Positions 1 to 64,000 of a stretch of DNA of 64,000 nucleotides are shown in pieces; position 1 is the stretch's first letter, and every line of letters begins with the position of its first letter. The notes beneath the pieces were generated by a model. It had not been told where the DNA came from. It made no database searches and saw only the letters and a list, made by a program, of their open reading frames with translations. Source of the DNA: Streptomyces sp. NBC_01498 (GTDB lineage Bacteria; Actinomycetota; Actinomycetes; Streptomycetales; Streptomycetaceae); the NCBI RefSeq assembly GCF_036327775.1, contig NZ_CP109598.1, positions 6,987,501 to 7,051,500 on the forward strand, given 5' to 3'. Position numbers and translations under genes: made by a program.

Positions 1-1244
1 TCCCCCTGCCGCACCCGCAACTCGGTCAGCGCCCGAAGCGGAAACACCGGCCGGTGACGCGGCGGCGGCCCCGGTGCCAGAGTCAGCTCCGGCATCGCGG
101 TGGCCAGGGCCTGGATCGCGACCTCCAGTTCCAGGCGGGCGAATCCGGCGCCGAGGCAGAAATGGATGCCGTGCCCGAACGCGAGATGCGTGGCCGACCC
201 ACTGCCCGGACTGAACCCGGCGGGACACGCGTGGGAGTCGCTGTCCCGGCCGGCCGCCCCGTACAGCAGAAGGAGCCGGCTCCCCGCGGGCAGGTGGACG
301 CCGCCGACCACGACGTCGTGGACCGCGCTCCGGTACATGCCCGCCAGCGGACTGTCGAAGCGCAACCCCTCCTCGACCAGTTCCCGTACGGCGATCGTCC
401 CGTCGACCACCTCGGCCCAGCCGCCGGGTGACCGGAGCTGCTGGAAGAGGATCGTGCCGAGCGCCTCGGCACAGGTCATGTGCCCGGCGAAGATCAGTGT
501 GGGGATCTGGACGGCCGCCTCGTCGGCGGTGAGCGTGCGGCCCCCCTTGCCGTCGTGGAGCAGTTCGCTGATCAGGTCGTCCTTCGGTGAGACCAGCCGC
601 TCCTGCGCGAGCGATCGGGCGAACGCTCCGAACTCCATCAGCCCGCGGGCGTATTCACGCAGCTGGTCGGGATCGGTGTACTCCTGCAACATCATGAGTT
701 CGATCCGCTGCTCGGACCACAGGCGCAAGCGGTCGAGGTACTCGTCCGGGATCCCGAGGCGCCGGCAGATCACCTCCAGGGCGTACGGGACGGCGAACGC
801 CGTGATGAAGTCGAACTCCTCCGCGACCGCGGCCCGCTCGGCGATGTCCGTGGCGATCGCACGCATCGTGGGTTCGAACGCTCTGACCCTGGCCGGCGTG
901 AACCCGATGTTGAGCACTTCCCTGACTTTGGTGTGCTCGGGAGGGTCGAGCGAGCCGACGGCCAGCGCGCCGGCACCGCGCCAGGTGCGGAGCATCCGCT
1001 TCACGTCCTCGGGCAACGCGACCGAGGAGCGGGGGTTGTGGTCGCGCGCCGAGAAGTTCCGGTCGTCCCGCAGCACGGCGACCATGTCCTCGCGCCGGGT
1101 GACGCACCACGCGTCGAGCAAAGGGGCGTAGAACACCGGCTCCGTCTCTCCGATGTCGGCCAGAAACGAATACGGGTCGTCACGATGGGAGCCGTACGGG
1201 TCGAACGGCCTGCCTTCGTACAATTGCCCAGAATCAACTGACAT
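1..1244 (-). CDS. Cytochrome P450 lacking the I-helix acid, candidate nitrene-transfer cyclase (3' end cut by window)
   Basis: Reading leftward from ATG at 1244 (GAGAGG ribosome site just upstream) gives 414 residues before the window edge, so only the last few residues are missing. The haem-binding loop is FGHGIHFCLGAGFAR with Cys363, and the K-helix ExxR is Glu292-Arg295. The I-helix reads AGHMT (253-257): the threonine is kept, but the acid that normally precedes it is Met256. The other two cluster P450s keep Glu-Thr. That acid helps deliver protons for O2 activation, so its loss fits an enzyme that does not use the normal oxygen cycle. BezE of benzastatin biosynthesis makes an iron nitrenoid from an N-acetoxy arylamine, and an N-oxygenase and an N-acetyltransferase sit in the facing operon. 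The P450 call is firm; the nitrene role is inference. Confidence 0.9.
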   Translation of the reverse strand, partial: MSVDSGQLYEGRPFDPYGSHRDDPYSFLADIGETEPVFYAPLLDAWCVTRREDMVAVLRDDRNFSARDHNPRSSVALPEDVKRMLRTWRGAGALAVGSLDPPEHTKVREVLNIGFTPARVRAFEPTMRAIATDIAERAAVAEEFDFITAFAVPYALEVICRRLGIPDEYLDRLRLWSEQRIELMMLQEYTDPDQLREYARGLMEFGAFARSLAQERLVSPKDDLISELLHDGKGGRTLTADEAAVQIPTLIFAGHMTCAEALGTILFQQLRSPGGWAEVVDGTIAVRELVEEGLRFDSPLAGMYRSAVHDVVVGGVHLPAGSRLLLLYGAAGRDSDSHACPAGFSPGSGSATHLAFGHGIHFCLGAGFARLELEVAIQALATAMPELTLAPGPPPRHRPVFPLRALTELRVRQG

Positions 1245-1580
1245 GACGATTCCGCCTCTCAAGCTTTCAGCGAACCATTCCCGGTAATGATCATGACGTT
1301 GTGTGATGCCGGGGAAGGTCCGGTGTCTCCGCGTCGGCAACCGTCCCGACCGCGTCGGAACGCCCGGCTCACCTTGCCGAACAGGGCATCCGCGCCGGTC
1401 GGTGGAGACCGAGTCCTTCTCGGGACGTCCTGCCCGCCGTTGGGCGCCGGCTCAATGGCCGGACTCGAATAGGGTCATGGTGCCACCCGGCAGCCATCAT
1501 TCCGCAGGTGAGTCCGATTCAGGCCCCGAGCGGCCTTCTTTGGGGTTTTTCCTAAAGTCGGAGATGCTTACGCCGCGTCA

Positions 1581-1610
1581 TTGACACGGCAGGACGGGGT
1601 CGTTCAGGAT
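1581..1610 (+). promoter_or_regulatory. Putative sigma-70-type promoter of the operon
   Basis: TTGACA at 1581-1586 is followed after 18 bp by CAGGAT at 1605-1610. The -35 is a perfect consensus match and the -10 resembles actinobacterial TAGGAT boxes. It would leave a leader of about 170 bases before the first gene. Seen in sequence only. Confidence 0.35.
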
Positions 1611-1693
1611 GGCGGTCAGAACGGCCACGCAAATTGCACACCCATGCAGTACGCGCATATCCGGCACGCACATATTCAGCACCGTGATTCTCG

Positions 1694-1721
1694 GTCGTGC
1701 AATGATTTTCAGTCGTGCAAT
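1694..1721 (+). repeat. 10-bp direct repeat upstream of the operon, candidate regulator site
   Basis: GTCGTGCAAT occurs at 1694-1703 and again at 1712-1721, an 18-bp repeat period just downstream of the candidate promoter. Two direct half-sites in this position are typical of an activator or repressor binding site. No cluster-specific regulator gene is visible in the window, so the regulator may lie left of base 1. Confidence 0.4.
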
Positions 1722-1787
1722 TCGCGGACCTCATGAGCGTGGGTTCCGACAAGAATGGGAAAGGCTTGCGACCGGAGGAGAATCTCG

Positions 1788-2825
1788 ATGAGCGCACTCG
1801 ACACCTCGTCGACCGGACGCCGAGCCTTCCTGTCGCGGAGGCCGGAGCCGTCCACCGTATCGTCCGTCGTGCGGCAGCAGGTCTCGGCACTGGAGCCGAC
1901 GCTGGCCCGGATCTGCTCCTACCATCTCGGCTTTCTCGACGAACACGGTGACCCGAGCGGCGCGGAGGGCGGCAAGCTGACGCGCGCCGCCCTCATGACG
2001 GCGGCGGCCGACGGAGTCGGCCTGCGGCCGGAGGACGTCCGGTGCCAGGCGGCGGCACTGGAGCTGCTGCACAACTCGACCCTGATCCACGACGACATCA
2101 TCGACGGGGACGAGCTGCGTCGCGGGCGCCCGGCCGCGTGGAAGGTGTTCGGCACCGGTCCGGCCATCCTGGCCGGGGACGCGTTGCAGGCTCTGGGGCT
2201 GCGGATGGTCGTCGACGACCCCGGCCCCGGACGGGCGGAGATCTCCGGCGTGTTCGCCGAGGCCCTCGGTCTGGTTCTCTCGGGCCAGGCTCGCGAGTTC
2301 ACCGCCCGGTCGGAGCCCGGCACCGGCGTCGCGGAGTACGACCGGATCGTGGTGGAGAAGACGTCCGCCCTGCTGGAGTGCGCACTGGTGACGCCCGCGC
2401 TGCGGGCGGGCAGACCGGAGCACGTGCTGGCCGCCCTGCGCGGCGCGGGCAGGCATCTGGGTCTCGCCTTTCAGATCTTCAACGACGTCGAGGACATCTG
2501 GGGCGACCCCGCGGTGACCGGCAAGCCCGTCCGGAGCGACATCCTGCGGCGCAACCCGAGTTTTCCGGTGATCGCCGCCCTGTCCGCCGACAGCCCGGCC
2601 GGCGAGCGACTGCTCCGGCTGTGGCACGCCGACGGCACCACGGAGGCGCAGCTGCGGGAGATGGCCGACCTGGTCGGGGAAACCGGCGGCCGGTATACGG
2701 CCGAGCAGGTGTCCCGGGGCCATCTGGACTCGGCTCTGGAGCACCTCGGACGGGCCGAGTTGTCCCCGGCCGCCTCCACCGAACTGACCCGCTTGTTCGA
2801 CCGCATCGTCAACCGCACGGCATGA
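1788..2825 (+). CDS. Polyprenyl diphosphate synthase (IPPS family)
   Basis: Condenses isopentenyl diphosphate with an allylic diphosphate to make the prenyl donor, presumably for the UbiA enzyme two genes downstream. The ATG at 1788 is preceded by GGAGGAG (1774-1780), which favours it over the in-frame ATG at 1755; this gives 345 aa. The first aspartate-rich motif is HDDIID (Asp102, Asp103, Asp106), with the GGKLTR diphosphate-binding segment near 61-66. The second motif is NDVEDIWGD near 231, with Asn in the first position. The residues four and five places before the first motif are small (Ser97, Thr98), so the sequence alone does not force a short C10 product. Geranyl diphosphate would fit a benzastatin-like pathway, but chain length is not settled. 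Confidence 0.88.
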   Translation: MSALDTSSTGRRAFLSRRPEPSTVSSVVRQQVSALEPTLARICSYHLGFLDEHGDPSGAEGGKLTRAALMTAAADGVGLRPEDVRCQAAALELLHNSTLIHDDIIDGDELRRGRPAAWKVFGTGPAILAGDALQALGLRMVVDDPGPGRAEISGVFAEALGLVLSGQAREFTARSEPGTGVAEYDRIVVEKTSALLECALVTPALRAGRPEHVLAALRGAGRHLGLAFQIFNDVEDIWGDPAVTGKPVRSDILRRNPSFPVIAALSADSPAGERLLRLWHADGTTEAQLREMADLVGETGGRYTAEQVSRGHLDSALEHLGRAELSPAASTELTRLFDRIVNRTA

Positions 2826-2975
2826 CCCGTACTCCCGACAGGGGCGGCAGCCGGATCGGAGCACATGATCATGGCCGTTCCTCGTTCCTCGACGGACACC
2901 GGGGCGAGGCGCTCCCGTACGTCCTGAGCGTCCTCGACCAGGTGGTCCGAACCTCGATTCCGGCGGAGGCCGTCA

Positions 2976-4148
2976 GTGAGTACCCCAGCTCAATTGCCTT
3001 TCGAGCAGACGAATGTGCTGCAACTCGCGCCAGGGCTGCGCACGATCCAGTCCCGGGGCGCGGTCCATCGGGTTCGTACCGCCGAGGGCGACGAGGCGTG
3101 GCTGGTCACCGGTCACACCTGGGTGAGGCAGTTGCTCGACGACGACCGGCTCGGCCGTTCCCATCCTGATCCGGAGGCCGCGACGAAGGACAGCGGGTCG
3201 GCGCTTCTCGCCGGCCTGCTGGGCGGCTTCGCCACCGATCACGCCCGGCTGCGCGCGCTGCTGGAGCCGCACTTCTCACCCGAGCGGATGCTGGCGCTGC
3301 GGCCCTACGTCGAGAAACTGACCGGCCGGCTCCTGGACGCACTGGCCGGGCGGGAGCCGCCGGTGGACCTGTGCCAGGCGTTGGCGCAGTCGCTGCCGAT
3401 CCAGGTGATGTGCGAGTGGCTGGGCGTTCCCCAGGAGGACAAGGAACGCTTCGGCGGCTGGACCCAGGACGCCGCCAACGTCGGGGACCCGGTCAGGTCC
3501 AAGCAGGGGCTGGGCGAGTTGTTCGGCTACTGCCGTCAACTGATCGCCGACAAACGGCAGAACCCGGGCGATGACGCGATCTCCCGGATCTGCGCGACCG
3601 AGGGGATCACCGACAACGAGGTCATCGGACTGACGGCGTTGTTGCTGTTCGGCGGTTACGAGACCACGGTGGCCCGGATCGGCACCTGTGTGCTGCTGTT
3701 GCTGTCCGACCCCGGGCAGTGGCAGGCGCTGGTGCGCGACCCGGGCCTGATCCCCGGCGCGGTCGAGGAAACCCTGCGCATGTCGATGCCGAACCCGCAC
3801 AACGGCGGCATGCCCCGTTACGCGCTGACGGACTTCGAGATCGACGGGGTCACCATCCGGACCGGCGACTTCGTGCTGCTGAACATCATCGCGGCCAACC
3901 ACGACGAGACGGTCTTCCCGGACCCCGGCCGGGTCGATGTCACGCGCGACACCACGGCCGGCCTCATGTTCGGGCACGGCGCCCACCACTGCGTCGGCGC
4001 GACGTTGGCCCGGATGCAGCTGCGGGTGGTGCTCACCCAGCTCGTCGCACGATTCCCGACCATGCGTCCGGCCGTCGGTGTGGAGGAGCTGGGGCTGCGT
4101 CACCACTCGCTGGTCGGCGGGCTGATCCAACTTCCGGTGACATGGTGA
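2976..4148 (+). CDS. Cytochrome P450
   Basis: Class I bacterial P450 of 390 aa starting at GTG 2976 behind GGAGG (2965-2969). The I-helix FGGYETT has the normal Glu-Thr pair, the K-helix is EETLR, and the haem loop is FGHGAHHCVGATLAR. It should therefore be a conventional oxygen-using hydroxylase or epoxidase that needs ferredoxin and reductase from elsewhere; none is encoded in the cluster. It lies 150 bp after the prenyl synthase and 10 bp before the UbiA gene, so it is probably co-transcribed. Likely substrates are the prenyl chain or aryl ring of the meroterpenoid. The substrate assignment is inference. Confidence 0.92.
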   Translation: MSTPAQLPFEQTNVLQLAPGLRTIQSRGAVHRVRTAEGDEAWLVTGHTWVRQLLDDDRLGRSHPDPEAATKDSGSALLAGLLGGFATDHARLRALLEPHFSPERMLALRPYVEKLTGRLLDALAGREPPVDLCQALAQSLPIQVMCEWLGVPQEDKERFGGWTQDAANVGDPVRSKQGLGELFGYCRQLIADKRQNPGDDAISRICATEGITDNEVIGLTALLLFGGYETTVARIGTCVLLLLSDPGQWQALVRDPGLIPGAVEETLRMSMPNPHNGGMPRYALTDFEIDGVTIRTGDFVLLNIIAANHDETVFPDPGRVDVTRDTTAGLMFGHGAHHCVGATLARMQLRVVLTQLVARFPTMRPAVGVEELGLRHHSLVGGLIQLPVTW

Positions 4149-4158
4149 TGGGATCCTG

Positions 4159-5055
4159 ATGCTGTACAAGATATCCACCGGCGTAGTCACGAAGAGCCCG
4201 GACTCCATCCGCGCGTATCTCCTGTTGATGCGACTGGACAGGCCCACGGGGTACGTGCTCTACCTGCTCCCGGGGCTGTGGGCCGTCGTCCTCGCCTCCG
4301 GGCGACGACCGGACCCGCTGACCCTGGTGGTCGTCGCCGTCGCCGCGGTGCTGGTGCGTGGCGCGGCCTGCTCGGTCAACGACGTGGTCGACAGGGAGAT
4401 CGACGCCCGAGTCGCCCGCACCGTGTCGCGTCCCGTCGCGTCGGGAACGATCAGTGTCCGGAACGCGCTCCTGTTCGCGGTCGCGCAGGGCGTGGTCGCC
4501 CTGCTGGTCCTGGCCGTGGCGAACGTGGAGACGGCCCTGGTCGCCGGGGCCTCGTACCCGTTGATCGTCGCCTACCCCTACATGAAGCGCGTCTTCTTCT
4601 GGCCCTCGGCGTTCCTGGCGCTGGTGATGAGCGTCTACGTGCTGATCGGCTGGACGGCGGCGACCGGGAGCGTCGACTACCCGCTGGCGGTGTACGGCCT
4701 GTACGCCGGCGGGGCGTTCTGGACCCTGATTCACGACGCGATCTACTCCCATCAGGACAAGGAGTACGACCGGAACATCGGCGTCAAGTCGTCCGCCCTG
4801 CTGTTCGGCAAGGCCACCAAGGCGTGGCTGGCGGTGTTCGTCGTGCTGGGCGTCGGCGGCGTGCTGTGGGCCGGCTCCCAGATGTCGATGGGATGGGCGT
4901 TCCATCTGATCGTCGTGCTCGCGGGAGGCTTCCTGTCGTTCCTGGTCGTACGTGTGGACCTGGACGACCCGACCTCGTGCTGGGACACCTTCGTCGCCAA
5001 CCCCTACTTCGGCTGGATCACTCTCGCGGCCGTGGTCGCCGGGCAGTTCACATGA
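4159..5055 (+). CDS. UbiA-family aromatic prenyltransferase
   Basis: Membrane prenyltransferase of 298 aa with about eight or nine hydrophobic helices. Both Asp-rich motifs of the family are present: NDVVDREID near residues 74-82 and DAIYSHQDKEYD near 194-205, which bind the Mg-diphosphate of the prenyl donor. Family members attach a prenyl group to a ring carbon of 4-hydroxybenzoate or similar acids. Here a PABA synthase lies two genes downstream, so p-aminobenzoate is the obvious acceptor, as for BezF in benzastatin biosynthesis. The start at 4159 has only a weak ribosome site (GGGATC). Its stop overlaps the next start by 4 bp, which implies translational coupling. Confidence 0.9.
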   Translation: MLYKISTGVVTKSPDSIRAYLLLMRLDRPTGYVLYLLPGLWAVVLASGRRPDPLTLVVVAVAAVLVRGAACSVNDVVDREIDARVARTVSRPVASGTISVRNALLFAVAQGVVALLVLAVANVETALVAGASYPLIVAYPYMKRVFFWPSAFLALVMSVYVLIGWTAATGSVDYPLAVYGLYAGGAFWTLIHDAIYSHQDKEYDRNIGVKSSALLFGKATKAWLAVFVVLGVGGVLWAGSQMSMGWAFHLIVVLAGGFLSFLVVRVDLDDPTSCWDTFVANPYFGWITLAAVVAGQFT

Positions 5056-5900
5056 GGGACGAGCCGCGGGTGACGGATTCGATGTGGCACGGGAGCGGCG
5101 TCGACCTGGACTCCTACCTGACCCGGGTGGGCTACCAGGGCGACGTGGCTCCGGACCTCGCCACGCTGCGCGGCCTGCACACCGCCCATGTCGACGCGAT
5201 CGCCTTCGACAACCTCGACGCGGTGCTCGGGCGCACGGTGATACCGCTGGACCCGGACAGCGTCCAGGAGAAGCTCGTGCGGCGGGGCCGCGGCGGCTGG
5301 TGCCTGGAACAGGTCGTACTGATGGCGGCCGTGCTGGACCGCATCGGGTTCACGTTCACGGCGTTCGCCGGCCGGACGCGGAACCGCACCGGGACCAGGT
5401 TCGGGCCTGCCCTGCACGTGGCCCTGTGCGTGGAGCTCGACGGCGAACGCTGGATCCACGACGTGAGTTTCGGTGCCTACGGGCCGCACGAGCCGATCCG
5501 GCTCGCGGAGAACGCGCGGCTGGACGGCGACTGGCCGTTCGATCTCGTGCGGGAGCCGACCGGTGAGCTCGTGCTGCGGTTCCTGCGGCCGGAGGGACCG
5601 GCGGAGCTCTACGGCTTCACCACGGACGTGCGCTATCCGTCGGACTTCGAGCTCCTCAACCACTTCTGCCTCACGCATCCGCGCTCGCCCTTCAACCACC
5701 GGTTGGTCCTCCAGCGCACCCGGCCCGACGTGAGGCACCTCCTCGTCGGCGGCACGCTCATGGAACTGCGTCCCGGGCAGCCGGAGACCGTCCGGGAACT
5801 CGACAGGGACGAGTTGCTCTCCGCTCCCGAGGAGATATTCGGGATCACCCTGGAGCCGGGCGACGTCCAGGCGCTCGGGAAAATCTTGGACGGTCCATGA
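5052..5900 (+). CDS. Arylamine N-acetyltransferase (NAT)
   Basis: Transfers acetyl from acetyl-CoA to an aryl amine or aryl hydroxylamine. The 282-aa protein has the family triad in order: Cys84 in RGGWCLEQ, His122 in GPALHVAL and Asp137 in WIHDVSFG. It starts at ATG 5052, overlapping the UbiA stop, and ends by overlapping the PabAB start, so three genes are coupled. In benzastatin biosynthesis a NAT O-acetylates the N-hydroxy arylamine so that acetate can leave when the P450 forms a nitrene. The AurF-type enzyme downstream would supply that hydroxylamine. N-acetylation as a protecting or self-resistance step is the alternative. Confidence 0.92.
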   Translation: MRDEPRVTDSMWHGSGVDLDSYLTRVGYQGDVAPDLATLRGLHTAHVDAIAFDNLDAVLGRTVIPLDPDSVQEKLVRRGRGGWCLEQVVLMAAVLDRIGFTFTAFAGRTRNRTGTRFGPALHVALCVELDGERWIHDVSFGAYGPHEPIRLAENARLDGDWPFDLVREPTGELVLRFLRPEGPAELYGFTTDVRYPSDFELLNHFCLTHPRSPFNHRLVLQRTRPDVRHLLVGGTLMELRPGQPETVRELDRDELLSAPEEIFGITLEPGDVQALGKILDGP

Positions 5901-8017
5901 TGCGTACCTTGCTGCTGGACAACTACGACTCGTACACCTTCAACCTGTACCAGCTGATCGCCGAGATCAACGGCCGGGAGCCCGTCGTCATGGTCAACGA
6001 CGATCCGGCGCTGGCCGGCCTGCGGCTGGAGGACTTCGACAACATCGTGATCTCACCCGGCCCCGGCAGGCCGCAGAACCCCCGCGACGTCGGCCTCCTC
6101 GGTGACCTGCTGCGCCGCACCACCCTGCCCGTGCTGGGCGTCTGCTTCGGCCACCAGCTGATCGCCCACCTGGCCGGGGCGTCGGTGGTCGCCGCGCCCG
6201 AACCGAAACACGGACACCTGGCCAAGGTCTCCCACGACGGAGATCCGCTGTTCGCCGGAATCGCGCGTGAGTTCGTCGCGGTGCGCTACCACTCGCTCTG
6301 CGTACGGGAGCCCCTGCCCGAGGAACTCGTCGCCACCGCGTGGGCGGACGACGGTGTGCTCATGGCGCTGCGTCACCGCGATCTGCCGCAGTGGGGCGTG
6401 CAGTTCCACCCCGAGTCGATCGCCTCCCAGTACGGGCGGGACATCCTGCGGAACTTCGCCGAACTGACCCGCCGTACGCGGCACGGACCACGGCCGTCCG
6501 TCACCGACCCCGTCGGCGTCGCCGTATCGTCCGACCACGTGCCCGACGCGGGCGAGGGACTGGGAATCGTGAGCACGGTCGTGCCGACCGCCGCCGATTC
6601 CGAGGCCATCTTTCTCGAACTCTTCGACAACACCCCCCACTGCTTCTGGCTGGACAGCAGCCGCGTCGAGGAAGACCTGTCCCGGTTCTCCTTCCTCGGC
6701 GACACGTCGGGTCCGCTCAGCGAGGTCCTGACCTACCGCACCGGCAGCGGGTCGGTGGAAGTGCGCGACGCGAACGGCGTCCACACCGTCACCGGCAGCG
6801 TGTTCGACGTCCTCGACCGGCGGCTGCGCGACCGGCGCATCCCCACCCCGGATCTGCCCTTCGACCTGACCGGCGGCTACGTCGGCTACTTCGGCTACGA
6901 ACTCAAGGCCGAATGCGGGGCCACGGCCCGCCACACCGCCGAAACGCCGGACGCCGTCTGGATGTTCGCCGATCGCGTCGTCGCGGTCGACCACCAGGAG
7001 GGCGTGACCTACCTGGTGGCCGTCCACGACGAGAACACCCGGCGCGACGCGCACGAGTGGGTGGAACGGACGTCCGCGCTCCTGCGGGGCCTGAACCCGG
7101 CCGCCGCCGCGCCGCCGCGCGAACCCGCCGCCGGCCGGCCCCCGGACGCCGAGGAGTACCTCGGCCGAGGCCGGAGCCAGTACCTGGCGGACATCACCGA
7201 GTGCCGCCGGCAGCTGAACCGCGGCGAGAGCTACGAGATCTGCCTGACCGACACGCTGCACCTGCCGTTCGACGACGACGACACGTCCTTCTACCTGAGG
7301 CTGCGCCGGGCGAACCCGGCACCGTACGCCGCGCTCCTGCGCCTCGGTGACGTCACGGTCTTCAGCTCCTCGCCGGAGCGGTTCCTGCGCATCGAGAGAG
7401 ACCGTACGGTCACCAGCAAGCCGATCAAGGGCACGGCCCCTCGCGACGCCGACCCGGTGCGCGACGCCGAACTGGCCGCCACCCTCGCGTCGAGCGCGAA
7501 GACCCAGGCCGAGAACCTGATGATCGTAGACCTGCTGCGCAACGACCTCGGCCGGGTGTGCGAGGTGGGCAGCATCGAGGTCGACCCGTACCTGGCCGTC
7601 GAGAGCTACGAGACCGTGCACCAACTGGTCTCCACCGTTCGCGGACGCCTCAAGGACGGGGTCAGCGCGATGGACTGCGCCCGGCAGTGCTTCCCCGGCG
7701 GGTCGATGACCGGGGCACCGAAGCTGCGCACCATGGAGATCATCGACCGCCTGGAGACGGAGGCCCGGGGCGTCTACTCCGGCGCCCTCGGCTACTTCGG
7801 CCTCTCCGGCGGCACGGACCTGAACATCGTGATCCGCACCGCCGTCCGCGTCGGCGACCGGCTGACCGTCGGAGCCGGCGGGGCGATCGTCCTCGACTCC
7901 GACCCGCACGAGGAGTACGAGGAGATGCTCCTCAAGGCGGCGGCGTCCCTCCGGGCCCGGCGTGCGCCGGCGGTGCCGGACATGGGCGGCTCCACGATGA
8001 AGGAGGTTTCCCGATGA
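5897..8017 (+). CDS. pabAB: Aminodeoxychorismate synthase, fused PabA-PabB
   Basis: Makes 4-amino-4-deoxychorismate from chorismate and glutamine, the first committed step to p-aminobenzoate. The 706-aa fusion has an N-terminal class I glutamine amidotransferase domain (about 1-195; nucleophile Cys83 in GVCFGHQL and a later HPES motif) and a C-terminal chorismate-binding domain (about 230-700). The diagnostic PIKGT motif holds Lys511, which marks PabB; anthranilate synthase has PIAGT. Fused forms are common in PABA-dependent antibiotic clusters. No PabC lyase gene is in the window, so the housekeeping lyase or a gene left of the window must finish PABA. Coupled by 4-bp overlaps on both sides. 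Confidence 0.95.
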   Translation: MMRTLLLDNYDSYTFNLYQLIAEINGREPVVMVNDDPALAGLRLEDFDNIVISPGPGRPQNPRDVGLLGDLLRRTTLPVLGVCFGHQLIAHLAGASVVAAPEPKHGHLAKVSHDGDPLFAGIAREFVAVRYHSLCVREPLPEELVATAWADDGVLMALRHRDLPQWGVQFHPESIASQYGRDILRNFAELTRRTRHGPRPSVTDPVGVAVSSDHVPDAGEGLGIVSTVVPTAADSEAIFLELFDNTPHCFWLDSSRVEEDLSRFSFLGDTSGPLSEVLTYRTGSGSVEVRDANGVHTVTGSVFDVLDRRLRDRRIPTPDLPFDLTGGYVGYFGYELKAECGATARHTAETPDAVWMFADRVVAVDHQEGVTYLVAVHDENTRRDAHEWVERTSALLRGLNPAAAAPPREPAAGRPPDAEEYLGRGRSQYLADITECRRQLNRGESYEICLTDTLHLPFDDDDTSFYLRLRRANPAPYAALLRLGDVTVFSSSPERFLRIERDRTVTSKPIKGTAPRDADPVRDAELAATLASSAKTQAENLMIVDLLRNDLGRVCEVGSIEVDPYLAVESYETVHQLVSTVRGRLKDGVSAMDCARQCFPGGSMTGAPKLRTMEIIDRLETEARGVYSGALGYFGLSGGTDLNIVIRTAVRVGDRLTVGAGGAIVLDSDPHEEYEEMLLKAAASLRARRAPAVPDMGGSTMKEVSR

Positions 8018-8943
8018 CCCCGGCCCGTGAAGTGCCCGCGTACGAGCGTGACTTGCTGGAGCAGCTGACGCTCCGCTGGGGGAAGCGCGTGGCCGTCAAG
8101 AAGGACGACCTCGACCTCGACGGTCACTTCGACGCGGCCCTGCCGGACTTCCCCGAACACCTCGTCCCCGTGCTCGGCCTGCCGGGCGCCGACCGGCTCG
8201 ACCCGGACGCGCGCGAGCGCATCCTGTCCGCGGCGTGGATCGCCTACAACGCCAAGACCGCGGCCATCGAGGACGAGATCATCCTGCCGGCCTGCCGGTT
8301 GATGCTCCAGGAACGGATTCCCGTCCGCCGCGACGACGTCGCCGTCGACGCGCTGCACCAGACGATCATCGATGAGCACTATCACATCCTGATGTGCCAC
8401 AACGCCGTCGGCGTCACCCGCAGGCGGCGCGACCTCGCGGACCTGCGCTTCGCGCCCGGCGTCTGGTCCGTCGTCCAGGGACACGACGCGGTCCGCGCCG
8501 GGCTGTCCGGCTTCGACCGCGACATCGTCGACATCGCGTTCTCCCTGGCCGCCGAGACCACGATCAGCGGGTTCCTCTCCGCACTCGCCACCGCCCAGGA
8601 GATCCAGCCGATGAACCGGATCACCACCGATCTGCACCGGCGGGACGAGAGCGGACACGCGGTGGTCTTCCGCGAGTTGTGCGGCTCGCTCTACCGGAAC
8701 CTGGACAGCGCACAGCGGCGGATGTTCCGCGAGGCACTCGTCACCGGGCTGACCGCGTTCCGCTCCGCGGACCTGGACCCCTGGGTGACCGTGGCGGCCC
8801 GGGGCGGCTTCGAGATCGACACCGGCCAGCTGAGCGAGTGGGCCGCGTCCCGCCCCGTGCCCGCGCGGGACACCGGACCGCTGCAACTGCTGCTCGACGA
8901 CCTGGGCATCAGCCACGACCTCGTCGAAATGGTCCGGCGCTGA
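8014..8943 (+). CDS. AurF-type di-iron arylamine N-oxygenase
   Basis: A 309-aa protein of the p-aminobenzoate N-oxygenase family. All seven metal ligands of AurF can be placed at exactly the AurF spacings: Glu86, Glu121 and His124 (EHYH), Glu181, His208, Glu212 and His215 (HRRDESGH). AurF oxidises p-aminobenzoate through the hydroxylamine to the nitro acid. Next to a NAT gene the hydroxylamine is the more useful product, to be O-acetylated and cyclised. An AAGGAGG site sits at 8000-8006 ahead of ATG 8014, inside the 3' end of pabAB. Whether it acts on free PABA or on the prenylated acid cannot be read from the sequence. Confidence 0.9.
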   Translation: MTPAREVPAYERDLLEQLTLRWGKRVAVKKDDLDLDGHFDAALPDFPEHLVPVLGLPGADRLDPDARERILSAAWIAYNAKTAAIEDEIILPACRLMLQERIPVRRDDVAVDALHQTIIDEHYHILMCHNAVGVTRRRRDLADLRFAPGVWSVVQGHDAVRAGLSGFDRDIVDIAFSLAAETTISGFLSALATAQEIQPMNRITTDLHRRDESGHAVVFRELCGSLYRNLDSAQRRMFREALVTGLTAFRSADLDPWVTVAARGGFEIDTGQLSEWAASRPVPARDTGPLQLLLDDLGISHDLVEMVRR

Positions 8944-8983
8944 CGGCCCCGCGCCGCCCAGCCACGAGAAGCGGACGGAGAGC

Positions 8984-10405
8984 ATGTTGACCCCCACCGG
9001 CGAAGCCGCCGCGCACTGGCGGACACTCGTCGCCCACCAGCGGCCGGAGTGGCCCAGCCCGGCCGAGCTCGGCGACGTGGCGGACCGCCTGGCGGCCCTG
9101 CTCCCGTTGGTCACGCCGCGGGAGTGCGACACGCTCACCGCACGACTCGCCCGCGCGGCGGAGGGCAAGGCGTTCCTGTTGCAGGGCGGCGACTGCGCCG
9201 AACGTTTCGACCGCCTCACGACACCGGCGATCCACGGCAAACTGCGCCTCCTGGAGCGGATGGCCGTGATCCTGGCGTACGCGTCGGCGGTGCCGGTGGT
9301 CACGGTGGGCCGGATGGCCGGGCAGTACGCGAAACCCCGATCCCGGCCGACCGAGACCGTCGACGGGCGCACGCTGCCCGTCTACCGGGGCGACGCGGTG
9401 AACGGCATCGGCTTCAGCCCGGCCGAACGACGACCGGACCCGGCCCGGCTGCTTCGGATGTACGACGCCTCGCGCCGCACCCTGGACATCATGCGCGACC
9501 TCGCCCGCAACGGCACCGACCCGCGTCAACCGCACAAGGAGAACCAGGACTTCGTCTCGCGCTCGCCCGCCGGTGAACGCTACGGCGCGCTCGCCGGCCG
9601 GATCGGCCGGGCACTGTCGCGCGAAGACGCGTCCGGCGGCGATCCGGCGCGCACCACGGAGTTGTTCGCCGGCCACGAGGGACTGCTGCTCGACTACGAG
9701 GCCGCGCTGACCCGCCACGACCCGCTTACCGGCCGACGGTACGCGGGCAGCGGCCACCTGCTGTGGATCGGCGACCGCACCAGACAGCTCGACGGCGCCC
9801 ACGTCGCCTACTTCGCGACCATCGACAACCCGATCGCGGTGAAGCTGGGCCCCGCCGCCACGCCCGAGCAGGCACTGGCCCTGACCGACCGCCTCGACCC
9901 CGGCCGGCGGCCGGGCCGGCTGACGTTCATCGTGCGCATGGGGGCGGACCGTGTGCGGGACCTGCTGCCGGACCTCGTGGAGAAGGTCACGGCCTCCGGC
10001 GCGCCGGTGGTCTGGGTGTGCGACCCGATGCACGGCAACACCTTCGAGGCGCCCTGCGGGCACAAGACCCGGCGGTTCGACGACATCCTCGCCGAGGCCG
10101 CCGGCTTCTTCGAGGTGCACCGGGCGCTCGGCACCCACCCCGGCGGACTGCACGTGGAGCTGACCGGCGAGGACGTGACCGAGTGCGTCGGCGGCGGCGC
10201 CGGCCTGGGCTTCGACGATCTGCACCGCCGATACGAGTCGGCGTGCGACCCGCGCCTCAACCCGGGCCAGGCACTCGACCTGGCCTTCCTGGTCGCCGAG
10301 ATGTTCGACCCGGGAGCAACCGCCGCCGTGGCGCCGGACGCAGCGGTGAAGGCCGCCGTCCGGGGCGCACGTCACCACGATTCGCCCGCGTCGTCCGGCG
10401 CGTGA
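8984..10405 (+). CDS. 3-deoxy-D-arabino-heptulosonate 7-phosphate synthase, class II
   Basis: Condenses phosphoenolpyruvate with erythrose 4-phosphate, the entry step of the shikimate pathway. The 473-aa protein has the plant-like class II signatures in order: QGGDCAE near 66, KPRS near 116, HEGLLLDYE near 228, CDPMHGNT near 347 and HVELTGEDVTEC near 389. Inside an antibiotic cluster it is most likely a dedicated copy that raises chorismate supply for PabAB and escapes feedback control of the primary enzyme. It begins 40 bp after the N-oxygenase gene behind a GGAG site. The family call is firm; the relief from feedback is inference. Confidence 0.93.
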   Translation: MLTPTGEAAAHWRTLVAHQRPEWPSPAELGDVADRLAALLPLVTPRECDTLTARLARAAEGKAFLLQGGDCAERFDRLTTPAIHGKLRLLERMAVILAYASAVPVVTVGRMAGQYAKPRSRPTETVDGRTLPVYRGDAVNGIGFSPAERRPDPARLLRMYDASRRTLDIMRDLARNGTDPRQPHKENQDFVSRSPAGERYGALAGRIGRALSREDASGGDPARTTELFAGHEGLLLDYEAALTRHDPLTGRRYAGSGHLLWIGDRTRQLDGAHVAYFATIDNPIAVKLGPAATPEQALALTDRLDPGRRPGRLTFIVRMGADRVRDLLPDLVEKVTASGAPVVWVCDPMHGNTFEAPCGHKTRRFDDILAEAAGFFEVHRALGTHPGGLHVELTGEDVTECVGGGAGLGFDDLHRRYESACDPRLNPGQALDLAFLVAEMFDPGATAAVAPDAAVKAAVRGARHHDSPASSGA

Positions 10406-10433
10406 AACCGTCAACATCTTCGAGGATGCGCCC

Positions 10434-11672
10434 ATGGATCAGGACTCCACCCTGCTGGAACTGGACGACGCGTTCGTGCAGGACCCCTACTCGGTGTACG
10501 CGAAGCTCAGCGCCGAAGGCTCGGCGCACCGGGTGCGGATGCCCCCCGGAGTCCCCACGGTCGGCGGACTGCCGGTCTGGCTCATCACCGGGTACGCGGC
10601 GGTGCGCTCCGCACTGGCGGACCCCCGGTTGAGCACCGATCTGACCAGGATGGACAGGCTGTTCGCGCAGAACGTGCCGGACAGCAACAGGCGTGCCGGT
10701 TTCTCCACGGCCATCGCCAGCCACATGCTGAACGCCGACCCGCCGGACCACACCCGGATGCGCAAGCTCGTCAGCAAGGCTTTCACGAGCCGCGCCGTCG
10801 AAGCCCTCCGGCCGGCGATCGAGCGGATCACCGGCGGACTGATCGACGCCCTCCCGGACGACGACACGGTGGACCTGCTGGACACCTTCGCGTTTCCGCT
10901 GCCGATCCGGGTGATCTGTCTGCTGCTGGGTGTGCCGGTCGAGGAGCAGGAGAACTTCAAGTCCTGGTCCGGGGAACTCGTCTCCGGCGACTCCCCCGAA
11001 GCGGCTGCCGCCGCCACGACCGAGGTGGTCGCGTACCTCCGCGAACTCATCGAGCGCAAACGCCGCGTACCCACCGACGACATCCTCTCCGCCCTGGTCT
11101 CGGCACACGACGTCGACCACCGGCTCACCGAACTCGAACTGGTCTCGACGGCCTACCTGCTGTTCATCGCCGGTTTCGAGACCACCCTCAACGCCCTGGG
11201 CAACGGCACGCTCCACCTGATGCGGAACCCGGACCAGTGGGAGGCACTGCGCGAGGACCGTTCCCTGCTCCCCGGCGCGGTCGAGGAGTTCCTGAGGCTG
11301 GAGAGCCCGCTGAAGCACGCCTCCTTCCGGTGTGCGACCGAGTCCCTGACCGTCGACGGCGTCGAGATCCGGGCCGGCGACTTCGTCCTGCTGGCGATCG
11401 CCTCCGCCAACCGGGACCCGCGGCGCTTCGACGATCCGCACGCGCTGGACGTCCGCAGGCCCACCGACGGCGGCCAGCTGGCCTTCGGACACGGCATCCA
11501 CCACTGCCTCGGGGCGCCGCTGGCCAGGGTGGAGCTGCGGGTGGCGTTCGACGCCCTGCTCGACGCGTTCCCCGGGATGACGCTCGCGGCCCGCCCCGAG
11601 GAACTGAGGTGGCGCAACAGCACGATCATTCGCGGACTCCACGCACTGCCGGTACGGCTGAACCGCCGCTAG
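10434..11672 (+). CDS. Cytochrome P450 (CYP107-like)
   Basis: A 412-aa soluble bacterial P450 with I-helix AGFETT, K-helix EEFLR and haem loop FGHGIHHCLGAPLAR, all canonical. It starts at ATG 10434, 28 bp after the DAHP synthase. The intact Glu-Thr pair suggests ordinary monooxygenation, for example hydroxylating a prenyl methyl or ring carbon to create the alcohol that the next gene product could carbamoylate. That link to the carbamoyltransferase rests on adjacency only. Confidence 0.93.
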   Translation: MDQDSTLLELDDAFVQDPYSVYAKLSAEGSAHRVRMPPGVPTVGGLPVWLITGYAAVRSALADPRLSTDLTRMDRLFAQNVPDSNRRAGFSTAIASHMLNADPPDHTRMRKLVSKAFTSRAVEALRPAIERITGGLIDALPDDDTVDLLDTFAFPLPIRVICLLLGVPVEEQENFKSWSGELVSGDSPEAAAAATTEVVAYLRELIERKRRVPTDDILSALVSAHDVDHRLTELELVSTAYLLFIAGFETTLNALGNGTLHLMRNPDQWEALREDRSLLPGAVEEFLRLESPLKHASFRCATESLTVDGVEIRAGDFVLLAIASANRDPRRFDDPHALDVRRPTDGGQLAFGHGIHHCLGAPLARVELRVAFDALLDAFPGMTLAARPEELRWRNSTIIRGLHALPVRLNRR

Positions 11673-11732
11673 CGGCGCCTGAACGACATTGATCGACCGC
11701 CGGATTCCAGGCCGCTGTGCGGCGAGAAAGGT

Positions 11733-13406
11733 GTGGCTGACCACATGCTCATTTGCGGGATCAAGGCATCGCACGACGGCGGGGTCGCCGTCATCGAAGA
11801 CGGCCGTCTTCTCTTCAGCTACGAGATCGAGAAGCTGAACAACGGCGAACGCTACAGCTCTCTCGGAGACCTGGAGCGCGTGACGGAGATCCTCGCCATG
11901 GAGGGGCTGTCGCCCGCCGACGTCGATCAGTTCGTGGTCGACGGCTGGTACACGAAAGACGCCGCGGGCGACACCGCCGTCAAGGTGAACGCCGGTGGCC
12001 TGCCGGTACAGCTCCGGGTCGCACCGTACCTGGAGAGCCCCGGCGACGACGGGCCGCTGCAACGTCACACCTTCAGCGGCCATGGTTTCGACAGCTACTC
12101 CGGCTACACCCACGTCGCCAACCACCTCATCGGCACGTACTGTTCGAGCCCGTTCGCCGCCAGGGGCGAGGACGCGTTCGTCGTGGTCTGGGACGGCCTC
12201 ATCACGCCGCGCCTCTACCACGTGCGGGCCGCCACCCGTGAAGTGACGTTCGTCGAGGCCCTGTTGCCCATCCTCGGAGGCAGCTTCGCGGCGTTCTGCT
12301 CGCGGTTCGAGCCGTACCTGCTCAAGACCGACGACGTCACGTCGGACACCTACATCCGCCAGCACCTCTCCGTCGCGGGGAAGGCCATGGCGTACGCGGC
12401 CAAAGGCCGGGTCGAGACCGGTGCGTTCGCCGTCCTCGACGACCTCATGGCCGAGTTCCGCGACATCTCCTTCGACAAGGTGGGCGTGCTGGGCGACAAG
12501 GTCGCCGCGAACAGGGACGAGCTGATGCCGGGTCTGTCCAACGCGGACCTCATCGCCACCTACCAGGCCTACATCGGCCACCACCTGCTCGCGCGGCTCA
12601 CCACGGCGGTGCGCGGCCACTCCCCGGACGGCGGCCACAACCTGGTGCTCGGCGGCGGCTGCGCCCTCAACATCAAGTGGAACACCGGGATCCGGGCCGC
12701 CGGGGTCTTTCAGGAGGTCTTCGTCCCGCCCTTCCCCAACGACGCGGGGGCGGCGATCGGAACCGCGGCCTGCGAGATGTTCCGGCGCGGCCGGACGGCG
12801 CTGGAGTGGGACGTCTACAGCGGACCCCGGATCACCACCGGCACCCTTCCGGACGGGTGGCGGGCCGAGCCCTGCGACGAACGGCGGCTGGCCGCCCTGC
12901 TGCACACCGAGGGCGAACCGGTGGTCGTCCTCTCCGGCCGGGCGGAGCTGGGCCCGCGCGCGCTGGGCAACCGGAGCATCCTGGCGCCCGCGACCGACGC
13001 GCGGATGAAGGACCGGCTCAACGACATCAAGAACCGGGCCGCGTACCGGCCCGTCGCGCCCATCTGCCTGGAGGACCGCGCGCCGGAGGTCTTCGCCCCC
13101 GGCACTCCCGACCCCTACATGATCTTCGAGCACCGTATGCGCGAGGGCTGGGCCGAGCGCGTCCCGGCGGTCGTCCACCTGGACGGCACCGCGCGGCTCC
13201 AGACCATCGCGTCGACCCAGGACACCGACACCGCGCGTATCCTCACCGCCTACGCGGAGATCAGCGGCGTACCCGTGCTGTGCAACACGAGCGCGAACCT
13301 CGAAGGACGGGGTTTCTTCCCCGACGTCGAGTCGGCGGCCCGCTGGGGCGGGACCCGTTACCTGTGGTCCGAGGGGACGCTCTACACGAACCCCCGCGTG
13401 GAGTGA
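11733..13406 (+). CDS. O-carbamoyltransferase, NodU/CmcH (TobZ-like) family
   Basis: Transfers a carbamoyl group from carbamoyl phosphate, through carbamoyl-AMP, to a hydroxyl group. About 557 aa from GTG 11733; ATG 11745 is equally possible because the GAGAAAGG site at 11724-11731 is badly spaced for both. The N-terminal Kae1-like domain has the metal-binding His-x3-His pair (His127, His131 in HVANH), followed by GGGCALN near 308 and PPFPNDAGAA near 331. The C-terminal YrdC-like portion carries GRAELGPRALGNRSI near 406. Family relatives carbamoylate novobiocin, tobramycin and geldanamycin. It predicts a carbamate ester on the product, which is not a known benzastatin feature. Confidence 0.9.
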   Translation: MADHMLICGIKASHDGGVAVIEDGRLLFSYEIEKLNNGERYSSLGDLERVTEILAMEGLSPADVDQFVVDGWYTKDAAGDTAVKVNAGGLPVQLRVAPYLESPGDDGPLQRHTFSGHGFDSYSGYTHVANHLIGTYCSSPFAARGEDAFVVVWDGLITPRLYHVRAATREVTFVEALLPILGGSFAAFCSRFEPYLLKTDDVTSDTYIRQHLSVAGKAMAYAAKGRVETGAFAVLDDLMAEFRDISFDKVGVLGDKVAANRDELMPGLSNADLIATYQAYIGHHLLARLTTAVRGHSPDGGHNLVLGGGCALNIKWNTGIRAAGVFQEVFVPPFPNDAGAAIGTAACEMFRRGRTALEWDVYSGPRITTGTLPDGWRAEPCDERRLAALLHTEGEPVVVLSGRAELGPRALGNRSILAPATDARMKDRLNDIKNRAAYRPVAPICLEDRAPEVFAPGTPDPYMIFEHRMREGWAERVPAVVHLDGTARLQTIASTQDTDTARILTAYAEISGVPVLCNTSANLEGRGFFPDVESAARWGGTRYLWSEGTLYTNPRVE

Positions 13407-13602
13407 CGTTCACCCGCCGGTCCGTGCGGCGGCCGGCGGGGGAGCGGCGCCCGGATCGCCGGGTGCCGCAACTCCCGTCGACCACAAGGCATTTGTAGAA
13501 TGTCGTGCCCTGGAGAGACGGCCCGCCGACGCCCGGCGAGGGGCCGTCGCAGGCCGCCCTTCTTCCGGACACGTCCGCCACCGATACGACGCGGAGATCA
13601 CC
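13407..13602. promoter_or_regulatory. Gap between carbamoyltransferase and carboxylic acid reductase
   Basis: This 196-bp gap is the largest inside the rightward gene set and carries a hairpin at 13444-13469 followed by a TAGAAT hexamer at 13496-13501 in a locally AT-rich patch. The combination suggests that the operon ends here and the reductase has its own promoter. No recognisable -35 accompanies the hexamer. Confidence 0.35.
13444..13469 (+). terminator. Hairpin terminator after the carbamoyltransferase gene
   Basis: GCGGCGCCCGG (13444-13454) pairs with CCGGGTGCCGC (13459-13469) through an ATCG loop, with one G-T wobble. There is no U run, which is usual for GC-rich actinobacteria. Confidence 0.5.
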
Positions 13603-16600
13603 GTGCGACTCGCGCAAGTCATGGCACATGCCTTTGAGCGCCACCAGGACCGGCCCGCCGTCGGTGAGCGGGCGAGGGAGTTCGTGCGGGACGCCCGGAC
13701 CGGGCGCGTGTCGGCGCGTCTGCTGCCGCGCTACGAGACCACCAGCTACCGGCAGTTGTGGAGCCGTACCCGCGCGGTGGCGAGCGAATGGCACCACCAC
13801 CCGCGGCGCCCTCTCGTCGCGGGCGACCGGGTGGCCCTGCTCGGCTTCACGAGCCGGGACTACGCGACGCTGGACCTGGCGTGCGCCTGTCTGGGCGCCG
13901 TCAACGTGCCGTTGCAGATCAGTGCGCCGATCGACAATCTGACGTCCATCCTGGCGGAGACCGAGCCGGTCCTCGTCGCCGCGAGCATCGAGCGACTGGA
14001 CGCCGCGGCCGAGCTGTCCCTGCGCACCCCTTCGGTCCGGCGGCTGGTCGTGTTCGACTACCATCCGCGCGCCGAGGACCAGGCGGAGCGGTTCGCCGCC
14101 GCCCGCGAGAGCCTGGCCGAGGCCGGACGGGACGTGGAGGTCGTCGCCCTGTCGGCGGTCCTCGACCGCGGCGCCGGCCTGCCCGAGGCACCGCTGTACA
14201 TCCCGGGCGACGACGAGGATCCCCTCGCGATGCTCGTCTACACCTCGGGGAGTACCGGAACACCGAAGGGCGCCATATACACCGAGCGGCTCGCCAGGGT
14301 GATGTGGGAGGACCGGTCGAAGGGGGCCGCCACGGACGCGGTCGCCATCAACTACATGCCGCTGAGCCATGTCGCCGGCCATTTCCTGCTGATGAACGCA
14401 CTGGCCCGCGGAGCCTCCAGCTGCTTCACCGCCGGCAGCGACCTGTCGACGTTCCTCGAGGACCTCGCTCTCGTACGGCCCACCGAGCTGTTCCTCGTGC
14501 CCCGGGTGTGCGAGATGCTCCACCAGCTCTACCGGGGCGAGCTGGACCGGCGGACCTCCGCGGGCGGCGACCCGGAGCGGGCCGCGACCGAGGTGCTCAG
14601 CCGGCTCCGCGAGGACGTCCTCGGAGGGCGCGTCGGCGTGGCCGGCACCGGCTCCGCGCCGCTGTCCGCCGCGCTGACCGAGTTCACCGAGGCCCTTCTC
14701 GGCATTCCGCTGCACAACGGGTACGGCTCCACGGAGGTCATGGGCATCGCCGCCGACGGCATGCTGCAGAGCCCGCCGGTGATCGACTACAAGCTGGCCG
14801 ACGCGCCCGAGCTGGGCTACTTCCGCACCGACGCCCCCCACCCGCGCGGCGAGCTCCTGGTGAAGGCCGACGGCATCCCCGGCTACTACAAGCGGCCCGA
14901 GCTGACGGCGGAACTCTTCGACGGCGACGGCTACTACCGGACCGGCGACATCGTCGCGGAGCTCGGTCCACGCCGTATCGCCGTACTGGACCGCCGCACG
15001 AGTGTATTGAAGCTGTCCCAGGGCGAGTTCGTGTCCGTCGCCAAGCTGGAATCGATCTTCGCCGCCTGCCCGTCGGTGCGGCAGATCTTCCTCTACGGCA
15101 ACAGCGAGCGCTCCCATCTGCTCGCCGTGGTCGTGCCCACCCCGGACGCCCTGCGGCGGTACGGGGACGACCGGGACGGACTCCAGGACCTGCTGAGCGA
15201 ATCGCTCCGGCGGATCGCCGAGGACACCGGCCTTCAGGCGTACGAGATCCCCCGGGGTCTGCTGGTCGAGACCGAGCCGTTCAGCCAGGCCGGCGGTCTG
15301 CTCTCGGACCAGGGAAAGCTGCTGTGGCCCAAGCTCGTGGAGCGTTACGGCGAGCGACTGGAGCAGCTGTACGCCGAGATGTCGGCCCGCGAGACACGGG
15401 AGTTGCTCGAACTGCGCCGCACGGGCGGCGACCGGCCGGTGCTGGAGACGGTCCAGCTGGCCGCGCGGGCGCTGCTGGCGGGCTCGACGACGGAGGTGAG
15501 TCCCTCCGCGCGTTTCCGGGACCTCGGCGGCGACTCGCTGTCCGCGGTGTCACTGTCGAACCTGTTGCACGACACCTTCGGTGTCCGGGTGCCGGTCGAC
15601 GTCGTCATCAGCCCCGCGCACGACCTGCGGCAGCTGGCCGCCTACGTCGAGTCCAAGCGCACGGCCACCGTGACGCGGCCCACCTTCGCGTCGGTGCACG
15701 GCGAGGACGCCACCGAGACGCACGCCAAGGACCTCGTCCTGGGCCGGTTCATCGACGCGGCGACGCTCGACGGCACCCGCCACCTGCCGCGCCCCGCCGG
15801 GGAACCGCGCCGCGTTCTGCTGACCGGCGCGAGCGGGTACCTGGGGCGCTTCCTCACCCTCGAATGGCTCCGCCGGCTGGCCCCGGCCGACGGCAGGCTG
15901 ATCGTCGTGGTCCGTGGCGAGGACCCGGAAGCCGCCGGACGGCGACTGGCCGACGCCTTCGGCAGCGACGACGCCGAACTGACACGCGCCTACGAGGAGT
16001 TGGCCGCGAAGCACCTGGAAGTGCTGGCCGGAGACATCGCCGAGCCGAGACTGGGCCTGGACGAGGAGACGTGGGAACGGCTGACCGGTGAGGTGGACCT
16101 GATCGTCCACGCGGGCGCCCTGGTGAACCATGTGCTGCCCTACCGCCACCTGTTCGACGCCAACGTCCTCGGAACCGCGGAGCTCGTCCGGCTGTCCCTG
16201 ACGAAGCGGCTCAAGCCGTTCACGTACCTCTCCAGCGTGGCCGTGTCCACAGCCCGGAGGGGCCGGCCCCTCGACGAGGACACCGACGTGCGCGCCGCGC
16301 TGCCGGACCGGCCTGTCGACGACGGGTACGCCGGCGGGTACACGACGAGCAAGTGGGCGGGGGAAGTGCTGCTGCGGGAGGCGCACGACCTGTGCGAGCT
16401 GCCCGTGACGGTGTTCCGCTCCACCATGATCCTCGCGCACCGCCGGTACACCGGGCAGCTGAACGCGCACGACATGTTCAGCCGGCTGCTGTTCACCCTC
16501 CTCGCGACGGGCGTGGCTCCGGACTCCTTCTACCGGACCGGCGGCGACGAGGGGTCACGGGCGCACTACGACGGCCTGCCCGTCGACTTCACCGCGGCAT

Positions 16601-16992
16601 CGGTCGTCACGCTGGGACGGAGCACCTCCGGTCACCGGACCTTCAGCCTGGTGAACCCGCACGACGACGGCATCTCGCTCGACACGTTCGTGGACTGGCT
16701 CATCGAGGACGGCCACGGTGTCGAACGGATCGGGGACTACGGCGACTGGCTCGTCCGCGTCGAAGCCGCCCTGCGCAACCTGCCGGGGGCGCAACGCCGC
16801 TACTCCGTCCTTCCCCTGCTGGAAGGCTTCCAGGAACCGGGACCGGCCGTGCCCGGCTCGGACGTCCCGTCGGATCGCTTCCAGGAGGCCGTCCGGGAGG
16901 ACGGCATCGGACCGGACCGGGAGGTGCCGCACGTGTCCCGAACCCTCATCCGCAAGTACGTGACGGACCTGCGGCGCCTGATGACCTCCTGA
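13603..16992 (+). CDS. Carboxylic acid reductase (A-T-R, CAR family)
   Basis: ATP- and NADPH-dependent reduction of a carboxylic acid to an aldehyde. The 1129-aa protein shows an adenylation domain (YTSGSTGTPKG near 214, NGYGSTE near 373, YYRTGD near 445), a carrier domain with GGDSLS (phosphopantetheine Ser645), and a short-chain-type reductase domain with TGASGYLG near 740 and catalytic Tyr913-x3-Lys917. Length and order match Nocardia/Mycobacterium CAR. It needs a phosphopantetheinyl transferase, and none is in the window. In this cluster the natural substrate is an aryl acid such as prenylated PABA or its cyclised form, giving an aryl aldehyde. GTG 13603 has GGAG at 13593; ATG 13621 is the alternative start. 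Confidence 0.92.
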   Translation: MRLAQVMAHAFERHQDRPAVGERAREFVRDARTGRVSARLLPRYETTSYRQLWSRTRAVASEWHHHPRRPLVAGDRVALLGFTSRDYATLDLACACLGAVNVPLQISAPIDNLTSILAETEPVLVAASIERLDAAAELSLRTPSVRRLVVFDYHPRAEDQAERFAAARESLAEAGRDVEVVALSAVLDRGAGLPEAPLYIPGDDEDPLAMLVYTSGSTGTPKGAIYTERLARVMWEDRSKGAATDAVAINYMPLSHVAGHFLLMNALARGASSCFTAGSDLSTFLEDLALVRPTELFLVPRVCEMLHQLYRGELDRRTSAGGDPERAATEVLSRLREDVLGGRVGVAGTGSAPLSAALTEFTEALLGIPLHNGYGSTEVMGIAADGMLQSPPVIDYKLADAPELGYFRTDAPHPRGELLVKADGIPGYYKRPELTAELFDGDGYYRTGDIVAELGPRRIAVLDRRTSVLKLSQGEFVSVAKLESIFAACPSVRQIFLYGNSERSHLLAVVVPTPDALRRYGDDRDGLQDLLSESLRRIAEDTGLQAYEIPRGLLVETEPFSQAGGLLSDQGKLLWPKLVERYGERLEQLYAEMSARETRELLELRRTGGDRPVLETVQLAARALLAGSTTEVSPSARFRDLGGDSLSAVSLSNLLHDTFGVRVPVDVVISPAHDLRQLAAYVESKRTATVTRPTFASVHGEDATETHAKDLVLGRFIDAATLDGTRHLPRPAGEPRRVLLTGASGYLGRFLTLEWLRRLAPADGRLIVVVRGEDPEAAGRRLADAFGSDDAELTRAYEELAAKHLEVLAGDIAEPRLGLDEETWERLTGEVDLIVHAGALVNHVLPYRHLFDANVLGTAELVRLSLTKRLKPFTYLSSVAVSTARRGRPLDEDTDVRAALPDRPVDDGYAGGYTTSKWAGEVLLREAHDLCELPVTVFRSTMILAHRRYTGQLNAHDMFSRLLFTLLATGVAPDSFYRTGGDEGSRAHYDGLPVDFTAASVVTLGRSTSGHRTFSLVNPHDDGISLDTFVDWLIEDGHGVERIGDYGDWLVRVEAALRNLPGAQRRYSVLPLLEGFQEPGPAVPGSDVPSDRFQEAVREDGIGPDREVPHVSRTLIRKYVTDLRRLMTS

Positions 16993-17010
16993 CCGGGCGA
17001 CCACGCCGCT

Positions 17011-17047
17011 CTCCGCCCCGCCGTACTCCTTCGTCGGCGGGGCGGAG
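17011..17047. terminator. Bidirectional terminator between convergent genes
   Basis: A perfect 13-bp inverted repeat, CTCCGCCCCGCCG (17011-17023) and CGGCGGGGCGGAG (17035-17047), with an 11-nt loop. It lies between the stop of the reductase gene and the stop of the convergent GMC oxidoreductase gene. Confidence 0.75.
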
Positions 17048-17121
17048 GCCGGCGGCACCGGCGCGCTTCGTCCGGCCGGGTCCGCGCGACACGGGCCCCT
17101 CTGCTGCCGGGCGATCCCGGC

Positions 17122-18642
17122 CTAGGTGTTCGTCGGCGGAGCGGAGACCAGGTGCGCCGCGCGTTCGGCGATGCCCAGCACGGCCGCGTTGGTGTTGGCC
17201 GAGACGACCGAGGGCATCACGGAGGCGTCGGCGATCCTCAGGCCCTCGACACCGTGGACGCGCAGGGCCGTGTCGACCACCGCCTCCTCGTCCGTGCCGA
17301 TGCGGCAGGTGCCGACCGGGTGGAAGTAGGTGCCGACGGTACGGCGGAGGAACGCACCGCACTCGTCGTCGGTGACCACGTCCCGGCCGGGGAGGATCTC
17401 GTCGGCCCGCCAGGCCGACAGGGCGTCGGCCCGCGCGATGCGCCGTGCCGTGCGCAAGGCGGCGACCATACGGGCCACGTCGTCGCTCTCGGTCAGATAG
17501 GCGGGGTCGATGAGCGGGTACGAGGTGGGGTCCGCGCTGCGCAGGCGCACGCTGCCCCGGCTGGTGGGGGTCCCGAGGCCGAAGAGGATCGAGAAGCCCT
17601 CCTGGGCACCCGCCCATCGTGGCTCCAGCGCCACGGGAGTGAAGCTCATCAGGATGTCGGGGTCCCTGCCCGGGTCGGTGCGTGCGAGGAGCATCGCCTG
17701 CCGCGAGGGGCCGAGCACCGGGGACTTCTTCACCCCGTAGGAGACCCAGGCCAGCGGATGGTCGTGCAGGTTGGCGCCCACACCGGGGAGATCGGCACGC
17801 ACCGGGATCCCCAGCTGTCGCAGCTGGTCGGCGGGGCCGATGCCGGAGAGCAGGAGAATCTGCGGAGAGCCGACGGCGCCCGCGCTCAGCACGACTTCCC
17901 GCTCGGCGTGGACGGTGCGTGACTTTCCGTTCCGAACGTATTCGGCACCTCTGCACCGGCCGTTGTCGATGAGGAGACGGTGCACCTGCGCGTCGGTGAC
18001 GACGGTGAGATTGGGCCGTGAGAGCACCGGGAACAGATACGCGTCCGCGGCGCTCTGCCTGCGGCCCCCGGCCACATTCCTTTCGCACCAGAACACCCCT
18101 TCGGCCTCCGGGGCGTTCCCGTCCTCGCAGCGCGGGAAGCCCGCGTCGACCGCCGCGTCGTGCAGGTCCCGCGCGAGAGGAGTGGCGGCGGGCGGCTCCT
18201 CGATGATCATGGGACCCGCTTGTCCCCGGAAACGCGGATCCCTGCCCCTGGCCTGCTCGCTGCGCATGAGGAACGGCAGCATCTCCTCGTAGTTCCAGCC
18301 GGCGGCGCCCTGCTTCTCCCAGGCGTCGTAGCTGGAGGCGCGGCCGCGCAGGTGCGTCATGCCGTTGATACTGCTGGAACCGCCCAACACCCGCCCTCTG
18401 GGCCAGGTATGGACGGCGTTGTCGGTACCCGGCTGAGGTGTCGTCGTGTAGTTCCAGTCCACCGACGATCCCCAGAGACCGACCGCCGCCTCGGGGTTCC
18501 CGTCCGACATGATCGCGGGGCCACCTCTGGCTCCCGCCTCCAGAAGGGCCACCCGGACCTCGGAGTCCTCCGACAGCCGGGCGGCCAGCACTGCGCCGGC
18601 CGTTCCGCCGCCGACGATGACGTAGTCGAAGATCTGCTCCAC
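17122..18642 (-). CDS. GMC-family FAD-dependent alcohol oxidoreductase
   Basis: Choline dehydrogenase-like flavoenzyme of 506 aa that oxidises alcohols to aldehydes. The N-terminal FAD site is DYVIVGGGTAGA, and the C-terminal active-site segment is FHPVGTCRIG, followed by NTNAAVLGIAERAA. The start chosen is GTG 18642 behind AAAAGGA, which puts the Rossmann fold at residue 5. The in-frame ATGs at 18657 and 18714 would add an unneeded tail. It converges on the reductase gene across a strong terminator and is therefore at the border of the biosynthetic cluster. It could re-oxidise a benzylic or allylic alcohol of the product, or be unrelated; I cannot decide from sequence. Confidence 0.88.
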   Translation of the reverse strand: MEQIFDYVIVGGGTAGAVLAARLSEDSEVRVALLEAGARGGPAIMSDGNPEAAVGLWGSSVDWNYTTTPQPGTDNAVHTWPRGRVLGGSSSINGMTHLRGRASSYDAWEKQGAAGWNYEEMLPFLMRSEQARGRDPRFRGQAGPMIIEEPPAATPLARDLHDAAVDAGFPRCEDGNAPEAEGVFWCERNVAGGRRQSAADAYLFPVLSRPNLTVVTDAQVHRLLIDNGRCRGAEYVRNGKSRTVHAEREVVLSAGAVGSPQILLLSGIGPADQLRQLGIPVRADLPGVGANLHDHPLAWVSYGVKKSPVLGPSRQAMLLARTDPGRDPDILMSFTPVALEPRWAGAQEGFSILFGLGTPTSRGSVRLRSADPTSYPLIDPAYLTESDDVARMVAALRTARRIARADALSAWRADEILPGRDVVTDDECGAFLRRTVGTYFHPVGTCRIGTDEEAVVDTALRVHGVEGLRIADASVMPSVVSANTNAAVLGIAERAAHLVSAPPTNT

Positions 18643-18668
18643 AGCCGTCCTTTTCATCCGGAGTTTCG

Positions 18669-18932
18669 TCACGGACTGCCCGGCGCCCCCGGTGACCGGC
18701 GGACCCGCCCGCACCGTACGCCTGCACCGCGGGTTCCGGCCGCTGATCCGACCGGCGGCGGCGTCAGCGGACCACCGGCCCCGGGGGCGCCATCGGCGTC
18801 GCGACGTCCGCGGCGCACGTCCAGGAGTTCGTTGAGCGGGGGCGGCCGCACGTCACCGCCGTCGTACCGCTCGCCGGGCCGCTCCTTCGCGGCGTCCCGC
18901 GCCTGCCGCCGCGCCGCGCGGTCCAGTGCCAT
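18669..18932 (-). CDS. Small hypothetical protein, possible
   Basis: An 87-aa open frame with an Arg/Glu-rich start (MALDRAARRQARDAAKE) and a Pro/Gly-rich end. Codon third positions are GC-rich as in real local genes, but the last third looks low-complexity and no ribosome site stands out. It ends 27 bp upstream of the GMC start in the same direction, so it could be a leader gene of that transcript. I do not recognise it. The rest of the gap to 19234 shows nothing beyond the promoter space for the MarR gene. Confidence 0.3.
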   Translation of the reverse strand: MALDRAARRQARDAAKERPGERYDGGDVRPPPLNELLDVRRGRRDADGAPGAGGPLTPPPVGSAAGTRGAGVRCGRVRRSPGAPGSP

Positions 18933-19234
18933 GACACCAGCCTGCCATCGGCACTGACCTTGCGTCAGCGGAACACGGACATGTGCGCTGTCCCCAAAAG
19001 TTCGTACGAAGCCGCCCCGACGGTGGTGAGGCCGGCACCTCCGTGGACGCCGCCGCCCACGGCCCGGACGAAAGGCGCCTGACGAGGGTCACCCGGGGCG
19101 GACGCACTTCTCCGGCGAGTCCGGAAGGGCCCCGGCTTCCTCGGCGAGTACCGGACTGCCCGGCCGGAGGCGGCGGATGCTCCCGTGCGGGCCGCTGAGC
19201 CGCCGGGGTCCGGAGGTGTCGATAGGCTGACCGC

Positions 19235-19714
19235 GTGACCAGTGCTGAAGACGGCCCGCCGACGTCCGGCGCTGCGGACCTGCGGGCCTTCGCGGTGGAA
19301 CTGCGCCGGATGAACGGTGAGATCAATCGGATGGTCCACGGGTTCGCCGACGACCAGAGTCTGCACGCGACGGATGTTCAGGCGCTGGCCGCCATCCTGG
19401 ACGCGGAGACGCCACTCACTCCCGGTCGGCTCCGCGACCATCTCGGTCTGACATCGGGCGCCGTGACGGCGTGTCTGGACCGGCTGGAACGGGCCGGGCA
19501 CATCCGCAGGGTCCGGGAGAGCGCCGACCGGCGGGTGGTTCATCTGCACTATCTGGCGGGGGCGCGATCGGCCGCCCGGAGCTACTTCCTGCCCCTGGCC
19601 GAGGCCACGGAACGCGCGCGGGCCGGTTTCAGCGACCCTGAACTGGCCGTGGTCCTGCGCTTTCTCGCCTCGGTGAACGAGGAACTGACCGAGCTGCGCC
19701 CGCCCCGCCGCTGA
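19235..19714 (+). CDS. MarR-family transcriptional regulator
   Basis: A 159-aa winged-helix protein. The recognition region is LRDHLGLTSGAVTACLDRLERAGHIRR, followed by a wing with ADRRVVHLHY, as in MarR. It starts at GTG 19235. The MMPL exporter gene follows in the same direction after 161 bp, and a palindrome at 19795-19805 lies between them. By family habit this protein would repress the exporter and release it on binding a small ligand. The biosynthetic cluster is next door, so the ligand could be its product, but that is speculation. Confidence 0.88.
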   Translation: MTSAEDGPPTSGAADLRAFAVELRRMNGEINRMVHGFADDQSLHATDVQALAAILDAETPLTPGRLRDHLGLTSGAVTACLDRLERAGHIRRVRESADRRVVHLHYLAGARSAARSYFLPLAEATERARAGFSDPELAVVLRFLASVNEELTELRPPRR

Positions 19715-19789
19715 CTACCGCGCGCGGTGCCACGATCGCACCGCGGCGAAACACACCGTCGGCCGGTGCCGGGGTACGCGTCGGTTAGG

Positions 19790-19812
19790 GTAATTCAATC
19801 ATTGAGATTGTT
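19790..19812. promoter_or_regulatory. Candidate MarR operator and promoter of the MMPL gene
   Basis: TCAAT-C-ATTGA (19795-19805) is a perfect 5-bp palindrome with a one-base centre, extended by GATTG (19806-19810), which is inverted against CAATC. It is the most AT-rich patch between the MarR and MMPL genes. MarR proteins usually bind such 10-to-16-bp AT-rich palindromes overlapping the promoter. Confidence 0.5.
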
Positions 19813-19875
19813 GTTCGTTGAGTTGGTTACCCGCCATCCGTGCCTTCGAGTCCGTACCCTCGCTCCGGGAGAGAC

Positions 19876-22029
19876 ATGCCCACCACCCTTCGCGCCGCCC
19901 GATGGCTGGTCCCCGTCCTCCTCCTGATCGCCTGGCTCGGCATCGGTGCCACACTCGGCCCGTACGCCGGGAAGCTCGGCGAGGTCGCCACGAACGATCA
20001 GGCGGCCTTTCTCCCGACGAACGCCGAGTCCACCCAAGTCATCGACGCACAGCGGGCGTTCGACCAGGACGAGACACTCCCCGCGATCGTCGTCTGGACG
20101 GCCGACGGCGGGGCCGGTACCCCTCTCGGCGACGACCGGCGTGACGCCGCGACCCGCGCCCTCACCTCCCTCACCGGTGATCCGGGTGTCGCCGGCGTCT
20201 CCCCGGCCCTGCCGTCCAAGGACGGCGAAGCCCTCCAAGGGGTCGTCCAACTGCGCCCCGACCTCGGCGACACACTGCCCGACGCCCTCGCACGGATCGA
20301 AGACGCCGCGGCGGCCGTACCGGGCACCACCGCCCAACTGGCCGGTCCCGCCGCCAGCCAGGCCGACCTCTCCGACGCGTTCGCCGGAATCGACGGCCTG
20401 CTGCTCGGCGTCGCGCTCCTCACCGTCCTGGTCATCCTGCTGCTCGTGTACCGCAGCCTGCTCCTCCCGCTGATCATCATTGCCGGCGCCGTCCTCGCCC
20501 TGGGACTGGCCTGCGCCGTCGTGTACGAGCTGGCCGACCACGACGTCGTACGCGTCGACGGCCAGGTACAGGGCATCCTCTCCATCCTCGTCATCGGTGC
20601 CGCCACCGACTACGCCCTCCTGCTCACCGCCCGCTTCCGTGAAGAACTGGCTCTGCGACCGCACCGGATCACCGCCATGCGCTCCGCCCTGCGCCGGTCG
20701 GCCGGCCCCATCACGGCGAGCGCCGCCACGGTCGCCCTCGGCCTGCTCGCCCTGCTGCTGAGCGACCTCACCAACAACCGCGCGCTGGGCCCCGTCGGCG
20801 CGATCGGCATCGTCTGCGCCGTACTGAGCACCCTGAGCTTCCTGCCCGCCGTCCTGCTCCTGCTCGGCCGCGCCGCGTACTGGCCCGCGAAACCCCCTCG
20901 CGCGGCCGACGACCCGAACGAGCCCGGCGGCTACGGCGGTCACGGCATCTGGACACGGGTCGCCGCCCTGGTCGACCGCGCCCCGCGCGCCGTGTGGGCG
21001 GGAACCCTCGCCGCGCTGATCGCCTGCGCCGCGTTCGCCCCGACGCTCACCGCGAAAGGCGTGCCCCTGGACGAGATATTCGTCAACGACGCCCCCTCGG
21101 TGGCCGCCCAGCGCACACTCGGCGAGCACTTCCCCGGCGGCTCGGGCAACCCGGCCGTGGTGATCGCCGACGCCGACGCGCTCCGGCCGGTCCTCAGGGC
21201 CGTCGAACGCACCGGGGGCGTCGCGGACGCCGCCCCCGTGGCGGAGTCCGGCCGCCCCGGCGGAACACCGCTCGTCGTCGACGGCCGGGTCAGGATCGAC
21301 GCCACGCTCGACGGCGCCGCCGACAGCGACGCGGCCAAGAACACGGTGGCCCGGCTGCGCGACGCGGTGCACGCCGTACCGGACGCGGACGCGCTCGTCG
21401 GCGGCTACACCGCCCAGCAGTACGACACCCGCCGGACGGCCGAGGAGGACCGGCTGCTCATCGTGCCCGTGGTCCTCGCGATCATCCTCGTGATTCTCGT
21501 CGGGCTGCTCCGCTCACTGCTGATGCCCGTGCTCCTCGTCGCCACGGTCGCCCTCAACTTCCTCGCCACGCTCGGCGTCTCCGCGCTGGTCTTCCGGCAT
21601 CTGCTCGGTTTCACCGGCACCGACCCGTCCGTCCCGCTGTACGGTTTCGTCTTCCTCGTGGCCCTCGGCGTCGACTACAACATCTTCCTCATGTCGCGCG
21701 TCCGCGAGGAGTCGCTGCTGCACGGCACCCGGCGGGGCGTTCTGCGCGGACTGACCGCCACCGGCGGTGTCATCACCTCGGCCGGTGTCGTACTCGCCGC
21801 CACTTTCGCCGCCCTGGGAGTCATCCCGCTGGCCTTCCTCCTCCAGATCGCGTTCATCGTCGCCTTCGGCGTCCTGCTCGACACCCTGGTCGTCCGCTCA
21901 CTGCTCGTCCCCGCGCTGGTCCGGGACATCGGCCCCACCGCCTGGTGGCCGGGAGCGCTCAGCCGGGGACCGCACGGTCGGCCGGGAAAGCCCCAGGACG
22001 CCGCGGCACCTGCCCAGGCACACCACTGA
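19876..22029 (+). CDS. MMPL/RND-family membrane exporter
   Basis: A 717-aa inner-membrane transporter with the duplicated MMPL plan: one transmembrane helix, an extracellular domain, then about five helices, with the whole unit repeated. Typical segments are LVIGAATDYALLLTARFREE in the first half and VALGVDYNIFLMSRVREE in the second; their buried Asp residues carry protons in this family. ATG 19876 with GGAG four bases upstream is preferred to GTG 19840, because it places the first membrane helix right after the start. The MarR gene upstream makes drug or lipid efflux under ligand control likely. The substrate is unknown. Confidence 0.9.
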   Translation: MPTTLRAARWLVPVLLLIAWLGIGATLGPYAGKLGEVATNDQAAFLPTNAESTQVIDAQRAFDQDETLPAIVVWTADGGAGTPLGDDRRDAATRALTSLTGDPGVAGVSPALPSKDGEALQGVVQLRPDLGDTLPDALARIEDAAAAVPGTTAQLAGPAASQADLSDAFAGIDGLLLGVALLTVLVILLLVYRSLLLPLIIIAGAVLALGLACAVVYELADHDVVRVDGQVQGILSILVIGAATDYALLLTARFREELALRPHRITAMRSALRRSAGPITASAATVALGLLALLLSDLTNNRALGPVGAIGIVCAVLSTLSFLPAVLLLLGRAAYWPAKPPRAADDPNEPGGYGGHGIWTRVAALVDRAPRAVWAGTLAALIACAAFAPTLTAKGVPLDEIFVNDAPSVAAQRTLGEHFPGGSGNPAVVIADADALRPVLRAVERTGGVADAAPVAESGRPGGTPLVVDGRVRIDATLDGAADSDAAKNTVARLRDAVHAVPDADALVGGYTAQQYDTRRTAEEDRLLIVPVVLAIILVILVGLLRSLLMPVLLVATVALNFLATLGVSALVFRHLLGFTGTDPSVPLYGFVFLVALGVDYNIFLMSRVREESLLHGTRRGVLRGLTATGGVITSAGVVLAATFAALGVIPLAFLLQIAFIVAFGVLLDTLVVRSLLVPALVRDIGPTAWWPGALSRGPHGRPGKPQDAAAPAQAHH

Positions 22030-22107
22030 CCCGGCAGCCCGACGGCACGTCATCCTGGTCGGGACGATCCGGCGCACGGGGCCGCAGGGCGCGGGCCGGT
22101 ACGGGAA

Positions 22108-22133
22108 GCGTCTTCCCGCGCACGGGAAGACGC
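22108..22133 (+). terminator. Hairpin terminator after the MMPL gene
   Basis: A perfect 11-bp stem, GCGTCTTCCCG (22108-22118) against CGGGAAGACGC (22123-22133), with a CGCA tetraloop, 79 bp after the exporter stop. Confidence 0.7.
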
Positions 22134-22268
22134 GCGGGCGGGCGTCGGTCGACTGTGCCACGGCGTTGATCCGGGCTGCCCTCGCCCACACCTCACGCGC
22201 CGCCCCGTTGACGTGATTTGCCGATGATCGTAGGCTGCCTCGCCGTCGGTTTCGGCCATGTCCATGAC

Positions 22269-22297
22269 GCAACTCCCCGCGCACGCGCGGGAGTTGC
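22269..22297. other. Hairpin in the leader of the S15 peptidase gene
   Basis: GCAACTCCCCGCGC (22269-22282) pairs with GCGCGGGAGTTGC (22285-22297), with a single bulged C and a very short loop. It lies about 85 bases before the peptidase start, so it could be an attenuator or a second terminator for the upstream gene. Confidence 0.35.
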
Positions 22298-22380
22298 GAT
22301 CGTCCCTCCACCGCAGGTCAGGGCCACCGCCCGACCGTCGCACCCGCACCGCTCCCCACCCACAACTCTGGGAGACGCCT

Positions 22381-24249
22381 GTGAACAGACATCGCGTGAC
22401 CACCTGGGCCGCCTCATCACTCGTCGCAGCTCTCGCGTTGACCGGCACGTTCACCGGCCCCGTGGCCGCGGCGGAGGACCGGGCGGGTGCGGTCGCCACC
22501 GCGACCGACCCCGTCACGCACGCGGAGAACGACCGTGTCCCCGAGGGCTCGGTCTGGACGCAGAGCTACTTCCCGTCCTCCGACGGCTCCGGCACCGAAC
22601 TGCACGCCGACGTCCTGCTCCCCGAGGCCCTGGCCAGGAAGAAGCGGAAGCGCGTGCCCGTCATCCTGTCGATCGGCCCCTACTTCGGCCACTCGGGGCA
22701 GACCGGCCCCGAGAACTGGACACACACCGGTCCCTCGAACCGCTTCCAGGACTTCATCGAGGGCACCGACCTGTTCGACGAGGGATACGCCTTCGTCATG
22801 GTGGACCTGCGCGGCTTCGGCGGCTCCACCGGCTGCCTCGACTGGGGTGGACCCGGCGAGCAGGCCGACGTCAGGGCCGCCGTCGACTGGGCGGCCGGCC
22901 AGCCGTGGTCCACGGGGGCGGTCGGTATGTACGGCAAGTCGTACGACGCCGTCACCGGCCTCATCGGCAACAACCTGGACCAGCGGGCGCTCAAGGCCGT
23001 CGTCGCCCAGGAACCCGTGTGGGACATGTACCAGTACATCTACTCCAACGGTGTGCCCCGCCCGAACGTCACCGGCACCGCCAACGCCTACAACTCCATC
23101 GCCACTGTTGACCAGATGGCGGACGACGACCCGCGCTACCTGGCCAACTCCCGGTGGGAGGAGACCCACCCGGAGTGCCTCACGGAGAACTCGGCCGGAT
23201 ACCGAATAGCCGACCAGCGGGACACGCACTGGACCTCCCGTGACCTGGCCAGGATGGCCAAGCGCACCGACACCCCGCTGTTCGTCACCCAGGGCTTCAT
23301 CGAGAACAACACCAAGCCCGAGGAGATGCAGGAGTACCTCGGCAATCACACGGGCCCCGAGCGCGGATGGCTCGGCCAGTGGGACCACGTGCGCGGCGGC
23401 GACCGCACCAGCGACGGGCGCCTGGCGATGGGACGCGAGGGCTGGTACGAGGAGACCCTCTCCTTCTACGACCAGTACCTCAAGGGCGTCAAACCGAAGG
23501 TCGACTACCCGGCCTACTCGGTCCAGGACTCCACCGGCACCTGGCGCGCCCAGAAGACGTGGCCCGTCGTGGAACGGCCCGTCACCCTCCCGCTCGGCGA
23601 CGGCTCGTACGTCGACGACGGTGGCGCCTCCGCCCGCGAGGGCTTGGCTCCGTCCGGCGAGGCGGCGCCGGGGCCCGGCGAACAGCCCTCCGGCGAGTGG
23701 GACATGGAGAACGCTCCGGCCCTCGACCCGGCCGCGCCGAAGGGCTTGGCGAAGGCGCAGGCGAAGCGCCAGAAGGCCGGCGAGATCACGTCCAGCTTCT
23801 TCGTGTGGTCCAAGCCGGTCGAGCGGGCCGTGCGGGTCACCGGCACCCCGCAGGTCTCCCTGACCGCGAAGGGCGCGGGCAACGTCATGGTCAAGCTGTA
23901 CGACGTGGCCCCGGACGGCACCGCCGTCATGTTCGACGAGCAGGTCTCCCTGCTGGACTCCGGCAGGCTGAGGGTCGACCTGAAGGCGACCGACTGGACC
24001 CTGGCCCCCGGGCACGTCCTGGCGGTGGAAATCGGCTCCATCCAGACCGGTTCGTGGCGTGACACGCCCTCCGGCGAGACGATCGAGGTCAAGAACGCGC
24101 GGCTCGACCTGGCCCTGGACGGCCCGGCCGACGACCGCCCCACCCCCGGGGCCCGTTCACCGTTCCTGGACACCTACCTGGGCCAGTACACGGTGGACCT
24201 GCCGGCCGGCCCCCCGTCGTTCACGCTCCCCTCCACCGGGCGCCACTGA
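22381..24249 (+). CDS. Secreted Xaa-Pro dipeptidyl-peptidase / S15-family hydrolase
   Basis: Exported alpha/beta hydrolase of 622 aa. GTG 22381 follows GGGAG (22370-22374) and opens a classical signal peptide with cleavage near AAA-ED at about residue 31; the in-frame ATG at 22258 would bury it. The nucleophile is the Ser of GMYGKSYDA near residue 186, preceded by the RGFGGSTG oxyanion region. WDHVRGGD near 333 supplies the likely catalytic His. The C-terminal third is the beta-sandwich lid (PepX_C) typical of S15 enzymes and cocaine esterase-like relatives. It should cut N-terminal Xaa-Pro dipeptides or esters outside the cell. It stands alone between two hairpins. Confidence 0.85.
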   Translation: MNRHRVTTWAASSLVAALALTGTFTGPVAAAEDRAGAVATATDPVTHAENDRVPEGSVWTQSYFPSSDGSGTELHADVLLPEALARKKRKRVPVILSIGPYFGHSGQTGPENWTHTGPSNRFQDFIEGTDLFDEGYAFVMVDLRGFGGSTGCLDWGGPGEQADVRAAVDWAAGQPWSTGAVGMYGKSYDAVTGLIGNNLDQRALKAVVAQEPVWDMYQYIYSNGVPRPNVTGTANAYNSIATVDQMADDDPRYLANSRWEETHPECLTENSAGYRIADQRDTHWTSRDLARMAKRTDTPLFVTQGFIENNTKPEEMQEYLGNHTGPERGWLGQWDHVRGGDRTSDGRLAMGREGWYEETLSFYDQYLKGVKPKVDYPAYSVQDSTGTWRAQKTWPVVERPVTLPLGDGSYVDDGGASAREGLAPSGEAAPGPGEQPSGEWDMENAPALDPAAPKGLAKAQAKRQKAGEITSSFFVWSKPVERAVRVTGTPQVSLTAKGAGNVMVKLYDVAPDGTAVMFDEQVSLLDSGRLRVDLKATDWTLAPGHVLAVEIGSIQTGSWRDTPSGETIEVKNARLDLALDGPADDRPTPGARSPFLDTYLGQYTVDLPAGPPSFTLPSTGRH

Positions 24250-24282
24250 CCGTCGGGTCGTCCGCGACCGTGTGCCCACCGA

Positions 24283-24321
24283 GCAGCGTGCCGTCCCCGT
24301 TCAACGGCGGCGGCACGCTGC
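24283..24321 (+). terminator. Hairpin terminator after the S15 peptidase gene
   Basis: GCAGCGTGCCG (24283-24293) pairs perfectly with CGGCACGCTGC (24311-24321) across a 17-nt loop, which can extend the stem further. TTTC follows. It lies 33 bp after the stop codon. Confidence 0.7.
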
Positions 24322-24370
24322 TTTCGCGGAGCCGGCGGATCACTCCGCCCCCGGGGCCCCGCGACTCGCA

Positions 24371-24800
24371 TCAGATCCGAGAGATCCGGGGACGGGCCGG
24401 TCTCGCGGCAGTCCGGGCACCCTTTCCGAGGCACGGGCCCGTTGTGCCCCGGCGCATGAGGCGCTTGGTGATGAGCGCCCCTTGCGCCTCGGTCGCCGAT
24501 TCCGCCAAAGGAGCACGGCGGCCCGCGGCCCCCAAGAGGGCCAAGTCGTCCAATGAGTTCGGCGGCCACAGACGTTTCTCGCTCCTCGGAACCCACGATG
24601 GTGACCAGGTTGTCGTACTCGTCGGAGAGGCAGAACCATTCGATGCTGTCGTCGGTGAGCTGGAGAGGAGCCTCGTGGGACGAGGGTTCGCTGATCGGCG
24701 CGATCCAGCTCTCCAGGACTTCGCGGCCGTACTGCATGGAGGTGCCGTCGTGCTCCTCAACGCCGTCTCCAGCGATGACGACGTAGATTCCGGCCGCGGC
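24371..24800 (-). pseudogene. Frameshifted small gene of unknown function
   Basis: Leftward coding sense is visible in two frames. The first frame, from about 24800 (ATG at 24737), gives an acidic protein with REVLESWIAPISEP and IEWFCLSDEYDNLVTIVG, ending in ELIGRLGPLG. At a run of five Gs near 24532-24536 (reverse strand) the sense moves to the next frame, giving AAGRRAPLAESATEAQGALITKRLMRRG and a stop at 24371. One base inserted or removed in that run would join them. I do not recognise the protein; the acidic, Trp-containing start resembles small immunity or scaffold proteins only loosely. The remaining bases of the 24250-24895 gap show nothing else besides the terminator. Confidence 0.35.
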
Positions 24801-24895
24801 GGAATGCCGCCCGGCGGCGGGTCGTCGGCGGTCCGGAAGGGGTGTTGTCCTCCTTGTGGAAGTGGCGTGCTCAACGGGGCATAGACACAAGGCGC

Positions 24896-25552
24896 TCATC
24901 CATGAAGCGCGTCCCAGTGGAGGGTGCGGTCGCACCAGTGGCCGAGCAGCGTGCGGTCGTGACCGACGGCGAGCAGGCCGGCTCCCGTGGAGCGGCGGTA
25001 CTCTTCGACCGCCGCGACCAGGGCAGCGGTGGTGGACGCGTCGAGCATGGCCGTCATCTCGTCACAGATGAGCCAGCGGGGGCGCAGGACGAGGGCGCGG
25101 GCGAGGCAGGCGCGCTGGAGCTGGCCGTCGCTGACCTCGTGCGGGCGCCGTGTCAGCAGGTCCCCGGTCAGGCCGACGGTCGAGGCGAGCTCCGCGACCC
25201 GTCCGGGCACCGCGTCCCGTTGGCCGGTGGCGCGCAGGGGTTCGGCGATCAGGTCCCGGAGCCGGAGCCGCGGGTCGGTGGAGAGCCGGGGCTGCTGGAA
25301 GACGGCGCCGAACGCCGTGCGGGAGACGCGTGGGGCCCGGTGGCGCCAGCGCCGTATCGGAACGCCGTCCAGCGTCAGCGTGCCGGAGTCGGGCTGGTGC
25401 AGGAGGGCCGCGACGCGGGCGAGAGTGGACTTGCCGCAGCCGCTGGGGCCGAGCAGCCCGACGGATTCGCCCGGCTCGACGGTCAGGGAGGCGTTGCGTA
25501 CGACGGGGGCGCCCGGGTCGTATCCGGCGGTGATGTCACACAGTTCGAGCAC
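24896..25552 (-). CDS. ABC transporter ATP-binding protein, nickel/peptide type (second ATPase)
   Basis: A 218-aa ATPase subunit with Walker A GPSGCGKST near 37, signature VSDGQLQRACLARAL in place of LSGGQ, and Walker B RWLICDEMTAMLD. It is short for a NikE/DppF protein because the C-terminal oligopeptide-type extension is missing. It is the last gene of a five-gene leftward operon and overlaps the preceding ATPase gene by 17 bp. It drives uptake of nickel complexes or peptides across the inner membrane together with the two permeases. Confidence 0.87.
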   Translation of the reverse strand: MLELCDITAGYDPGAPVVRNASLTVEPGESVGLLGPSGCGKSTLARVAALLHQPDSGTLTLDGVPIRRWRHRAPRVSRTAFGAVFQQPRLSTDPRLRLRDLIAEPLRATGQRDAVPGRVAELASTVGLTGDLLTRRPHEVSDGQLQRACLARALVLRPRWLICDEMTAMLDASTTAALVAAVEEYRRSTGAGLLAVGHDRTLLGHWCDRTLHWDALHG

Positions 25553-26522
25553 GGACGTCCTCCGGTACGCGCGGGTGGTGGCAGGCGGCGGTGCCGGTCA
25601 GTGGCGGCGGGGTGATGCAGGCGCCGGTGGCGCGGTCGCAGCGGGGGGCGAAGGCGCAGCCGTCGGGCAGGTCGCCGAGTTCCGGGGGCAGACCGGGGAT
25701 GGGGGTGAAGGTGCGGTCGGGCAGGGCATGGAGGAGACCGTGACTGTAGGGGTGGCTGGGGCCGGGGGTGCCGAAGAAGTCGGCCGCTTCGGTGATTTCG
25801 ACGATCCGGCCCGCGTACATGACGGCGACCCGGTCCGCGATGCGTTCGGCGGCGGGCAGGTCGTGGGTGATCAGCAGCAGGCTCCGGCCTGCGCCGTCGA
25901 TGTGACGACGGAGTTCGTCGATGGTGTGCTCGACGAGGTCGCGGTCGAGTCCGGTGGTGGGTTCGTCGGCGAGCAGGAGGGGCGCGCCGCCGATCAGAGC
26001 CAGGGCGGTGGCGGCGCGCTGGGCGAGGCCGCCGGAGAGTTCGTGCGGGTAGCGGTCGAGATGGTCCATCGGGAAAGCCGCCCGTTCGGCCGCTTTCTCG
26101 GCTGCGGCACGTACCGCCGCGCGGCCCCGGACGCCGGTCAGCGCGGTGACGGTCTCCTCCGTCTGGGAGCGGATGGTACGGACGGGGGTGAGGTGCGCGG
26201 CTGGGCTCTGCGGTACGAGGCCGATCAGCCGGCCCCGTACGGTACGGGCGAGAGTGCGTTCGTCGGCGGCCAGCAGGTCGAGGTCACCGAGACGGGCCGC
26301 GCCGGTGGTCTGCGCGTTGGCGGGGAGCAGCCCGAGAAGGGCAGCGGCCAGGACGGACTTGCCGCAGCCGCTCTCGCCGATCAGGGCGAGGCATTCGCCG
26401 GGCGCCACCTCGAAGTCGGCGTCGGTGACGGCCGCGACGTGACGCCCGCCGGGCATGCGGAAGCGCACCGACATGCCCCGTACGGACAGCAAGGCCCCCG
26501 GCTGGGGCGGTCGCTCGGTCAC
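25536..26522 (-). CDS. ABC transporter ATP-binding protein, nickel/peptide type (first ATPase)
   Basis: A 328-aa ATPase with Walker A GESGCGKS, signature ELSGGLAQRAATALAL, and Walker B LLLADEPTTGLD, followed by the D-loop and H-loop (LITHDL). The C-terminal PIPGLPPELGDLPDGCAFAPRC segment is the oligopeptide/dipeptide-type ATPase extension with its Cys residues. GTG 26522 overlaps the permease stop by 4 bp, and the long upstream open frame is a shadow of the permease gene. It works with the shorter ATPase as a heterodimer. Confidence 0.9.
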   Translation of the reverse strand: MTERPPQPGALLSVRGMSVRFRMPGGRHVAAVTDADFEVAPGECLALIGESGCGKSVLAAALLGLLPANAQTTGAARLGDLDLLAADERTLARTVRGRLIGLVPQSPAAHLTPVRTIRSQTEETVTALTGVRGRAAVRAAAEKAAERAAFPMDHLDRYPHELSGGLAQRAATALALIGGAPLLLADEPTTGLDRDLVEHTIDELRRHIDGAGRSLLLITHDLPAAERIADRVAVMYAGRIVEITEAADFFGTPGPSHPYSHGLLHALPDRTFTPIPGLPPELGDLPDGCAFAPRCDRATGACITPPPLTGTAACHHPRVPEDVRARTV

Positions 26523-27418
26523 AGCATCAGCTCCGATCGGCGGCGGGGGTTGATCCGCTCGCGCCAGGCTCCGGCGAGTCCGGCGACGGCGAGGGTGGGG
26601 ACAATGATGAACAGGCCGGGGAAGAGGGTCGGCCACCACTGGCCGGCGAGCAGCGAGCCGCGCGCGCTCTGGATGAGTGTGCCGAGGCTCGCGGTGTGGG
26701 TGGGCAGTCCGAGCCCGAGGAAGGACAGGGCCGACTCGTGCCAGATGGCGTGCGGCACCATCAGCACGGCGGCCAGGGTGGCCTGCGGGAACACACCGGG
26801 CAGCAGGTGCCGTACGGCGACCCGCCACCGGGACGCGCCGCCGGAGACGGCCGCGTCGATGTACGGCCGGGAGCGCAGGGAGAGGACTTCGGCGCGCACG
26901 ATCCGGGCGGTGGACAGCCAGTGGGTGACCGCGACGGACACCACCACGGGCCAGACCCCCGGCCGGAACATCGCGACGATGAAGACGCCCAGCAGCAGGT
27001 GCGGTACGGAGGCGAGGGCGTCGACCACCCGCATCAGACCCCGGTCGGCCCAGCCGCCCAGGGCGCCGGCGGCGGCCCCCACGGCGGTCCCGATCAGCGT
27101 CGCCGTGAGCGCGGCGACCAGGCCGACGAGCAGCGAGACGCGCAACCCGTACACGCAGCGCAGCAGCAGGTCCCGGCCGACATCGTCGGTGCCGAACGGG
27201 TGCGCCCAGGAGGGCGGTTGAAGCTTGGCCGCCAGGTCGACGGCCTGCTGGTCGAGCTGCGCGAAGGGTGGAACGAGCAGGACGGCGAGCGCGATCACCG
27301 TCACCAGGACGGCCGAGGCGCGTACCCGAAGGGCGCGGGTGGAGACGCGGTTCGGGCCTGCGGCACGCCAGACGGTCCGTGTCGCGGGCGCGGCCTCGGT
27401 CTCAGTCACGGGAGTCAC
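26519..27418 (-). CDS. ABC transporter permease, DppC/NikC type
   Basis: A 299-aa membrane protein with about six helices. The N-terminal FGTDDVGRDLLLRCVYG is the diagnostic OppC/DppC/NikC motif, and the EAA loop that docks the ATPase appears as EVLSLRSRPYIDAAVSGGASRWRVAVRH. GTG 27418 overlaps the stop of the frameshifted partner permease by 4 bp. Forms the translocation path with that DppB-type partner. Confidence 0.9.
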   Translation of the reverse strand: MTPVTETEAAPATRTVWRAAGPNRVSTRALRVRASAVLVTVIALAVLLVPPFAQLDQQAVDLAAKLQPPSWAHPFGTDDVGRDLLLRCVYGLRVSLLVGLVAALTATLIGTAVGAAAGALGGWADRGLMRVVDALASVPHLLLGVFIVAMFRPGVWPVVVSVAVTHWLSTARIVRAEVLSLRSRPYIDAAVSGGASRWRVAVRHLLPGVFPQATLAAVLMVPHAIWHESALSFLGLGLPTHTASLGTLIQSARGSLLAGQWWPTLFPGLFIIVPTLAVAGLAGAWRERINPRRRSELML

Positions 27419-28406
27419 ATGTCACCCAGTTTCACTCTCGGGTCGAACAGTCCGTAGAGGAGGTCGGCGAGCAGGTTGCCCGCCAGGACGGCGGCGGTGG
27501 CCAGCGTGGTCAGTGCGGCGAGCAGCGGGAAGTCGACCGCGGTGGCCGCTTCGACGGTGGCCGCCGCGATGCCCGGCCAGCTGAAGACCGTTTCCACCAG
27601 CAGGGCGCCGGTGATGAGTTCGGGGACGCGGGAGCCGATCAGCGTGAGGACCGGCAGGAGCCCTGAGCGCAGGGCGTGGCCGAGCAGGACGGTGCGCTCG
27701 CCCAGTCCCCGGGCGCGGGCGCCTCGTACGGGATCCTCCGCCAGCGCGTCGCCGACCCCCTGCCGTACGTAGAGGGCGAACCAGGGGAGTTGGGAGAGGG
27801 CCAGCACCCCGGCGGGCAGGATCAGATGGTGCGTCACCTGCCCGGGGTGACCTGCTCGCTCGCGGTGTCGGTGAGGCCGCCTGCCGGGAGCACGTCCCAC
27901 TGGAGCGCGAACAGCCAGACGGCGAGCAGCGCGACCCAGAAGACCGGCGCCGCCTCCAGGACGTACGCCAGCGAGCTGACGATCCTGTCCCCCCACGATC
28001 CGGGACGGCGGGCGGCCAGCACCCCCAGCACCGTGCCGGCCAGCACGGCGACCACGAACGCGACGGTGCACAACAGCACTGACCAGACGAGGCGTTCGCC
28101 GATCACCTGGGTCACGGGCTGGCGCAGCACGCTGGAGTGGCCGAGGTCGCCGCCGAGGGCGGAGGTCAGCCAGTCCCACCACCGCGCGGTGAAGGGCCGG
28201 TCGACGCCGAGGTTGTCCCGCAGCCGGTCCAGGGTCTCCTGGTCGGCGCCGAGCGCGGCGGTGCCCGCGTACGCCTTGACGGGGTCGAAGGGGGACGCGG
28301 CGGCGATCGCGAAGACGCCGAAGGTGACGACGAGGAGAACGGGGAGGGCGAACACGGCCCGGCGTCCCGCCAGACGTGCCATTCCTCCCCAGGGCAGAGG
28401 CGTCAC
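27415..28406 (-). pseudogene. ABC transporter permease, DppB/NikB type, frameshifted
   Basis: Two overlapping leftward frames together make one DppB-type permease. The first frame starts at GTG 28406, overlapping the binding-protein stop by 4 bp, and covers the N-terminal helix, the periplasmic loop and three helices before a stop at 27834. The second frame carries the remainder from QVTHHLILPAG to the last helix and LFDPRVKLGDM, ending at 27415. The junction is at CCGGGCAGGTGACG (reverse strand, about 27836-27846); one extra C there would restore a protein of about 330 aa. Either the sequence has a one-base error or the transporter has lost this subunit. The other operon members look intact. 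Confidence 0.8.
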
Positions 28407-29992
28407 TTCTTGGGCTGCCAGTCCTCGATGTTCCACCACGGGCCGCTGGAGAAGCCGTGTTCGTGTGGTTCGAGCTGTGTGGTCAGGCCCTCCCAGCGGT
28501 CCGTGAGGACGTAGAGGTGGTTGATGTGGGTGAGGAAGGTGTAACCGGGGTCAGTCACCAGCTCGCGCTGGAGCCCTTCGTAAGCCACCTCGCGCTGCGC
28601 CGGGTCCTGGGTGCGGCGGCCGGTGTCCAGGGCCTCGTCCACGGCCGGGTTGCGGTAGCCGCCCATGTTGTTGAAGCCGTCGTTCGCGAGGGAGGAGTAC
28701 AGCAGTGTGTACAGGCCGAAGTCGGGGTCGCCCGTGCTGCCGTTGCCGGCGAGGACCGCGTCGGTCTTCATCCGCGGCTCGATGACCTCCCACGTGCCGC
28801 TCTCCACCGTCACCTCGATGCCGGCCTTCTTGGCGTCGGAGGCGTACGCCAGCGCGTGGTCCTGGCGGACCTTGTCACCCGACGGGTAGAACAGCGTGAA
28901 CGCGGCCCGCAGCCCGCCCTTGGCACGAATGCCGCCGTCGCCGGCCTTCCAGCCCGCCCCGTCCAGGATCCGCTGGGCCTTGTCGAGATCCTGGGGGCGC
29001 TCGATCCCCTGGGCATACCAAGGGTCGTCGGCGGGCAGCGGCCCGTACGCCGGTGTGCCCGCGCCGTCGAGAATCTTGTCGACCATCGCCTCGCGGTCCA
29101 CGGCGGCGTCGAGCGCCTGCCGGATCGCCCGGTCACCGGTGACCTTGTTGCCGGTCGGCAGGGTGACCGTCCGGAAGTCGTACGACTTGGCCTCGTACGT
29201 CTTCATGCCGTCGTCGCTCCTGAAGGTGGCGGCGAGGCTGGGCGGGAGGATCGCGCCGTCGAGATCGCCGGCACGCAGCCGGGTGGCGCGTACGTTGTCG
29301 TCCGCGACGACCGCCGTGGTGAAGGTCTTCACCTGCGGCGTGCCGCCCCAGTGGTCCGGGTTGGCCTTGAAGGTGAGCTTCTCGCCCTTGCTCCAGGCGG
29401 AGAGGACGTACGGCCCGGTGCCTACCGGCTCGGTGTTGAAGGAACCGGTGTTGGGGTCCTGCCCGCCGGCGACGTGCTCGGGGACCACGGGCATCACCGT
29501 GCGCGCGGCGAAGGGCGCGTAAGGGTACTTGAGCGTGAAGACGACCTTGTCGCCGCCGTCGGCCCGGACGTCCTTGATGGCGTCCAGTTCGGTGCGGTGG
29601 GCGTTGTTGGTCTTCGCGTCCAGGACGGTCTTGTAGGTGAAGACGACATCGGCGGGGGTGAGGGGTTCGCCGTCGCTGAACTTCACACCCTTGCGAAGGG
29701 TGTACGTGTAGCGCAGCCCGTCGTCGGCGACCTCGGGAAGCGCCGTCGCGAGAGCCGGCTTGAGTTTCAGGTCGACGTCCCGGGCGAGCAGGCCGTCGAA
29801 GAGCTTGGAGTTGCCGTCCTTGCCGTAGCCGAGCAGCGGACTGAGCGTCTCCGGCTCGGAGGCCACCCCGATGACGACGGATGCGGCAGCGCCGCCGCCC
29901 TCGCTGCCGTCGCTGGGCGCGGAGCAGGCGGCGGCACCGGCCGCCGTCACCATCGCCGCCGCGAGGGCGGCACTTCGTATTCGACGGGTCAT
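28403..29992 (-). CDS. ABC transporter substrate-binding lipoprotein, nickel/peptide type
   Basis: A 529-aa SBP_bac_5 family protein. ATG 29992, with GTGGAG six bases upstream, opens a lipoprotein signal peptide with lipobox AGAAAC (Cys23). The LRKGVKFSDGEPLTPADVVFTYKT segment is the family hallmark. The long open frame upstream of 29992 is not part of the gene. It heads the operon and is followed by permease, permease, ATPase, ATPase, the order of nikABCDE in Streptomyces coelicolor as I recall it. The Nur-like box 37 bp upstream supports nickel as the cargo; peptide uptake is the alternative. Confidence 0.9.
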   Translation of the reverse strand: MTRRIRSAALAAAMVTAAGAAACSAPSDGSEGGGAAASVVIGVASEPETLSPLLGYGKDGNSKLFDGLLARDVDLKLKPALATALPEVADDGLRYTYTLRKGVKFSDGEPLTPADVVFTYKTVLDAKTNNAHRTELDAIKDVRADGGDKVVFTLKYPYAPFAARTVMPVVPEHVAGGQDPNTGSFNTEPVGTGPYVLSAWSKGEKLTFKANPDHWGGTPQVKTFTTAVVADDNVRATRLRAGDLDGAILPPSLAATFRSDDGMKTYEAKSYDFRTVTLPTGNKVTGDRAIRQALDAAVDREAMVDKILDGAGTPAYGPLPADDPWYAQGIERPQDLDKAQRILDGAGWKAGDGGIRAKGGLRAAFTLFYPSGDKVRQDHALAYASDAKKAGIEVTVESGTWEVIEPRMKTDAVLAGNGSTGDPDFGLYTLLYSSLANDGFNNMGGYRNPAVDEALDTGRRTQDPAQREVAYEGLQRELVTDPGYTFLTHINHLYVLTDRWEGLTTQLEPHEHGFSSGPWWNIEDWQPKK

Positions 29993-30028
29993 CACGAACT
30001 CCACACTCGTATCGCTACCGATTCGTTG

Positions 30029-30045
30029 TTGCACATTATGTGCAG
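30029..30045. promoter_or_regulatory. Nur-like (nickel-responsive) box upstream of the ABC operon
   Basis: TTGCAC-ATTAT-GTGCAG (30029-30045) fits the Streptomyces Nur box, quoted from memory as tTGCaa-N5-ttGCAa, in both TGCA cores and in spacing. The inner 15 bases TGCACATTATGTGCA form a perfect 7-bp palindrome. Nur with nickel represses nickel-uptake genes, which matches the operon starting 37 bp to the left. Confidence 0.6.
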
Positions 30046-30087
30046 CAAAGCGCGTGCGGGTACACCTGGGATATCGGGCAGGGGAGA

Positions 30088-30734
30088 TGAACCCCGCGAA
30101 CAAGAAAGCCGCGAGGGGAGTGGCCGTGACGAAGCTGCCGCCCCCTGGTTGCACGGCCCCACGGCCCTCCGAGGGGTCGTACGGCCTCTGGTTCTGCGGG
30201 CCGCGCATCCACGGCAAAGGTGTCACTCGCCCGGTCACCGTCACCTCCGAGGATCTGCTGCGGCGTGAGCTGATCGAGCGGGAGACCACGTTGAGGTGCT
30301 TGTCGAACGAGGTGGACGGGCCTTGCGTCGGCGACGCGCGGGGGCGCGGTGGACAACTGGCCGATCCGCCGGCGGAAGCGGGTGTCAGGCCGTCGTCCAG
30401 GGGCGGCCCTGCCGACCGGCTCGTCTCGCGCTCCGTGGACGGCATGACGCTCGGCACCCCGGTCGAGGACGTGATGGACGGGCGCGAAGCGATGCCGGCG
30501 GTGGGCATGAACGGGCAGCCGCCGCCCTTCAACCACGGCTTCCCCGTGCGGATGCTCGTGCCGGGACTGTACGGATACGTTTCGGCGCGCAAGTGGATTC
30601 AGGACATCGAGCTGACCACGTTCACGGACGTCGAGTCGTACTGGGTCAAACGCACCTGGGCGCGCAAGGCGCCGGTCAAGACGCAGCGCCGCATCGACAG
30701 CCGACGTCCGTCCGTCGTCCTCACCGTCGGCTGA
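30088..30734 (+). pseudogene. Decayed molybdopterin sulfite oxidase-like gene, C-terminal remnant
   Basis: The frame carries clear sulfite oxidase/YedY-type segments: TLRCLSNEVDGP (with the Mo-ligand Cys position), SRSVDGMTLGTPVEDVMDGREAMPAVGMNG, HGFPVRMLVPGLYGYVSARKWI and WVKRTWARKAPVKTQ. The N-terminal half, including the membrane helices of the actinobacterial form and most of the cofactor fold, is missing. The part before residue 50 reads as junk, and the ARWLGV-type segment has become ARGRGG. It is best read as a dead fragment left by deletion. No start codon or ribosome site makes sense for it. Confidence 0.7.
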
Positions 30735-30811
30735 ACCGGCGAGCCCGAGTGATGGTGTGTCACCCACCCGCTGCTCAGACAGGAGTTGAAGGCGGTCGGC
30801 GGGTTGTGGCC

Positions 30812-31630
30812 CTATTGGGTGCGCGACGGTCCGCAAGTGCCTGTTCGTGCCGTCACCCAGGGGATGCTGCGACCGGTCGCCTTCGCCAGCTCCCGGAAGG
30901 TGGCGCCCTCCTTCCGCCGCTCGCGCAGCCAGGACGCGATGTCCGGAGTGCCGACCCGTTGGGCGGCTTTCCGGTCGTTGAGCAGGGCTCGGGCGCGGCG
31001 TCCGGCGGCGGAGTTCTGTCCGGTGGACCGGATCGCGATGCCGTGTTCGGCCAGCAGTCGCCGTACTCGGCCCCGGCCGATGGAGAGGGCGCGTGCGGTG
31101 TCATCGATGCTGTGCTGGCTGGTGACGTAGAGCGCGTGCAGCGCTTGGCCGAGGTCCCCGAAGCCGCCGGCTCGCAGGGCAGTGGCCAGCCGGGCGTCCG
31201 CGGCCGAGGCGCGGGTGCCCCGGCCTGCCGTGAGGGAGTCCTGCTGGGTCTGTCGCAGCTGAGGCGGATCCGGCCTTCCCCGATCCGCGTCCCTGCGTTT
31301 GCGGGACAGTTCCCCGGAGCGGGCCATGTCCTGGCCTGCCGACAGGTGACCCCGGGCTTCCTCGGAGGCCGCGTAGATCGCCACGTGGGCGCGGGACTGC
31401 TCCTGTGAAAGGGACCTGGCGCTCAGTGGCTTGGTCCTCAGCAGCCCGAACTCCTGACGGTATTCGGCTGCGGTCATCCGGTGGACACGTACATGGGCGC
31501 CGAGCGAGCGGAAGGCGCGTCCGCAGACGTGGCACACGACGGTGTCGGTGTCCTCATCGCGGATCAGCTGCCCGTAGTGGGAATGCCGGGCCCCCTGTAC
31601 GACGTCCTGAGATCCGTTGAATCGGCTCAC
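30812..31630 (-). CDS. MucR/Ros-type zinc-finger DNA-binding protein
   Basis: A 272-aa protein from GTG 31630; only a weak GAAGAAGAA lies upstream, and the open frame continues further without a better start. Residues about 26-50 form a C-x2-C-x9-H-x3-H finger (CHVCGRAFRSLGAHVRVH) followed by MTAAEYRQEFGL, the arrangement of MucR/Ros regulators. The C-terminal half holds two helix-turn-helix-like segments, SIDDTARALSIGRGRVRRLLAEHG and TFRELAKATGRSIPWVTART. Other actinobacterial proteins with this plan are annotated as ROS/MUCR regulators, but its target is unknown. Decayed genes lie on both sides, so it may have arrived with a mobile segment. Confidence 0.65.
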   Translation of the reverse strand: MSRFNGSQDVVQGARHSHYGQLIRDEDTDTVVCHVCGRAFRSLGAHVRVHRMTAAEYRQEFGLLRTKPLSARSLSQEQSRAHVAIYAASEEARGHLSAGQDMARSGELSRKRRDADRGRPDPPQLRQTQQDSLTAGRGTRASAADARLATALRAGGFGDLGQALHALYVTSQHSIDDTARALSIGRGRVRRLLAEHGIAIRSTGQNSAAGRRARALLNDRKAAQRVGTPDIASWLRERRKEGATFRELAKATGRSIPWVTARTGTCGPSRTQ

Positions 31631-31659
31631 GGTTGTTCTTCTTCGAGTTCGGTCCGAGG

Positions 31660-31860
31660 TCAGGTGGTGTGCAGCGAGGCGAGGAGGCCGGGCAGGCGGT
31701 CGGCGGGCACGCTGCCCTGGGCCGGTTGCCGGGCGCCGCCGCCCTCGCCGCACGGGAGGCTTCTGAAGCGCGCCCGACAGCCCCGGGCCGGTCTCGTCGC
31801 ACGGGGGTTCAATGCCGAGCACCACCGGAGCCTTCACCAGCCCGACCTTTCTGCACATGA
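31660..31860 (-). pseudogene. Gene remnant with TsaD-like N-terminus
   Basis: From ATG 31860 the leftward frame reads VGLVKAPVVLGIEPPCDETGPGL, close to the conserved TsaD (tRNA threonylcarbamoyladenosine) start VLGIETSCDETG. Sense is then lost. In another frame an ending with GEGGGARQPAQGSVPADRL and LLASLHTT stops at 31660 and looks like the C-terminus of a real protein of an unidentified kind. The stretch appears to be a chimera of two gene ends after deletion. The Nur-like box lies 8 bp upstream of the ATG. Confidence 0.4.
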
Positions 31861-31867
31861 ATCTTAA

Positions 31868-31884
31868 TTGCAACCTATACGCAA
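31868..31884. promoter_or_regulatory. Second Nur-like box, in a gene-poor region
   Basis: TTGCAA-CCTAT-ACGCAA (31868-31884) matches the recalled Nur box tTGCaa-N5-ttGCAa at nearly every specified base, and with flanks forms ATTGC-N9-GCAAT. The surrounding 40 bases are AT-rich, like a promoter. No intact gene starts beside it: the TsaD-like remnant lies to the left and no gene to the right. Confidence 0.5.
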
Positions 31885-32316
31885 TAAGAATGGAGCGGGG
31901 TGCGGTGCGGTCGACGGAGATCAGCGCGCCATCCTGCGGAGGCCCTGTGCGGACATCGATGACCCACGCGTGAGACCGATCGTCAGGCGGCGCAACTGGC
32001 GGTCGCAGGGCGCCGTGGTGGGTCTCCTGAACGCGATGAGCCCTGAACTGGAGCAGACCGCAGGCCGGGTGGCGAATATCGCCGTCTGCCACACCGACGA
32101 CTGGGGTGGCACGAGTCTCATCGACCACCGAAAGGGACGGATGAGCTGGAGAGGGTGCGCACGCCCGCGGTTGGGCCCTGGAAGACACCCGCCGACGGAC
32201 ACCCTCGGTGAGCGGGTGGGCGACTCCGTGATCATCTCTTCGCGGTTCTGCGGAGACTCCGTGACAGGCGGACCGGGCGGGGCCGCGCAGACGCGACGGC
32301 CCCTTCTCGGTCACCT
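31885..32316. other. Gene-free stretch
   Basis: About 430 bp between the Nur-like box and the gluconate permease stop. Frames open on both strands give short, composition-driven proteins with no recognisable motif. I see no RNA gene or strong hairpin. It may be further decayed coding sequence. Confidence 0.5.
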
Positions 32317-33747
32317 CTACAGCACCACCGCGCCGAGGGCGAGGACGAAGGCGAGCGCGGTGAGGCCCTGTACCAGGGTGGCGGCGGTGTGGGCGCGGTA
32401 GGCGGTCTTCACGTCCATGCCGGAGAACTGGGAGACGACCCAGAAGTACGAGTCGTTGACGTGGCTGACGACCATGGCACCGGCGCCGATGGCGAGCACG
32501 GCCATGACTTGGCCGATGGGTATGGAGCCGAGACTTCCGTCGAGGCCGAGGGCGGGCAGGAGGGGTTGCGCGAGGGTGGAGGTGATGATGAGTGCGGCGG
32601 TGGTGCTGCCCTGAGCCGTTTTGAGGAGCGCGGAGAGTCCGAAGAGGACCAGGAGCGCGGTGACTCCGTTCACGGCCGAGCCGTCGCCGATGAGCGAGGC
32701 GATGTAGTCGGCGATCGGGGTGCCCTTGATGACGGCGCCGAACGCACCGCCGGCGCCGGTGATGACGAGGATGGGGGCGGCGTCTGCCAGCCCTTCGGCG
32801 ACCCAGGTGGTCAGCGCCGTGGCATCGCGCTTGGGCGGCAGCAGGCCGAGTGCCAGCAGTACGCCGATGAGCAGGGCGTTCACCGGGCTGCCGAGATCGG
32901 TGAGGAGAGTGCCGAATGCCCCGTCGACGAGGGTGCCGCCGCCGTCGGCCGGGAAGGCCGCGACGGAGCCGATCGCCATCAGAACAATGGGGACCAGGAT
33001 CGGTGCCAGCGCGCGGCCGATGGAGGGCAGCCGGTCGAACTGGGCCTTGTACTCCTCGAAGGTCTGCTGGGCGTCCGGGAGCTTGCTTTCGAGGTCACCG
33101 GTGCGGCGCAGGGCCCAGAAGAGACCGGCGCCGGCCGCCGCGAGGGAGACGGGAATGCTGAAGAGGATGACCCAGATCAGTCCTTCGGAGCCGATGCCGA
33201 CGTTGCCCGCGGCGGCGATCGGTCCGGGCGTGGGCGGGACGAAGGTGTGGGACGCGTAGAGACCGGTGGCGAGTGCGGTGCCGAGGACGACGGGGTTCTT
33301 GCCTGTCTTTCGGGCGATGGAGCGCTGGAGCGGGGAGAGCACCACGTAACCGGAGTCGCAGAAGACCGGTACGGAGACGACCCAGCCCATGAGGGACATG
33401 GCGAGGGCGGGGTGCCGCTTGCCGACGACCTTCAGCACGGCTTCGGCGAGGGTGACGGCCGCACCGGTCCGTTCCAGGACCTTGCCGATGATCGTGCCGA
33501 AGAGGATCACCAGGCCGATGCTGATGAGGATGGAGCCGAAGCCCTCGGCGATTGTTCCGGCGAGGTTGTCGACGAACTTGCGGTCGGAGCCGGTGGCGGC
33601 TCCGATGCCCATCGCCAGGAGTCCGAAGACGTAGGTGGACAGGACGATGGCGAGGAAGGGGTGCAGACGGAAGCGTCCGCACAGAAGGATGATCAGCCCG
33701 ATGCTTGCCGCGAGGGCGGCGAGCAGAGCGGGACCGGCGGTGCTCAT
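32317..33747 (-). CDS. Gluconate:proton symporter, GntP family
   Basis: A 476-aa inner-membrane permease with about 12-14 helices. The family signatures are visible: GWVVSVPVFCDSGYVVLSPL near 135, TFVPPTPGPIAAAG near 185, and the closing VVSHVNDSYFWVVSQFSGM. ATG 33747 has AGGAG ten bases upstream; the ORF extends about 10 codons further without support. It follows the glycerate kinase gene by about 100 bp in the same direction and so is probably co-transcribed. Takes up gluconate, glycerate or a related sugar acid; the neighbour favours glycerate or a diacid derivative. Confidence 0.9.
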   Translation of the reverse strand: MSTAGPALLAALAASIGLIILLCGRFRLHPFLAIVLSTYVFGLLAMGIGAATGSDRKFVDNLAGTIAEGFGSILISIGLVILFGTIIGKVLERTGAAVTLAEAVLKVVGKRHPALAMSLMGWVVSVPVFCDSGYVVLSPLQRSIARKTGKNPVVLGTALATGLYASHTFVPPTPGPIAAAGNVGIGSEGLIWVILFSIPVSLAAAGAGLFWALRRTGDLESKLPDAQQTFEEYKAQFDRLPSIGRALAPILVPIVLMAIGSVAAFPADGGGTLVDGAFGTLLTDLGSPVNALLIGVLLALGLLPPKRDATALTTWVAEGLADAAPILVITGAGGAFGAVIKGTPIADYIASLIGDGSAVNGVTALLVLFGLSALLKTAQGSTTAALIITSTLAQPLLPALGLDGSLGSIPIGQVMAVLAIGAGAMVVSHVNDSYFWVVSQFSGMDVKTAYRAHTAATLVQGLTALAFVLALGAVVL

Positions 33748-33852
33748 GGGAACGGAACTCCTAGCGAGGTGCGGCACGGGTGTGCCCTGGGGGTGCGGTG
33801 AGCGTGGGAAGTCTGAGGGGACGCGCGGGCGGGTGGCGGGTGCCCGGGGCGG

Positions 33853-34980
33853 TCAGCCGAGGCGGAGCCGGAGCGTCTGCTCCGCGGCGTGGGCCAGCAG
33901 TTCGGCGGCCGAGGTGGTCATGGCGTCGAGGGTGCGGGGGCCGTCCGCGATGCTGAGCCCGGCGGTGAGGCCCAGCGCGTACAGGTCGTCCAGCGGTGCG
34001 ACGGTCTGGCCGGCGAGGGCCACGACGGGGATGTCCTGTTCGGCGGCGAGCCGGGCGACATGGGAGACGACCTTGCCGTCGGCGCTCTGCCGGTCGAGCC
34101 GTCCCTCGCCCGTGAGGACCAGGTCCGCGCCGGTCAGCGCGTCGGCCAGTCCCACACTCCGGGCGACCAGCTCACAGCCGGGCTCGGCGGTGGCGTCCAG
34201 CGCGGCGAGCATGCCGCCACAGGTGCCGCCGGCCGCTCCGGCGCCGGGAAGATGGTGCACCGGGGTACCGAAGGCGCCGGCGAATACGTCCGCCAGTCGG
34301 GCCAGACCCCGGTCGAGGAGTGCGATCTCGTCAGGGCCGGCGCCCTTCTGGGGGCCGAAGACCGCAGCGGCTCCCCGGGCGCCGACGAGGGGGTTCGTGA
34401 CGTCGCACGCGATGTGGAAGCGTGTGGCGTGGACCTCGGGGAGTACGTGGGTGAAGTCCACTCGCTCCAGGTCGGCCAGCGCGCCCCCGCCGGGTGGGAG
34501 TTCGGCCCCGGAGGCGTCCAGGAACAGGGCACCCAGCGCGCGCAGCAGTCCCGTACCCCCGTCGGTGGAGGCACTGCCCCCCACACAGACAAGCACGGAA
34601 CGGGCTCCCCGGCGGATGGCGTCCGCGATGAGCTGGCCCGTGCCGTGGGTGTCGGCACGCAGGGGCGCCAGGTCAGTCGGATCGATCAGCGTAAGACCGG
34701 ACGCGGAGGCGAGTTCGACCACCGCGGAGGTGGCGTCGGCGGCGAGCAGGTACCGGGCGGTCACCGGCCTGCCGAGGGGGTCGGTGACATCGAGGGATAT
34801 CTCCTGGCCTCCGGTGGCTGCGCCGACGCAGTCCAGCGTCCCCTCGCCGCCGTCGGCCATGGGCACGCTCAGGACCTCGGCGTCGGGCACCGCGCGGAGG
34901 ACACCGGTCTTCATCGCGGCGCAGACCGCGGTGGCGCTCAGGCTGCCCTTGAAGGAGTCGGGGGCAAGGACAACACGCAC
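33853..34980 (-). CDS. Glycerate 2-kinase (GarK/GlxK family)
   Basis: A 375-aa kinase that phosphorylates glycerate with ATP. It begins VRVVLAPDSFKGSLSA at GTG 34980, the usual start of this family, and carries MADGGEGTLD near 46, VGGSASTDGGTGLL near 121 and TGEGRLDRQSADGKV near 290. There is no ribosome site before GTG 34980, so the mRNA may be leaderless. Two palindromes lie 85-150 bp upstream, between this gene and its presumed regulator CdaR. Feeds 2-phosphoglycerate into glycolysis from sugar-diacid or glyoxylate breakdown. Confidence 0.92.
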   Translation of the reverse strand: MRVVLAPDSFKGSLSATAVCAAMKTGVLRAVPDAEVLSVPMADGGEGTLDCVGAATGGQEISLDVTDPLGRPVTARYLLAADATSAVVELASASGLTLIDPTDLAPLRADTHGTGQLIADAIRRGARSVLVCVGGSASTDGGTGLLRALGALFLDASGAELPPGGGALADLERVDFTHVLPEVHATRFHIACDVTNPLVGARGAAAVFGPQKGAGPDEIALLDRGLARLADVFAGAFGTPVHHLPGAGAAGGTCGGMLAALDATAEPGCELVARSVGLADALTGADLVLTGEGRLDRQSADGKVVSHVARLAAEQDIPVVALAGQTVAPLDDLYALGLTAGLSIADGPRTLDAMTTSAAELLAHAAEQTLRLRLG

Positions 34981-35063
34981 AGAAAGTAACCATTTCGGAA
35001 GGAGATTCGCTTTGCCCGGCGCTTGTTGAGCCGTATCGGCACTGTAGGTGCACGCTTTCATTC

Positions 35064-35130
35064 CCGAACATTGGTTCGGTGAACGGATTTGTACCCTGGT
35101 CTCGATCCCGATTTTGTGCACGGCGCACAA
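35064..35130. promoter_or_regulatory. Two palindromes upstream of the glycerate kinase-permease operon, candidate CdaR operators
   Basis: CCGAAC-ATTG-GTTCGG (35064-35079) and TTGTGC-ACGGC-GCACAA (35114-35130) are two perfect 6-bp inverted repeats 50 bp apart. They sit upstream of the glycerate kinase start and immediately downstream of the cdaR-like gene in the same transcription direction. Either could be the binding site of that regulator. Their sequences differ, so two different regulators are possible. Confidence 0.45.
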
Positions 35131-35181
35131 CTCGCGTCCGAGCGACCACGGGCCGGGCAGGACCCGCTCAGCCGTCCCGCC

Positions 35182-36273
35182 TCAGCTGTCCTCGACGAGG
35201 TACAGCGCCGCCTGGAGCACCACGGCGTCCTGGAAGACCCGGGGGTCCCGGCCCGTCAGCTCGGTGATCCGCCCCAGCCGGTACGCCAGGGTGTTGCGGT
35301 GCACCCTCAGCCGCTCGGCGGACTCGGCGGCGGAGCAGTTGTGCGCGAAGTAGACACCCAAGGTCCGGCGGTACTCGGCCGGAAGGCGCCCCAGCACCCG
35401 CTGTGCCGTCGCGTTCCGGATCTCCGGGGTGAGTCGGGCCAGCAGCACGGGAAGTTCGAGATCGGCGAGCCGTACGGACCCCGCGAGTCGGCGCCGTATC
35501 GCCAGGTTTGCCCGTTCCGCCTGCTCCAGCAGATCGGCGAAGCCCCTGGTCGGACCGGCGTCGAGTACGTCCGCGTTCGTGTCACTGAGCCGGGTCAGCC
35601 GGTCGCGCAGCGCGGCGGACGCGATGCCACCGACCACGATCCACACCGTGCCGGTTCCGTCCCGGGCGATCAGCGCGGACCCCTCGTCGATCTCCAGCGC
35701 GCGGTACCATCCACGCGGCCCGGCTTCCGGCGCCGGAGCGGAGGACCGCACGGCGAACAGCGCGTACGGGGGATCGACCCGGCAACCGCCCAACTGCTGC
35801 CCCTGCACCCAGGCTTCCTCACGCAGTTGCCCCGCGAGCAGATCCAGCATCACTTGCCGCCGCACCTGGTGGCGCCAGTCGGACTCGCCCGCGAAGGTCT
35901 CGCGCATCACCATGAGTTCGGCCAGCCGGGCGACCGCTCGCGCGATCTCCCCCACCGACTCCGGCGCGCCCCGTACCCCGACGACCCCGACAAGCCGGCC
36001 GTCCACACGCAGCGGAAGGTTCACCCCCGCCCGGGTCCCGCCGAGCGCATGCGCCGCTTCCTCCGTCAGGGACAGTGGCTCACCCGTCCGCAGCACCCGC
36101 ACGGCCCCCTCGTGCACACGGCCCAGCCGGCTGCGGTCACTGCTGGCGACGATCACCCCACGCTCGTCCATGATGTTCACCGGGACCCCGAGACGGGCCA
36201 CGACATCATCGACGATCGACTGGGCGACGGATTCCGAGAGCACCCCCGGAATATAGTCGCGTGCCCGAATCAC
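35182..36273 (-). CDS. CdaR/SdaR-family sugar diacid regulator
   Basis: A 363-aa transcription factor. The N-terminal diacid-recognition domain (about 8-140) begins IPGVLSESVAQSIVDDVVARLGVPVNIMDERGVIVASSD, the family signature. A degenerate middle region follows, then a PucR-type helix-turn-helix (SAAESAERLRVHRNTLAYRLGRITELTG, about 318-345) at the C-terminus. Start at GTG 36273. CdaR activates glycerate, galactarate and glucarate genes in Escherichia coli, and here the glycerate kinase and permease genes follow directly. Autoregulation is likely from the family but no site is visible upstream. Confidence 0.9.
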   Translation of the reverse strand: MIRARDYIPGVLSESVAQSIVDDVVARLGVPVNIMDERGVIVASSDRSRLGRVHEGAVRVLRTGEPLSLTEEAAHALGGTRAGVNLPLRVDGRLVGVVGVRGAPESVGEIARAVARLAELMVMRETFAGESDWRHQVRRQVMLDLLAGQLREEAWVQGQQLGGCRVDPPYALFAVRSSAPAPEAGPRGWYRALEIDEGSALIARDGTGTVWIVVGGIASAALRDRLTRLSDTNADVLDAGPTRGFADLLEQAERANLAIRRRLAGSVRLADLELPVLLARLTPEIRNATAQRVLGRLPAEYRRTLGVYFAHNCSAAESAERLRVHRNTLAYRLGRITELTGRDPRVFQDAVVLQAALYLVEDS

Positions 36274-36810
36274 CCCCGAACGTCACCCCACACCACATCC
36301 CACGTCAGCCGACCCTCAAGGTTTCGTCGCGGAATCTGTCAGCTTCCCGGCCGGACCACCGTTGCGACTGCCTCCATGGAGCCGCTGTGGCGGAAGCGCA
36401 GCGTGAACTTCACCGCGTCACCCTCCCGCCGGCGAGTGCCGCCCTTCAATGTGACCATCACGTCGAAGTCGGAGTCGAAGTCGAAGGGCGACATGGTCAG
36501 GGTCGAACCCGCTTTCACGATCGCCGCTTCGGTCACGGCCGTGGCACCACGCCACGTTCCTGGCGGAAGCGCGGGACCACGCCAACCACCTGATCGAGAC
36601 CTCCATGCGGCGGTGGGAGGAGGAGTCCACGGACGACACGGAGGCCGCGTCAGGGGCATCCTGGCCCGGAAATGCCCCGCAACCGCTGGTCAGAGCTGGG
36701 ACAGCGGTGGGAGACAGGGGAGTGAGGGAACTTTCAACTCGCGGCCCAGGTGTGTACGGACCAGGGCACCTGACGGGCATCCGCCCAGGTCAGGCGCCCC
36801 TTCTTGGTGC
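36274..36810. other. Intergenic stretch with gene remnants
   Basis: This 537-bp gap has a copper-chaperone-like remnant on the minus strand (listed separately). On the plus strand near 36547-36650 a frame reads HHATFLAEARDHANHLIETSMRRWEEESTD, which looks like real but truncated protein. No complete gene, ribosome site or RNA was found. It probably represents decayed genes. Confidence 0.4.
36339..36545 (-). pseudogene. Copper chaperone PCu(A)C-like C-terminal remnant
   Basis: The minus-strand frame ending at 36339 reads VKAGSTLTMSPFDFD, DVMVTLKGGT, EGDAVKFTLRFRHSGSMEAVATV. That order (PGGxHxM-like loop, LK, G-D-x-V-x-x-T-L-x-F) is how PCu(A)C domains end, but the conserved His/Met copper ligands are not preserved, and nothing convincing precedes it. 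A small duplication (DFDSDFD) is visible. Most likely a dead fragment. Confidence 0.35.
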
Positions 36811-38334
36811 CTAGAAGAAGCCCAGCTTCTTCGGTGAGTACGAGACCAGGAGATTCTTCGTCTGCTGGTAGTGCTCCAGCATCATCCGGTGGTTCTCGCG
36901 CCCGATGCCCGACTGCTTGTAGCCGCCGAACGCCGCGTGGGCCGGGTAGGTGTGGTAGCAGTTCGTCCAGACCCGGCCCGCCTGGATCGCGCGGCCCGCG
37001 CGGTACGCCGTGTTCATGTCGCGGGTCCAGACGCCCGCGCCGAGGCCGTACAGTGTGTCGTTGGCCGTCTTGATCGCGTCGTCGAAGTCGCTGAAGGACG
37101 TCACCGCGAGGACCGGGCCGAAGATCTCCTCCTGGAAGACCCGCATCCTGTTGTCGCCCTCGAAGATCGTGGGCTCGACGTAGTAGCCGCCGGACAGTTC
37201 GCCCTCGTGCTCGATCCGCCGACCGCCCGTCAGGATCTTCGCGCCTTCCTGAAGGCCGATGTCCAGATACGAAAGGATCTTCTGGAGCTGGTCGTTGGAC
37301 GCCTGGGCACCGATCATCGTGTCCGTGTCCAGCGGGTGGCCCGGGACGATCGCCTCGGTGCGGGCGATGCCCGCCTCCAGGAACTCGCTGTAGTGACCGC
37401 GCTGGATCAGCGCGCGGGACGGGCACGTGCACACCTCACCCTGGTTGAGGGCGAACATGGTGAAGCCCTCCAGCGCCTTGTCACGGAAGTCGTCGTCGGC
37501 CGACCAGATGTCGTCGAAGAAGATGTTCGGGCTCTTGCCGCCCAGCTCCAGCGTGACGGGTTTGATGTTCTCCGAGGCGTACTGCATGATCAGCCGCCCC
37601 GTGGTGGTCTCGCCCGTGAACGCCACCTTCGCCACCCGCGCGCTGGACGCGAGCGGCTTGCCCGCCTCGGCGCCGAAACCGTTGACGATGTTCACCACCC
37701 CCGGCGGCAGCAGATCGGCGACCAGGCTCATCCAGAGATGGATCGAGGCGGGGGTCTGCTCGGCCGGTTTGATGACCACGGCGTTGCCCGCCGCCAGCGC
37801 GGGCGCCAGCTTCCAGGTCGCCATCAGGAGCGGGAAGTTCCACGGGATGATCTGCGCGACCACGCCCAGCGGCTCGTGGAAGTGGTACGCGACGGTGTCG
37901 TCGTCGAGTTCGCTCAGCGTGCCCTCCTGGGCCCGGAGCGCGCCGGCGAAGTAGCGGAAGTGGTCGATGGCGAGCGGGATGTCGGCGGCCAGGGTCTCGC
38001 GTACCGGTTTGCCGTTCTCCCAGGTCTCCGCGACGGCCAGTTCCTCCAGGTGCGCCTCCATACGGTCGGCGATCTTGTGGAGGATGCCCGCGCGGGTCTC
38101 CGCCGAGGTCCTGCCCCAGGCCGGAGCGGCTCCGTGGGCCGCGTCCAGCGCGCGCTCCACGTCGTCGGCGGTGCCGCGCGCGACCTCGGTGAAGGGGCGG
38201 CCGTTGACCGGGCTCGGGTTCTCGAAGTACCGGCCCCGGGCGGGCGGGACGTACTCGCCACCGATCCAGTGGTCGTAGCGGGACTCGTACGAGACGATCG
38301 CGCCCTCGGTGCCCGGCGCTGCGTATCGGGTCAT
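36811..38334 (-). CDS. NAD-dependent aldehyde dehydrogenase (acetaldehyde/AldA type)
   Basis: A 507-aa aldehyde dehydrogenase oxidising aldehydes to acids. ATG 38334 follows GGGAGG with 8-bp spacing; the longer open frame above it lacks homology. Catalytic residues are Glu in LELGGKSPN near 263 and Cys in GEVCTCPSR near 302, with [12 protein letters not shown] at the cofactor site. The tail [15 protein letters not shown] is typical of the ExaC/AcoD acetaldehyde dehydrogenases. A GAF-type regulator gene lies just upstream in the same orientation, the usual partner of this enzyme in Streptomyces. Confidence 0.93.
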
Positions 38335-38437
38335 CTCTGTGGCCTCCCGGTGAGGGTGCCGCCCGCCTTTGGGCGGCGCTCGTCGCGAGGCTAGGAGCGG
38401 GGACGTTGCGACCAGGTTGCGTCCCTGCCCCGCTGGG

Positions 38438-39691
38438 TCAGGACCGCTGCCAGGCGTCGAGTTCGCGTACGCGCGCGAGGGCGGCGGGCCGCTGTCGGGC
38501 GGGAAGCGCGTCGGCCAGCGCGCACCAGACGGCGAGGTCGTCCTCGGCCCAGGGGCTGTACGCCCAGTCCGCCAGCAGCGCCGGATCACCCCGGGCGATC
38601 AGCGCGGCCCGGAGCTGGTCGGCGAGCCTGCGGCGCAGCCGTACGACGGCGGGGGACAGGGAGGAGGGCAGCAGCGGTCCCGCGTACGCGCCCATGGCAC
38701 CGGTGACCGCCCCGGACGCCAGCCGCCTGCCGACGGTGTCGAAGTCCGTGTCCACGACGGCGGTGAGCCGGTACGGCCGCGAACGCAGGAGGTCGGGACC
38801 GAGCAGACCGCGCAGCCGGAACAGTTCCGCCCGCAGCGTGACGGGCGGGACGGACTCGTCCTCGTACAGCTCCCTCAGCAGTTCGTCGCCGCAGACGCCC
38901 TCCGGGCGGTGCGCGAGGACGGTCAGGATCTCGCTGTGGCGGCGGCTCAGCCGGGTCCTGCGGCCGTCCACGACGAGCAGGGCCTCGTCGCGCCCCAGGG
39001 CGGACAGTTGTACGGTGCCGGGTTCCGGCGGCGGTGCCAGCAGGGCGAGTTGCGACTCCGCGGCCCTGGCGACGGCGCCCACGAACGCCAGGCTGTGCGG
39101 GTGCGCCAGCCGGTCGCCGCCGGTGATGTCCACGGCGCCGAGCAGCCGCCCGGTACGCGGGTCGTGCAGCGGCGCGGCGGCGCAGGTCCACGGGTGCGCG
39201 GGGCGCAGGAAGTGCTCGGCGGCGAACACCTGGACGGGCCGGTCGACGGCGAGGGCGGTACCGGGGGCGTTGGTGCCCACCACGGGCTCCGACCAGCGGG
39301 CACCGGGAACGAAGTTCATGCCGCCCGCCCGAGCCCGGGTCGCGGCGGGGCCCTCGACCCACAGGAGACGTCCGTGCGCGTCGCACACGGCGATCAGATG
39401 CTCGCCGTCGGACGCGTACGCGCCCATCAGCTCGCGGAAGAGCGGCATCACACGCGCCAGGGGATGGGCGTCCCGGTAGGCACCGAGGTCGTCGTCGGAC
39501 AGCTCGACGCGGGCGGTTCCCTCGGGGCGGACCCGCGCGCGGGCGGAGCGCTGCCAGGAGTCGGCCACCACGGCGCGTACGGGCCGCTCGACCCGGCCGG
39601 CGGTCGCGAACGACTCGTACGCGCGACCCAGCGCCCCGCGCCGCTCCGCCGGATCGGCTCCTTCTGCCAGGGCCACCCACGTGTCGGTCAA
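38438..39691 (-). CDS. GAF-domain transcriptional regulator, AcoR-like without AAA domain
   Basis: A 417-aa protein. Residues 1-200 resemble the N-terminal sensor of AcoR ([14 protein letters not shown], then a GAF domain with [27 protein letters not shown] and [27 protein letters not shown]). There is no sigma-54 AAA domain. The C-terminal half holds a winged-helix-like segment ([31 protein letters not shown]). Streptomyces genomes often place this gene next to an acetaldehyde dehydrogenase gene, as here 104 bp away. Probably controls that gene in response to an aldehyde or acetoin-like signal; the ligand is unknown. Confidence 0.8.
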
Positions 39692-39862
39692 CTCGGCCTC
39701 CCGAGGCCACTACTGCACCGGCCTGTCCATGGTCGCCCGGCGTGCACCCCCGGGCAAGGCCGCGGTCACCCGATGGAGACGCCGTCCGGCGGACGGTCGC
39801 CTCCGTAGGAGGACGGCCCTGCCCCTACGCCCGTACGGGCAGGGCCGCTCAGGGCGGGCCCG

Positions 39863-41185
39863 TCAGTCCTCCACCGACAGACTCGCCAGGGCCGACCCCG
39901 GATCGGGCGCCGACGGGCCGGCGGGGCCCCAGCGGCCCCGGACCTTGCGGTACGGCCACCAGCGCCCGTCGCGGTCGTGGCGGAGCTGCGTGTCCGTCCC
40001 CACGACCGTCCACCGGGCGCCCGCCCCCGCCCGCAGGCGCGGCCGTTCGCCGTCCTCCCAGGCCCCCGCCAGCTCCGCCTCGGCGCGCGCCAGCGCCTCC
40101 GGTCCCGGCTGCCACTCCTCCTCCAGTACGGCGAGCGCCGCCGGGCCACCGTACCGCCAGGCGTCCACCGCCAGTTCCAGGTCCGCGCGCCGCCGGCCCG
40201 TCGCCTCGGCGAGCCGCGCCGCGATCAGCGGACCGCCGGACGACGCGGCCAGCCGCACCGCGTCCTGACGGGACGTCAACCCGGTCTCCAACGGCTGCCG
40301 CGTGTGCCCGGCCGACAGCGCGTCGGCCAGCAGCCGGACCGCCCGCGCCGCCGCGTCGGCGGCCAGGAGACCGAGCGCGGCCGGATCGATCCCGGCCGGC
40401 GGCGTCGCCTCCGTGTCGAAGGACGGCGGCGCACCGGGCTCCCCCGGAAGGGGTGGAGGAGGCGGCAGCGGCGGGAGGATGTCCCGCGCGGCGAACACCT
40501 CGTCCGCCGGTACGCCCTCGGGCTCCGCACCGCCCGCGCCGGTCCCGGGCACGTCGCCCGCCGTACTCCGGCTCGTCCGCGCGGCCCGTGCCGAGCGCAC
40601 CTGCAACTCGTCCAGCAGCCGGCGCTCCCCCCGGCCCCTCATCAGGAGGAGGACGAACGGGTCCTCGTCCAGCAGACGCGCCACCTGATAGCACAGCGCC
40701 GCCGTGTGCGGACAGAGGTCCCAGGCGCCGCACCCGCACTCCGGCTCCAGATCCCCGATACCGGGCAGCAGTTCCACTCCGGCGCCCGCCGCGTCCTCCA
40801 CCAGGTGCGGTGGCATGTCGCGGTCCAGCAGCGCGGCGACGTGCCCGGCGCGCTCGACCGCCATGTCCAGGAAACGGTCCCACTCCTCCGTACCGAGCCG
40901 CTGCAACAGCACGTCGCCGCGCCACGCCGTGCCGTCCGGGTCGCGCACGACGGCCGTGATCCTGCCCGGCCGTACGGACACCGCGCCGACCGCCCCGGCA
41001 CGGGCCTGCCGGCGCCCCTTCTTGAGCTGCGTCGCATCGAGTGCCGTGCCCTCGAGGGCCTTCAGCCACGCCTGTCCCCACCAGGTCCGCGCGAAGGCGC
41101 GGCCCGGTGCGGGCGGCAGTGCGGCGAAGGTGCGCTCGTCGCCCTCCGCAGGGAGGCCGTCGCCACCACTGTCGGCCCCGGTCAT
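39863..41185 (-). CDS. SWIM zinc-finger protein, partner of the SNF2 helicase
   Basis: A 440-aa protein with a SWIM zinc finger at about 161-180: CGCGAWDLCPHTAALCY gives the C-x-C-xn-C-x-H pattern. The N-terminal FARTWWGQAWLKALEG segment is typical of the bacterial SWIM proteins that accompany SNF2 helicases. A long proline-rich linker (PPLPPPPPLPG) precedes the C-terminal domain. ATG 41185 lies inside the helicase stop region (4-bp overlap), with GGGAG upstream, so the two are co-translated. Likely supplies DNA or protein contacts for the remodeller. Confidence 0.85.
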   Translation of the reverse strand: MTGADSGGDGLPAEGDERTFAALPPAPGRAFARTWWGQAWLKALEGTALDATQLKKGRRQARAGAVGAVSVRPGRITAVVRDPDGTAWRGDVLLQRLGTEEWDRFLDMAVERAGHVAALLDRDMPPHLVEDAAGAGVELLPGIGDLEPECGCGAWDLCPHTAALCYQVARLLDEDPFVLLLMRGRGERRLLDELQVRSARAARTSRSTAGDVPGTGAGGAEPEGVPADEVFAARDILPPLPPPPPLPGEPGAPPSFDTEATPPAGIDPAALGLLAADAAARAVRLLADALSAGHTRQPLETGLTSRQDAVRLAASSGGPLIAARLAEATGRRRADLELAVDAWRYGGPAALAVLEEEWQPGPEALARAEAELAGAWEDGERPRLRAGAGARWTVVGTDTQLRHDRDGRWWPYRKVRGRWGPAGPSAPDPGSALASLSVED

Positions 41186-44100
41186 CGCGTACTCCCTCGC
41201 AGCTCGACCAGCTCCGCCAGCTCGTCGTCGGTCAGTTCGGTCAGGGCCGCCTCGCCCCCGGCGCCGAGGACGGAGTCCGCGAGACGCTGCTTGCGCGCCA
41301 GCATGTCCGCGATCCGGTCCTCGATCGTGCCCTCGGTGATCATGCGGTGCACCTGCACCGGCCGGTCCTGGCCGATGCGGTACGCGCGGTCCGTCGCCTG
41401 CGCCTCGACGGCCGGGTTCCACCAGCGGTCGAAGTGCACGACGTGTTCGGCGCGGGTCAGATTGAGCCCGGTGCCCGCCGCCTTCAGCGACAGCAGGAAG
41501 ACGGGCACCTCGCCGTCCTGGAACCGCCGCACCAGCGTGTCCCGCAGTGGTACCGGTGTGCCGCCGTGCAGGAACTGGGTCGGGACTCCCCGCGCGGCCA
41601 GATGCCGTTCGAGCAGCCGCGCCATCCGCACGTACTGCGTGAAGACGAGCACGCTCGCCCCCTCGGCGAGGATCGTGTCGAGCAGTTCGTCGAGCAGCTC
41701 GACCTTGCCCGAACGCCCCGCGACGCGGACCGGGTCGTCCTCCTCCTTGAGGAACTGCGCGGGGTGGTTGCAGATCTGCTTGAGCGAGGTCAGCAGCGTC
41801 ATCACGAGGCCGCGGCGCTCCATGCCGTCCGCCCCCGAGATGGCCGCCAGGGTCTCGCGTACGACCGCCTCGTACAGCCCCGTCTGCTCCGTCGTCAGCG
41901 ACACCGCCCGGTCGGTCTCCGTCTTCGGCGGCAGCTCGGGCGCGATACCCGGGTCCGACTTGCGGCGGCGCAGCAGGAACGGCCGTACCAGCGCGGACAG
42001 CCGCTCCGCCGCCGCCGGGTCACCGCCCTCGACGGCCCGCGCATAGCGGGTACGGAAGGCGGTGAGCCGCCCGAGGAGCCCCGGCGTGGTCCAGTCGAGG
42101 ATCGCCCACAGCTCGGAGAGGTTGTTCTCCACCGGCGTGCCGGAGAGGGCGACACGCGCCGTGGCGTTGATGGTGCGCAGTTGGCGCGCGGTCGAGGAGT
42201 ACGGGTTCTTCACGTGCTGGGCCTCGTCGGCGACGACCAGGCCCCACCCGACGGCCGCGAGCCTCGGCGCGTCCATCCGCATCGTGCCGTACGTCGTGAG
42301 CACGAACTCGCCGTCCGCGAGGGCGTCCAGGCCGCGCGACACGCCGTGGAAGCGGCGTACGGGAGTGCCGGGTGCGAACCGTTCGATCTCGCGCTGCCAG
42401 TTGCCCATCAGCGACGCCGGGCAGACCACCAGCGTGGGGCCGGCCGCCGACGGGTCCGTCCGGCGGTGCAGATGGAGCGCGATGACGGTGACGGTCTTGC
42501 CGAGCCCCATGTCGTCGGCGAGACAGCCGCCGAGGCCGAGCGAGGTCATCCGGTGCAGCCAGTTGAGGCCGCGCAGCTGGTAGTCGCGCAGGGTGGCCGT
42601 GAGGGCCGCGGGCTGCGCGATCTCCAGGTCCGCGCCCTCCGGGTCGGCGAGACGGTCCCGGAGCGCGGCGAGCGGGCCCGCCGCCTCGACCTCGACCCGG
42701 CGGCCGTCGATCTCGGCGGACCCGGTGAGGACGGCGCCGAGCGCGTCGACGGGGGTGAGCTTGCGGTCCCGGCTCTCCCTGGCCCGCCTGGCCTCCTCGG
42801 GGTCGATGAGCACCCACTGGTCGCGCAGCCGTACGACGGGGCGTGTCGCCTCGGCGAGCCGGTCCAGCTCGGTACGGGTCAACTCCCGCCCGCCCAGGGC
42901 GAACCGCCAGTCGAAGGCCAGCAGCGCGTCGGCGGACAGGAAGGACGGCAGGCCCGAACCGTCCCTGCCGGAGGCTCCGTTGCCGCGCGTGTCGTCGTTG
43001 CCGTCGTGGGCCTCGCCCGGCGTGTCGGCGCCCGCGCCCCAGGGCGGAACGTCCTTTCCGTGGCCGGGCTGTCCGATGACGGCGCGCGCCGTCAGCTTGC
43101 GCGCGAGCGCCTTCGGCCAGTGCACCTGGACACCGGTGGCGGCCAGGGCGCGGGAGGCTTCCCCGAGCAGGTCGGTGATGTCCTCGTCGGCGAGGTCGAC
43201 GGAGTCGGGCACCGTGGCCGACAGGAGCGGCGTCAGGGGCGGCCAGGCGCGCGCGGCGCGCCGCAGGGCCAGCAGGGCGTCCATCCGGGCCCGTGGGCCG
43301 AACACCCCGCCCGAGGCGCCCGTGGCGCTTTCTCCCGCCCACACCTGGGCCGCGTCGGCGACCACCGCCGGATCGCCCACGCGGTGCATCTGTAGGACGG
43401 CGCGGAATGCGGGGGCGGCTCCCACGGCTTCGCCGTCGAGGTCGCCGTCGAGCGGGTCACCTCCTTGGGAGGGGCCGTCCTGTCCGCGGGAGGGGCCGTA
43501 CGCACGGGCGTCGTCGTCCGACGCGGCGGTCAGGCCGGGCAGTTCGATCCGGAGTGACAGCCGTACCCCCGCGTCGTGCCCGGCCGCCACGTCGGCCGCC
43601 CAGTCGCGCAGTTCGGGCGCTCGGCGCGGGGCGACGGCGGTGAGGAGCGGCGATCCGGTGGCGAGCGGCGCGGCGGGCGTGCGCACGATGCCGTCGGCGA
43701 CGGCGTCGAGGAACTGCCTCAGCAGCCGTTCCGGCTCGGCGAGCAGCACCGGACCCGGTGTCGCCCTGTCGAGCGGTACGGCGTGCGCGGCGGGCGGCAT
43801 GGACGCGGCGAGCGCGCGGATCCGCTCCAGGTCGTCGGCGGTGAGGGGGCCGACCCGCCAGGCGTCGTGGCCGGAGGCGGAGAGCCCCGGCAACAGCAGT
43901 CCGCGTGCGGCGAGTTGCAGGGCGAGCAGCGCGGCGGCGGCCCAGAACGACACGGCGGGGGAGGCGTCGGCCGTTGTCCTGGCACGGGTCAGCACGGGCA
44001 GCGCGATGCCGACGGGCAGAACGAGCGCGCGGACGGTACGCGCGCGTACGTCGTCGCCGACGACGGTCAGGTCCTCGACGCGACCGGCCGGGTCGGTCGC

Positions 44101-44322
44101 GTCCGGGTCGGTCGTGTCCGGGTCGGTCGGGCGGGCGGCGGTGGCCGGGCGATCCGGTGGGGGCACGGTGCCCGCCGAGGCCCTGGTGCCCGGGGGAGCG
44201 GTGCCGTCCGGGCACCAGAAGGCGACCCGGCCGACCCTGGCCGGGTCGGCGGGCAGGAAGAGCGCGTGGCAACGGGCGAGTTCGGCGATCGGGAACGGCG
44301 TAACGGCGAAGGGCCGGGACAC
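41182..44322 (-). CDS. SNF2-family DNA helicase/translocase
   Basis: A 1046-aa Swi2/Snf2 ATPase from GTG 44322; GAGGA lies 13 bases upstream and no ATG is in frame. After an N-terminal bacterial SNF2-associated domain (about 1-560) come the ATPase motifs: LADDMGLGKTVTVIALHLHRR (Walker A), VADEAQHVKN (DEAQ box), ALSGTPVENNLSELW, and in the C-terminal RecA lobe VLVFTQYV and DRAYRIGQDRPVQVHRM. Forms an operon with the SWIM protein. The family remodels DNA-protein complexes, possibly recycling stalled RNA polymerase like RapA; the role here is unproven. Confidence 0.93.
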   Translation of the reverse strand: MSRPFAVTPFPIAELARCHALFLPADPARVGRVAFWCPDGTAPPGTRASAGTVPPPDRPATAARPTDPDTTDPDATDPAGRVEDLTVVGDDVRARTVRALVLPVGIALPVLTRARTTADASPAVSFWAAAALLALQLAARGLLLPGLSASGHDAWRVGPLTADDLERIRALAASMPPAAHAVPLDRATPGPVLLAEPERLLRQFLDAVADGIVRTPAAPLATGSPLLTAVAPRRAPELRDWAADVAAGHDAGVRLSLRIELPGLTAASDDDARAYGPSRGQDGPSQGGDPLDGDLDGEAVGAAPAFRAVLQMHRVGDPAVVADAAQVWAGESATGASGGVFGPRARMDALLALRRAARAWPPLTPLLSATVPDSVDLADEDITDLLGEASRALAATGVQVHWPKALARKLTARAVIGQPGHGKDVPPWGAGADTPGEAHDGNDDTRGNGASGRDGSGLPSFLSADALLAFDWRFALGGRELTRTELDRLAEATRPVVRLRDQWVLIDPEEARRARESRDRKLTPVDALGAVLTGSAEIDGRRVEVEAAGPLAALRDRLADPEGADLEIAQPAALTATLRDYQLRGLNWLHRMTSLGLGGCLADDMGLGKTVTVIALHLHRRTDPSAAGPTLVVCPASLMGNWQREIERFAPGTPVRRFHGVSRGLDALADGEFVLTTYGTMRMDAPRLAAVGWGLVVADEAQHVKNPYSSTARQLRTINATARVALSGTPVENNLSELWAILDWTTPGLLGRLTAFRTRYARAVEGGDPAAAERLSALVRPFLLRRRKSDPGIAPELPPKTETDRAVSLTTEQTGLYEAVVRETLAAISGADGMERRGLVMTLLTSLKQICNHPAQFLKEEDDPVRVAGRSGKVELLDELLDTILAEGASVLVFTQYVRMARLLERHLAARGVPTQFLHGGTPVPLRDTLVRRFQDGEVPVFLLSLKAAGTGLNLTRAEHVVHFDRWWNPAVEAQATDRAYRIGQDRPVQVHRMITEGTIEDRIADMLARKQRLADSVLGAGGEAALTELTDDELAELVELRGSTR

Positions 44323-44651
44323 GGCGATGACGCATTCCTCAAGTTTGACTAGTGAAGGAGGGCCGACGATACCTCGTACACGGGGGTCACGGGCGACGCG
44401 ATGCGGTGACAAGAATCATGCGCCGTGTGCGGGAGGCGGCGGGGGTGGAGGAAGCACCACCCCCGCGGTCGGGAATTACCCCCCGCCGTCCCGGGGTGGT
44501 GGCCGCATGGCCCTGGAGGGCCAACTCCGCGTACGTTTCTCCCGATCGGCGCGATCATGCTTCGGCGGCGCCACTCGAACGGCCCTACAGACCTCCCCAT
44601 ATCTTCACCTCAACGATCCATGCGATCGTCGGCCTACAGACCGGAGACCAC
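44323..44651. promoter_or_regulatory. Divergent promoter region between SNF2 and desaturase genes
   Basis: A 329-bp region with a perfect 10-bp hairpin at 44439-44466 (GCGGGGGTGG against CCACCCCCGC, 8-nt loop). The sequence CCTACAGACC occurs twice, near 44582 and 44633, just before the desaturase start. No gene was found. The repeated decamer may be a regulator site for the desaturase. Confidence 0.4.
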
Positions 44652-45731
44652 ATGTCCCAGGCCCCCGCAGAAGTTGCGGAGACCACTCTCCCCGGCTCCG
44701 CTGCCGCCCGCACAGGCGGCAGCGATTTCGCGCCCCTGCTGCGCACGGTCAGGGAGCAGGGCCTCCTCGAACGGCGAACCGCCTGGTACGCCCGCGGCAT
44801 CGCCGTCAATCTGCTCGGGCTCGTCGCCGTCGTGACCGGCCTGGTGCTCGTCGGGGCGTCCTGGTGGGCCCTGCTGCTGGCTCCGCCGCTGGCGCTCCTG
44901 TCCGCCCGCATGTCGTTCGTCGCCCACGACGCGGGCCACGCGCAGATATGCGCCACCCGGGGGCGGAACCGTCTCGTACAGCTTTTCCACGCCAATCTTC
45001 TGCTCGGAATGAGCCAGGACTGGTGGAACGACAAGCACAACCGGCACCACGCCAACCCCAACCACCTGGAGAAGGACCCGGACGTCGGCGCCGACATCCT
45101 CGTCTTCGCGCAGCACCAGACCGGCGGGCGCACGGGCTTCCGCCGCTGGCTCACCCGCCACCAGGCGGCGATGTTCTTCCCGCTGACGACCCTGGAGGGC
45201 ATCGCCCTCAAGGTGTACGGCTTCCGGTCCGTCTTCTCCCGCGCCGGCAGCCGCCAGACGCCCCGTGAACGGCTCCTCGAAGGCTCCCTGCTCGTCATCC
45301 ACGTCGTCGCCTACCTCGCGCTCCTCTTCACGACGCTCAGCGTCGGCCAGGCCGTGGTCTTCCTGCTGATCCACCAGATGATGTACGGCCTCCACCTGGG
45401 CATGGCGTTCGCGCCGAACCACAAGGGCATGAAGATCCCCACCGAGGAGGAGTTCGCGAGCTGGGGACATCTGCGCCGGCAGGTCCTCACCTCCCGCAAC
45501 ATCCGGGGCGGCTTCTTCACCGACTGGTTCCTGGGCGGTCTGAACTACCAGGTCGAACACCACCTCTTCCCGAGCATGCCCCGCCCCCACCTGCGGCTCG
45601 CCCAGCCGCTGGTCCGCGCGCACTGCCAGGAACTGGACGTCCTCTACGTGGAGACCGGACTGGTCGACTCGTACCGGCAGGCACTGGGCCATCTGCACGA
45701 GGTCGGCGCCCCGCTGCGGGCCGCGGCCTGA
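44652..45731 (+). CDS. Membrane fatty acid desaturase
   Basis: A 359-aa di-iron desaturase of the membrane FA_desaturase family, which introduces a double bond into lipid acyl chains using O2. The three histidine boxes are present: HDAGHAQ near 98, HNRHH near 134, and QVEHHLFP near 304. Two hydrophobic hairpins separate them. The actinobacterial FAD6/DesA3-like plan fits acyl-lipid or acyl-CoA desaturation. ATG 44652 is used; the longer in-frame opening has no support. Often cold- or fluidity-regulated in the family; no such element is identified here. Confidence 0.92.
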   Translation: MSQAPAEVAETTLPGSAAARTGGSDFAPLLRTVREQGLLERRTAWYARGIAVNLLGLVAVVTGLVLVGASWWALLLAPPLALLSARMSFVAHDAGHAQICATRGRNRLVQLFHANLLLGMSQDWWNDKHNRHHANPNHLEKDPDVGADILVFAQHQTGGRTGFRRWLTRHQAAMFFPLTTLEGIALKVYGFRSVFSRAGSRQTPRERLLEGSLLVIHVVAYLALLFTTLSVGQAVVFLLIHQMMYGLHLGMAFAPNHKGMKIPTEEEFASWGHLRRQVLTSRNIRGGFFTDWFLGGLNYQVEHHLFPSMPRPHLRLAQPLVRAHCQELDVLYVETGLVDSYRQALGHLHEVGAPLRAAA

Positions 45732-45859
45732 CCTCGCCGGAAAAGGAGTGCCGCTCACCGGAGCGTCACGCGCGCGGGCGACGCATAGTGGAACTGGCGG
45801 ATGCCCGCGCGCGTTGATTCAGCAGTGAGCGGCCTCGGCCGCGCAAGGAGGCGTCGAAA

Positions 45860-46042
45860 ATGTCGAACAGAGCGAAGATCGCTGTCGGGGGAGTGGCCGT
45901 CGGTCTGCTGCTGATCCCGTTCATCGGATTCTGGTTCTCGCTGCTGGTGGTGCTGGGCGTGCCCGCCGTGGCCTATCTGATGCTCGACCCGTCCCAGCGC
46001 CGCCGGCTCCGGCGGATCTCACGCAAGGAGATCGGCCGCTGA
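45860..46042 (+). CDS. Small membrane protein, hypothetical
   Basis: A 60-aa protein behind a strong AAGGAGG site at 45846-45852, with suitable spacing. It has a short polar start, two closely spaced hydrophobic segments (about 8-43), and a basic tail (QRRRLRRISRKEIGR) that should face the cytoplasm. The good ribosome site and codon use make it a real gene. Function unknown. Confidence 0.75.
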   Translation: MSNRAKIAVGGVAVGLLLIPFIGFWFSLLVVLGVPAVAYLMLDPSQRRRLRRISRKEIGR

Positions 46043-46065
46043 CCCCGGCCGGGCGGGCCGGGCCC

Positions 46066-46105
46066 GGTCGGGAAGCATCTGGTCGGGAAGCGACTGGTCA
46101 GGAAG
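46066..46105. repeat. Three 15-bp tandem repeats between convergent genes
   Basis: GGTCGGGAAGC at 46066 and 46081 and GGTCAGGAAGG at 46096 recur with an exact 15-bp period between the small membrane protein gene and the convergent hypothetical gene; the last copy covers that gene's stop. Imperfect tandem duplication; no function seen. Confidence 0.6.
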
Positions 46106-47015
46106 GGCGCACGGCGATCCTGTCGAGGGCTTCGAGGAGCTTCGGCAATTCGGATCCGCGCCCCACCGGCAGGACCTCGTTCGGCTGGTCGTCCAGAAGG
46201 ATGTAGGCGATGTCGTCGGTCCTGGCGACGAGGGACCAGCCGGGGCCGTCGGCGCGGAGCGTCCGGGCGCCGGCGGGGGCGAAGGCGGAGCGGACACGGC
46301 CCGGTGGCGGGGGCGCCTCCAGATAGCCGCGCAGTTGCTTCAGGACGTGCCGTACGCCGTCGTGCAGGACGTCCGGGCCGTCGGGGTCCCCGTCCGTGGC
46401 CGGGAGCACGTCCGGCTCCTGGTCGCCCTCGTCGGCTTCGTCGCCGCTGCGGTCCGGCCCGGATCGGCCGTCCGACGTCGGCACGTCCGACTCTCCCGGC
46501 GGTGGCTCGTCCTCGGCGTCGAACTGTTCCCGCCACACCTCCCACTGAAGCGCGATCTCGTCGGCGCCGAGACGGCGCTGCGCCGGGCCCCAGCCCGCCG
46601 TGTCCGGCGGCGCGAGCGGCGGTCTCTCTCCGTCGCCCCCGGGGCCCGGTTCCGGATCCGGATCGTGCGGTGCGGGAATTCCGGGCGCCGCGACCGAGAG
46701 GGCCACCGGCCAGCCCGGCAGGGCCGCGACCACCGTGCGCTCGTCGGGAGACAGATCGTGGTCCATGCCGCAGTCCCAGGCGGCGATGGCGACGGCGACC
46801 AGTGACACGTCGTGCACGGCCACCGTCCAGCGCGCGCCCGTGCCGTCCTGGCCCAGCACCAGCCCGTAACCGCGCTCGTACGGCTCCAGCCCGAGAGCCG
46901 CGCACGCCTCCGGGAAGTCGTCGCCGAGCACGCTGGGGAACCGCGCGGGTGTCAGCAGCACGGCCGACAGCACGAAAAGTGCGTCGTTGTCTACGGATTC
47001 GTCCGCACCTGTCAT
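46098..47015 (-). CDS. Conserved hypothetical protein, acidic linker
   Basis: A 305-aa protein with two conserved-looking ends (about 1-110 and 215-305) joined by a long acidic, proline-rich linker with runs of D, E, G and P. The N-terminal half contains GWPVALSVAAPGIPAPHDPDPEPG, and the C-terminal half GPGWSLVARTDDIAYILLDD. No catalytic motif or membrane helix is visible. The arrangement resembles two copies of an SMI1- or type III chaperone-like fold, but I cannot assign it. ATG 47015. A pair of palindromes lies upstream at 47037-47060. Confidence 0.75.
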   Translation of the reverse strand: MTGADESVDNDALFVLSAVLLTPARFPSVLGDDFPEACAALGLEPYERGYGLVLGQDGTGARWTVAVHDVSLVAVAIAAWDCGMDHDLSPDERTVVAALPGWPVALSVAAPGIPAPHDPDPEPGPGGDGERPPLAPPDTAGWGPAQRRLGADEIALQWEVWREQFDAEDEPPPGESDVPTSDGRSGPDRSGDEADEGDQEPDVLPATDGDPDGPDVLHDGVRHVLKQLRGYLEAPPPPGRVRSAFAPAGARTLRADGPGWSLVARTDDIAYILLDDQPNEVLPVGRGSELPKLLEALDRIAVRPS

Positions 47016-47036
47016 GACCCCTCCCCATCCGACCCA

Positions 47037-47060
47037 TCCGATCGGTCGTGTCCGATCGGT
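47037..47060. promoter_or_regulatory. Paired TCCGATCGGT palindromes
   Basis: TCCGATCGGT occurs at 47037-47046 and 47051-47060. Each copy contains the perfect palindrome CCGATCGG. The pair lies 22-45 bp upstream of the leftward hypothetical gene, a good place for an operator. Confidence 0.4.
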
Positions 47061-47147
47061 GTCGGCGCACCTTAGCCAGTCGGCCGCCCGGCCGTCGAGA
47101 GGTGGACGGGAGGTCGGCGGGAGGCGTCACGCGTCCGTGATGCGCCG

Positions 47148-47453
47148 TTACGCGGCGGGCAGCCCCAGAAGGCTCCGTGCCACGGTCTGGGGTGACTCGT
47201 CCCGCTCGCGCGCCAGGGCTGTCACGGCCCGGCACGCCAGCTCGCTGACCCCGAAGGAGAGCGCCTCGGGGGAGACCCACCCGGACGCCTCGTCCATCCG
47301 GTCCTGGTCGTCGTCGGCGGTCGCCGAGACGTAGGTGGCCGCCGCCTCGAACAGATTGTGCTGCCGCGTACGCGCGCGGGGCGACGCTCCCGGCTCCGCG
47401 ACCGGTGCGGCGGTCCGGTTCGGTACGAACAACCGGCGCAGCTTGTCGAACAT
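47148..47453 (-). CDS. Conserved hypothetical protein
   Basis: A 101-aa soluble protein starting MFDKLRRLFVPNRT at ATG 47453. The middle is helical (NLFEAAATYVSATADDDQDRMDEASGWV), and the end resembles a domain with SELACRAVTALARERDESPQTVARSLLGLP. Unidirectional with the 305-aa gene to its left but separated by about 130 bp. Not recognised. Codon use is normal for the region. Confidence 0.7.
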   Translation of the reverse strand: MFDKLRRLFVPNRTAAPVAEPGASPRARTRQHNLFEAAATYVSATADDDQDRMDEASGWVSPEALSFGVSELACRAVTALARERDESPQTVARSLLGLPAA

Positions 47454-47736
47454 GGTCCGTCCACCTTCCGCGCGTCTGCCGGGGTCTCCGCCTTACACAC
47501 AGGTTCGATACCCGTTCATACGGCGCCGCACTCGGCACCCGTCCGGACCGCTTCGTACGGCCGCCGCGAACGTCCCTGCGATCGGACCCGGCGCCCGGCA
47601 CTCCGACCCGCGGCCCCACGGCGTCCCACAGGGCCGTCCGGGCGCGCCCGGCGCCGGGAGCCCGCGTTGCGGCTCCGGCGGTGCCGCGCGACTGTCGGGA
47701 CACGAGTGAGGAAGCACGAATCGGAGGGACTGTCCC

Positions 47737-49146
47737 ATGCCCATCGCCACGGTCAACCCCGCCACCGGCGAGACCCTGAAGACGTTCGACGCCCTGGGGC
47801 CCGACGGGATCGAGCGGCGGCTGGCCGCGGCTGCCGCCGCCTTCGGCCGCCACCGCACCACCGACGTCGACCACCGGGCGACCCTGATGAACCGCGCCGC
47901 CGACCTTCTTGAGGAGGACCGCGACGACATCGCCCGCACCATGACCACGGAGATGGGCAAGCCGATCGGGGCCGCCCGCGCGGAGGCGGCGAAGTGCGTC
48001 ACGGCGATGCGGTGGTACGCGCGTCGCGCGGCGGAACTGCTCGCCGACGAACACCCGTCGTCCGCCGACGTACGTGACTCGGGCGCGTCGCGCGCGTACG
48101 TCCGCTACCGCCCCCTGGGAGTCGTCCTGGCGGTCATGCCCTGGAACTTCCCGCTCTGGCAGGTCGTACGGTTCGCCGCCCCCGCGCTCATGGCGGGCAA
48201 CGTCGGCCTGCTCAAGCACGCCTCGAACGTCCCGCAGACCGCGCTGTATCTGGACGACCTCTTCAGGAGGGCCGGTTTTCCGGAGGGCTGCTTCCAGACG
48301 CTGCTGGTGGGATCCGACGCGATCGAGGGCATTCTGCGCGACCGCCGGGTGGCTGCCGCGACCCTCACCGGAAGTGAGCCCGCCGGGCGCGCCGTCGCTG
48401 CGGTCGCCGGCGACGAGGTGAAGCGGACCGTACTCGAACTCGGGGGCAGCGACCCGTACATCGTGATGCCCTCGGCGGACATCGACCGCGCCGCGCGTAC
48501 GGCCGTCACCGCCCGTACACAGAACAACGGACAGTCCTGCATCGCCGCCAAACGCTTCCTCGTGCACGCCGATGTCTACGACGCGTTCGGCGAACGGTTC
48601 GTCGCCGGGATGCGGAAGCTGACCGTCGGCGACCCCCTGGACGAGTCCACCGACATCGGGCCGCTCGCCAGCCGGCAGGGCCGCGCCGACCTGGAGGAAC
48701 TCGTCGACGACGCGGTCAACCGCGGCGCCATGGCCCGCTGCGGCGGACGGCGCCCCGAGGGCCTGGACCGCGGTTGGTACTACGAACCCACCGTCCTCAC
48801 GGATATCGCCCCCGACATGCGCATCCACCACGAGGAGGCGTTCGGCCCGGTCGCCACCCTGTACCGGGTGGCCGATCTCGACGAGGCGGTGAGTGTCGCC
48901 AACGACACACCCTTCGGTCTCAGCTCCAACGTCTGGACGCGTGACGACACGGAGGTGCGGCGCTTCGTCCGCGACCTTCAGGCCGGCGGGGTCTTCTTCA
49001 ACGGCATGACCGCGTCCCACCCCGCGTTTCCCTTCGGCGGAGTCAAGCGCTCCGGCTACGGGCGGGAGTTGTCGGAGCACGGGATCCGAGAATTCTGCAA
49101 CGTGACGACCGTCTGGCACGGCGCCGCACCGGGCGACGAGGGCTGA
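47737..49146 (+). CDS. Succinate-semialdehyde-type aldehyde dehydrogenase
   Basis: A 469-aa NAD(P)-dependent dehydrogenase of the GabD/Gab1 branch. It begins MPIATVNPATGETLKTF, with PWNFPLWQVVRFAAPALMAGN near 132, catalytic Glu in ELGGSDPYIVMP near 232, and Cys in NNGQSCIAAKRF near 267. Absence of the extra GQ(I/V)C context of betaine-aldehyde enzymes and the start motif fit succinate semialdehyde oxidation in 4-aminobutyrate breakdown. GGAGGG lies 15 bases before ATG 47737. No GABA transaminase is adjacent. Confidence 0.92.
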   Translation: MPIATVNPATGETLKTFDALGPDGIERRLAAAAAAFGRHRTTDVDHRATLMNRAADLLEEDRDDIARTMTTEMGKPIGAARAEAAKCVTAMRWYARRAAELLADEHPSSADVRDSGASRAYVRYRPLGVVLAVMPWNFPLWQVVRFAAPALMAGNVGLLKHASNVPQTALYLDDLFRRAGFPEGCFQTLLVGSDAIEGILRDRRVAAATLTGSEPAGRAVAAVAGDEVKRTVLELGGSDPYIVMPSADIDRAARTAVTARTQNNGQSCIAAKRFLVHADVYDAFGERFVAGMRKLTVGDPLDESTDIGPLASRQGRADLEELVDDAVNRGAMARCGGRRPEGLDRGWYYEPTVLTDIAPDMRIHHEEAFGPVATLYRVADLDEAVSVANDTPFGLSSNVWTRDDTEVRRFVRDLQAGGVFFNGMTASHPAFPFGGVKRSGYGRELSEHGIREFCNVTTVWHGAAPGDEG

Positions 49147-49257
49147 GAGGGGGCGGACCGCTTGCCCGTGAGCATTCGGTGCGCAAGGCTGGCGACCGGC
49201 GGGGGAGATACGGGGCACAGGGCGCGGTACCTGTCCGAACGGGGAGAGTGGTCGGCA

Positions 49258-49671
49258 ATGGCGTTGGAAAACGGACTTGACTGGCTTCTGGAGGATCTGA
49301 CCGGACGGGTCGAGCCGATACGGCACGCACTCGTGCTGTCCAACGACGGGCTGGTGACGGGGGCGAGTTCCGGTCTGGCGCGTGAGGACGCCGAGCATCT
49401 GGCCGCGGTCTCGTCCGGTCTGCACAGCCTGGCGCGGGGGTCCGGCCGGCACTTCAACGCGGGGCGGGCACGGCAGACCATGATCGAGTTCGATGACGCG
49501 CTGCTGTTCGTCACGGCCGCGGGCGAGGGCAGTTGCCTGTGCGTGCTGAGCGACGCGGAGGCGGACGTCGGCCAGATCGCCTACGAGATGACCTTGTTGG
49601 TGAACCGGGTCGGGGAGCATCTCGGCATCGGGGCACGGCAGTCGGGACAGACGACGGTCGGGGACATCTGA
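49258..49671 (+). CDS. Roadblock/LC7-domain protein (CvnB-like)
   Basis: A 137-aa roadblock/LC7 protein. ATG 49258 with GGGGAG upstream opens MALENGLDWLLEDLTGRVEPIRHALVLSNDGLVTGASS, the standard start of Streptomyces conservon B proteins. Such proteins regulate a small GTPase (CvnD) next to a histidine kinase (CvnA). Here no CvnA, CvnC or CvnD gene flanks it, so it is an orphan or works with a conservon elsewhere. The following gene begins 97 bp downstream. Confidence 0.88.
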   Translation: MALENGLDWLLEDLTGRVEPIRHALVLSNDGLVTGASSGLAREDAEHLAAVSSGLHSLARGSGRHFNAGRARQTMIEFDDALLFVTAAGEGSCLCVLSDAEADVGQIAYEMTLLVNRVGEHLGIGARQSGQTTVGDI

Positions 49672-49767
49672 GGGGCCTCGGGAAAGTTATCCACAGGCCG
49701 AGCGGGATGTCCGGCGGGGAGATAGATTCGTCACCGAGAGTAGTCAATCGCTCGCGGGGGAGACGTC

Positions 49768-50961
49768 ATGTCTGTCATGTCTGTCAGGGAAATCTCGGAA
49801 ACACTGGCCGCCGGCCGAGCGGCCCAGGAACTGCGCCTGAAGCGGGGCGAGTTCGAGCTGGCCGCCCAGTTGGGTCATGTGCGCACCGTGGGCGGGCTCG
49901 TGAGTGGCCGCCGCAGGGTCGCGCGGGGAGAGATCGAGCGGCTGCGGAGGTCCCCGGGCTTCCCGGAAGCGCTGCGCGAACGGGTGCGGACGGTGGGGAC
50001 CGCCGAAGGGGCGGAGCTGCTGGGTGTCAGCTCCGGCCGCTTCACCCGGCTCGCCCGTGCGGGGTATCTGGTGCCGGTGCGTTTCTATCTCAATCGCTAT
50101 CGGGCGGTGGTCTGGCTCTATCTGGCCGAGGATCTCCGTCTGTTCGCGAGCGGTGAACCGGGCCTGCTGACGGGCCGGTTGCCGCGGACACGGACGGGCG
50201 AGGGCGCGGGGGAGGACTCGCGGGCGCACCCGGAGCCGGGGGAGTCGGCCGGCATCGCCGGCTCCGGGTCCGCCCCGGTCGAGGACTGCCGCCCGCGCAA
50301 CTGGCGCGGCCGTCGCATCGGTCTGCTCCTGCACGAGAGCGACGACCGGTGGGAGCGGGCGGCGATCGTCGGGTCCGTCCTCGATCCGCTCCAACTGGCC
50401 GAGCTGGTGCCGGATCCGTACGAGCGGGCGTGTCTGAACCGGCTGCGGCCGGACCTGGCACCGGGCCGTCCCGGTACGGAGGTCGGGCGGGAAGCCCTAC
50501 GACGGCTGCTGACCGCCGACGATCCGGACGAGATCAGCTGGCACCGGTCCAGCCTGACCGCGCTGCTGGCCGACGCCCGGCGGGAGCGGGAGGCGCCACG
50601 CCCGAGCGCCCCGGCCCACGACCCGTCCGGGACACCCGACCGGGACCGGACCTCCGAAGTGGCCGGGGCGGCGCCCGACCCGTTCGGCACGCCCGACCCG
50701 CTCCCGGGACCGATCGCGTCGCCGCCCCCCGCTCCGGTCCTCCCGGCCCCAGCCCCGGCCCCGACTCCGGAGCGGGCGGGCCGGTCCGTACCGGAACGCG
50801 CCGCCGAACCGGTACGGACCGGGGCGGGCGGTGGGGGAAGGGGACGTCCGTTGCTGACGCGGCTGGGGATCGGGCGTCACCGGGACCGGGTCCCGGACGG
50901 CAGTCCGAACCGGCCCCGGCGGGCTGCCACCACGCACCATGGCGCCGGTGCCGCCCGGTGA
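49768..50961 (+). CDS. Streptomyces-type hypothetical protein with helix-turn-helix-like N-terminus
   Basis: A 397-aa protein. Residues about 15-105 look like two DNA-binding-like modules: AAQELRLKRGEFELAAQLGHVRTV and GTAEGAELLGVSSGRFTRLARAGYLVPVRFYLNRYRAVVWLY. A middle region (about 170-275) has RNWRGRRIGLLLHESDDRWERAAIV. The last 120 residues are low-complexity Pro/Ala/Arg. I think it belongs to a Streptomyces family listed as DUF6397, but cannot confirm. The start lies in a repeated ATGTCTGTC; ATG 49768 or 49777. The proline-rich tail suggests a flexible or surface-binding region. Confidence 0.75.
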   Translation: MSVMSVREISETLAAGRAAQELRLKRGEFELAAQLGHVRTVGGLVSGRRRVARGEIERLRRSPGFPEALRERVRTVGTAEGAELLGVSSGRFTRLARAGYLVPVRFYLNRYRAVVWLYLAEDLRLFASGEPGLLTGRLPRTRTGEGAGEDSRAHPEPGESAGIAGSGSAPVEDCRPRNWRGRRIGLLLHESDDRWERAAIVGSVLDPLQLAELVPDPYERACLNRLRPDLAPGRPGTEVGREALRRLLTADDPDEISWHRSSLTALLADARREREAPRPSAPAHDPSGTPDRDRTSEVAGAAPDPFGTPDPLPGPIASPPPAPVLPAPAPAPTPERAGRSVPERAAEPVRTGAGGGGRGRPLLTRLGIGRHRDRVPDGSPNRPRRAATTHHGAGAAR

Positions 50962-51010
50962 GACGGGCCGCCCGATCCGGTCGTGGACCGGCGGCCCGGT
51001 CGCCCGGTGG

Positions 51011-51997
51011 TCAGGAGTTGGCCTCGCCGGTGACCACGGTGAGTTCGGGGGAGAAGCGGCCCCACTCGCCGTCCGGCAGCTTCGCGCGGATCTTCACCTT
51101 GTAGGTGACACCCGGCTTCTTGCCCGCGTAGACGCTCTCGGTACTGCGGCCCACCGGCGGATTGTTGCCCCAGACCAGCGTGGTGGTGAGCTTCCCGTTG
51201 AGATGGATCTCGTACGAGGGCACGTCGCCGTCGATCTCGGGCGGCAGCCACGACAGGTCGAGGTAGTACGCGCCGTCCTTGTCGCTCTTGCTGCGGTTGG
51301 CCTCGAAGGCGAGCGGCGCGGTGTCGGGGTCGTCGCCCGACCCCTTCGGGGTGCTGAGCTCCACCGGGGCGCTGGCCGGAGAGGCGTTGTCGGCGGCGTC
51401 GCGGGCCTGGAGGGTGAACGAGTAGTCGGTGCCGGGCCGGAGGCCGGTGACCTTGGCGGAGGTCGCGTCCCCGCCCACGCTGTGGATCTTCGAGCCGCCC
51501 TGGAGGACGTCGTAGGAGGTGATGCCCTCGTCCTTGGCCGGCGCGCTCCAGGTGAGCGCCGCGCCCCGCGAACCCTCGTGCTTGCCGCGCAACTTCAGCG
51601 GCTGCGCCGGCGCCTTCTTGTCCTCGGCCGCCGCTGCCGGTGTGGTGACGGCCTTCTTGTCGCTGTGCGAGGAAAGATTCCCGGCGGCGTCCTTGGCCCG
51701 CACCGAGAACGAGTAGGCGGTGGACGGCTTCAGCCCGGTGACGTCGATCATCAGCTGATCGGCGGAGACGTCCTTCACCTTCTCCTTGCCGCGATACACC
51801 ACGTAGCCGCTGACCGCGACATTGTCCTTGGCCTTGCCCCACATGACGTGAGCGGACAGCGCGCTGCCGGCCTGGACGCTGACACCGGTCGGGGCCGACG
51901 GCGCCTGCGAGTCCTTGTCGTCACCGCCACCGCCACAGGCGACGAGGGTGAGGGCGGTAGCGGTAACGAGCGCGACCTGGGTGGGGGTCCGTCGCAC
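51011..51997 (-). CDS. Fibronectin type III lipoprotein
   Basis: A 328-aa surface lipoprotein. GTG 51997 follows GGAGGAG by six bases and opens a signal peptide with lipobox LVAC-GGGG near residue 18. Two clear fibronectin III repeats follow (APSAPTGVSVQ to AVTTPAAA and APAQPLKLRG to ELSTPKG), then a third, diverged one at about 225-325. FN3 modules are common spacers in chitinases and other polysaccharide enzymes. A DasR-like site lies 29 bp upstream, which points to chitin or aminosugar control. There is no catalytic domain, so binding or presentation at the cell surface is the likely role. Confidence 0.88.
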   Translation of the reverse strand: MRRTPTQVALVTATALTLVACGGGGDDKDSQAPSAPTGVSVQAGSALSAHVMWGKAKDNVAVSGYVVYRGKEKVKDVSADQLMIDVTGLKPSTAYSFSVRAKDAAGNLSSHSDKKAVTTPAAAAEDKKAPAQPLKLRGKHEGSRGAALTWSAPAKDEGITSYDVLQGGSKIHSVGGDATSAKVTGLRPGTDYSFTLQARDAADNASPASAPVELSTPKGSGDDPDTAPLAFEANRSKSDKDGAYYLDLSWLPPEIDGDVPSYEIHLNGKLTTTLVWGNNPPVGRSTESVYAGKKPGVTYKVKIRAKLPDGEWGRFSPELTVVTGEANS

Positions 51998-52025
51998 GGT
52001 CGTCTCCTCCGTCGAGAGCCAGGGG

Positions 52026-52041
52026 ATTGGTCTAGACATAT
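52026..52041. promoter_or_regulatory. DasR-responsive element-like site upstream of the FN3 lipoprotein
   Basis: ATTGGTCTAGACATAT agrees with the recalled DasR consensus ACTGGTCTAGACCAGT (second base C or T) at 13 of 16 positions, including the TGGTCTAGAC core. It lies 29 bp upstream of the FN3 gene start. Confidence 0.6.
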
Positions 52042-52299
52042 ATGACACAGTGTCGGGTTCACTTCAAGAGTCGGTGCCCGTCGGAATGGGAAAACGGCGA
52101 AAGCCGGTACGCCGACGGGGTCGCCCGGTCGTGACGCCGAGCCTCGCCCCGGCGCCGCTCGCGCGACCGCCCCGCGACGGCTGCCCCTCCCCGCCTCCAC
52201 CCGGCGCCGCCCCCGCAAGCGGCCCCGCGACGGCTGTCCGTCCTCGCGGTCCCCGGAGGGCTCCCCGGGCGTCGACTCCCCGTTGCCGGGGCCGGATTG

Positions 52300-52824
52300 A
52301 TGACAGGATGGCTCGTCGTGCAGACCAACACACTTGTCGTCCGTCGCGCGGTACCCGCCGACGCGTCCGACATCTCCGGACTGTGGCTGCGATCCTTCGC
52401 GGCTGCCCTCCCGAGCGTCCGGCGCCCCCACTCCGAGCAGCGGGTGCACGCCTGGATCCGTGACATCGTCCTGCCGACCCAGGAGACGTGGGTGGCGACC
52501 TCCGGAGAGGCGGTCGTCGGCATGATGGTGATCGAGGGCGGGGACGTCGACCAGCTGTATCTGGACCCCGACCACCGGGGCTGCGGCATCGGAGCGCGCC
52601 TGCTCGATCTGGCGAAGCGGCGACGGCCGGACGGACTGTCCCTGTGGACGTTCCAGATCAACGGTCCGGCGCGGCGGTTCTACGAGCGGCACGGCTTCGT
52701 CGCCGTCGAGGAGACCGACGGCCGGAGCAACGAGGAGAACGAGCCGGACGTGCGCTACCGCTGGCACCCCGGTCCGGACGGAAACGCGGGCCCCGGAAGT
52801 GAGGGTGGCCGCCCTTCCCTGTGA
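52300..52824 (+). CDS. GNAT-family N-acetyltransferase
   Basis: A 174-aa GCN5-type acetyltransferase. The acetyl-CoA-binding motif is LDPDHRGCGIGARLLDLA near 88 (R/Q-x-x-G-x-G/A), followed by FQINGPARRFYERHGFVAVE. ATG 52300 has only a weak site; GTG 52318 behind AGGATGG is an alternative start. Stands alone between the FN3 and chitinase genes. Substrate unknown. Confidence 0.85.
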   Translation: MTGWLVVQTNTLVVRRAVPADASDISGLWLRSFAAALPSVRRPHSEQRVHAWIRDIVLPTQETWVATSGEAVVGMMVIEGGDVDQLYLDPDHRGCGIGARLLDLAKRRRPDGLSLWTFQINGPARRFYERHGFVAVEETDGRSNEENEPDVRYRWHPGPDGNAGPGSEGGRPSL

Positions 52825-53032
52825 CGCGCGTGAGCGAGATCGCGTCAGATCCCGCCGGACGGCGGGCTCGGCGCACCGCCGTGCCACCGCCGGCCGACGG
52901 GGCGACGGCCCACCGGGCGTGACGGCGGGGGCTGCGGACATGCGCTCCGGCTGTCCGCCGCCGACCGGCGCCCCGCGCGGTCGACGAAGGCCCCATACCG
53001 GCCGATTGGCCAGGCCCGGCCGAAATTGATCC

Positions 53033-53048
53033 GTTGGTCTAGACCTTG
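53033..53048. promoter_or_regulatory. DasR-responsive element-like site of the chitinase gene
   Basis: GTTGGTCTAGACCTTG keeps the full TGGTCTAGACC palindromic core of the recalled dre consensus (12 of 16 positions) and overlaps TTGACA at 53047-53052. Such repeats control chitinase genes in Streptomyces through DasR, which is released by glucosamine 6-phosphate. The rest of the 52825-53132 gap shows no gene. Confidence 0.7.
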
Positions 53049-53132
53049 ACAGTCCCCAAGGGTTTCCGGTTTGGTTCCCTCACCCCCATGGCGGCCGTCG
53101 CTCAACGCCGGCCGCGCGAAGGAGTGAGTCGC

Positions 53133-54029
53133 TTGCGACAGCGAATCCTTTCCCTGTTCACCGCACTGATGTCGGCCCTGGCCCTCGCGGTGTTCCTGCC
53201 CGCCTCGACCTCGGCGGCGGCCACCACGGCCGCCGCGTGCGTCACCCCCTGGAACGCGTCCACCGTGTACTGGGGCAACGATGTCGCCTCGTACAACGGT
53301 CGCAACTGGACCGCGAAGTGGTGGACCCAGAACGAAAGACCAGGCACGGTCGACGTCTGGGCCGACAACGGCGCCTGCGGCGGTGGCCCCACGGACCCGC
53401 CGCCCGCCGGTGGCTTCGTGGTCAGCGAGGCGCAGTTCAACCAGATGTTCCCGAGTCGCAATTCCTTCTACACCTACAACGGTCTCAAGGCCGCGCTGAG
53501 CGCCTACCCGGCCTTCGCGAACACCGGCAGTGACACCGTCAAGCGCCAGGAGGCCGCGGCCTTCCTCGCCAACGTCAGCCACGAGACCGGCGGGCTGGTC
53601 CATGTGGTCGAGCAGAACACGGCCAACTACCCGCACTACTGCGACACTTCGCAGTCCTACGGCTGCCCGGCCGGTCAGGCCGCGTACTACGGGCGCGGTC
53701 CGATCCAGCTCAGCTGGAACTTCAACTACAAGGCCGCCGGCGACGCGCTGGGCATCGACCTGCTCAACAACCCCTGGCTCGTCCAGAACGACGCGGCCGT
53801 CGCCTGGAAGACCGGTCTCTGGTACTGGAACACCCAGAACGGCCCCGGCACCATGACCCCGCACAACGCCATGGTCAACCAGGCCGGCTTCGGCCAGACG
53901 ATCCGCTCCATCAACGGCTCCCTGGAATGCGACGGCCGCAACCCGGCGCAGGTCCAGAGCCGCATCAACAACTACCAGCGCTTCACCCAGATCCTCGGCA
54001 CGACGCCCGGCGGCAACCTGTACTGCTGA
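53133..54029 (+). CDS. Secreted GH19 chitinase with CBM5/12
   Basis: Hydrolyses chitin outside the cell. After a signal peptide (cleavage near STSAAA) comes a CBM5/12 chitin-binding module (CVTPWNASTVYWGNDVASYNGRNWTAKWWT), a short TDPPPAG linker, and a family 19 catalytic domain. The acid Glu is in NVSHETGGL, with YYGRGPIQLSWNFNYKAAG downstream. About 298 aa. TTG 53133 is preferred because AAGGAG at 53118-53123 is correctly spaced for it; GTG 53124 is too close to that site, and ATG 53091 has no site. Chitin control is indicated by the DasR-like site. Confidence 0.92.
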   Translation: MRQRILSLFTALMSALALAVFLPASTSAAATTAAACVTPWNASTVYWGNDVASYNGRNWTAKWWTQNERPGTVDVWADNGACGGGPTDPPPAGGFVVSEAQFNQMFPSRNSFYTYNGLKAALSAYPAFANTGSDTVKRQEAAAFLANVSHETGGLVHVVEQNTANYPHYCDTSQSYGCPAGQAAYYGRGPIQLSWNFNYKAAGDALGIDLLNNPWLVQNDAAVAWKTGLWYWNTQNGPGTMTPHNAMVNQAGFGQTIRSINGSLECDGRNPAQVQSRINNYQRFTQILGTTPGGNLYC

Positions 54030-54198
54030 GCCCGCGCCCGTACCCGCACGAAGACAATCGGAACCCAGTTCGCAGAACTGTTCCGGGACCTCCTCGTTGA
54101 CCGGTGTGGGGCGGAGATCACTCCGCCCCACACCGGATCAGTGCGCCTGCCCCGCCCCGTGCCCCGGGGCGGGGCACGGCCGAGAGCGGAGGTTCGCC

Positions 54199-54759
54199 AT
54201 GACAGACGTCACGAAACTGGAGCCGAGGCCCCCGGAGGTACGGGCCGAGGGGCCGACGACCTTCGCGGCGCCCCCGCCCGAATCGCCGCGTCCCCCTGAG
54301 TCGCCGGGCCCTCTCGCGTCGGCGCCTCCGCCCGCGCCGCCCACCCCGCCCGGCCGCGCCCGGCGGCTGGTGCTGCGCACCGCGTTCGCCCTCGGTGTGA
54401 GCGGCGGTACGGCCGCGGCCCTGGTGCCCGTTCTCCGGGCCGGCCCACACCACGAGGCCGCCGCACGGCCCGACGAAGCCGGCGGAGCCGCAGGAGCGGA
54501 GAAGGCCGAGGGCGCCGTGGGCGGCCCACCGCTCCCGGAGTTCTTCGACGAGATGTATCGCGGCCGGCACCTGCGGGGGACCGGGACCGGTGTCCGTATC
54601 GACGGCCGGCCCCTGCACCTCATGCGGCGCGCCGACGGCGGCCACGTCAGCGTGGTCAACCATGTCGAGTCCTTCCCGACGGCACTGGCGGCCACCCGCG
54701 CGGCGGTCGACGACCTCGGCGGGACCCGGCTGGTGCCCGCCGGCCCGGCACCCCACTGA
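54199..54759 (+). CDS. melC1: Tyrosinase copper-transfer cofactor MelC1
   Basis: A 186-aa copper chaperone and secretion partner of tyrosinase. The conserved core is the C-terminal third: FFDEMYRGRHLRG, IDGRPLHLMRRADGGHVSVVNHVESFPT. The export signal is RARRLVLRTAFALGVSGG, a twin-arginine-like motif, near residues 54-71. An unusual 50-residue proline-rich N-terminal extension precedes it, so the protein is longer than typical MelC1 (about 125-145 aa). GCGGAGG is well spaced before ATG 54199. melC2 starts 17 bp after the stop, forming the usual melC operon. Confidence 0.9.
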   Translation: MTDVTKLEPRPPEVRAEGPTTFAAPPPESPRPPESPGPLASAPPPAPPTPPGRARRLVLRTAFALGVSGGTAAALVPVLRAGPHHEAAARPDEAGGAAGAEKAEGAVGGPPLPEFFDEMYRGRHLRGTGTGVRIDGRPLHLMRRADGGHVSVVNHVESFPTALAATRAAVDDLGGTRLVPAGPAPH

Positions 54760-54776
54760 CCGCGGGGAGGATCTCC

Positions 54777-55646
54777 ATGGCGCACATCAGAAAGAACCAG
54801 CGGAACCTCACCGGCGCGGAGAAGAAGCGCTTCGTCGCCGCGCTCCTGGAGCTCAAACGGCGGGGTGTGTACGACGAACTCGTCCGTCTGCACGTCCGCC
54901 ACTACCGGGCCGACGGCACCGGCGGTCTCCGGACCGGACACATGGCGCCGTCGTTCCTGCCCTGGCACCGCAAGTACCTGCTGGAGTTCGAGCGGGCTCT
55001 CCAGGTGATCGACCCGGCGGTGACCGTACCGTACTGGGACTGGACGACCGACAACACGCCGGCCGCCTCCCTCTGGTCCGAGGACTTCCTCGGCGGCGAC
55101 GGCCGCCGGTCCGACGGGCAGGTGACGACGGGGGCGTTCGCGTACGCGACGGGCAACTGGACCATCGACGACGGGGTGCTGGAACGCACCTACCTCGTCC
55201 GCGCCCTCGGCCGCCCCTCCTCCCCGATCGCGCTGCCCACCAAGGACGAGCTGGACTGGGCGATGAACGAGTCCCTCTACGACGCCGCTCCCTGGGACTC
55301 CACGGTCGCCCGTGGTTTCCGCAACCGTCTCGAGGGCTGGGCGGCGGGCAGTGGCACGGCGCGGTGGCGCAACCACAACCGGGTGCACCGCTGGATCGGC
55401 GGCCAGATGCTGGGGGCCGCCGCACCCCACGACCCGGTCTTCTGGCTTCACCACGCCTTTGTCGACCTGCTCTGGGACCGCTGGCAGCGCAAGCACCCGA
55501 AGTCCGGGTATCTGCCCGCGCGGAAGCTGTCCGCAGGCGATCCGCAGGCGGGCCGTGCCATCGCCCTGGACGAGCCGATGCCGCCCTGGCGGACGACCCC
55601 GGCGGAGATGCTCGGCCATCGGAGTCTGTACCGGTACGAGACCTGA
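54777..55646 (+). CDS. melC2: Tyrosinase MelC2
   Basis: A 289-aa type 3 copper enzyme that hydroxylates monophenols and oxidises diphenols to quinones, giving melanin. CuA ligands lie in VRLHVRHY and HMAPSFLPWHRKYLLEFE; CuB ligands lie in HNRVHRWIGG and HDPVFWLHHAFVDLLWDRW. It has no signal peptide and is carried out with MelC1. GGGGAGG at 54764-54770 precedes ATG 54777. A perfect 20-bp hairpin follows 55 bp after the stop. Confidence 0.96.
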   Translation: MAHIRKNQRNLTGAEKKRFVAALLELKRRGVYDELVRLHVRHYRADGTGGLRTGHMAPSFLPWHRKYLLEFERALQVIDPAVTVPYWDWTTDNTPAASLWSEDFLGGDGRRSDGQVTTGAFAYATGNWTIDDGVLERTYLVRALGRPSSPIALPTKDELDWAMNESLYDAAPWDSTVARGFRNRLEGWAAGSGTARWRNHNRVHRWIGGQMLGAAAPHDPVFWLHHAFVDLLWDRWQRKHPKSGYLPARKLSAGDPQAGRAIALDEPMPPWRTTPAEMLGHRSLYRYET

Positions 55647-55700
55647 CCCGTGCCGCCGGGCCGTGGCAGCCGGGCGGTCCGGGCCCACCGGCCGGCGACA

Positions 55701-55745
55701 GTGCCGAACGGCCTCCCGCATCCGTTGCGGGAGGCCGTTCGGCAC
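55701..55745. terminator. Perfect 20-bp hairpin terminator between melC2 and the chaplin gene
   Basis: The arm 55701-55720 is the exact reverse complement of 55726-55745 with a 5-nt TCCGT loop. It sits between two convergent genes and can end transcription from both sides. Confidence 0.85.
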
Positions 55746-55800
55746 CTGCGTCATCCCTCACTCACCCCGGGGACATGGCGCCCCGGTGCCGGGGGAGGGC

Positions 55801-56079
55801 TCAGTAGCCGTAACCGGGGGCGACCGGGGCGGGCTGGAGGTCGACGTTCGCGCACTGGTTGCCGAACGCCGGGTTGAGCAGACCGATCACGTCGATGGTG
55901 TTGCCGCAGAGGTTGACCGGAATGTGCACCGGCACCTGGACCAGGTTGCCGGACAGGACCCCGGGCGAACCGACGGCCGCACCCTCGGCACCGGCGTTGG
56001 CGGCGGCCATACCGGCACCGCCGGCCAGCACGGCGCCCGTGCCGGCGAGAACAGCGGCGGCCTTCGCGATACGCGACAT
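55801..56079 (-). CDS. Short chaplin
   Basis: A 92-aa secreted hydrophobic aerial-hypha coat protein. A signal peptide (about 1-28, ending MAAANA) is followed by the chaplin domain GSPGVLSGNLVQVPVHIPVNLCGNTIDVIGLLNPAFGNQC with its two conserved Cys residues. The tail ends PVAPGYGY. With one domain and no sorting signal it is of the short ChpD-H class, which assembles into amyloid fibrils on the surface. AAGGAG precedes ATG 56079. Supports a sporulating Streptomyces origin. Confidence 0.95.
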   Translation of the reverse strand: MSRIAKAAAVLAGTGAVLAGGAGMAAANAGAEGAAVGSPGVLSGNLVQVPVHIPVNLCGNTIDVIGLLNPAFGNQCANVDLQPAPVAPGYGY

Positions 56080-56330
56080 CAGAATTCTCCTTGAACGTGG
56101 TGAGTCCAGCCGCAGGAGGTGCGGCCTTCACGCACGTTCAACGCGCAAACTCACCCTCGGTAACGGATCTGTGCCAATCGGTCGACGGAACGGAGCGGAC
56201 GGCCGCGCGCCCGGGCCCGGCGGTACGCGTACGGCGCCGTATCCTGCCGTTCCGTCCGCTTGCGGTACGGACCGGTGCCGGGCACACAATTGATCGCAGA
56301 AGGTGCGGAACAAGCAGAAGGCACAGAACG

Positions 56331-56390
56331 GAACGACCCGCCGAAGAGTGACCCGCCGAGAACGACCCGCCGAAGAACGACCCGCCGTAC
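56331..56390. repeat. 15-bp imperfect tandem repeats upstream of the SpoIIE phosphatase gene
   Basis: Four copies of about AACGACCCGCCGAAG occur in 56331-56390. Read in the phosphatase frame the last copies give ENDPPKNDPP, close in style to the Pro-rich start of that protein, but a TGA at 56349 closes the frame and no start codon lies between it and GTG 56415. Confidence 0.6.
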
Positions 56391-56414
56391 CCGTGCGACT
56401 GGGAAGAGGGGCTT

Positions 56415-58133
56415 GTGAGTGTCGACCCGCCGCCCGGCCCTCCCCGACCCGGCCCGCCGGAACCGCCCGGCCCTCCCGAGGCGTACGAACCGGACTGGCC
56501 CGCCGGCCCCGACCTGACCCTCGCGTACAACCGCATGGGCAGCTTCGACATCGACCTGGCCAGCGAGCGCATGCACCTCGACCCCGGCGCGCTCGAGGTC
56601 TTCGACCTGCGCCCCGACGAGTACGACGGCCACATGGCGGTCGCCAACCGGGTGGCGCCCGAGGAACTGGAACGGCTGGACACGCTCATCCGGCGGGCGC
56701 TGGAGAACGGCAGGAACGTCTACGGCGCCTACTTCCGCATCCGCTGCCGTGACGGCTCGCCCCGCTGGCTCCACACCCAGGGCCACCTCGTCCGTGACCA
56801 GGACGGCAACCCGTACCGGGCCATCGGCATCGTCCGGGACGCCGCCCGCGAGCTGGACGACGCCGCACTGCGCAGCGAACTGGTCGAGACCCGGCGCCGC
56901 CTCACCAGCATGGTCCGCCGGATCACCGCCCTCCTCGCCCGCGCCACCACCGTCAACGACGTCACCGACGCCCTGAAGGACACCGAGGCCCTCAGCAGTC
57001 TCGGCGCCGTGAGCGTGATGCTCGGCGTGGTCGAGAACGGACGCGTCCACCTCGTCACGGAGGGACGGTTCGGGCTGTACGTCCCGCAACTCCAGTACAC
57101 CCGGATCGACGCGCGCTTCCCGATGAGCGAGGTCGTCCGCACCGTCGAGCCCCGCTACATCACCTCGCGCGACGAGTTCCGGCGCTGCTTCCCGCCGCTC
57201 TGGGAACACATCGCCCACCTCCCGGTGGCCTCCGGCGCCTATCTGCCGCTGATCGTCCAGGGCAGGACGATCGGCGCGCTCGGGCTCCTCTACTCCCGGC
57301 ACGGCGGCTTCACCGGCGAGGAACGCAATCTCCTGGTCACCCTCAGCAGCACCATCGCCCAGAGTCTCCAGCGCGCCATGTTCTTCGAGCAGGAGCACGA
57401 CCTCGCCGAGAGCCTCCAACGGGCGATGCTGCCCCACCGCATCCCCGACGTCCCCGGCGCCCGGATCGCCGTCCGCTACCGCGCGGCGCGGGCCGGACGT
57501 GACATCGGCGGCGACTGGTACGACGTGGTCCCGCTGCCCGGCGGCCGGGCCGGACTGATGATCGGCGACGTCCAGGGCCACGACACCGACGCCGCCGCCG
57601 TGATGGGACAGCTGAGGATGGTGCTGTGGGCGTACGTCTCCGAGGACCACGCGCCCGCCACGGCGATGGCCCGCGCCTCCGTCTTCCTCCGCGAACTGGA
57701 CACCGACCGCTTCGCCACCTGCACCTACGTGGAGGTCGACCTGGCGACAGGGGCGCTCCAGATCGTCCGCGCGGGACACCTCGAACCGATGGTGCGCCGG
57801 GGCGACGGCAGCTGCGTCACGATCGACACCGAGGGCGGACTTCCGCTCGGTCTCTCCTACGGGGCCGACCGGCGCGGCGGCGCCGACTACCCCGTCACCC
57901 GGACGACCCTCGCGCCCGACGACACCCTGCTCCTCTACACCGACGGACTGGTCGAGCGGCCCGGAGCCACCCTGGACGAAGGGCTCGACCGGCTGTCCCG
58001 CGCGGTGGTGGACGGTCCCCCCGGCATCCAGGACCTGGCGGACAGCCTCGGCGAACTGGTCGGGGAACACGGCGGCGGCGACGACATGGCCCTGCTGCTC
58101 ATGCGCAGGGACCCCACGCGGCAAGGCGCCTGA
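56415..58133 (+). CDS. PAS-GAF-SpoIIE protein phosphatase (PP2C)
   Basis: A 572-aa signalling phosphatase. After a Pro-rich start (about 1-35) come a PAS domain (about 35-150, with GAYFRIRCRDGSPRWLHTQGHLVRD), a coiled region, a GAF domain (about 180-325), and a SpoIIE PP2C domain from LQRAMLPHRIPDVPGARIAVRYRAA. Metal sites are GGDWYDVVPLPGGR, MIGDVQGHDTDAA and the closing GGGDDMALLLMRR. The plan matches RsbU/OsaC-type phosphatases that dephosphorylate anti-anti-sigma factors in response to a bound signal. GTG 56415 follows AGAGGGG. No sigma, anti-sigma or anti-anti-sigma gene is adjacent. Confidence 0.92.
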   Translation: MSVDPPPGPPRPGPPEPPGPPEAYEPDWPAGPDLTLAYNRMGSFDIDLASERMHLDPGALEVFDLRPDEYDGHMAVANRVAPEELERLDTLIRRALENGRNVYGAYFRIRCRDGSPRWLHTQGHLVRDQDGNPYRAIGIVRDAARELDDAALRSELVETRRRLTSMVRRITALLARATTVNDVTDALKDTEALSSLGAVSVMLGVVENGRVHLVTEGRFGLYVPQLQYTRIDARFPMSEVVRTVEPRYITSRDEFRRCFPPLWEHIAHLPVASGAYLPLIVQGRTIGALGLLYSRHGGFTGEERNLLVTLSSTIAQSLQRAMFFEQEHDLAESLQRAMLPHRIPDVPGARIAVRYRAARAGRDIGGDWYDVVPLPGGRAGLMIGDVQGHDTDAAAVMGQLRMVLWAYVSEDHAPATAMARASVFLRELDTDRFATCTYVEVDLATGALQIVRAGHLEPMVRRGDGSCVTIDTEGGLPLGLSYGADRRGGADYPVTRTTLAPDDTLLLYTDGLVERPGATLDEGLDRLSRAVVDGPPGIQDLADSLGELVGEHGGGDDMALLLMRRDPTRQGA

Positions 58134-58158
58134 CGGGCCGTCGTATACGTGGAATCGA

Positions 58159-58213
58159 CGGCTGACAGATCGTCGGCGCTCACATACGAGGATGTGGCGG
58201 CTGACGGATCGTC
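58159..58213. repeat. 16-bp direct repeat upstream of the secreted phosphodiester glycosidase gene
   Basis: CGGCTGACAGATCGTC (58159-58174) recurs as CGGCTGACGGATCGTC (58198-58213) with one difference and a 39-bp period, about four helical turns. It lies 210-265 bp before the gene in a gap with no other feature. Could be a regulator pair or a small duplication. Confidence 0.45.
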
Positions 58214-58422
58214 ATACACGTACCCACCTGTGGGGCCGACGGCGTGCCGGGCGAAAGCACTCCGCCCGCCCACAACGGTGGTCACCCCGCGTCACCTCCC
58301 CGGTGCCCCCTGTTCTCCCCGGCGTGTCCCCGGACCTCTGGCGAACGAGCGGTACCCCGGCGATGCTGGGCCGCTGACAGCGCGTACCTCCCGCGCCAAC
58401 CCCCCATACACCAGGAGAACTT

Positions 58423-61400
58423 GTGGGCCCAGGCATCGCCCGCCGGTCCGTCGTGCTGATCGCGGCGGTCACCGCACTCACCACGGGCGCCATCACCCCG
58501 TCCCTCGCCGACTCCACCCCCGACCCCCGTCCGCGCGACGCCGCCGAGGTGCTGCGCCCCGTCACCCCGCCACCGGCGGGCAGACCGGGCGGAGCCCCCA
58601 GGTCCGTCGTGGACGGCGACGGCATCGAGACCGCGCGCGGCACCCGGCCCGTCGCACCGGGCATCGGTCTCACCTCCTACGACCGGCTCGAATCCGACAA
58701 ATGGCTGCGCGTGGACACGCTGTCGGTGGACCTCGGCGCCGGCGGTGTCCGGGCCGACTACCTGTCCTCCGGCACGGTCGCCGACCGCCGCAGCGTCTCC
58801 GAACTCGCCGCCGCGCACGACCCCGGCGAGGGCCGACGTACCGTCGCCGCCGTCAACGCCGACTTCTTCGACATCAACGAGACCGGGGCCCCGCAGGGAC
58901 CCGGGATCAGGGACGGCGCCCTCACCCACTCGCCCGCCGCCGGTGCCCACCGGGCCGTCGGCATCGGCCCCGGGAACGCCGGGCGCGTACTGGAGCTGTA
59001 CTTCGACGGCACCCTCACGCTGCCCACCGGGACCCACCCCCTCGCCGCGTACAACGCCGCGAACGTGCCGCCCGGCGGCATCGGCGCCTACACCCCCGCC
59101 TGGGGCCGGGCCGACCGCGCGCTCACCGTGGACAGGGCGACCCCCGCCGCCGAGGCCGTCGTACGGGACGGAAAGGTCGTCACCGTCACCGACGCACCCG
59201 GCAGCGGCCCGATCGAACCGGGCAGCACCGTCCTGGTCGGGCGGGAGGCCGGAGCCGTACGGCTCAGGGCACTGCGCCCCGGAGACCCGGTCGCCATGGA
59301 GTACCGCCCGCGCACCGACAGCGGCCCCCTGCCCCGGACGGCCGTCGGCGGGCGTGAACTCCTCGTCGTGGACGGTGTCCCGCAGAACCACGAGGGCCAG
59401 GGCAACAACACCGCCGCGCCCCGTACCGCCGTCGGATTCTCCCCGGACGGCCGGGAGATGACCGTCCTCACCGTCGACGGCAGGCAGGCCGACAGCGGCG
59501 GAGTCACCCTCACCGAACTCGGTGTGATGATGCGGCGGGCCGGCGCGTACCACGCGCTCAACCTCGACGGCGGAGGCTCCTCGACCCTCGTCGCCCGCGA
59601 ACCCGGCAGCGACACCCTCCAGGTGGAGAACGCCCCCTCCGACGGCAGCGAGCGCACCGTCCCCAACGGCCTCGCCCTCACCGCGCCCGACGGCAGCGGA
59701 AGCCTCGACGGCTTCTGGGTCGAGACCCGTACGCCCGCCGCCACCGCGCCCGGCGACGACCCCGTCCGGGGCGGCCGACCCGAGCGCGTCTTCCCCGGAC
59801 TGACCCGCGCCCTCACGGCGGCCGGGTACGACGAGACCTACGGCCCCGCGCGGGGCGAACCGCGCTGGCGCGCCGAACGGCCGGGGGTCGGCCGGGTCGA
59901 CGGCGACGGCCTGTTCACCGCACGCGGCGGCGGCACCACGGAGGTCCACGCGGAACGCGGACCCGCCGGCGGAACCATCGAGTTGACCGTCCTCGGCGAC
60001 CTCGCCCGCCTCCGGCCGACCACCACCCGCGTCGGCCTCGCCGACGGCGACGCCACCGGCACCTTCGGCATCGTCGGACTCGACGCGCACGGCGCCTCCG
60101 CGCCCGTCGAGCCGCGCGACGTGGAACTCACCTACGACCGCGCGCTGTTCACCGTCGCCGACGACGGCAGGGGGGCCTTCACCGTCACCTCCCGGACCGG
60201 CGCCGGGGCGGGGCTGATCACGGCGACCGTCGACGGCGTCACGACCTCCCTCGCGGTGAGCGTCGGCCTTCAGGAGCAGCAGGTCTCCGCCTTGGACGAC
60301 GCCGCCGACTGGACGTTCAGCCATGCCCGCGCCGCCGGTTCGGTCGGGGCCGTACCCGACGGGCAGACCGGCACCGGACTGAGGCTGACGTACGACTTCG
60401 GCCTCTCGACCGCGACCCGCGCCGCCTACGCGAACCCGCCCCGGCAGATCCCCGTACCGGGCCAGCCGCAGTCGTTCACCCTGTGGATCAAGGGGGACGG
60501 AAAGGGGGCCTGGCCGACGCTGCACCTCAAGGACGCCGCAGGCTCGGATCAGTTGCTGCGTGGCCCGTACGTGACCTGGACCGGCTGGCGGCAGGTGACG
60601 TTCGCGGTGCCGCAGGGCGTCGCGACGCCGCTGTCCGTGCACCGCTTCTATCTCGCGGAGACGGCGGCCGACAAGCAGTACACCGGTGAGATCCTGATCG
60701 ACGGCCTGACCGCACAGGTGCCGCCCACCGTCGACCTGCCCGAACAGCGGCCCGCCGCCGACCCGTTGATCGACACGGCGGCCGGGACCGAGGACCGGGA
60801 CTGGCGGTTCGCGGTGATGTCCGACGCGCAGTTCGTGGCCCGGGAGCCGGACGGCGCGATCGTGCTCCGGGCGCGGCGCACCCTGCGCGAGATCAGGGCG
60901 GCGAAGCCGGACTTCCTCGTGATCAACGGCGACCTCGTGGACGAGGGTTCGCCCGCCGATCTCGCCTTCGCGCGGCGGGTGCTCACCGAGGAGCTGGGTG
61001 ACGAGGTGCCCTGGTACTACGTGCCCGGCAACCACGAGGTGATGGGCGGGCGGATCGACAACTTCGTCGCCGAATTCGGGCCCGCGCACCGGGTGTTCGA
61101 CCACCGGGGGACCCGGTTCGTCACCCTCGACACCTCGGCGCTCTCCCTGCGCGGCGGCGGATTCGCCCAGATCGAGGCCCTGCGCGCCCAGTTGGACGCG
61201 GCGGCCGGTGATCCCCGGGTCGGCTCGGTGATGGTCCTCGCGCATGTGCCGCCGCGCGACCCGACCGCCCAGAAGGCCAGCCAGCTCGGCGACCGCAAGG
61301 AGGCGGCCCTGCTGGAGGACTGGCTGGCGGACTTCCGGCGCGTCAGCGGCAAGGGCGCCGGGTTCATCGGCAGCCATGTCGGGGTCTTCGACGCCTCACG

Positions 61401-61914
61401 CGTCGACGGCGTCCCGTATCTGATCAACGGCAACTCCGGGAAGAACCCGGCCGCCCCGGCCGGCGAGGGCGGCTTCACCGGCTGGTCGCTCGTCGGCGTC
61501 GACCGGGTCTCCGGCGGCGAGCAGTCGGCGGCCCGGCACCGGCCGTGGACGGGCGGGCCCGACTGGGTCTCCGTACAGACACGGGCGCACACCGACGCGC
61601 TGGCTCTGGACGCGCCCGCGACACTGGAGCCGGGACAGCACGCACCGGTCACCGCCACCGTCACCCAGGGGACACGACAGGTACCGGTCGGCTTCCCGAT
61701 GAGCGCGGACTGGACCGGCTCGCCGAACGTCCACATCGGTGACCCGGACCGGGCGACCCGCCGCCACGTGGCGGCGTACGACCCGGCCACCGGCACCCTC
61801 ACGGCGCTGCGCCGGGGCACGGTCACCCTCGCCGTGACCGTCAACGGCGTCACGGAGCGCGCCGAGATCCGCGTCGCGGCGGCCGGGGCGCCCGCGATCC
61901 GGTCCGCCGCCTGA
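58423..61914 (+). CDS. Secreted phosphodiester glycosidase-metallophosphoesterase fusion
   Basis: A 1163-aa exported protein. After a signal peptide (about 1-29) comes an NAGPA-type phosphodiester glycosidase domain (about 75-420), marked by AAVNADFFDINETGAPQGPGIRDG and the closing HALNLDGGGSSTLV. Then come Ig-like and beta-sandwich regions (about 430-770; TLWIKGDGKGAWPTLHLKDAAG resembles a carbohydrate-binding fold). A calcineurin-like metallophosphoesterase domain follows (about 795-1030) with metal motifs VMSDAQF, INGDLVDEG, PGNHEV and AHVPPRD. A bacterial Ig-like tail ends it. The first domain removes sugar from a phosphodiester and the second could take the phosphate, so teichoic acid or phosphoglycan turnover is plausible. 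Confidence 0.88.
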   Translation: MGPGIARRSVVLIAAVTALTTGAITPSLADSTPDPRPRDAAEVLRPVTPPPAGRPGGAPRSVVDGDGIETARGTRPVAPGIGLTSYDRLESDKWLRVDTLSVDLGAGGVRADYLSSGTVADRRSVSELAAAHDPGEGRRTVAAVNADFFDINETGAPQGPGIRDGALTHSPAAGAHRAVGIGPGNAGRVLELYFDGTLTLPTGTHPLAAYNAANVPPGGIGAYTPAWGRADRALTVDRATPAAEAVVRDGKVVTVTDAPGSGPIEPGSTVLVGREAGAVRLRALRPGDPVAMEYRPRTDSGPLPRTAVGGRELLVVDGVPQNHEGQGNNTAAPRTAVGFSPDGREMTVLTVDGRQADSGGVTLTELGVMMRRAGAYHALNLDGGGSSTLVAREPGSDTLQVENAPSDGSERTVPNGLALTAPDGSGSLDGFWVETRTPAATAPGDDPVRGGRPERVFPGLTRALTAAGYDETYGPARGEPRWRAERPGVGRVDGDGLFTARGGGTTEVHAERGPAGGTIELTVLGDLARLRPTTTRVGLADGDATGTFGIVGLDAHGASAPVEPRDVELTYDRALFTVADDGRGAFTVTSRTGAGAGLITATVDGVTTSLAVSVGLQEQQVSALDDAADWTFSHARAAGSVGAVPDGQTGTGLRLTYDFGLSTATRAAYANPPRQIPVPGQPQSFTLWIKGDGKGAWPTLHLKDAAGSDQLLRGPYVTWTGWRQVTFAVPQGVATPLSVHRFYLAETAADKQYTGEILIDGLTAQVPPTVDLPEQRPAADPLIDTAAGTEDRDWRFAVMSDAQFVAREPDGAIVLRARRTLREIRAAKPDFLVINGDLVDEGSPADLAFARRVLTEELGDEVPWYYVPGNHEVMGGRIDNFVAEFGPAHRVFDHRGTRFVTLDTSALSLRGGGFAQIEALRAQLDAAAGDPRVGSVMVLAHVPPRDPTAQKASQLGDRKEAALLEDWLADFRRVSGKGAGFIGSHVGVFDASRVDGVPYLINGNSGKNPAAPAGEGGFTGWSLVGVDRVSGGEQSAARHRPWTGGPDWVSVQTRAHTDALALDAPATLEPGQHAPVTATVTQGTRQVPVGFPMSADWTGSPNVHIGDPDRATRRHVAAYDPATGTLTALRRGTVTLAVTVNGVTERAEIRVAAAGAPAIRSAA

Positions 61915-61929
61915 CCGAGCCCCGGCCAC

Positions 61930-61973
61930 GGCAGGGTGGCCCGCGTCCGACCCCGGACGCGGGCCACCCTGCC
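61930..61973. terminator. Perfect 20-bp hairpin terminator between convergent genes
   Basis: The arm 61930-61949 is the exact reverse complement of 61954-61973 with a 4-nt ACCC loop. It lies between the stop of the large secreted enzyme and the stop of the convergent thioesterase gene. Confidence 0.88.
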
Positions 61974-61988
61974 GTCATCCGCTCCCGG

Positions 61989-62411
61989 TCAGGACCGCGG
62001 CGCCCGGCCGCGACCGGGGAACTCGGCCAGTACGTCGTCCCCGAGACTCACCGTCACGTCGTGGATCCCGCCCCGCCCCGGCCGGGTCCGCTCCCGCGCG
62101 GTCGCGGTCAGCACGTCCCCCTCCCGGGCCGGACGGACGACGTCGATGTCGGCGCCCGACGCGACGGTCACCGGGCCGTGGCTGTTGCAGGCGCACGCGA
62201 AGGCGCTGTCGGCGAGCAGGAAGAGATACCCGCCGTGCGCGGTGCCGTGCCCGTTCACCATGTCGGCGCGCACGGTCATCCGCAGGGTGGCCCGCCCGGG
62301 GCCGGTGTCCACGAGCGTGATGCCCAGACCCCGCGCCGCCGGGTCGGCGTCGAAGTACGCCCGCCCGTGCCCCACACCGCCGGGAATCCCCTGCTCGTCA
62401 CCGTCCGCCAT
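61989..62411 (-). CDS. paaI: PaaI-type hotdog thioesterase
   Basis: A 140-aa hotdog-fold acyl-CoA thioesterase. The catalytic region is MVNGHGTAHGGYLFLLADSAFACACNSHG, where the Asp and the HGG turn match PaaI of the phenylacetate pathway. It begins MADGDEQG at ATG 62411. No other paa gene is nearby, and the next gene upstream is a P450. It probably frees CoA from dead-end aryl-CoA esters; the neighbours do not confirm the substrate. Confidence 0.88.
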   Translation of the reverse strand: MADGDEQGIPGGVGHGRAYFDADPAARGLGITLVDTGPGRATLRMTVRADMVNGHGTAHGGYLFLLADSAFACACNSHGPVTVASGADIDVVRPAREGDVLTATARERTRPGRGGIHDVTVSLGDDVLAEFPGRGRAPRS

Positions 62412-62474
62412 GCCGCCGATCCCAAGCCGCCCCTGCGACGCCCCGCCGCGTCCGCTCCGTCCCGCCCGGCCCCG

Positions 62475-63852
62475 TCACGCGCTCCGCAGCGTCGCCCGTA
62501 CCGGTCGCCCCGGCTGGAGCGTCAGGCCCGGCCTCGGCGGGATCTCGCCCGGCTCCAGGTCCAGCCGGAACCGCTGCGCCAGCGTGGCCAGGACCAGCAC
62601 CGCCTCCACCGTCGCGAACCGGGCCCCCAGACACGCCCGGGGCCCGCCCCCGAACGGGAACCACGCGTGGTCGGGCACGGCCGGAGCGCCCTCGTCCCAC
62701 CGCTGCGGCCGGAACGCGTCCGGCTCCGGGAACCACCGCTCGTCGCGCTGCGCGCTCCACTGGCTCGCCCACAGCACGGTGCCCTCCGGCACCGGACGGC
62801 CGCCGAGCGTCGAGCCGTCCTTCGCGATTCCCGTCAGCAGCCACACGGGCGGGTAGAGCCGCAGCGTCTCCTTGATGATCTGCTCCGTCCAGCGCAGCTC
62901 CTTGAAGTCGTCGAAGCCCGGCGGGCGCCCCTCAAGCACCCGGTCCAGTTCGCCGGCCAGCCGCTCCCGCGCCTCCGGGTTGGCCGAGAGCAGGTACCAG
63001 GCCCAGGTCAGCGTCGTACCGGTGGTCTCGTGGCCGCCGATGTAGAGCGTGACCGCCTCGTCCCGGATCTCCTTGTCCGACAGCCGGTCGCCCCGCTCGT
63101 CGCGGGCCGCGAGCAGTCTGCTGAGCAGGTCGTCGCGGTCCGCGCCGTCACGGTGCCGCTCCTCCGTCACCCGGTTCACCTCGCTGTCGATGACGGCGAC
63201 GGCCTTCTTCAGTCGCTGCCTGCCCGGCGTCGGGACCCACGACGGCAGGAACAGCGTCAGGCCCCGGAACTCGTCGCCGATGGCCGCCTGCGCGACATCC
63301 ATGGCCGGCCCGATGGTGTCCTCGCGGCCCGCCGTGTCCGTGCCGAACAGGGTCCGTACGGCGATGCGCTGGGTGAGGCCCAGCATCTCCCGCCGTACGT
63401 CGATCCGGCTGCCCGGCTTCCAGGTGTCGGCCAGCGAGGTGGCGCAGTCCGTCATCGTGCCCGCGTAACCGCGCACCTGGCGCGGCCGGACCACCGGGGT
63501 GGACCAGCGCGCGCTTGCGCCGCCACGCGGCGCCCTCCGTGGTGACGACGCCGTCGCCGAGCACCCGCTTGAACGCCCAGCCGAGTTCGGGGTGGCGGTA
63601 CTCGGTCTCGACGCCCGCGAGCAGTTCCCCGATGTGCTCGGGCCGGGACAGGAACAGCGCGCGCTGCGGGCCGAGCCGCCAGGACACGACGTCGCCGTGG
63701 CCGCGCAGCCGCCCGAAGAAGGCCAGCGGGTCGCGCGAGAAGGCCGGGAGGTTGCCGATCAGGGGCAGTTGCCGGGGGCCGGGCACCGGCGTGGCGGAGG
63801 GACCCGGTGCGGAGGTGCCCCGGCCGGTCGGGGAAGACGTACCCGTGGTCAT
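62475..63852 (-). pseudogene. Cytochrome P450 with a one-base frameshift
   Basis: Two leftward frames make one P450 of about 458 aa. From ATG 63852 (GAGGAC site) the first frame gives PGPRQLPLIGNLPAFSRDPLAFFGRL and ends its sense at AAWRRKRALVHP. The second frame resumes at VVRPRQVRGYAG and runs to the stop at 62475, with I-helix IGGHETTGT, K-helix KETLRLYPPVW and haem loop FPFGGGPRACLGARFA. The junction lies in the GGGG run at 63496-63499; deleting one G would restore the gene. The PPGP-like start and FGGGPR loop mark a fatty-acid or terpene-type bacterial P450, not the biosynthetic-cluster type. Confidence 0.85.
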
Positions 63853-63872
63853 CTGAAGTCCTCGGTGCTGGG

Positions 63873-63960
63873 GGCGGCTTGGCGGCGCGTACGGAAGCCC
63901 GCGCGCTAGTCAGCCGCGTACGGACGTACGGAAGGCCGTACGGTCTTCAGCCAAGCCGCC
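63873..63960. repeat. Inverted repeat enclosing CGTACGG copies upstream of the right-end P450
   Basis: GGCGGCTTGGC (63873-63883) is inverted at 63950-63960 as GCCAAGCCGCC. Between the arms, CGTACGG occurs at 63888, 63917 and 63925, and inverted as CCGTACG at 63936. The arrangement lies 20-110 bp before the P450 start and could be a regulator-binding array. No gene is visible from 63853 to the window end. Confidence 0.4.
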
Positions 63961-64000
63961 GCGCGCGCCGGGCGCCAGACGACATTCGGCCCGTGATCGC

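Follow-up and report, generated by a model that had tools for sequence, protein, structure and literature searches.

The locus lies at the left end of a window of 64,000 nucleotides from Streptomyces sp. NBC_01498 and extends past base 1, where positions are given in L007 coordinates (L007 position minus 20000 equals window position). A stretch of about 19.3 kb, beginning ~2.3 kb left of base 1 and ending at ~17.0 kb, has counterparts at two other Streptomyces loci, ~89-94% identical in DNA, and the alignment with these relatives stops at 17004 and 17015, just past a carboxylic acid reductase (CAR) gene. The GMC oxidoreductase gene that follows is thus outside the shared unit. The initial annotation had drawn the cluster as 1..18642; cluster genes do lie there, but the left start at base 1 and the right end past the CAR did not hold. 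The features are as follows:

L007:17770-18678, + strand: BezA orthologue (PDB 7fbh match), left of base 1
L007:18860-19690, + strand: second methyltransferase, core, left of base 1, between the BezA orthologue and P450 1
<1..1244, - strand: P450 1, core, C-terminal end at window -63 (Pfam p450)
1755..2825, + strand: polyprenyl diphosphate synthase, presumed GPP synthase (PF00348, 167.9 bits)
2976..4148, + strand: P450 2, core (PF00067), favoured as BezE-type nitrene transferase from gene order
4159..5055, + strand: UbiA prenyltransferase (PF01040, 190.4 bits)
5052..5900, + strand: NAT-type O-acetyltransferase, BezG-like (PF00797, 177 bits)
5897..8017, + strand: PabA-PabB fusion, C-terminus altered by pabC deletion (TIGR00553 pabB, 353 bits, cut-off 328)
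7997..8001, + strand: ATGAA junction from the pabC deletion (~0.83 kb)
8014..8943, + strand: AurF-type N-oxygenase (PF11583, 118.1 bits)
8984..10405, + strand: class II DAHP synthase (PF01474, 577.8 bits)
10434..11672, + strand: P450 3, extension, 77% identical to TamI
11733..13406, + strand: O-carbamoyltransferase, extension, NodU/TobZ type (PF02543 and PF16861)
13603..16992, + strand: CAR, A-T-R, extension (NF041592, 1632 bits, cut-off 1300)
17122-18714: GMC oxidoreductase, outside the shared unit

Every enzyme class that the initial annotation had listed (PABA synthase, UbiA, prenyl diphosphate synthase, AurF-type N-oxygenase, NAT, A-T-R reductase, carbamoyltransferase and P450s) was found, each above its Pfam cut-off, with UbiA, N-oxygenase and NAT all three co-occurring in the cluster. 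The N-oxygenase matches AurF in the PDB with E-values of the 1e-31 class, the NAT motif RGGWC is present in all aligned rows, and PabAB carries the PIKGT motif. Reading to the left of base 1, as had been proposed at the outset, added the BezA orthologue, the second methyltransferase and the end of P450 1. In benzastatin biosynthesis, BezA methylates GPP at C6; its orthologue here matches the BezA structure (PDB 7fbh) with an E-value of 6.9e-184 (613 bits, residues 5-301 of 303) and keeps both published residues, Glu170 and Trp210. This orthologue, the core gene order, which is kept in the named relatives, and the syntenic relatives confirm at the level of sequence the benzastatin/virantmycin-type logic first suggested for the locus. 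A likeness of the second methyltransferase to MitM, entertained as an aziridine link, was dropped, as PDB 3bus (RebM) scores above it (237.5 versus 219.4 bits). The shared unit contains no conserved transporter or regulator.

To our knowledge, the bez cluster of Streptomyces sp. RI18 ends at bezJ, without the three extension genes. The NBC_01498 cluster shares with it (MIBiG BGC0001529) the BezA orthologue, UbiA, NAT (BezG in RI18, according to excerpts of PMC11213898), N-oxygenase, PABA synthase and P450 logic, and differs from it in having a three-gene extension and in missing pabC. The core is of an already known type, and the new part is the extension, i.e., a TamI-like P450, an O-carbamoyltransferase and a CAR.

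With the core genes placed by orthology and the chemistry following published work on benzastatin, aminodeoxychorismate would come from DAHP synthase and PabAB, and a PabC encoded elsewhere in the genome would complete PABA. The BezA orthologue would methylate C6 of GPP, UbiA would couple the chain to PABA, and the AurF-type enzyme would generate a hydroxylamine for acetylation by the NAT. A BezE-type P450, most likely P450 2, would then give a nitrenoid and an aziridine, opening to an indoline or tetrahydroquinoline; the cyclisation chemistry of the benzastatin route is described in excerpts of PMC11843346 and PMC9866866. P450 1 and the second methyltransferase may decorate the terpenoid tail (virantmycins bear a methoxymethyl group).

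Two points in this core admit other readings. The absence of pabC reflects a clean ATGAA-to-ATGAA short-repeat deletion that also changed the PabAB C-terminus, at a site, flanked by pabAB and the AurF gene, where pabC is present in 17 of the 19 relatives that have a close PabAB. That such a lesion has left the cluster unproductive in NBC_01498 is very unlikely, given that four class IV aminotransferase genes are found elsewhere in the genome (one ~130 bases past a pabB homologue), that the remaining cluster genes are open and constrained, and that relatives L040 and L052 likewise have no pabC at that site. As for the cyclase, the I-helix of P450 1 reads AGHMTC, without the usual acid, in 17/17 rows (16 distinct loci), and a helix of this kind might suit a P450 that does not need to activate oxygen, making P450 1 a conceivable nitrene-transferring enzyme. 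We regard this as unlikely: by the order of the bez gene letters, BezE comes directly before the UbiA gene BezF, and P450 2 is found in every locus with a bez-type UbiA, whereas P450 1 was not seen in L054, whose fetched flank may be too short. Gene order thus favours P450 2 as the BezE equivalent and lends no support to the divergent P450 first proposed for that role. P450 1 orthologues occur at 77-87% in both core-only and extended loci, and core-only loci hold P450 2 in 8/8 cases and P450 1 in 7/8, so that extended clusters have one extra P450 and not two; of the "two normal P450s" initially counted as additions, only P450 3 proved to be one.

The added A-T-R reductase and carbamoyltransferase are real, and they travel with this one P450. 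TamI is a P450 of tirandamycin biosynthesis, whose scaffold is unrelated to benzastatin. P450 3 shares 77% identity with it over 407 residues (PDB 6xa2); a literature search on TamI pocket residues returned nothing relevant. The adjacent gene encodes, by both of its Pfam domains, a carbamoyltransferase, but not NodU itself, its score against the NodU equivalog NF041651 being 600.7 bits, below the cut-off of 1000; its PDB matches are TobZ, GdmN and the novobiocin carbamoyltransferase. Around its next relatives (64-69%; L075-L077; 6 ORFs scanned), neighbouring genes gave no clue to the substrate. P450 3 and the carbamoyltransferase are adjacent in all ten loci having both. P450 3 would hydroxylate most likely the terpenoid part, and the carbamoyltransferase would act on a hydroxyl, most likely the one that P450 3 produces.

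The extension is complete in NBC_01498 and Streptomyces G343 and, of 27 named loci, in 6; its genes come in two different orders. A seventh named locus with it is cut by its contig end, and eight have the core without the extension within the stretch fetched; core-only strains include S. antioxidans and S. caeruleatus. Streptomyces ipomoeae retains a deletion scar where the extension was lost. The frames of the three genes are open, with dN/dS of 0.20-0.53 against four relatives. In five Lentzea/Umezawaea loci the CAR forms a separate unit in opposite orientation, followed by a different GMC oxidoreductase (44-47% identical). The GMC gene was also rejected as a cluster member in Streptomyces, no counterpart following the CAR in G343 (3.6 kb seen) or S. 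niveus (2.0 kb seen), and one of the Lentzea/Umezawaea GMCs, that of L049, matches a further GMC of the NBC_01498 genome about as well as it does the one at this locus (376.7 versus 368.9 bits).

The CAR has the A-T-R domains and all four catalytic motifs checked, and matches CARs in the PDB; a plasmid search with it gave no match. CARs of extended clusters group in a single clade (split support 1.0), which branches inside CARs neighbouring phenazine-type aminoaromatic genes; such neighbours occur beside 5/5 of the nearest outside CARs and 0/2 of the next ones. This branching favours the PABA carboxyl as the predicted substrate. The Streptomyces CARs near phenazine-type genes (G201, G076, G028, G184 and G012) are sister lineages at 63-76% identity, whose neighbours indicate an ADIC/phenazine-type acid and not prenylated PABA. 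The CAR would reduce the aromatic carboxylate to an aldehyde, which cellular enzymes may carry on to the alcohol; the shared unit itself encodes no aldehyde reductase.

CARs as a family take many acids, and with three P450s available in the cluster, oxidation of the chain could present the CAR with a terpenoid carboxylate instead of the aromatic acid; the aminoaromatic neighbourhoods of all five nearest CARs make this quite doubtful. Somewhat less improbable is a serial arrangement on one position, in which the acid passes via the aldehyde and, through a cellular reductase, the benzylic alcohol to a p-aminobenzyl carbamate, with P450 3 acting elsewhere. The ancestry of the CAR does point to an aryl acid, and intact loci lose or keep all three genes together. 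We nonetheless consider it on the unlikely side, since the constant pair is P450 3 and the carbamoyltransferase, the CAR stands apart in the Lentzea/Umezawaea loci, and the shared unit contains no alcohol dehydrogenase.

Taken together, we read the locus, with a probability of roughly 0.7, as a benzastatin/virantmycin-type cluster with an old three-gene tailoring extension, the product being a formyl (or hydroxymethyl), carbamoylated benzastatin. It is probably an undescribed member of the family. Open-licence PMC literature yielded no report combining a CAR and a carbamoyltransferase in an aminobenz-type biosynthetic gene cluster, and among the matches listed, only a synthesis review (PMC6271761) pairs benzastatin/virantmycin with carbamoyl or CAR. 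The expected scaffold is that of virantmycin/benzastatin, geranylated PABA cyclised to an indoline or tetrahydroquinoline (PMC9866866, in excerpt); unlike those compounds, the product would lack the free acid and bear a carbamate. Any resemblance to mitomycin/FR900482, the latter drawn as an analogy at the outset, would be one of functional groups only (aziridine, carbamate, aldehyde), if the predicted structure holds; the route here would start from PABA and geranyl. AHBA synthase has the fold of a DegT-type aminotransferase. Among the cluster ORFs scanned there is no DegT-type domain, and thus none of the AHBA synthase that would mark a mitomycin/FR900482-type cluster.

A further and decidedly improbable extrapolation is that extended clusters make a two-ended electrophile, joining a nitrenoid-derived aziridine or chloro-tetrahydroquinoline to a p-aminobenzyl carbamate made via the CAR, a reductase and the carbamoyltransferase. 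If so, the latter could expel its carbamate to form an aza-quinone methide, a benzastatin-derived counterpart, by a wholly different route, of the mitomycin/FR900482 cross-linkers.

Benzastatin biosynthesis contains the first known P450 nitrene transferase, per excerpts of a review (PMC10646976), and virantmycin's carboxyl group is described in those of PMC9866866 as important to its antiviral activity. The extension points to an unusual aryl acid as substrate of its CAR, and loci with and without it, including the S. ipomoeae scar, offer a natural comparison for its role. For S. niveus NRRL 2466, Lentzea spp. and Umezawaea endophytica, the conserved branch, presumed to reduce the acid and attach a carbamate, would predict products of a new class.

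All enzyme classes named in the initial annotation were recovered by Pfam and NCBIfam scans of this stretch of the host genome (7.27 Mb, one contig), and reading to the left of base 1, as that annotation had proposed, revealed two plus-strand methyltransferase genes, one of which matches BezA, the geranyl diphosphate (GPP) C6-methyltransferase of benzastatin biosynthesis. In the left-flank locus L007 (window position = L007 position minus 20000), these are:

L007:17770-18678, plus strand: BezA-like methyltransferase, 302 aa (613 bits, E 6.9e-184), preceding the 276-aa methyltransferase gene
L007:18860-19690, plus strand: second methyltransferase, 276 aa; best solved relatives 3bus (RebM), at 237.5 bits, and MitM, at 219.4 bits

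The 276-aa protein scores only 56 bits against BezA. Alignment of the 302-aa protein covers BezA residues 5-301 of 303 and places Glu and Trp opposite Glu170 and Trp210, which, according to PMC12471008, take part in deprotonation and narrow the pocket to GPP, respectively. The BezA match ties the cluster to benzastatin much more securely than its set of enzyme classes could by itself, and it points to a geranyl rather than a farnesyl chain. The genes between 1755, where the polyprenyl synthase starts, and 16992, the end of the carboxylic acid reductase (CAR), share one strand, with intergenic gaps of at most ~200 bases or small overlaps, and thus may form a single operon. P450 1 lies on the opposite strand and crosses the left edge of the window, ending at -63 (L008:7437-8744). 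A separate terpenoid locus ~15-19 kb left of the window (L007:1249-5430, minus strand) carries in a row a P450, an ORF with a squalene-hopene cyclase C-terminal domain, and a polyprenyl synthase.

Two P450s are candidates for BezE, the nitrene-transferring P450. The bez letters, in which BezF is the UbiA, BezG the NAT, and BezJ the N-oxygenase, with BezA first in order, agree with the gene order of relatives provided that pabC is I; we therefore favour P450 2, which adjoins UbiA, as BezE, with P450 1 as BezC. P450 2 is moreover found in every locus with a bez-type UbiA. The converse assignment of BezE to P450 1 draws on its I-helix AGHMTC, which lacks the usual acid before Thr in 17/17 aligned rows (16 distinct loci) and by which the P450 1 reaction may be unusual; variation is also seen in the P450 2 heme loop, where the usual His, two residues ahead of the Cys, is replaced by Tyr in 6 of 18 distinct loci. 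The chemistry of BezE, as given in PMC11843346 and PMC9866866, runs from acetate loss through an iron nitrenoid and an aziridine to an indoline or tetrahydroquinoline; PMC11213898 gives BezG as a NAT.

The benzastatin-type core is known. It is followed here by an extension of P450 3, an O-carbamoyltransferase, and the CAR, for which no published account was found in the open-licence PMC literature, and which we provisionally regard as undescribed. A single search of genome contigs for the AurF-type protein yielded 27 named loci (up to 10 kb fetched each side), which were grouped by tblastn with the cluster proteins and rough gene calling. Core and full extension occur together in six: L039 (S. 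niveus), L046 (Lentzea indica), L048 (L. waywayandensis), L049 (L. jiangxiensis), L050 (Umezawaea endophytica), and L051 (L. cavernae). In L045 (S. adelaidensis), the contig ends after P450 3 and the carbamoyltransferase. Eight (L041, L042, L043, L044, L047, L052, L053, L054) have core genes without the extension in the fetched stretch, several lacking at least one core gene in the stretch covered; for example, L044 has no polyprenyl synthase there, L053 no UbiA, L054 lacks the left-hand genes, and L043 (contig end ~5 kb past the AurF gene) and L052 have no DAHP synthase. L038 (S. ipomoeae) carries a deletion scar and L057 (Nocardia seriolae) is degenerate. The other 10 (L040, L055, L056, L058-L064) have PabAB and AurF without a close bez-type UbiA/NAT/P450 2 set, L062 having a UbiA at 45% and an ORF that clusters with NATs.

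A second cassette type (L037, L055, L058-L061) comprises PabAB, PabC-type, AurF-type (63-75%), and acyl-CoA dehydrogenase ORFs without bez prenylation genes. In L040 (Streptomyces samsunensis), PabAB, AurF, and DAHP synthase (88-93% identity) have unrelated genes as neighbours, among them an amino acid permease and a TRAM-domain methyltransferase; pabC, UbiA, NAT, and P450 2 were not found in that fetched locus. In Salinispora (L053 12090-16129; domain scan) and Actinoplanes (L054 13421-17823; matched by clustering), the core is followed by GHMP kinase, diphosphomevalonate decarboxylase-like, and FMN-dependent dehydrogenase genes, perhaps the clusters' own prenyl supply.

The AurF-type protein has a match at E <= 1e-30 in 25 of 392 sampled Streptomyces genomes (best five first-look candidates scored per genome): the host, three at 93-94%, one at 69%, and the others at 36% or less. 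A carbamoyltransferase at E <= 1e-200 occurs in five of the same 392 (best three candidates scored per genome), namely the host, G343 (93%), and three others (69, 65, and 64%); genomes G356 and G332 (AurF protein 93%) therefore have no close carbamoyltransferase among their three best candidates genome-wide.

In Streptomyces, DAHP synthase is followed by P450 3, then the carbamoyltransferase, then CAR. The five Lentzea/Umezawaea loci carry P450 3 and the carbamoyltransferase as an inverted pair, with CAR next and then a GMC gene. P450 3 and the carbamoyltransferase are neighbours in 10/10 loci having both (P450 3 being a fragment in L057, where no CAR was found within 3.4 kb after the carbamoyltransferase). 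In S. ipomoeae, the first ~20 codons of P450 3 are fused to the C-terminal part of CAR, and the trio was thus formerly present there. Extended and core-only loci interleave on the core-protein tree, several nodes of which are weak, and the eight CARs of these clusters form one clade. This is most simply read as a single acquisition, a single rearrangement, and several losses; exchange between lineages is a possible alternative. Compared with four relatives, the window genes have NG86 dN/dS values of 0.30-0.53 (P450 3), 0.20-0.27 (carbamoyltransferase), and 0.42-0.48 (CAR), and six core genes give 0.15-0.48; the genes compared contain no internal stops.

All four checked motifs are present in the CAR. 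A CAR at E <= 1e-200 occurs in 27 of 295 Streptomyces genomes, host included (best two candidates scored per genome), and around the seven top-scoring CARs from elsewhere than these clusters we looked for class II DAHP synthase, PhzE-like synthase, isochorismatase, and class IV aminotransferase genes. All five nearest (63-76%) lie within ~10 kb of at least one such gene (only class II DAHP synthase in genome G012), and no such gene was found near the next two (60-61%). The cluster CARs branch within CARs that neighbour aminoaromatic-type genes. Together, these neighbourhoods and this branching suggest that the ancestral substrate was a chorismate-derived aminoaromatic acid, which would make the PABA carboxyl the likely substrate here. 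Five Streptomyces loci (L092, L093, L094, L098, L099) have a CAR near phenazine-type aminoaromatic genes. P450 3 is 77% identical (314/407 residues) to TamI, a multi-step oxidase of tirandamycin biosynthesis, and, being constantly paired with the carbamoyltransferase, it probably supplies the hydroxyl that is then carbamoylated. We infer the product, its aldehyde, and the position of its carbamate.

Nineteen relatives have a PabAB that is at least 77% identical (duplicate fetches counted once); in 17 of these, a class IV aminotransferase gene of PabC type stands between pabAB and the AurF gene, and L040 and L052 have none there. The window has lost pabC, its flanks being joined at ATGAA, a sequence present at both ends of pabC in S. 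niveus and G343, and its PabAB, now with a changed C-terminus, overlaps the AurF start. Since the host genome has four class IV aminotransferase genes elsewhere, one ~130 bases past a pabB homologue, PABA synthesis is probably still possible.

A LuxR-type HTH ORF of 103 aa precedes the BezA gene (L007:16964-17275, plus strand; ~2.7-3.0 kb left of the window) and is a possible pathway regulator; of the fetched loci, only Salinispora has a counterpart (79% identical, L053:4206-4520, upstream of BezA). By megablast against G343 (another Streptomyces genome with the extension; L034, L078) and S. niveus (L039), shared DNA spans ~L007:17690 (an edge observed in G343 only) to window positions 17004 and 17015, in pieces 88.7-94.1% identical plus one of 245 bases at 85.7%. 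Past these edges, no alignment was found within the 1.6-3.6 kb of available flank; the LuxR-type ORF, MFS, and PucR genes on the left and the GMC, MarR, and MMPL genes on the right lie outside. Because alignment ends there, the shared unit is ~19.3 kb, from BezA to CAR, and its flanks differ, which fits a cluster that travels as one block.
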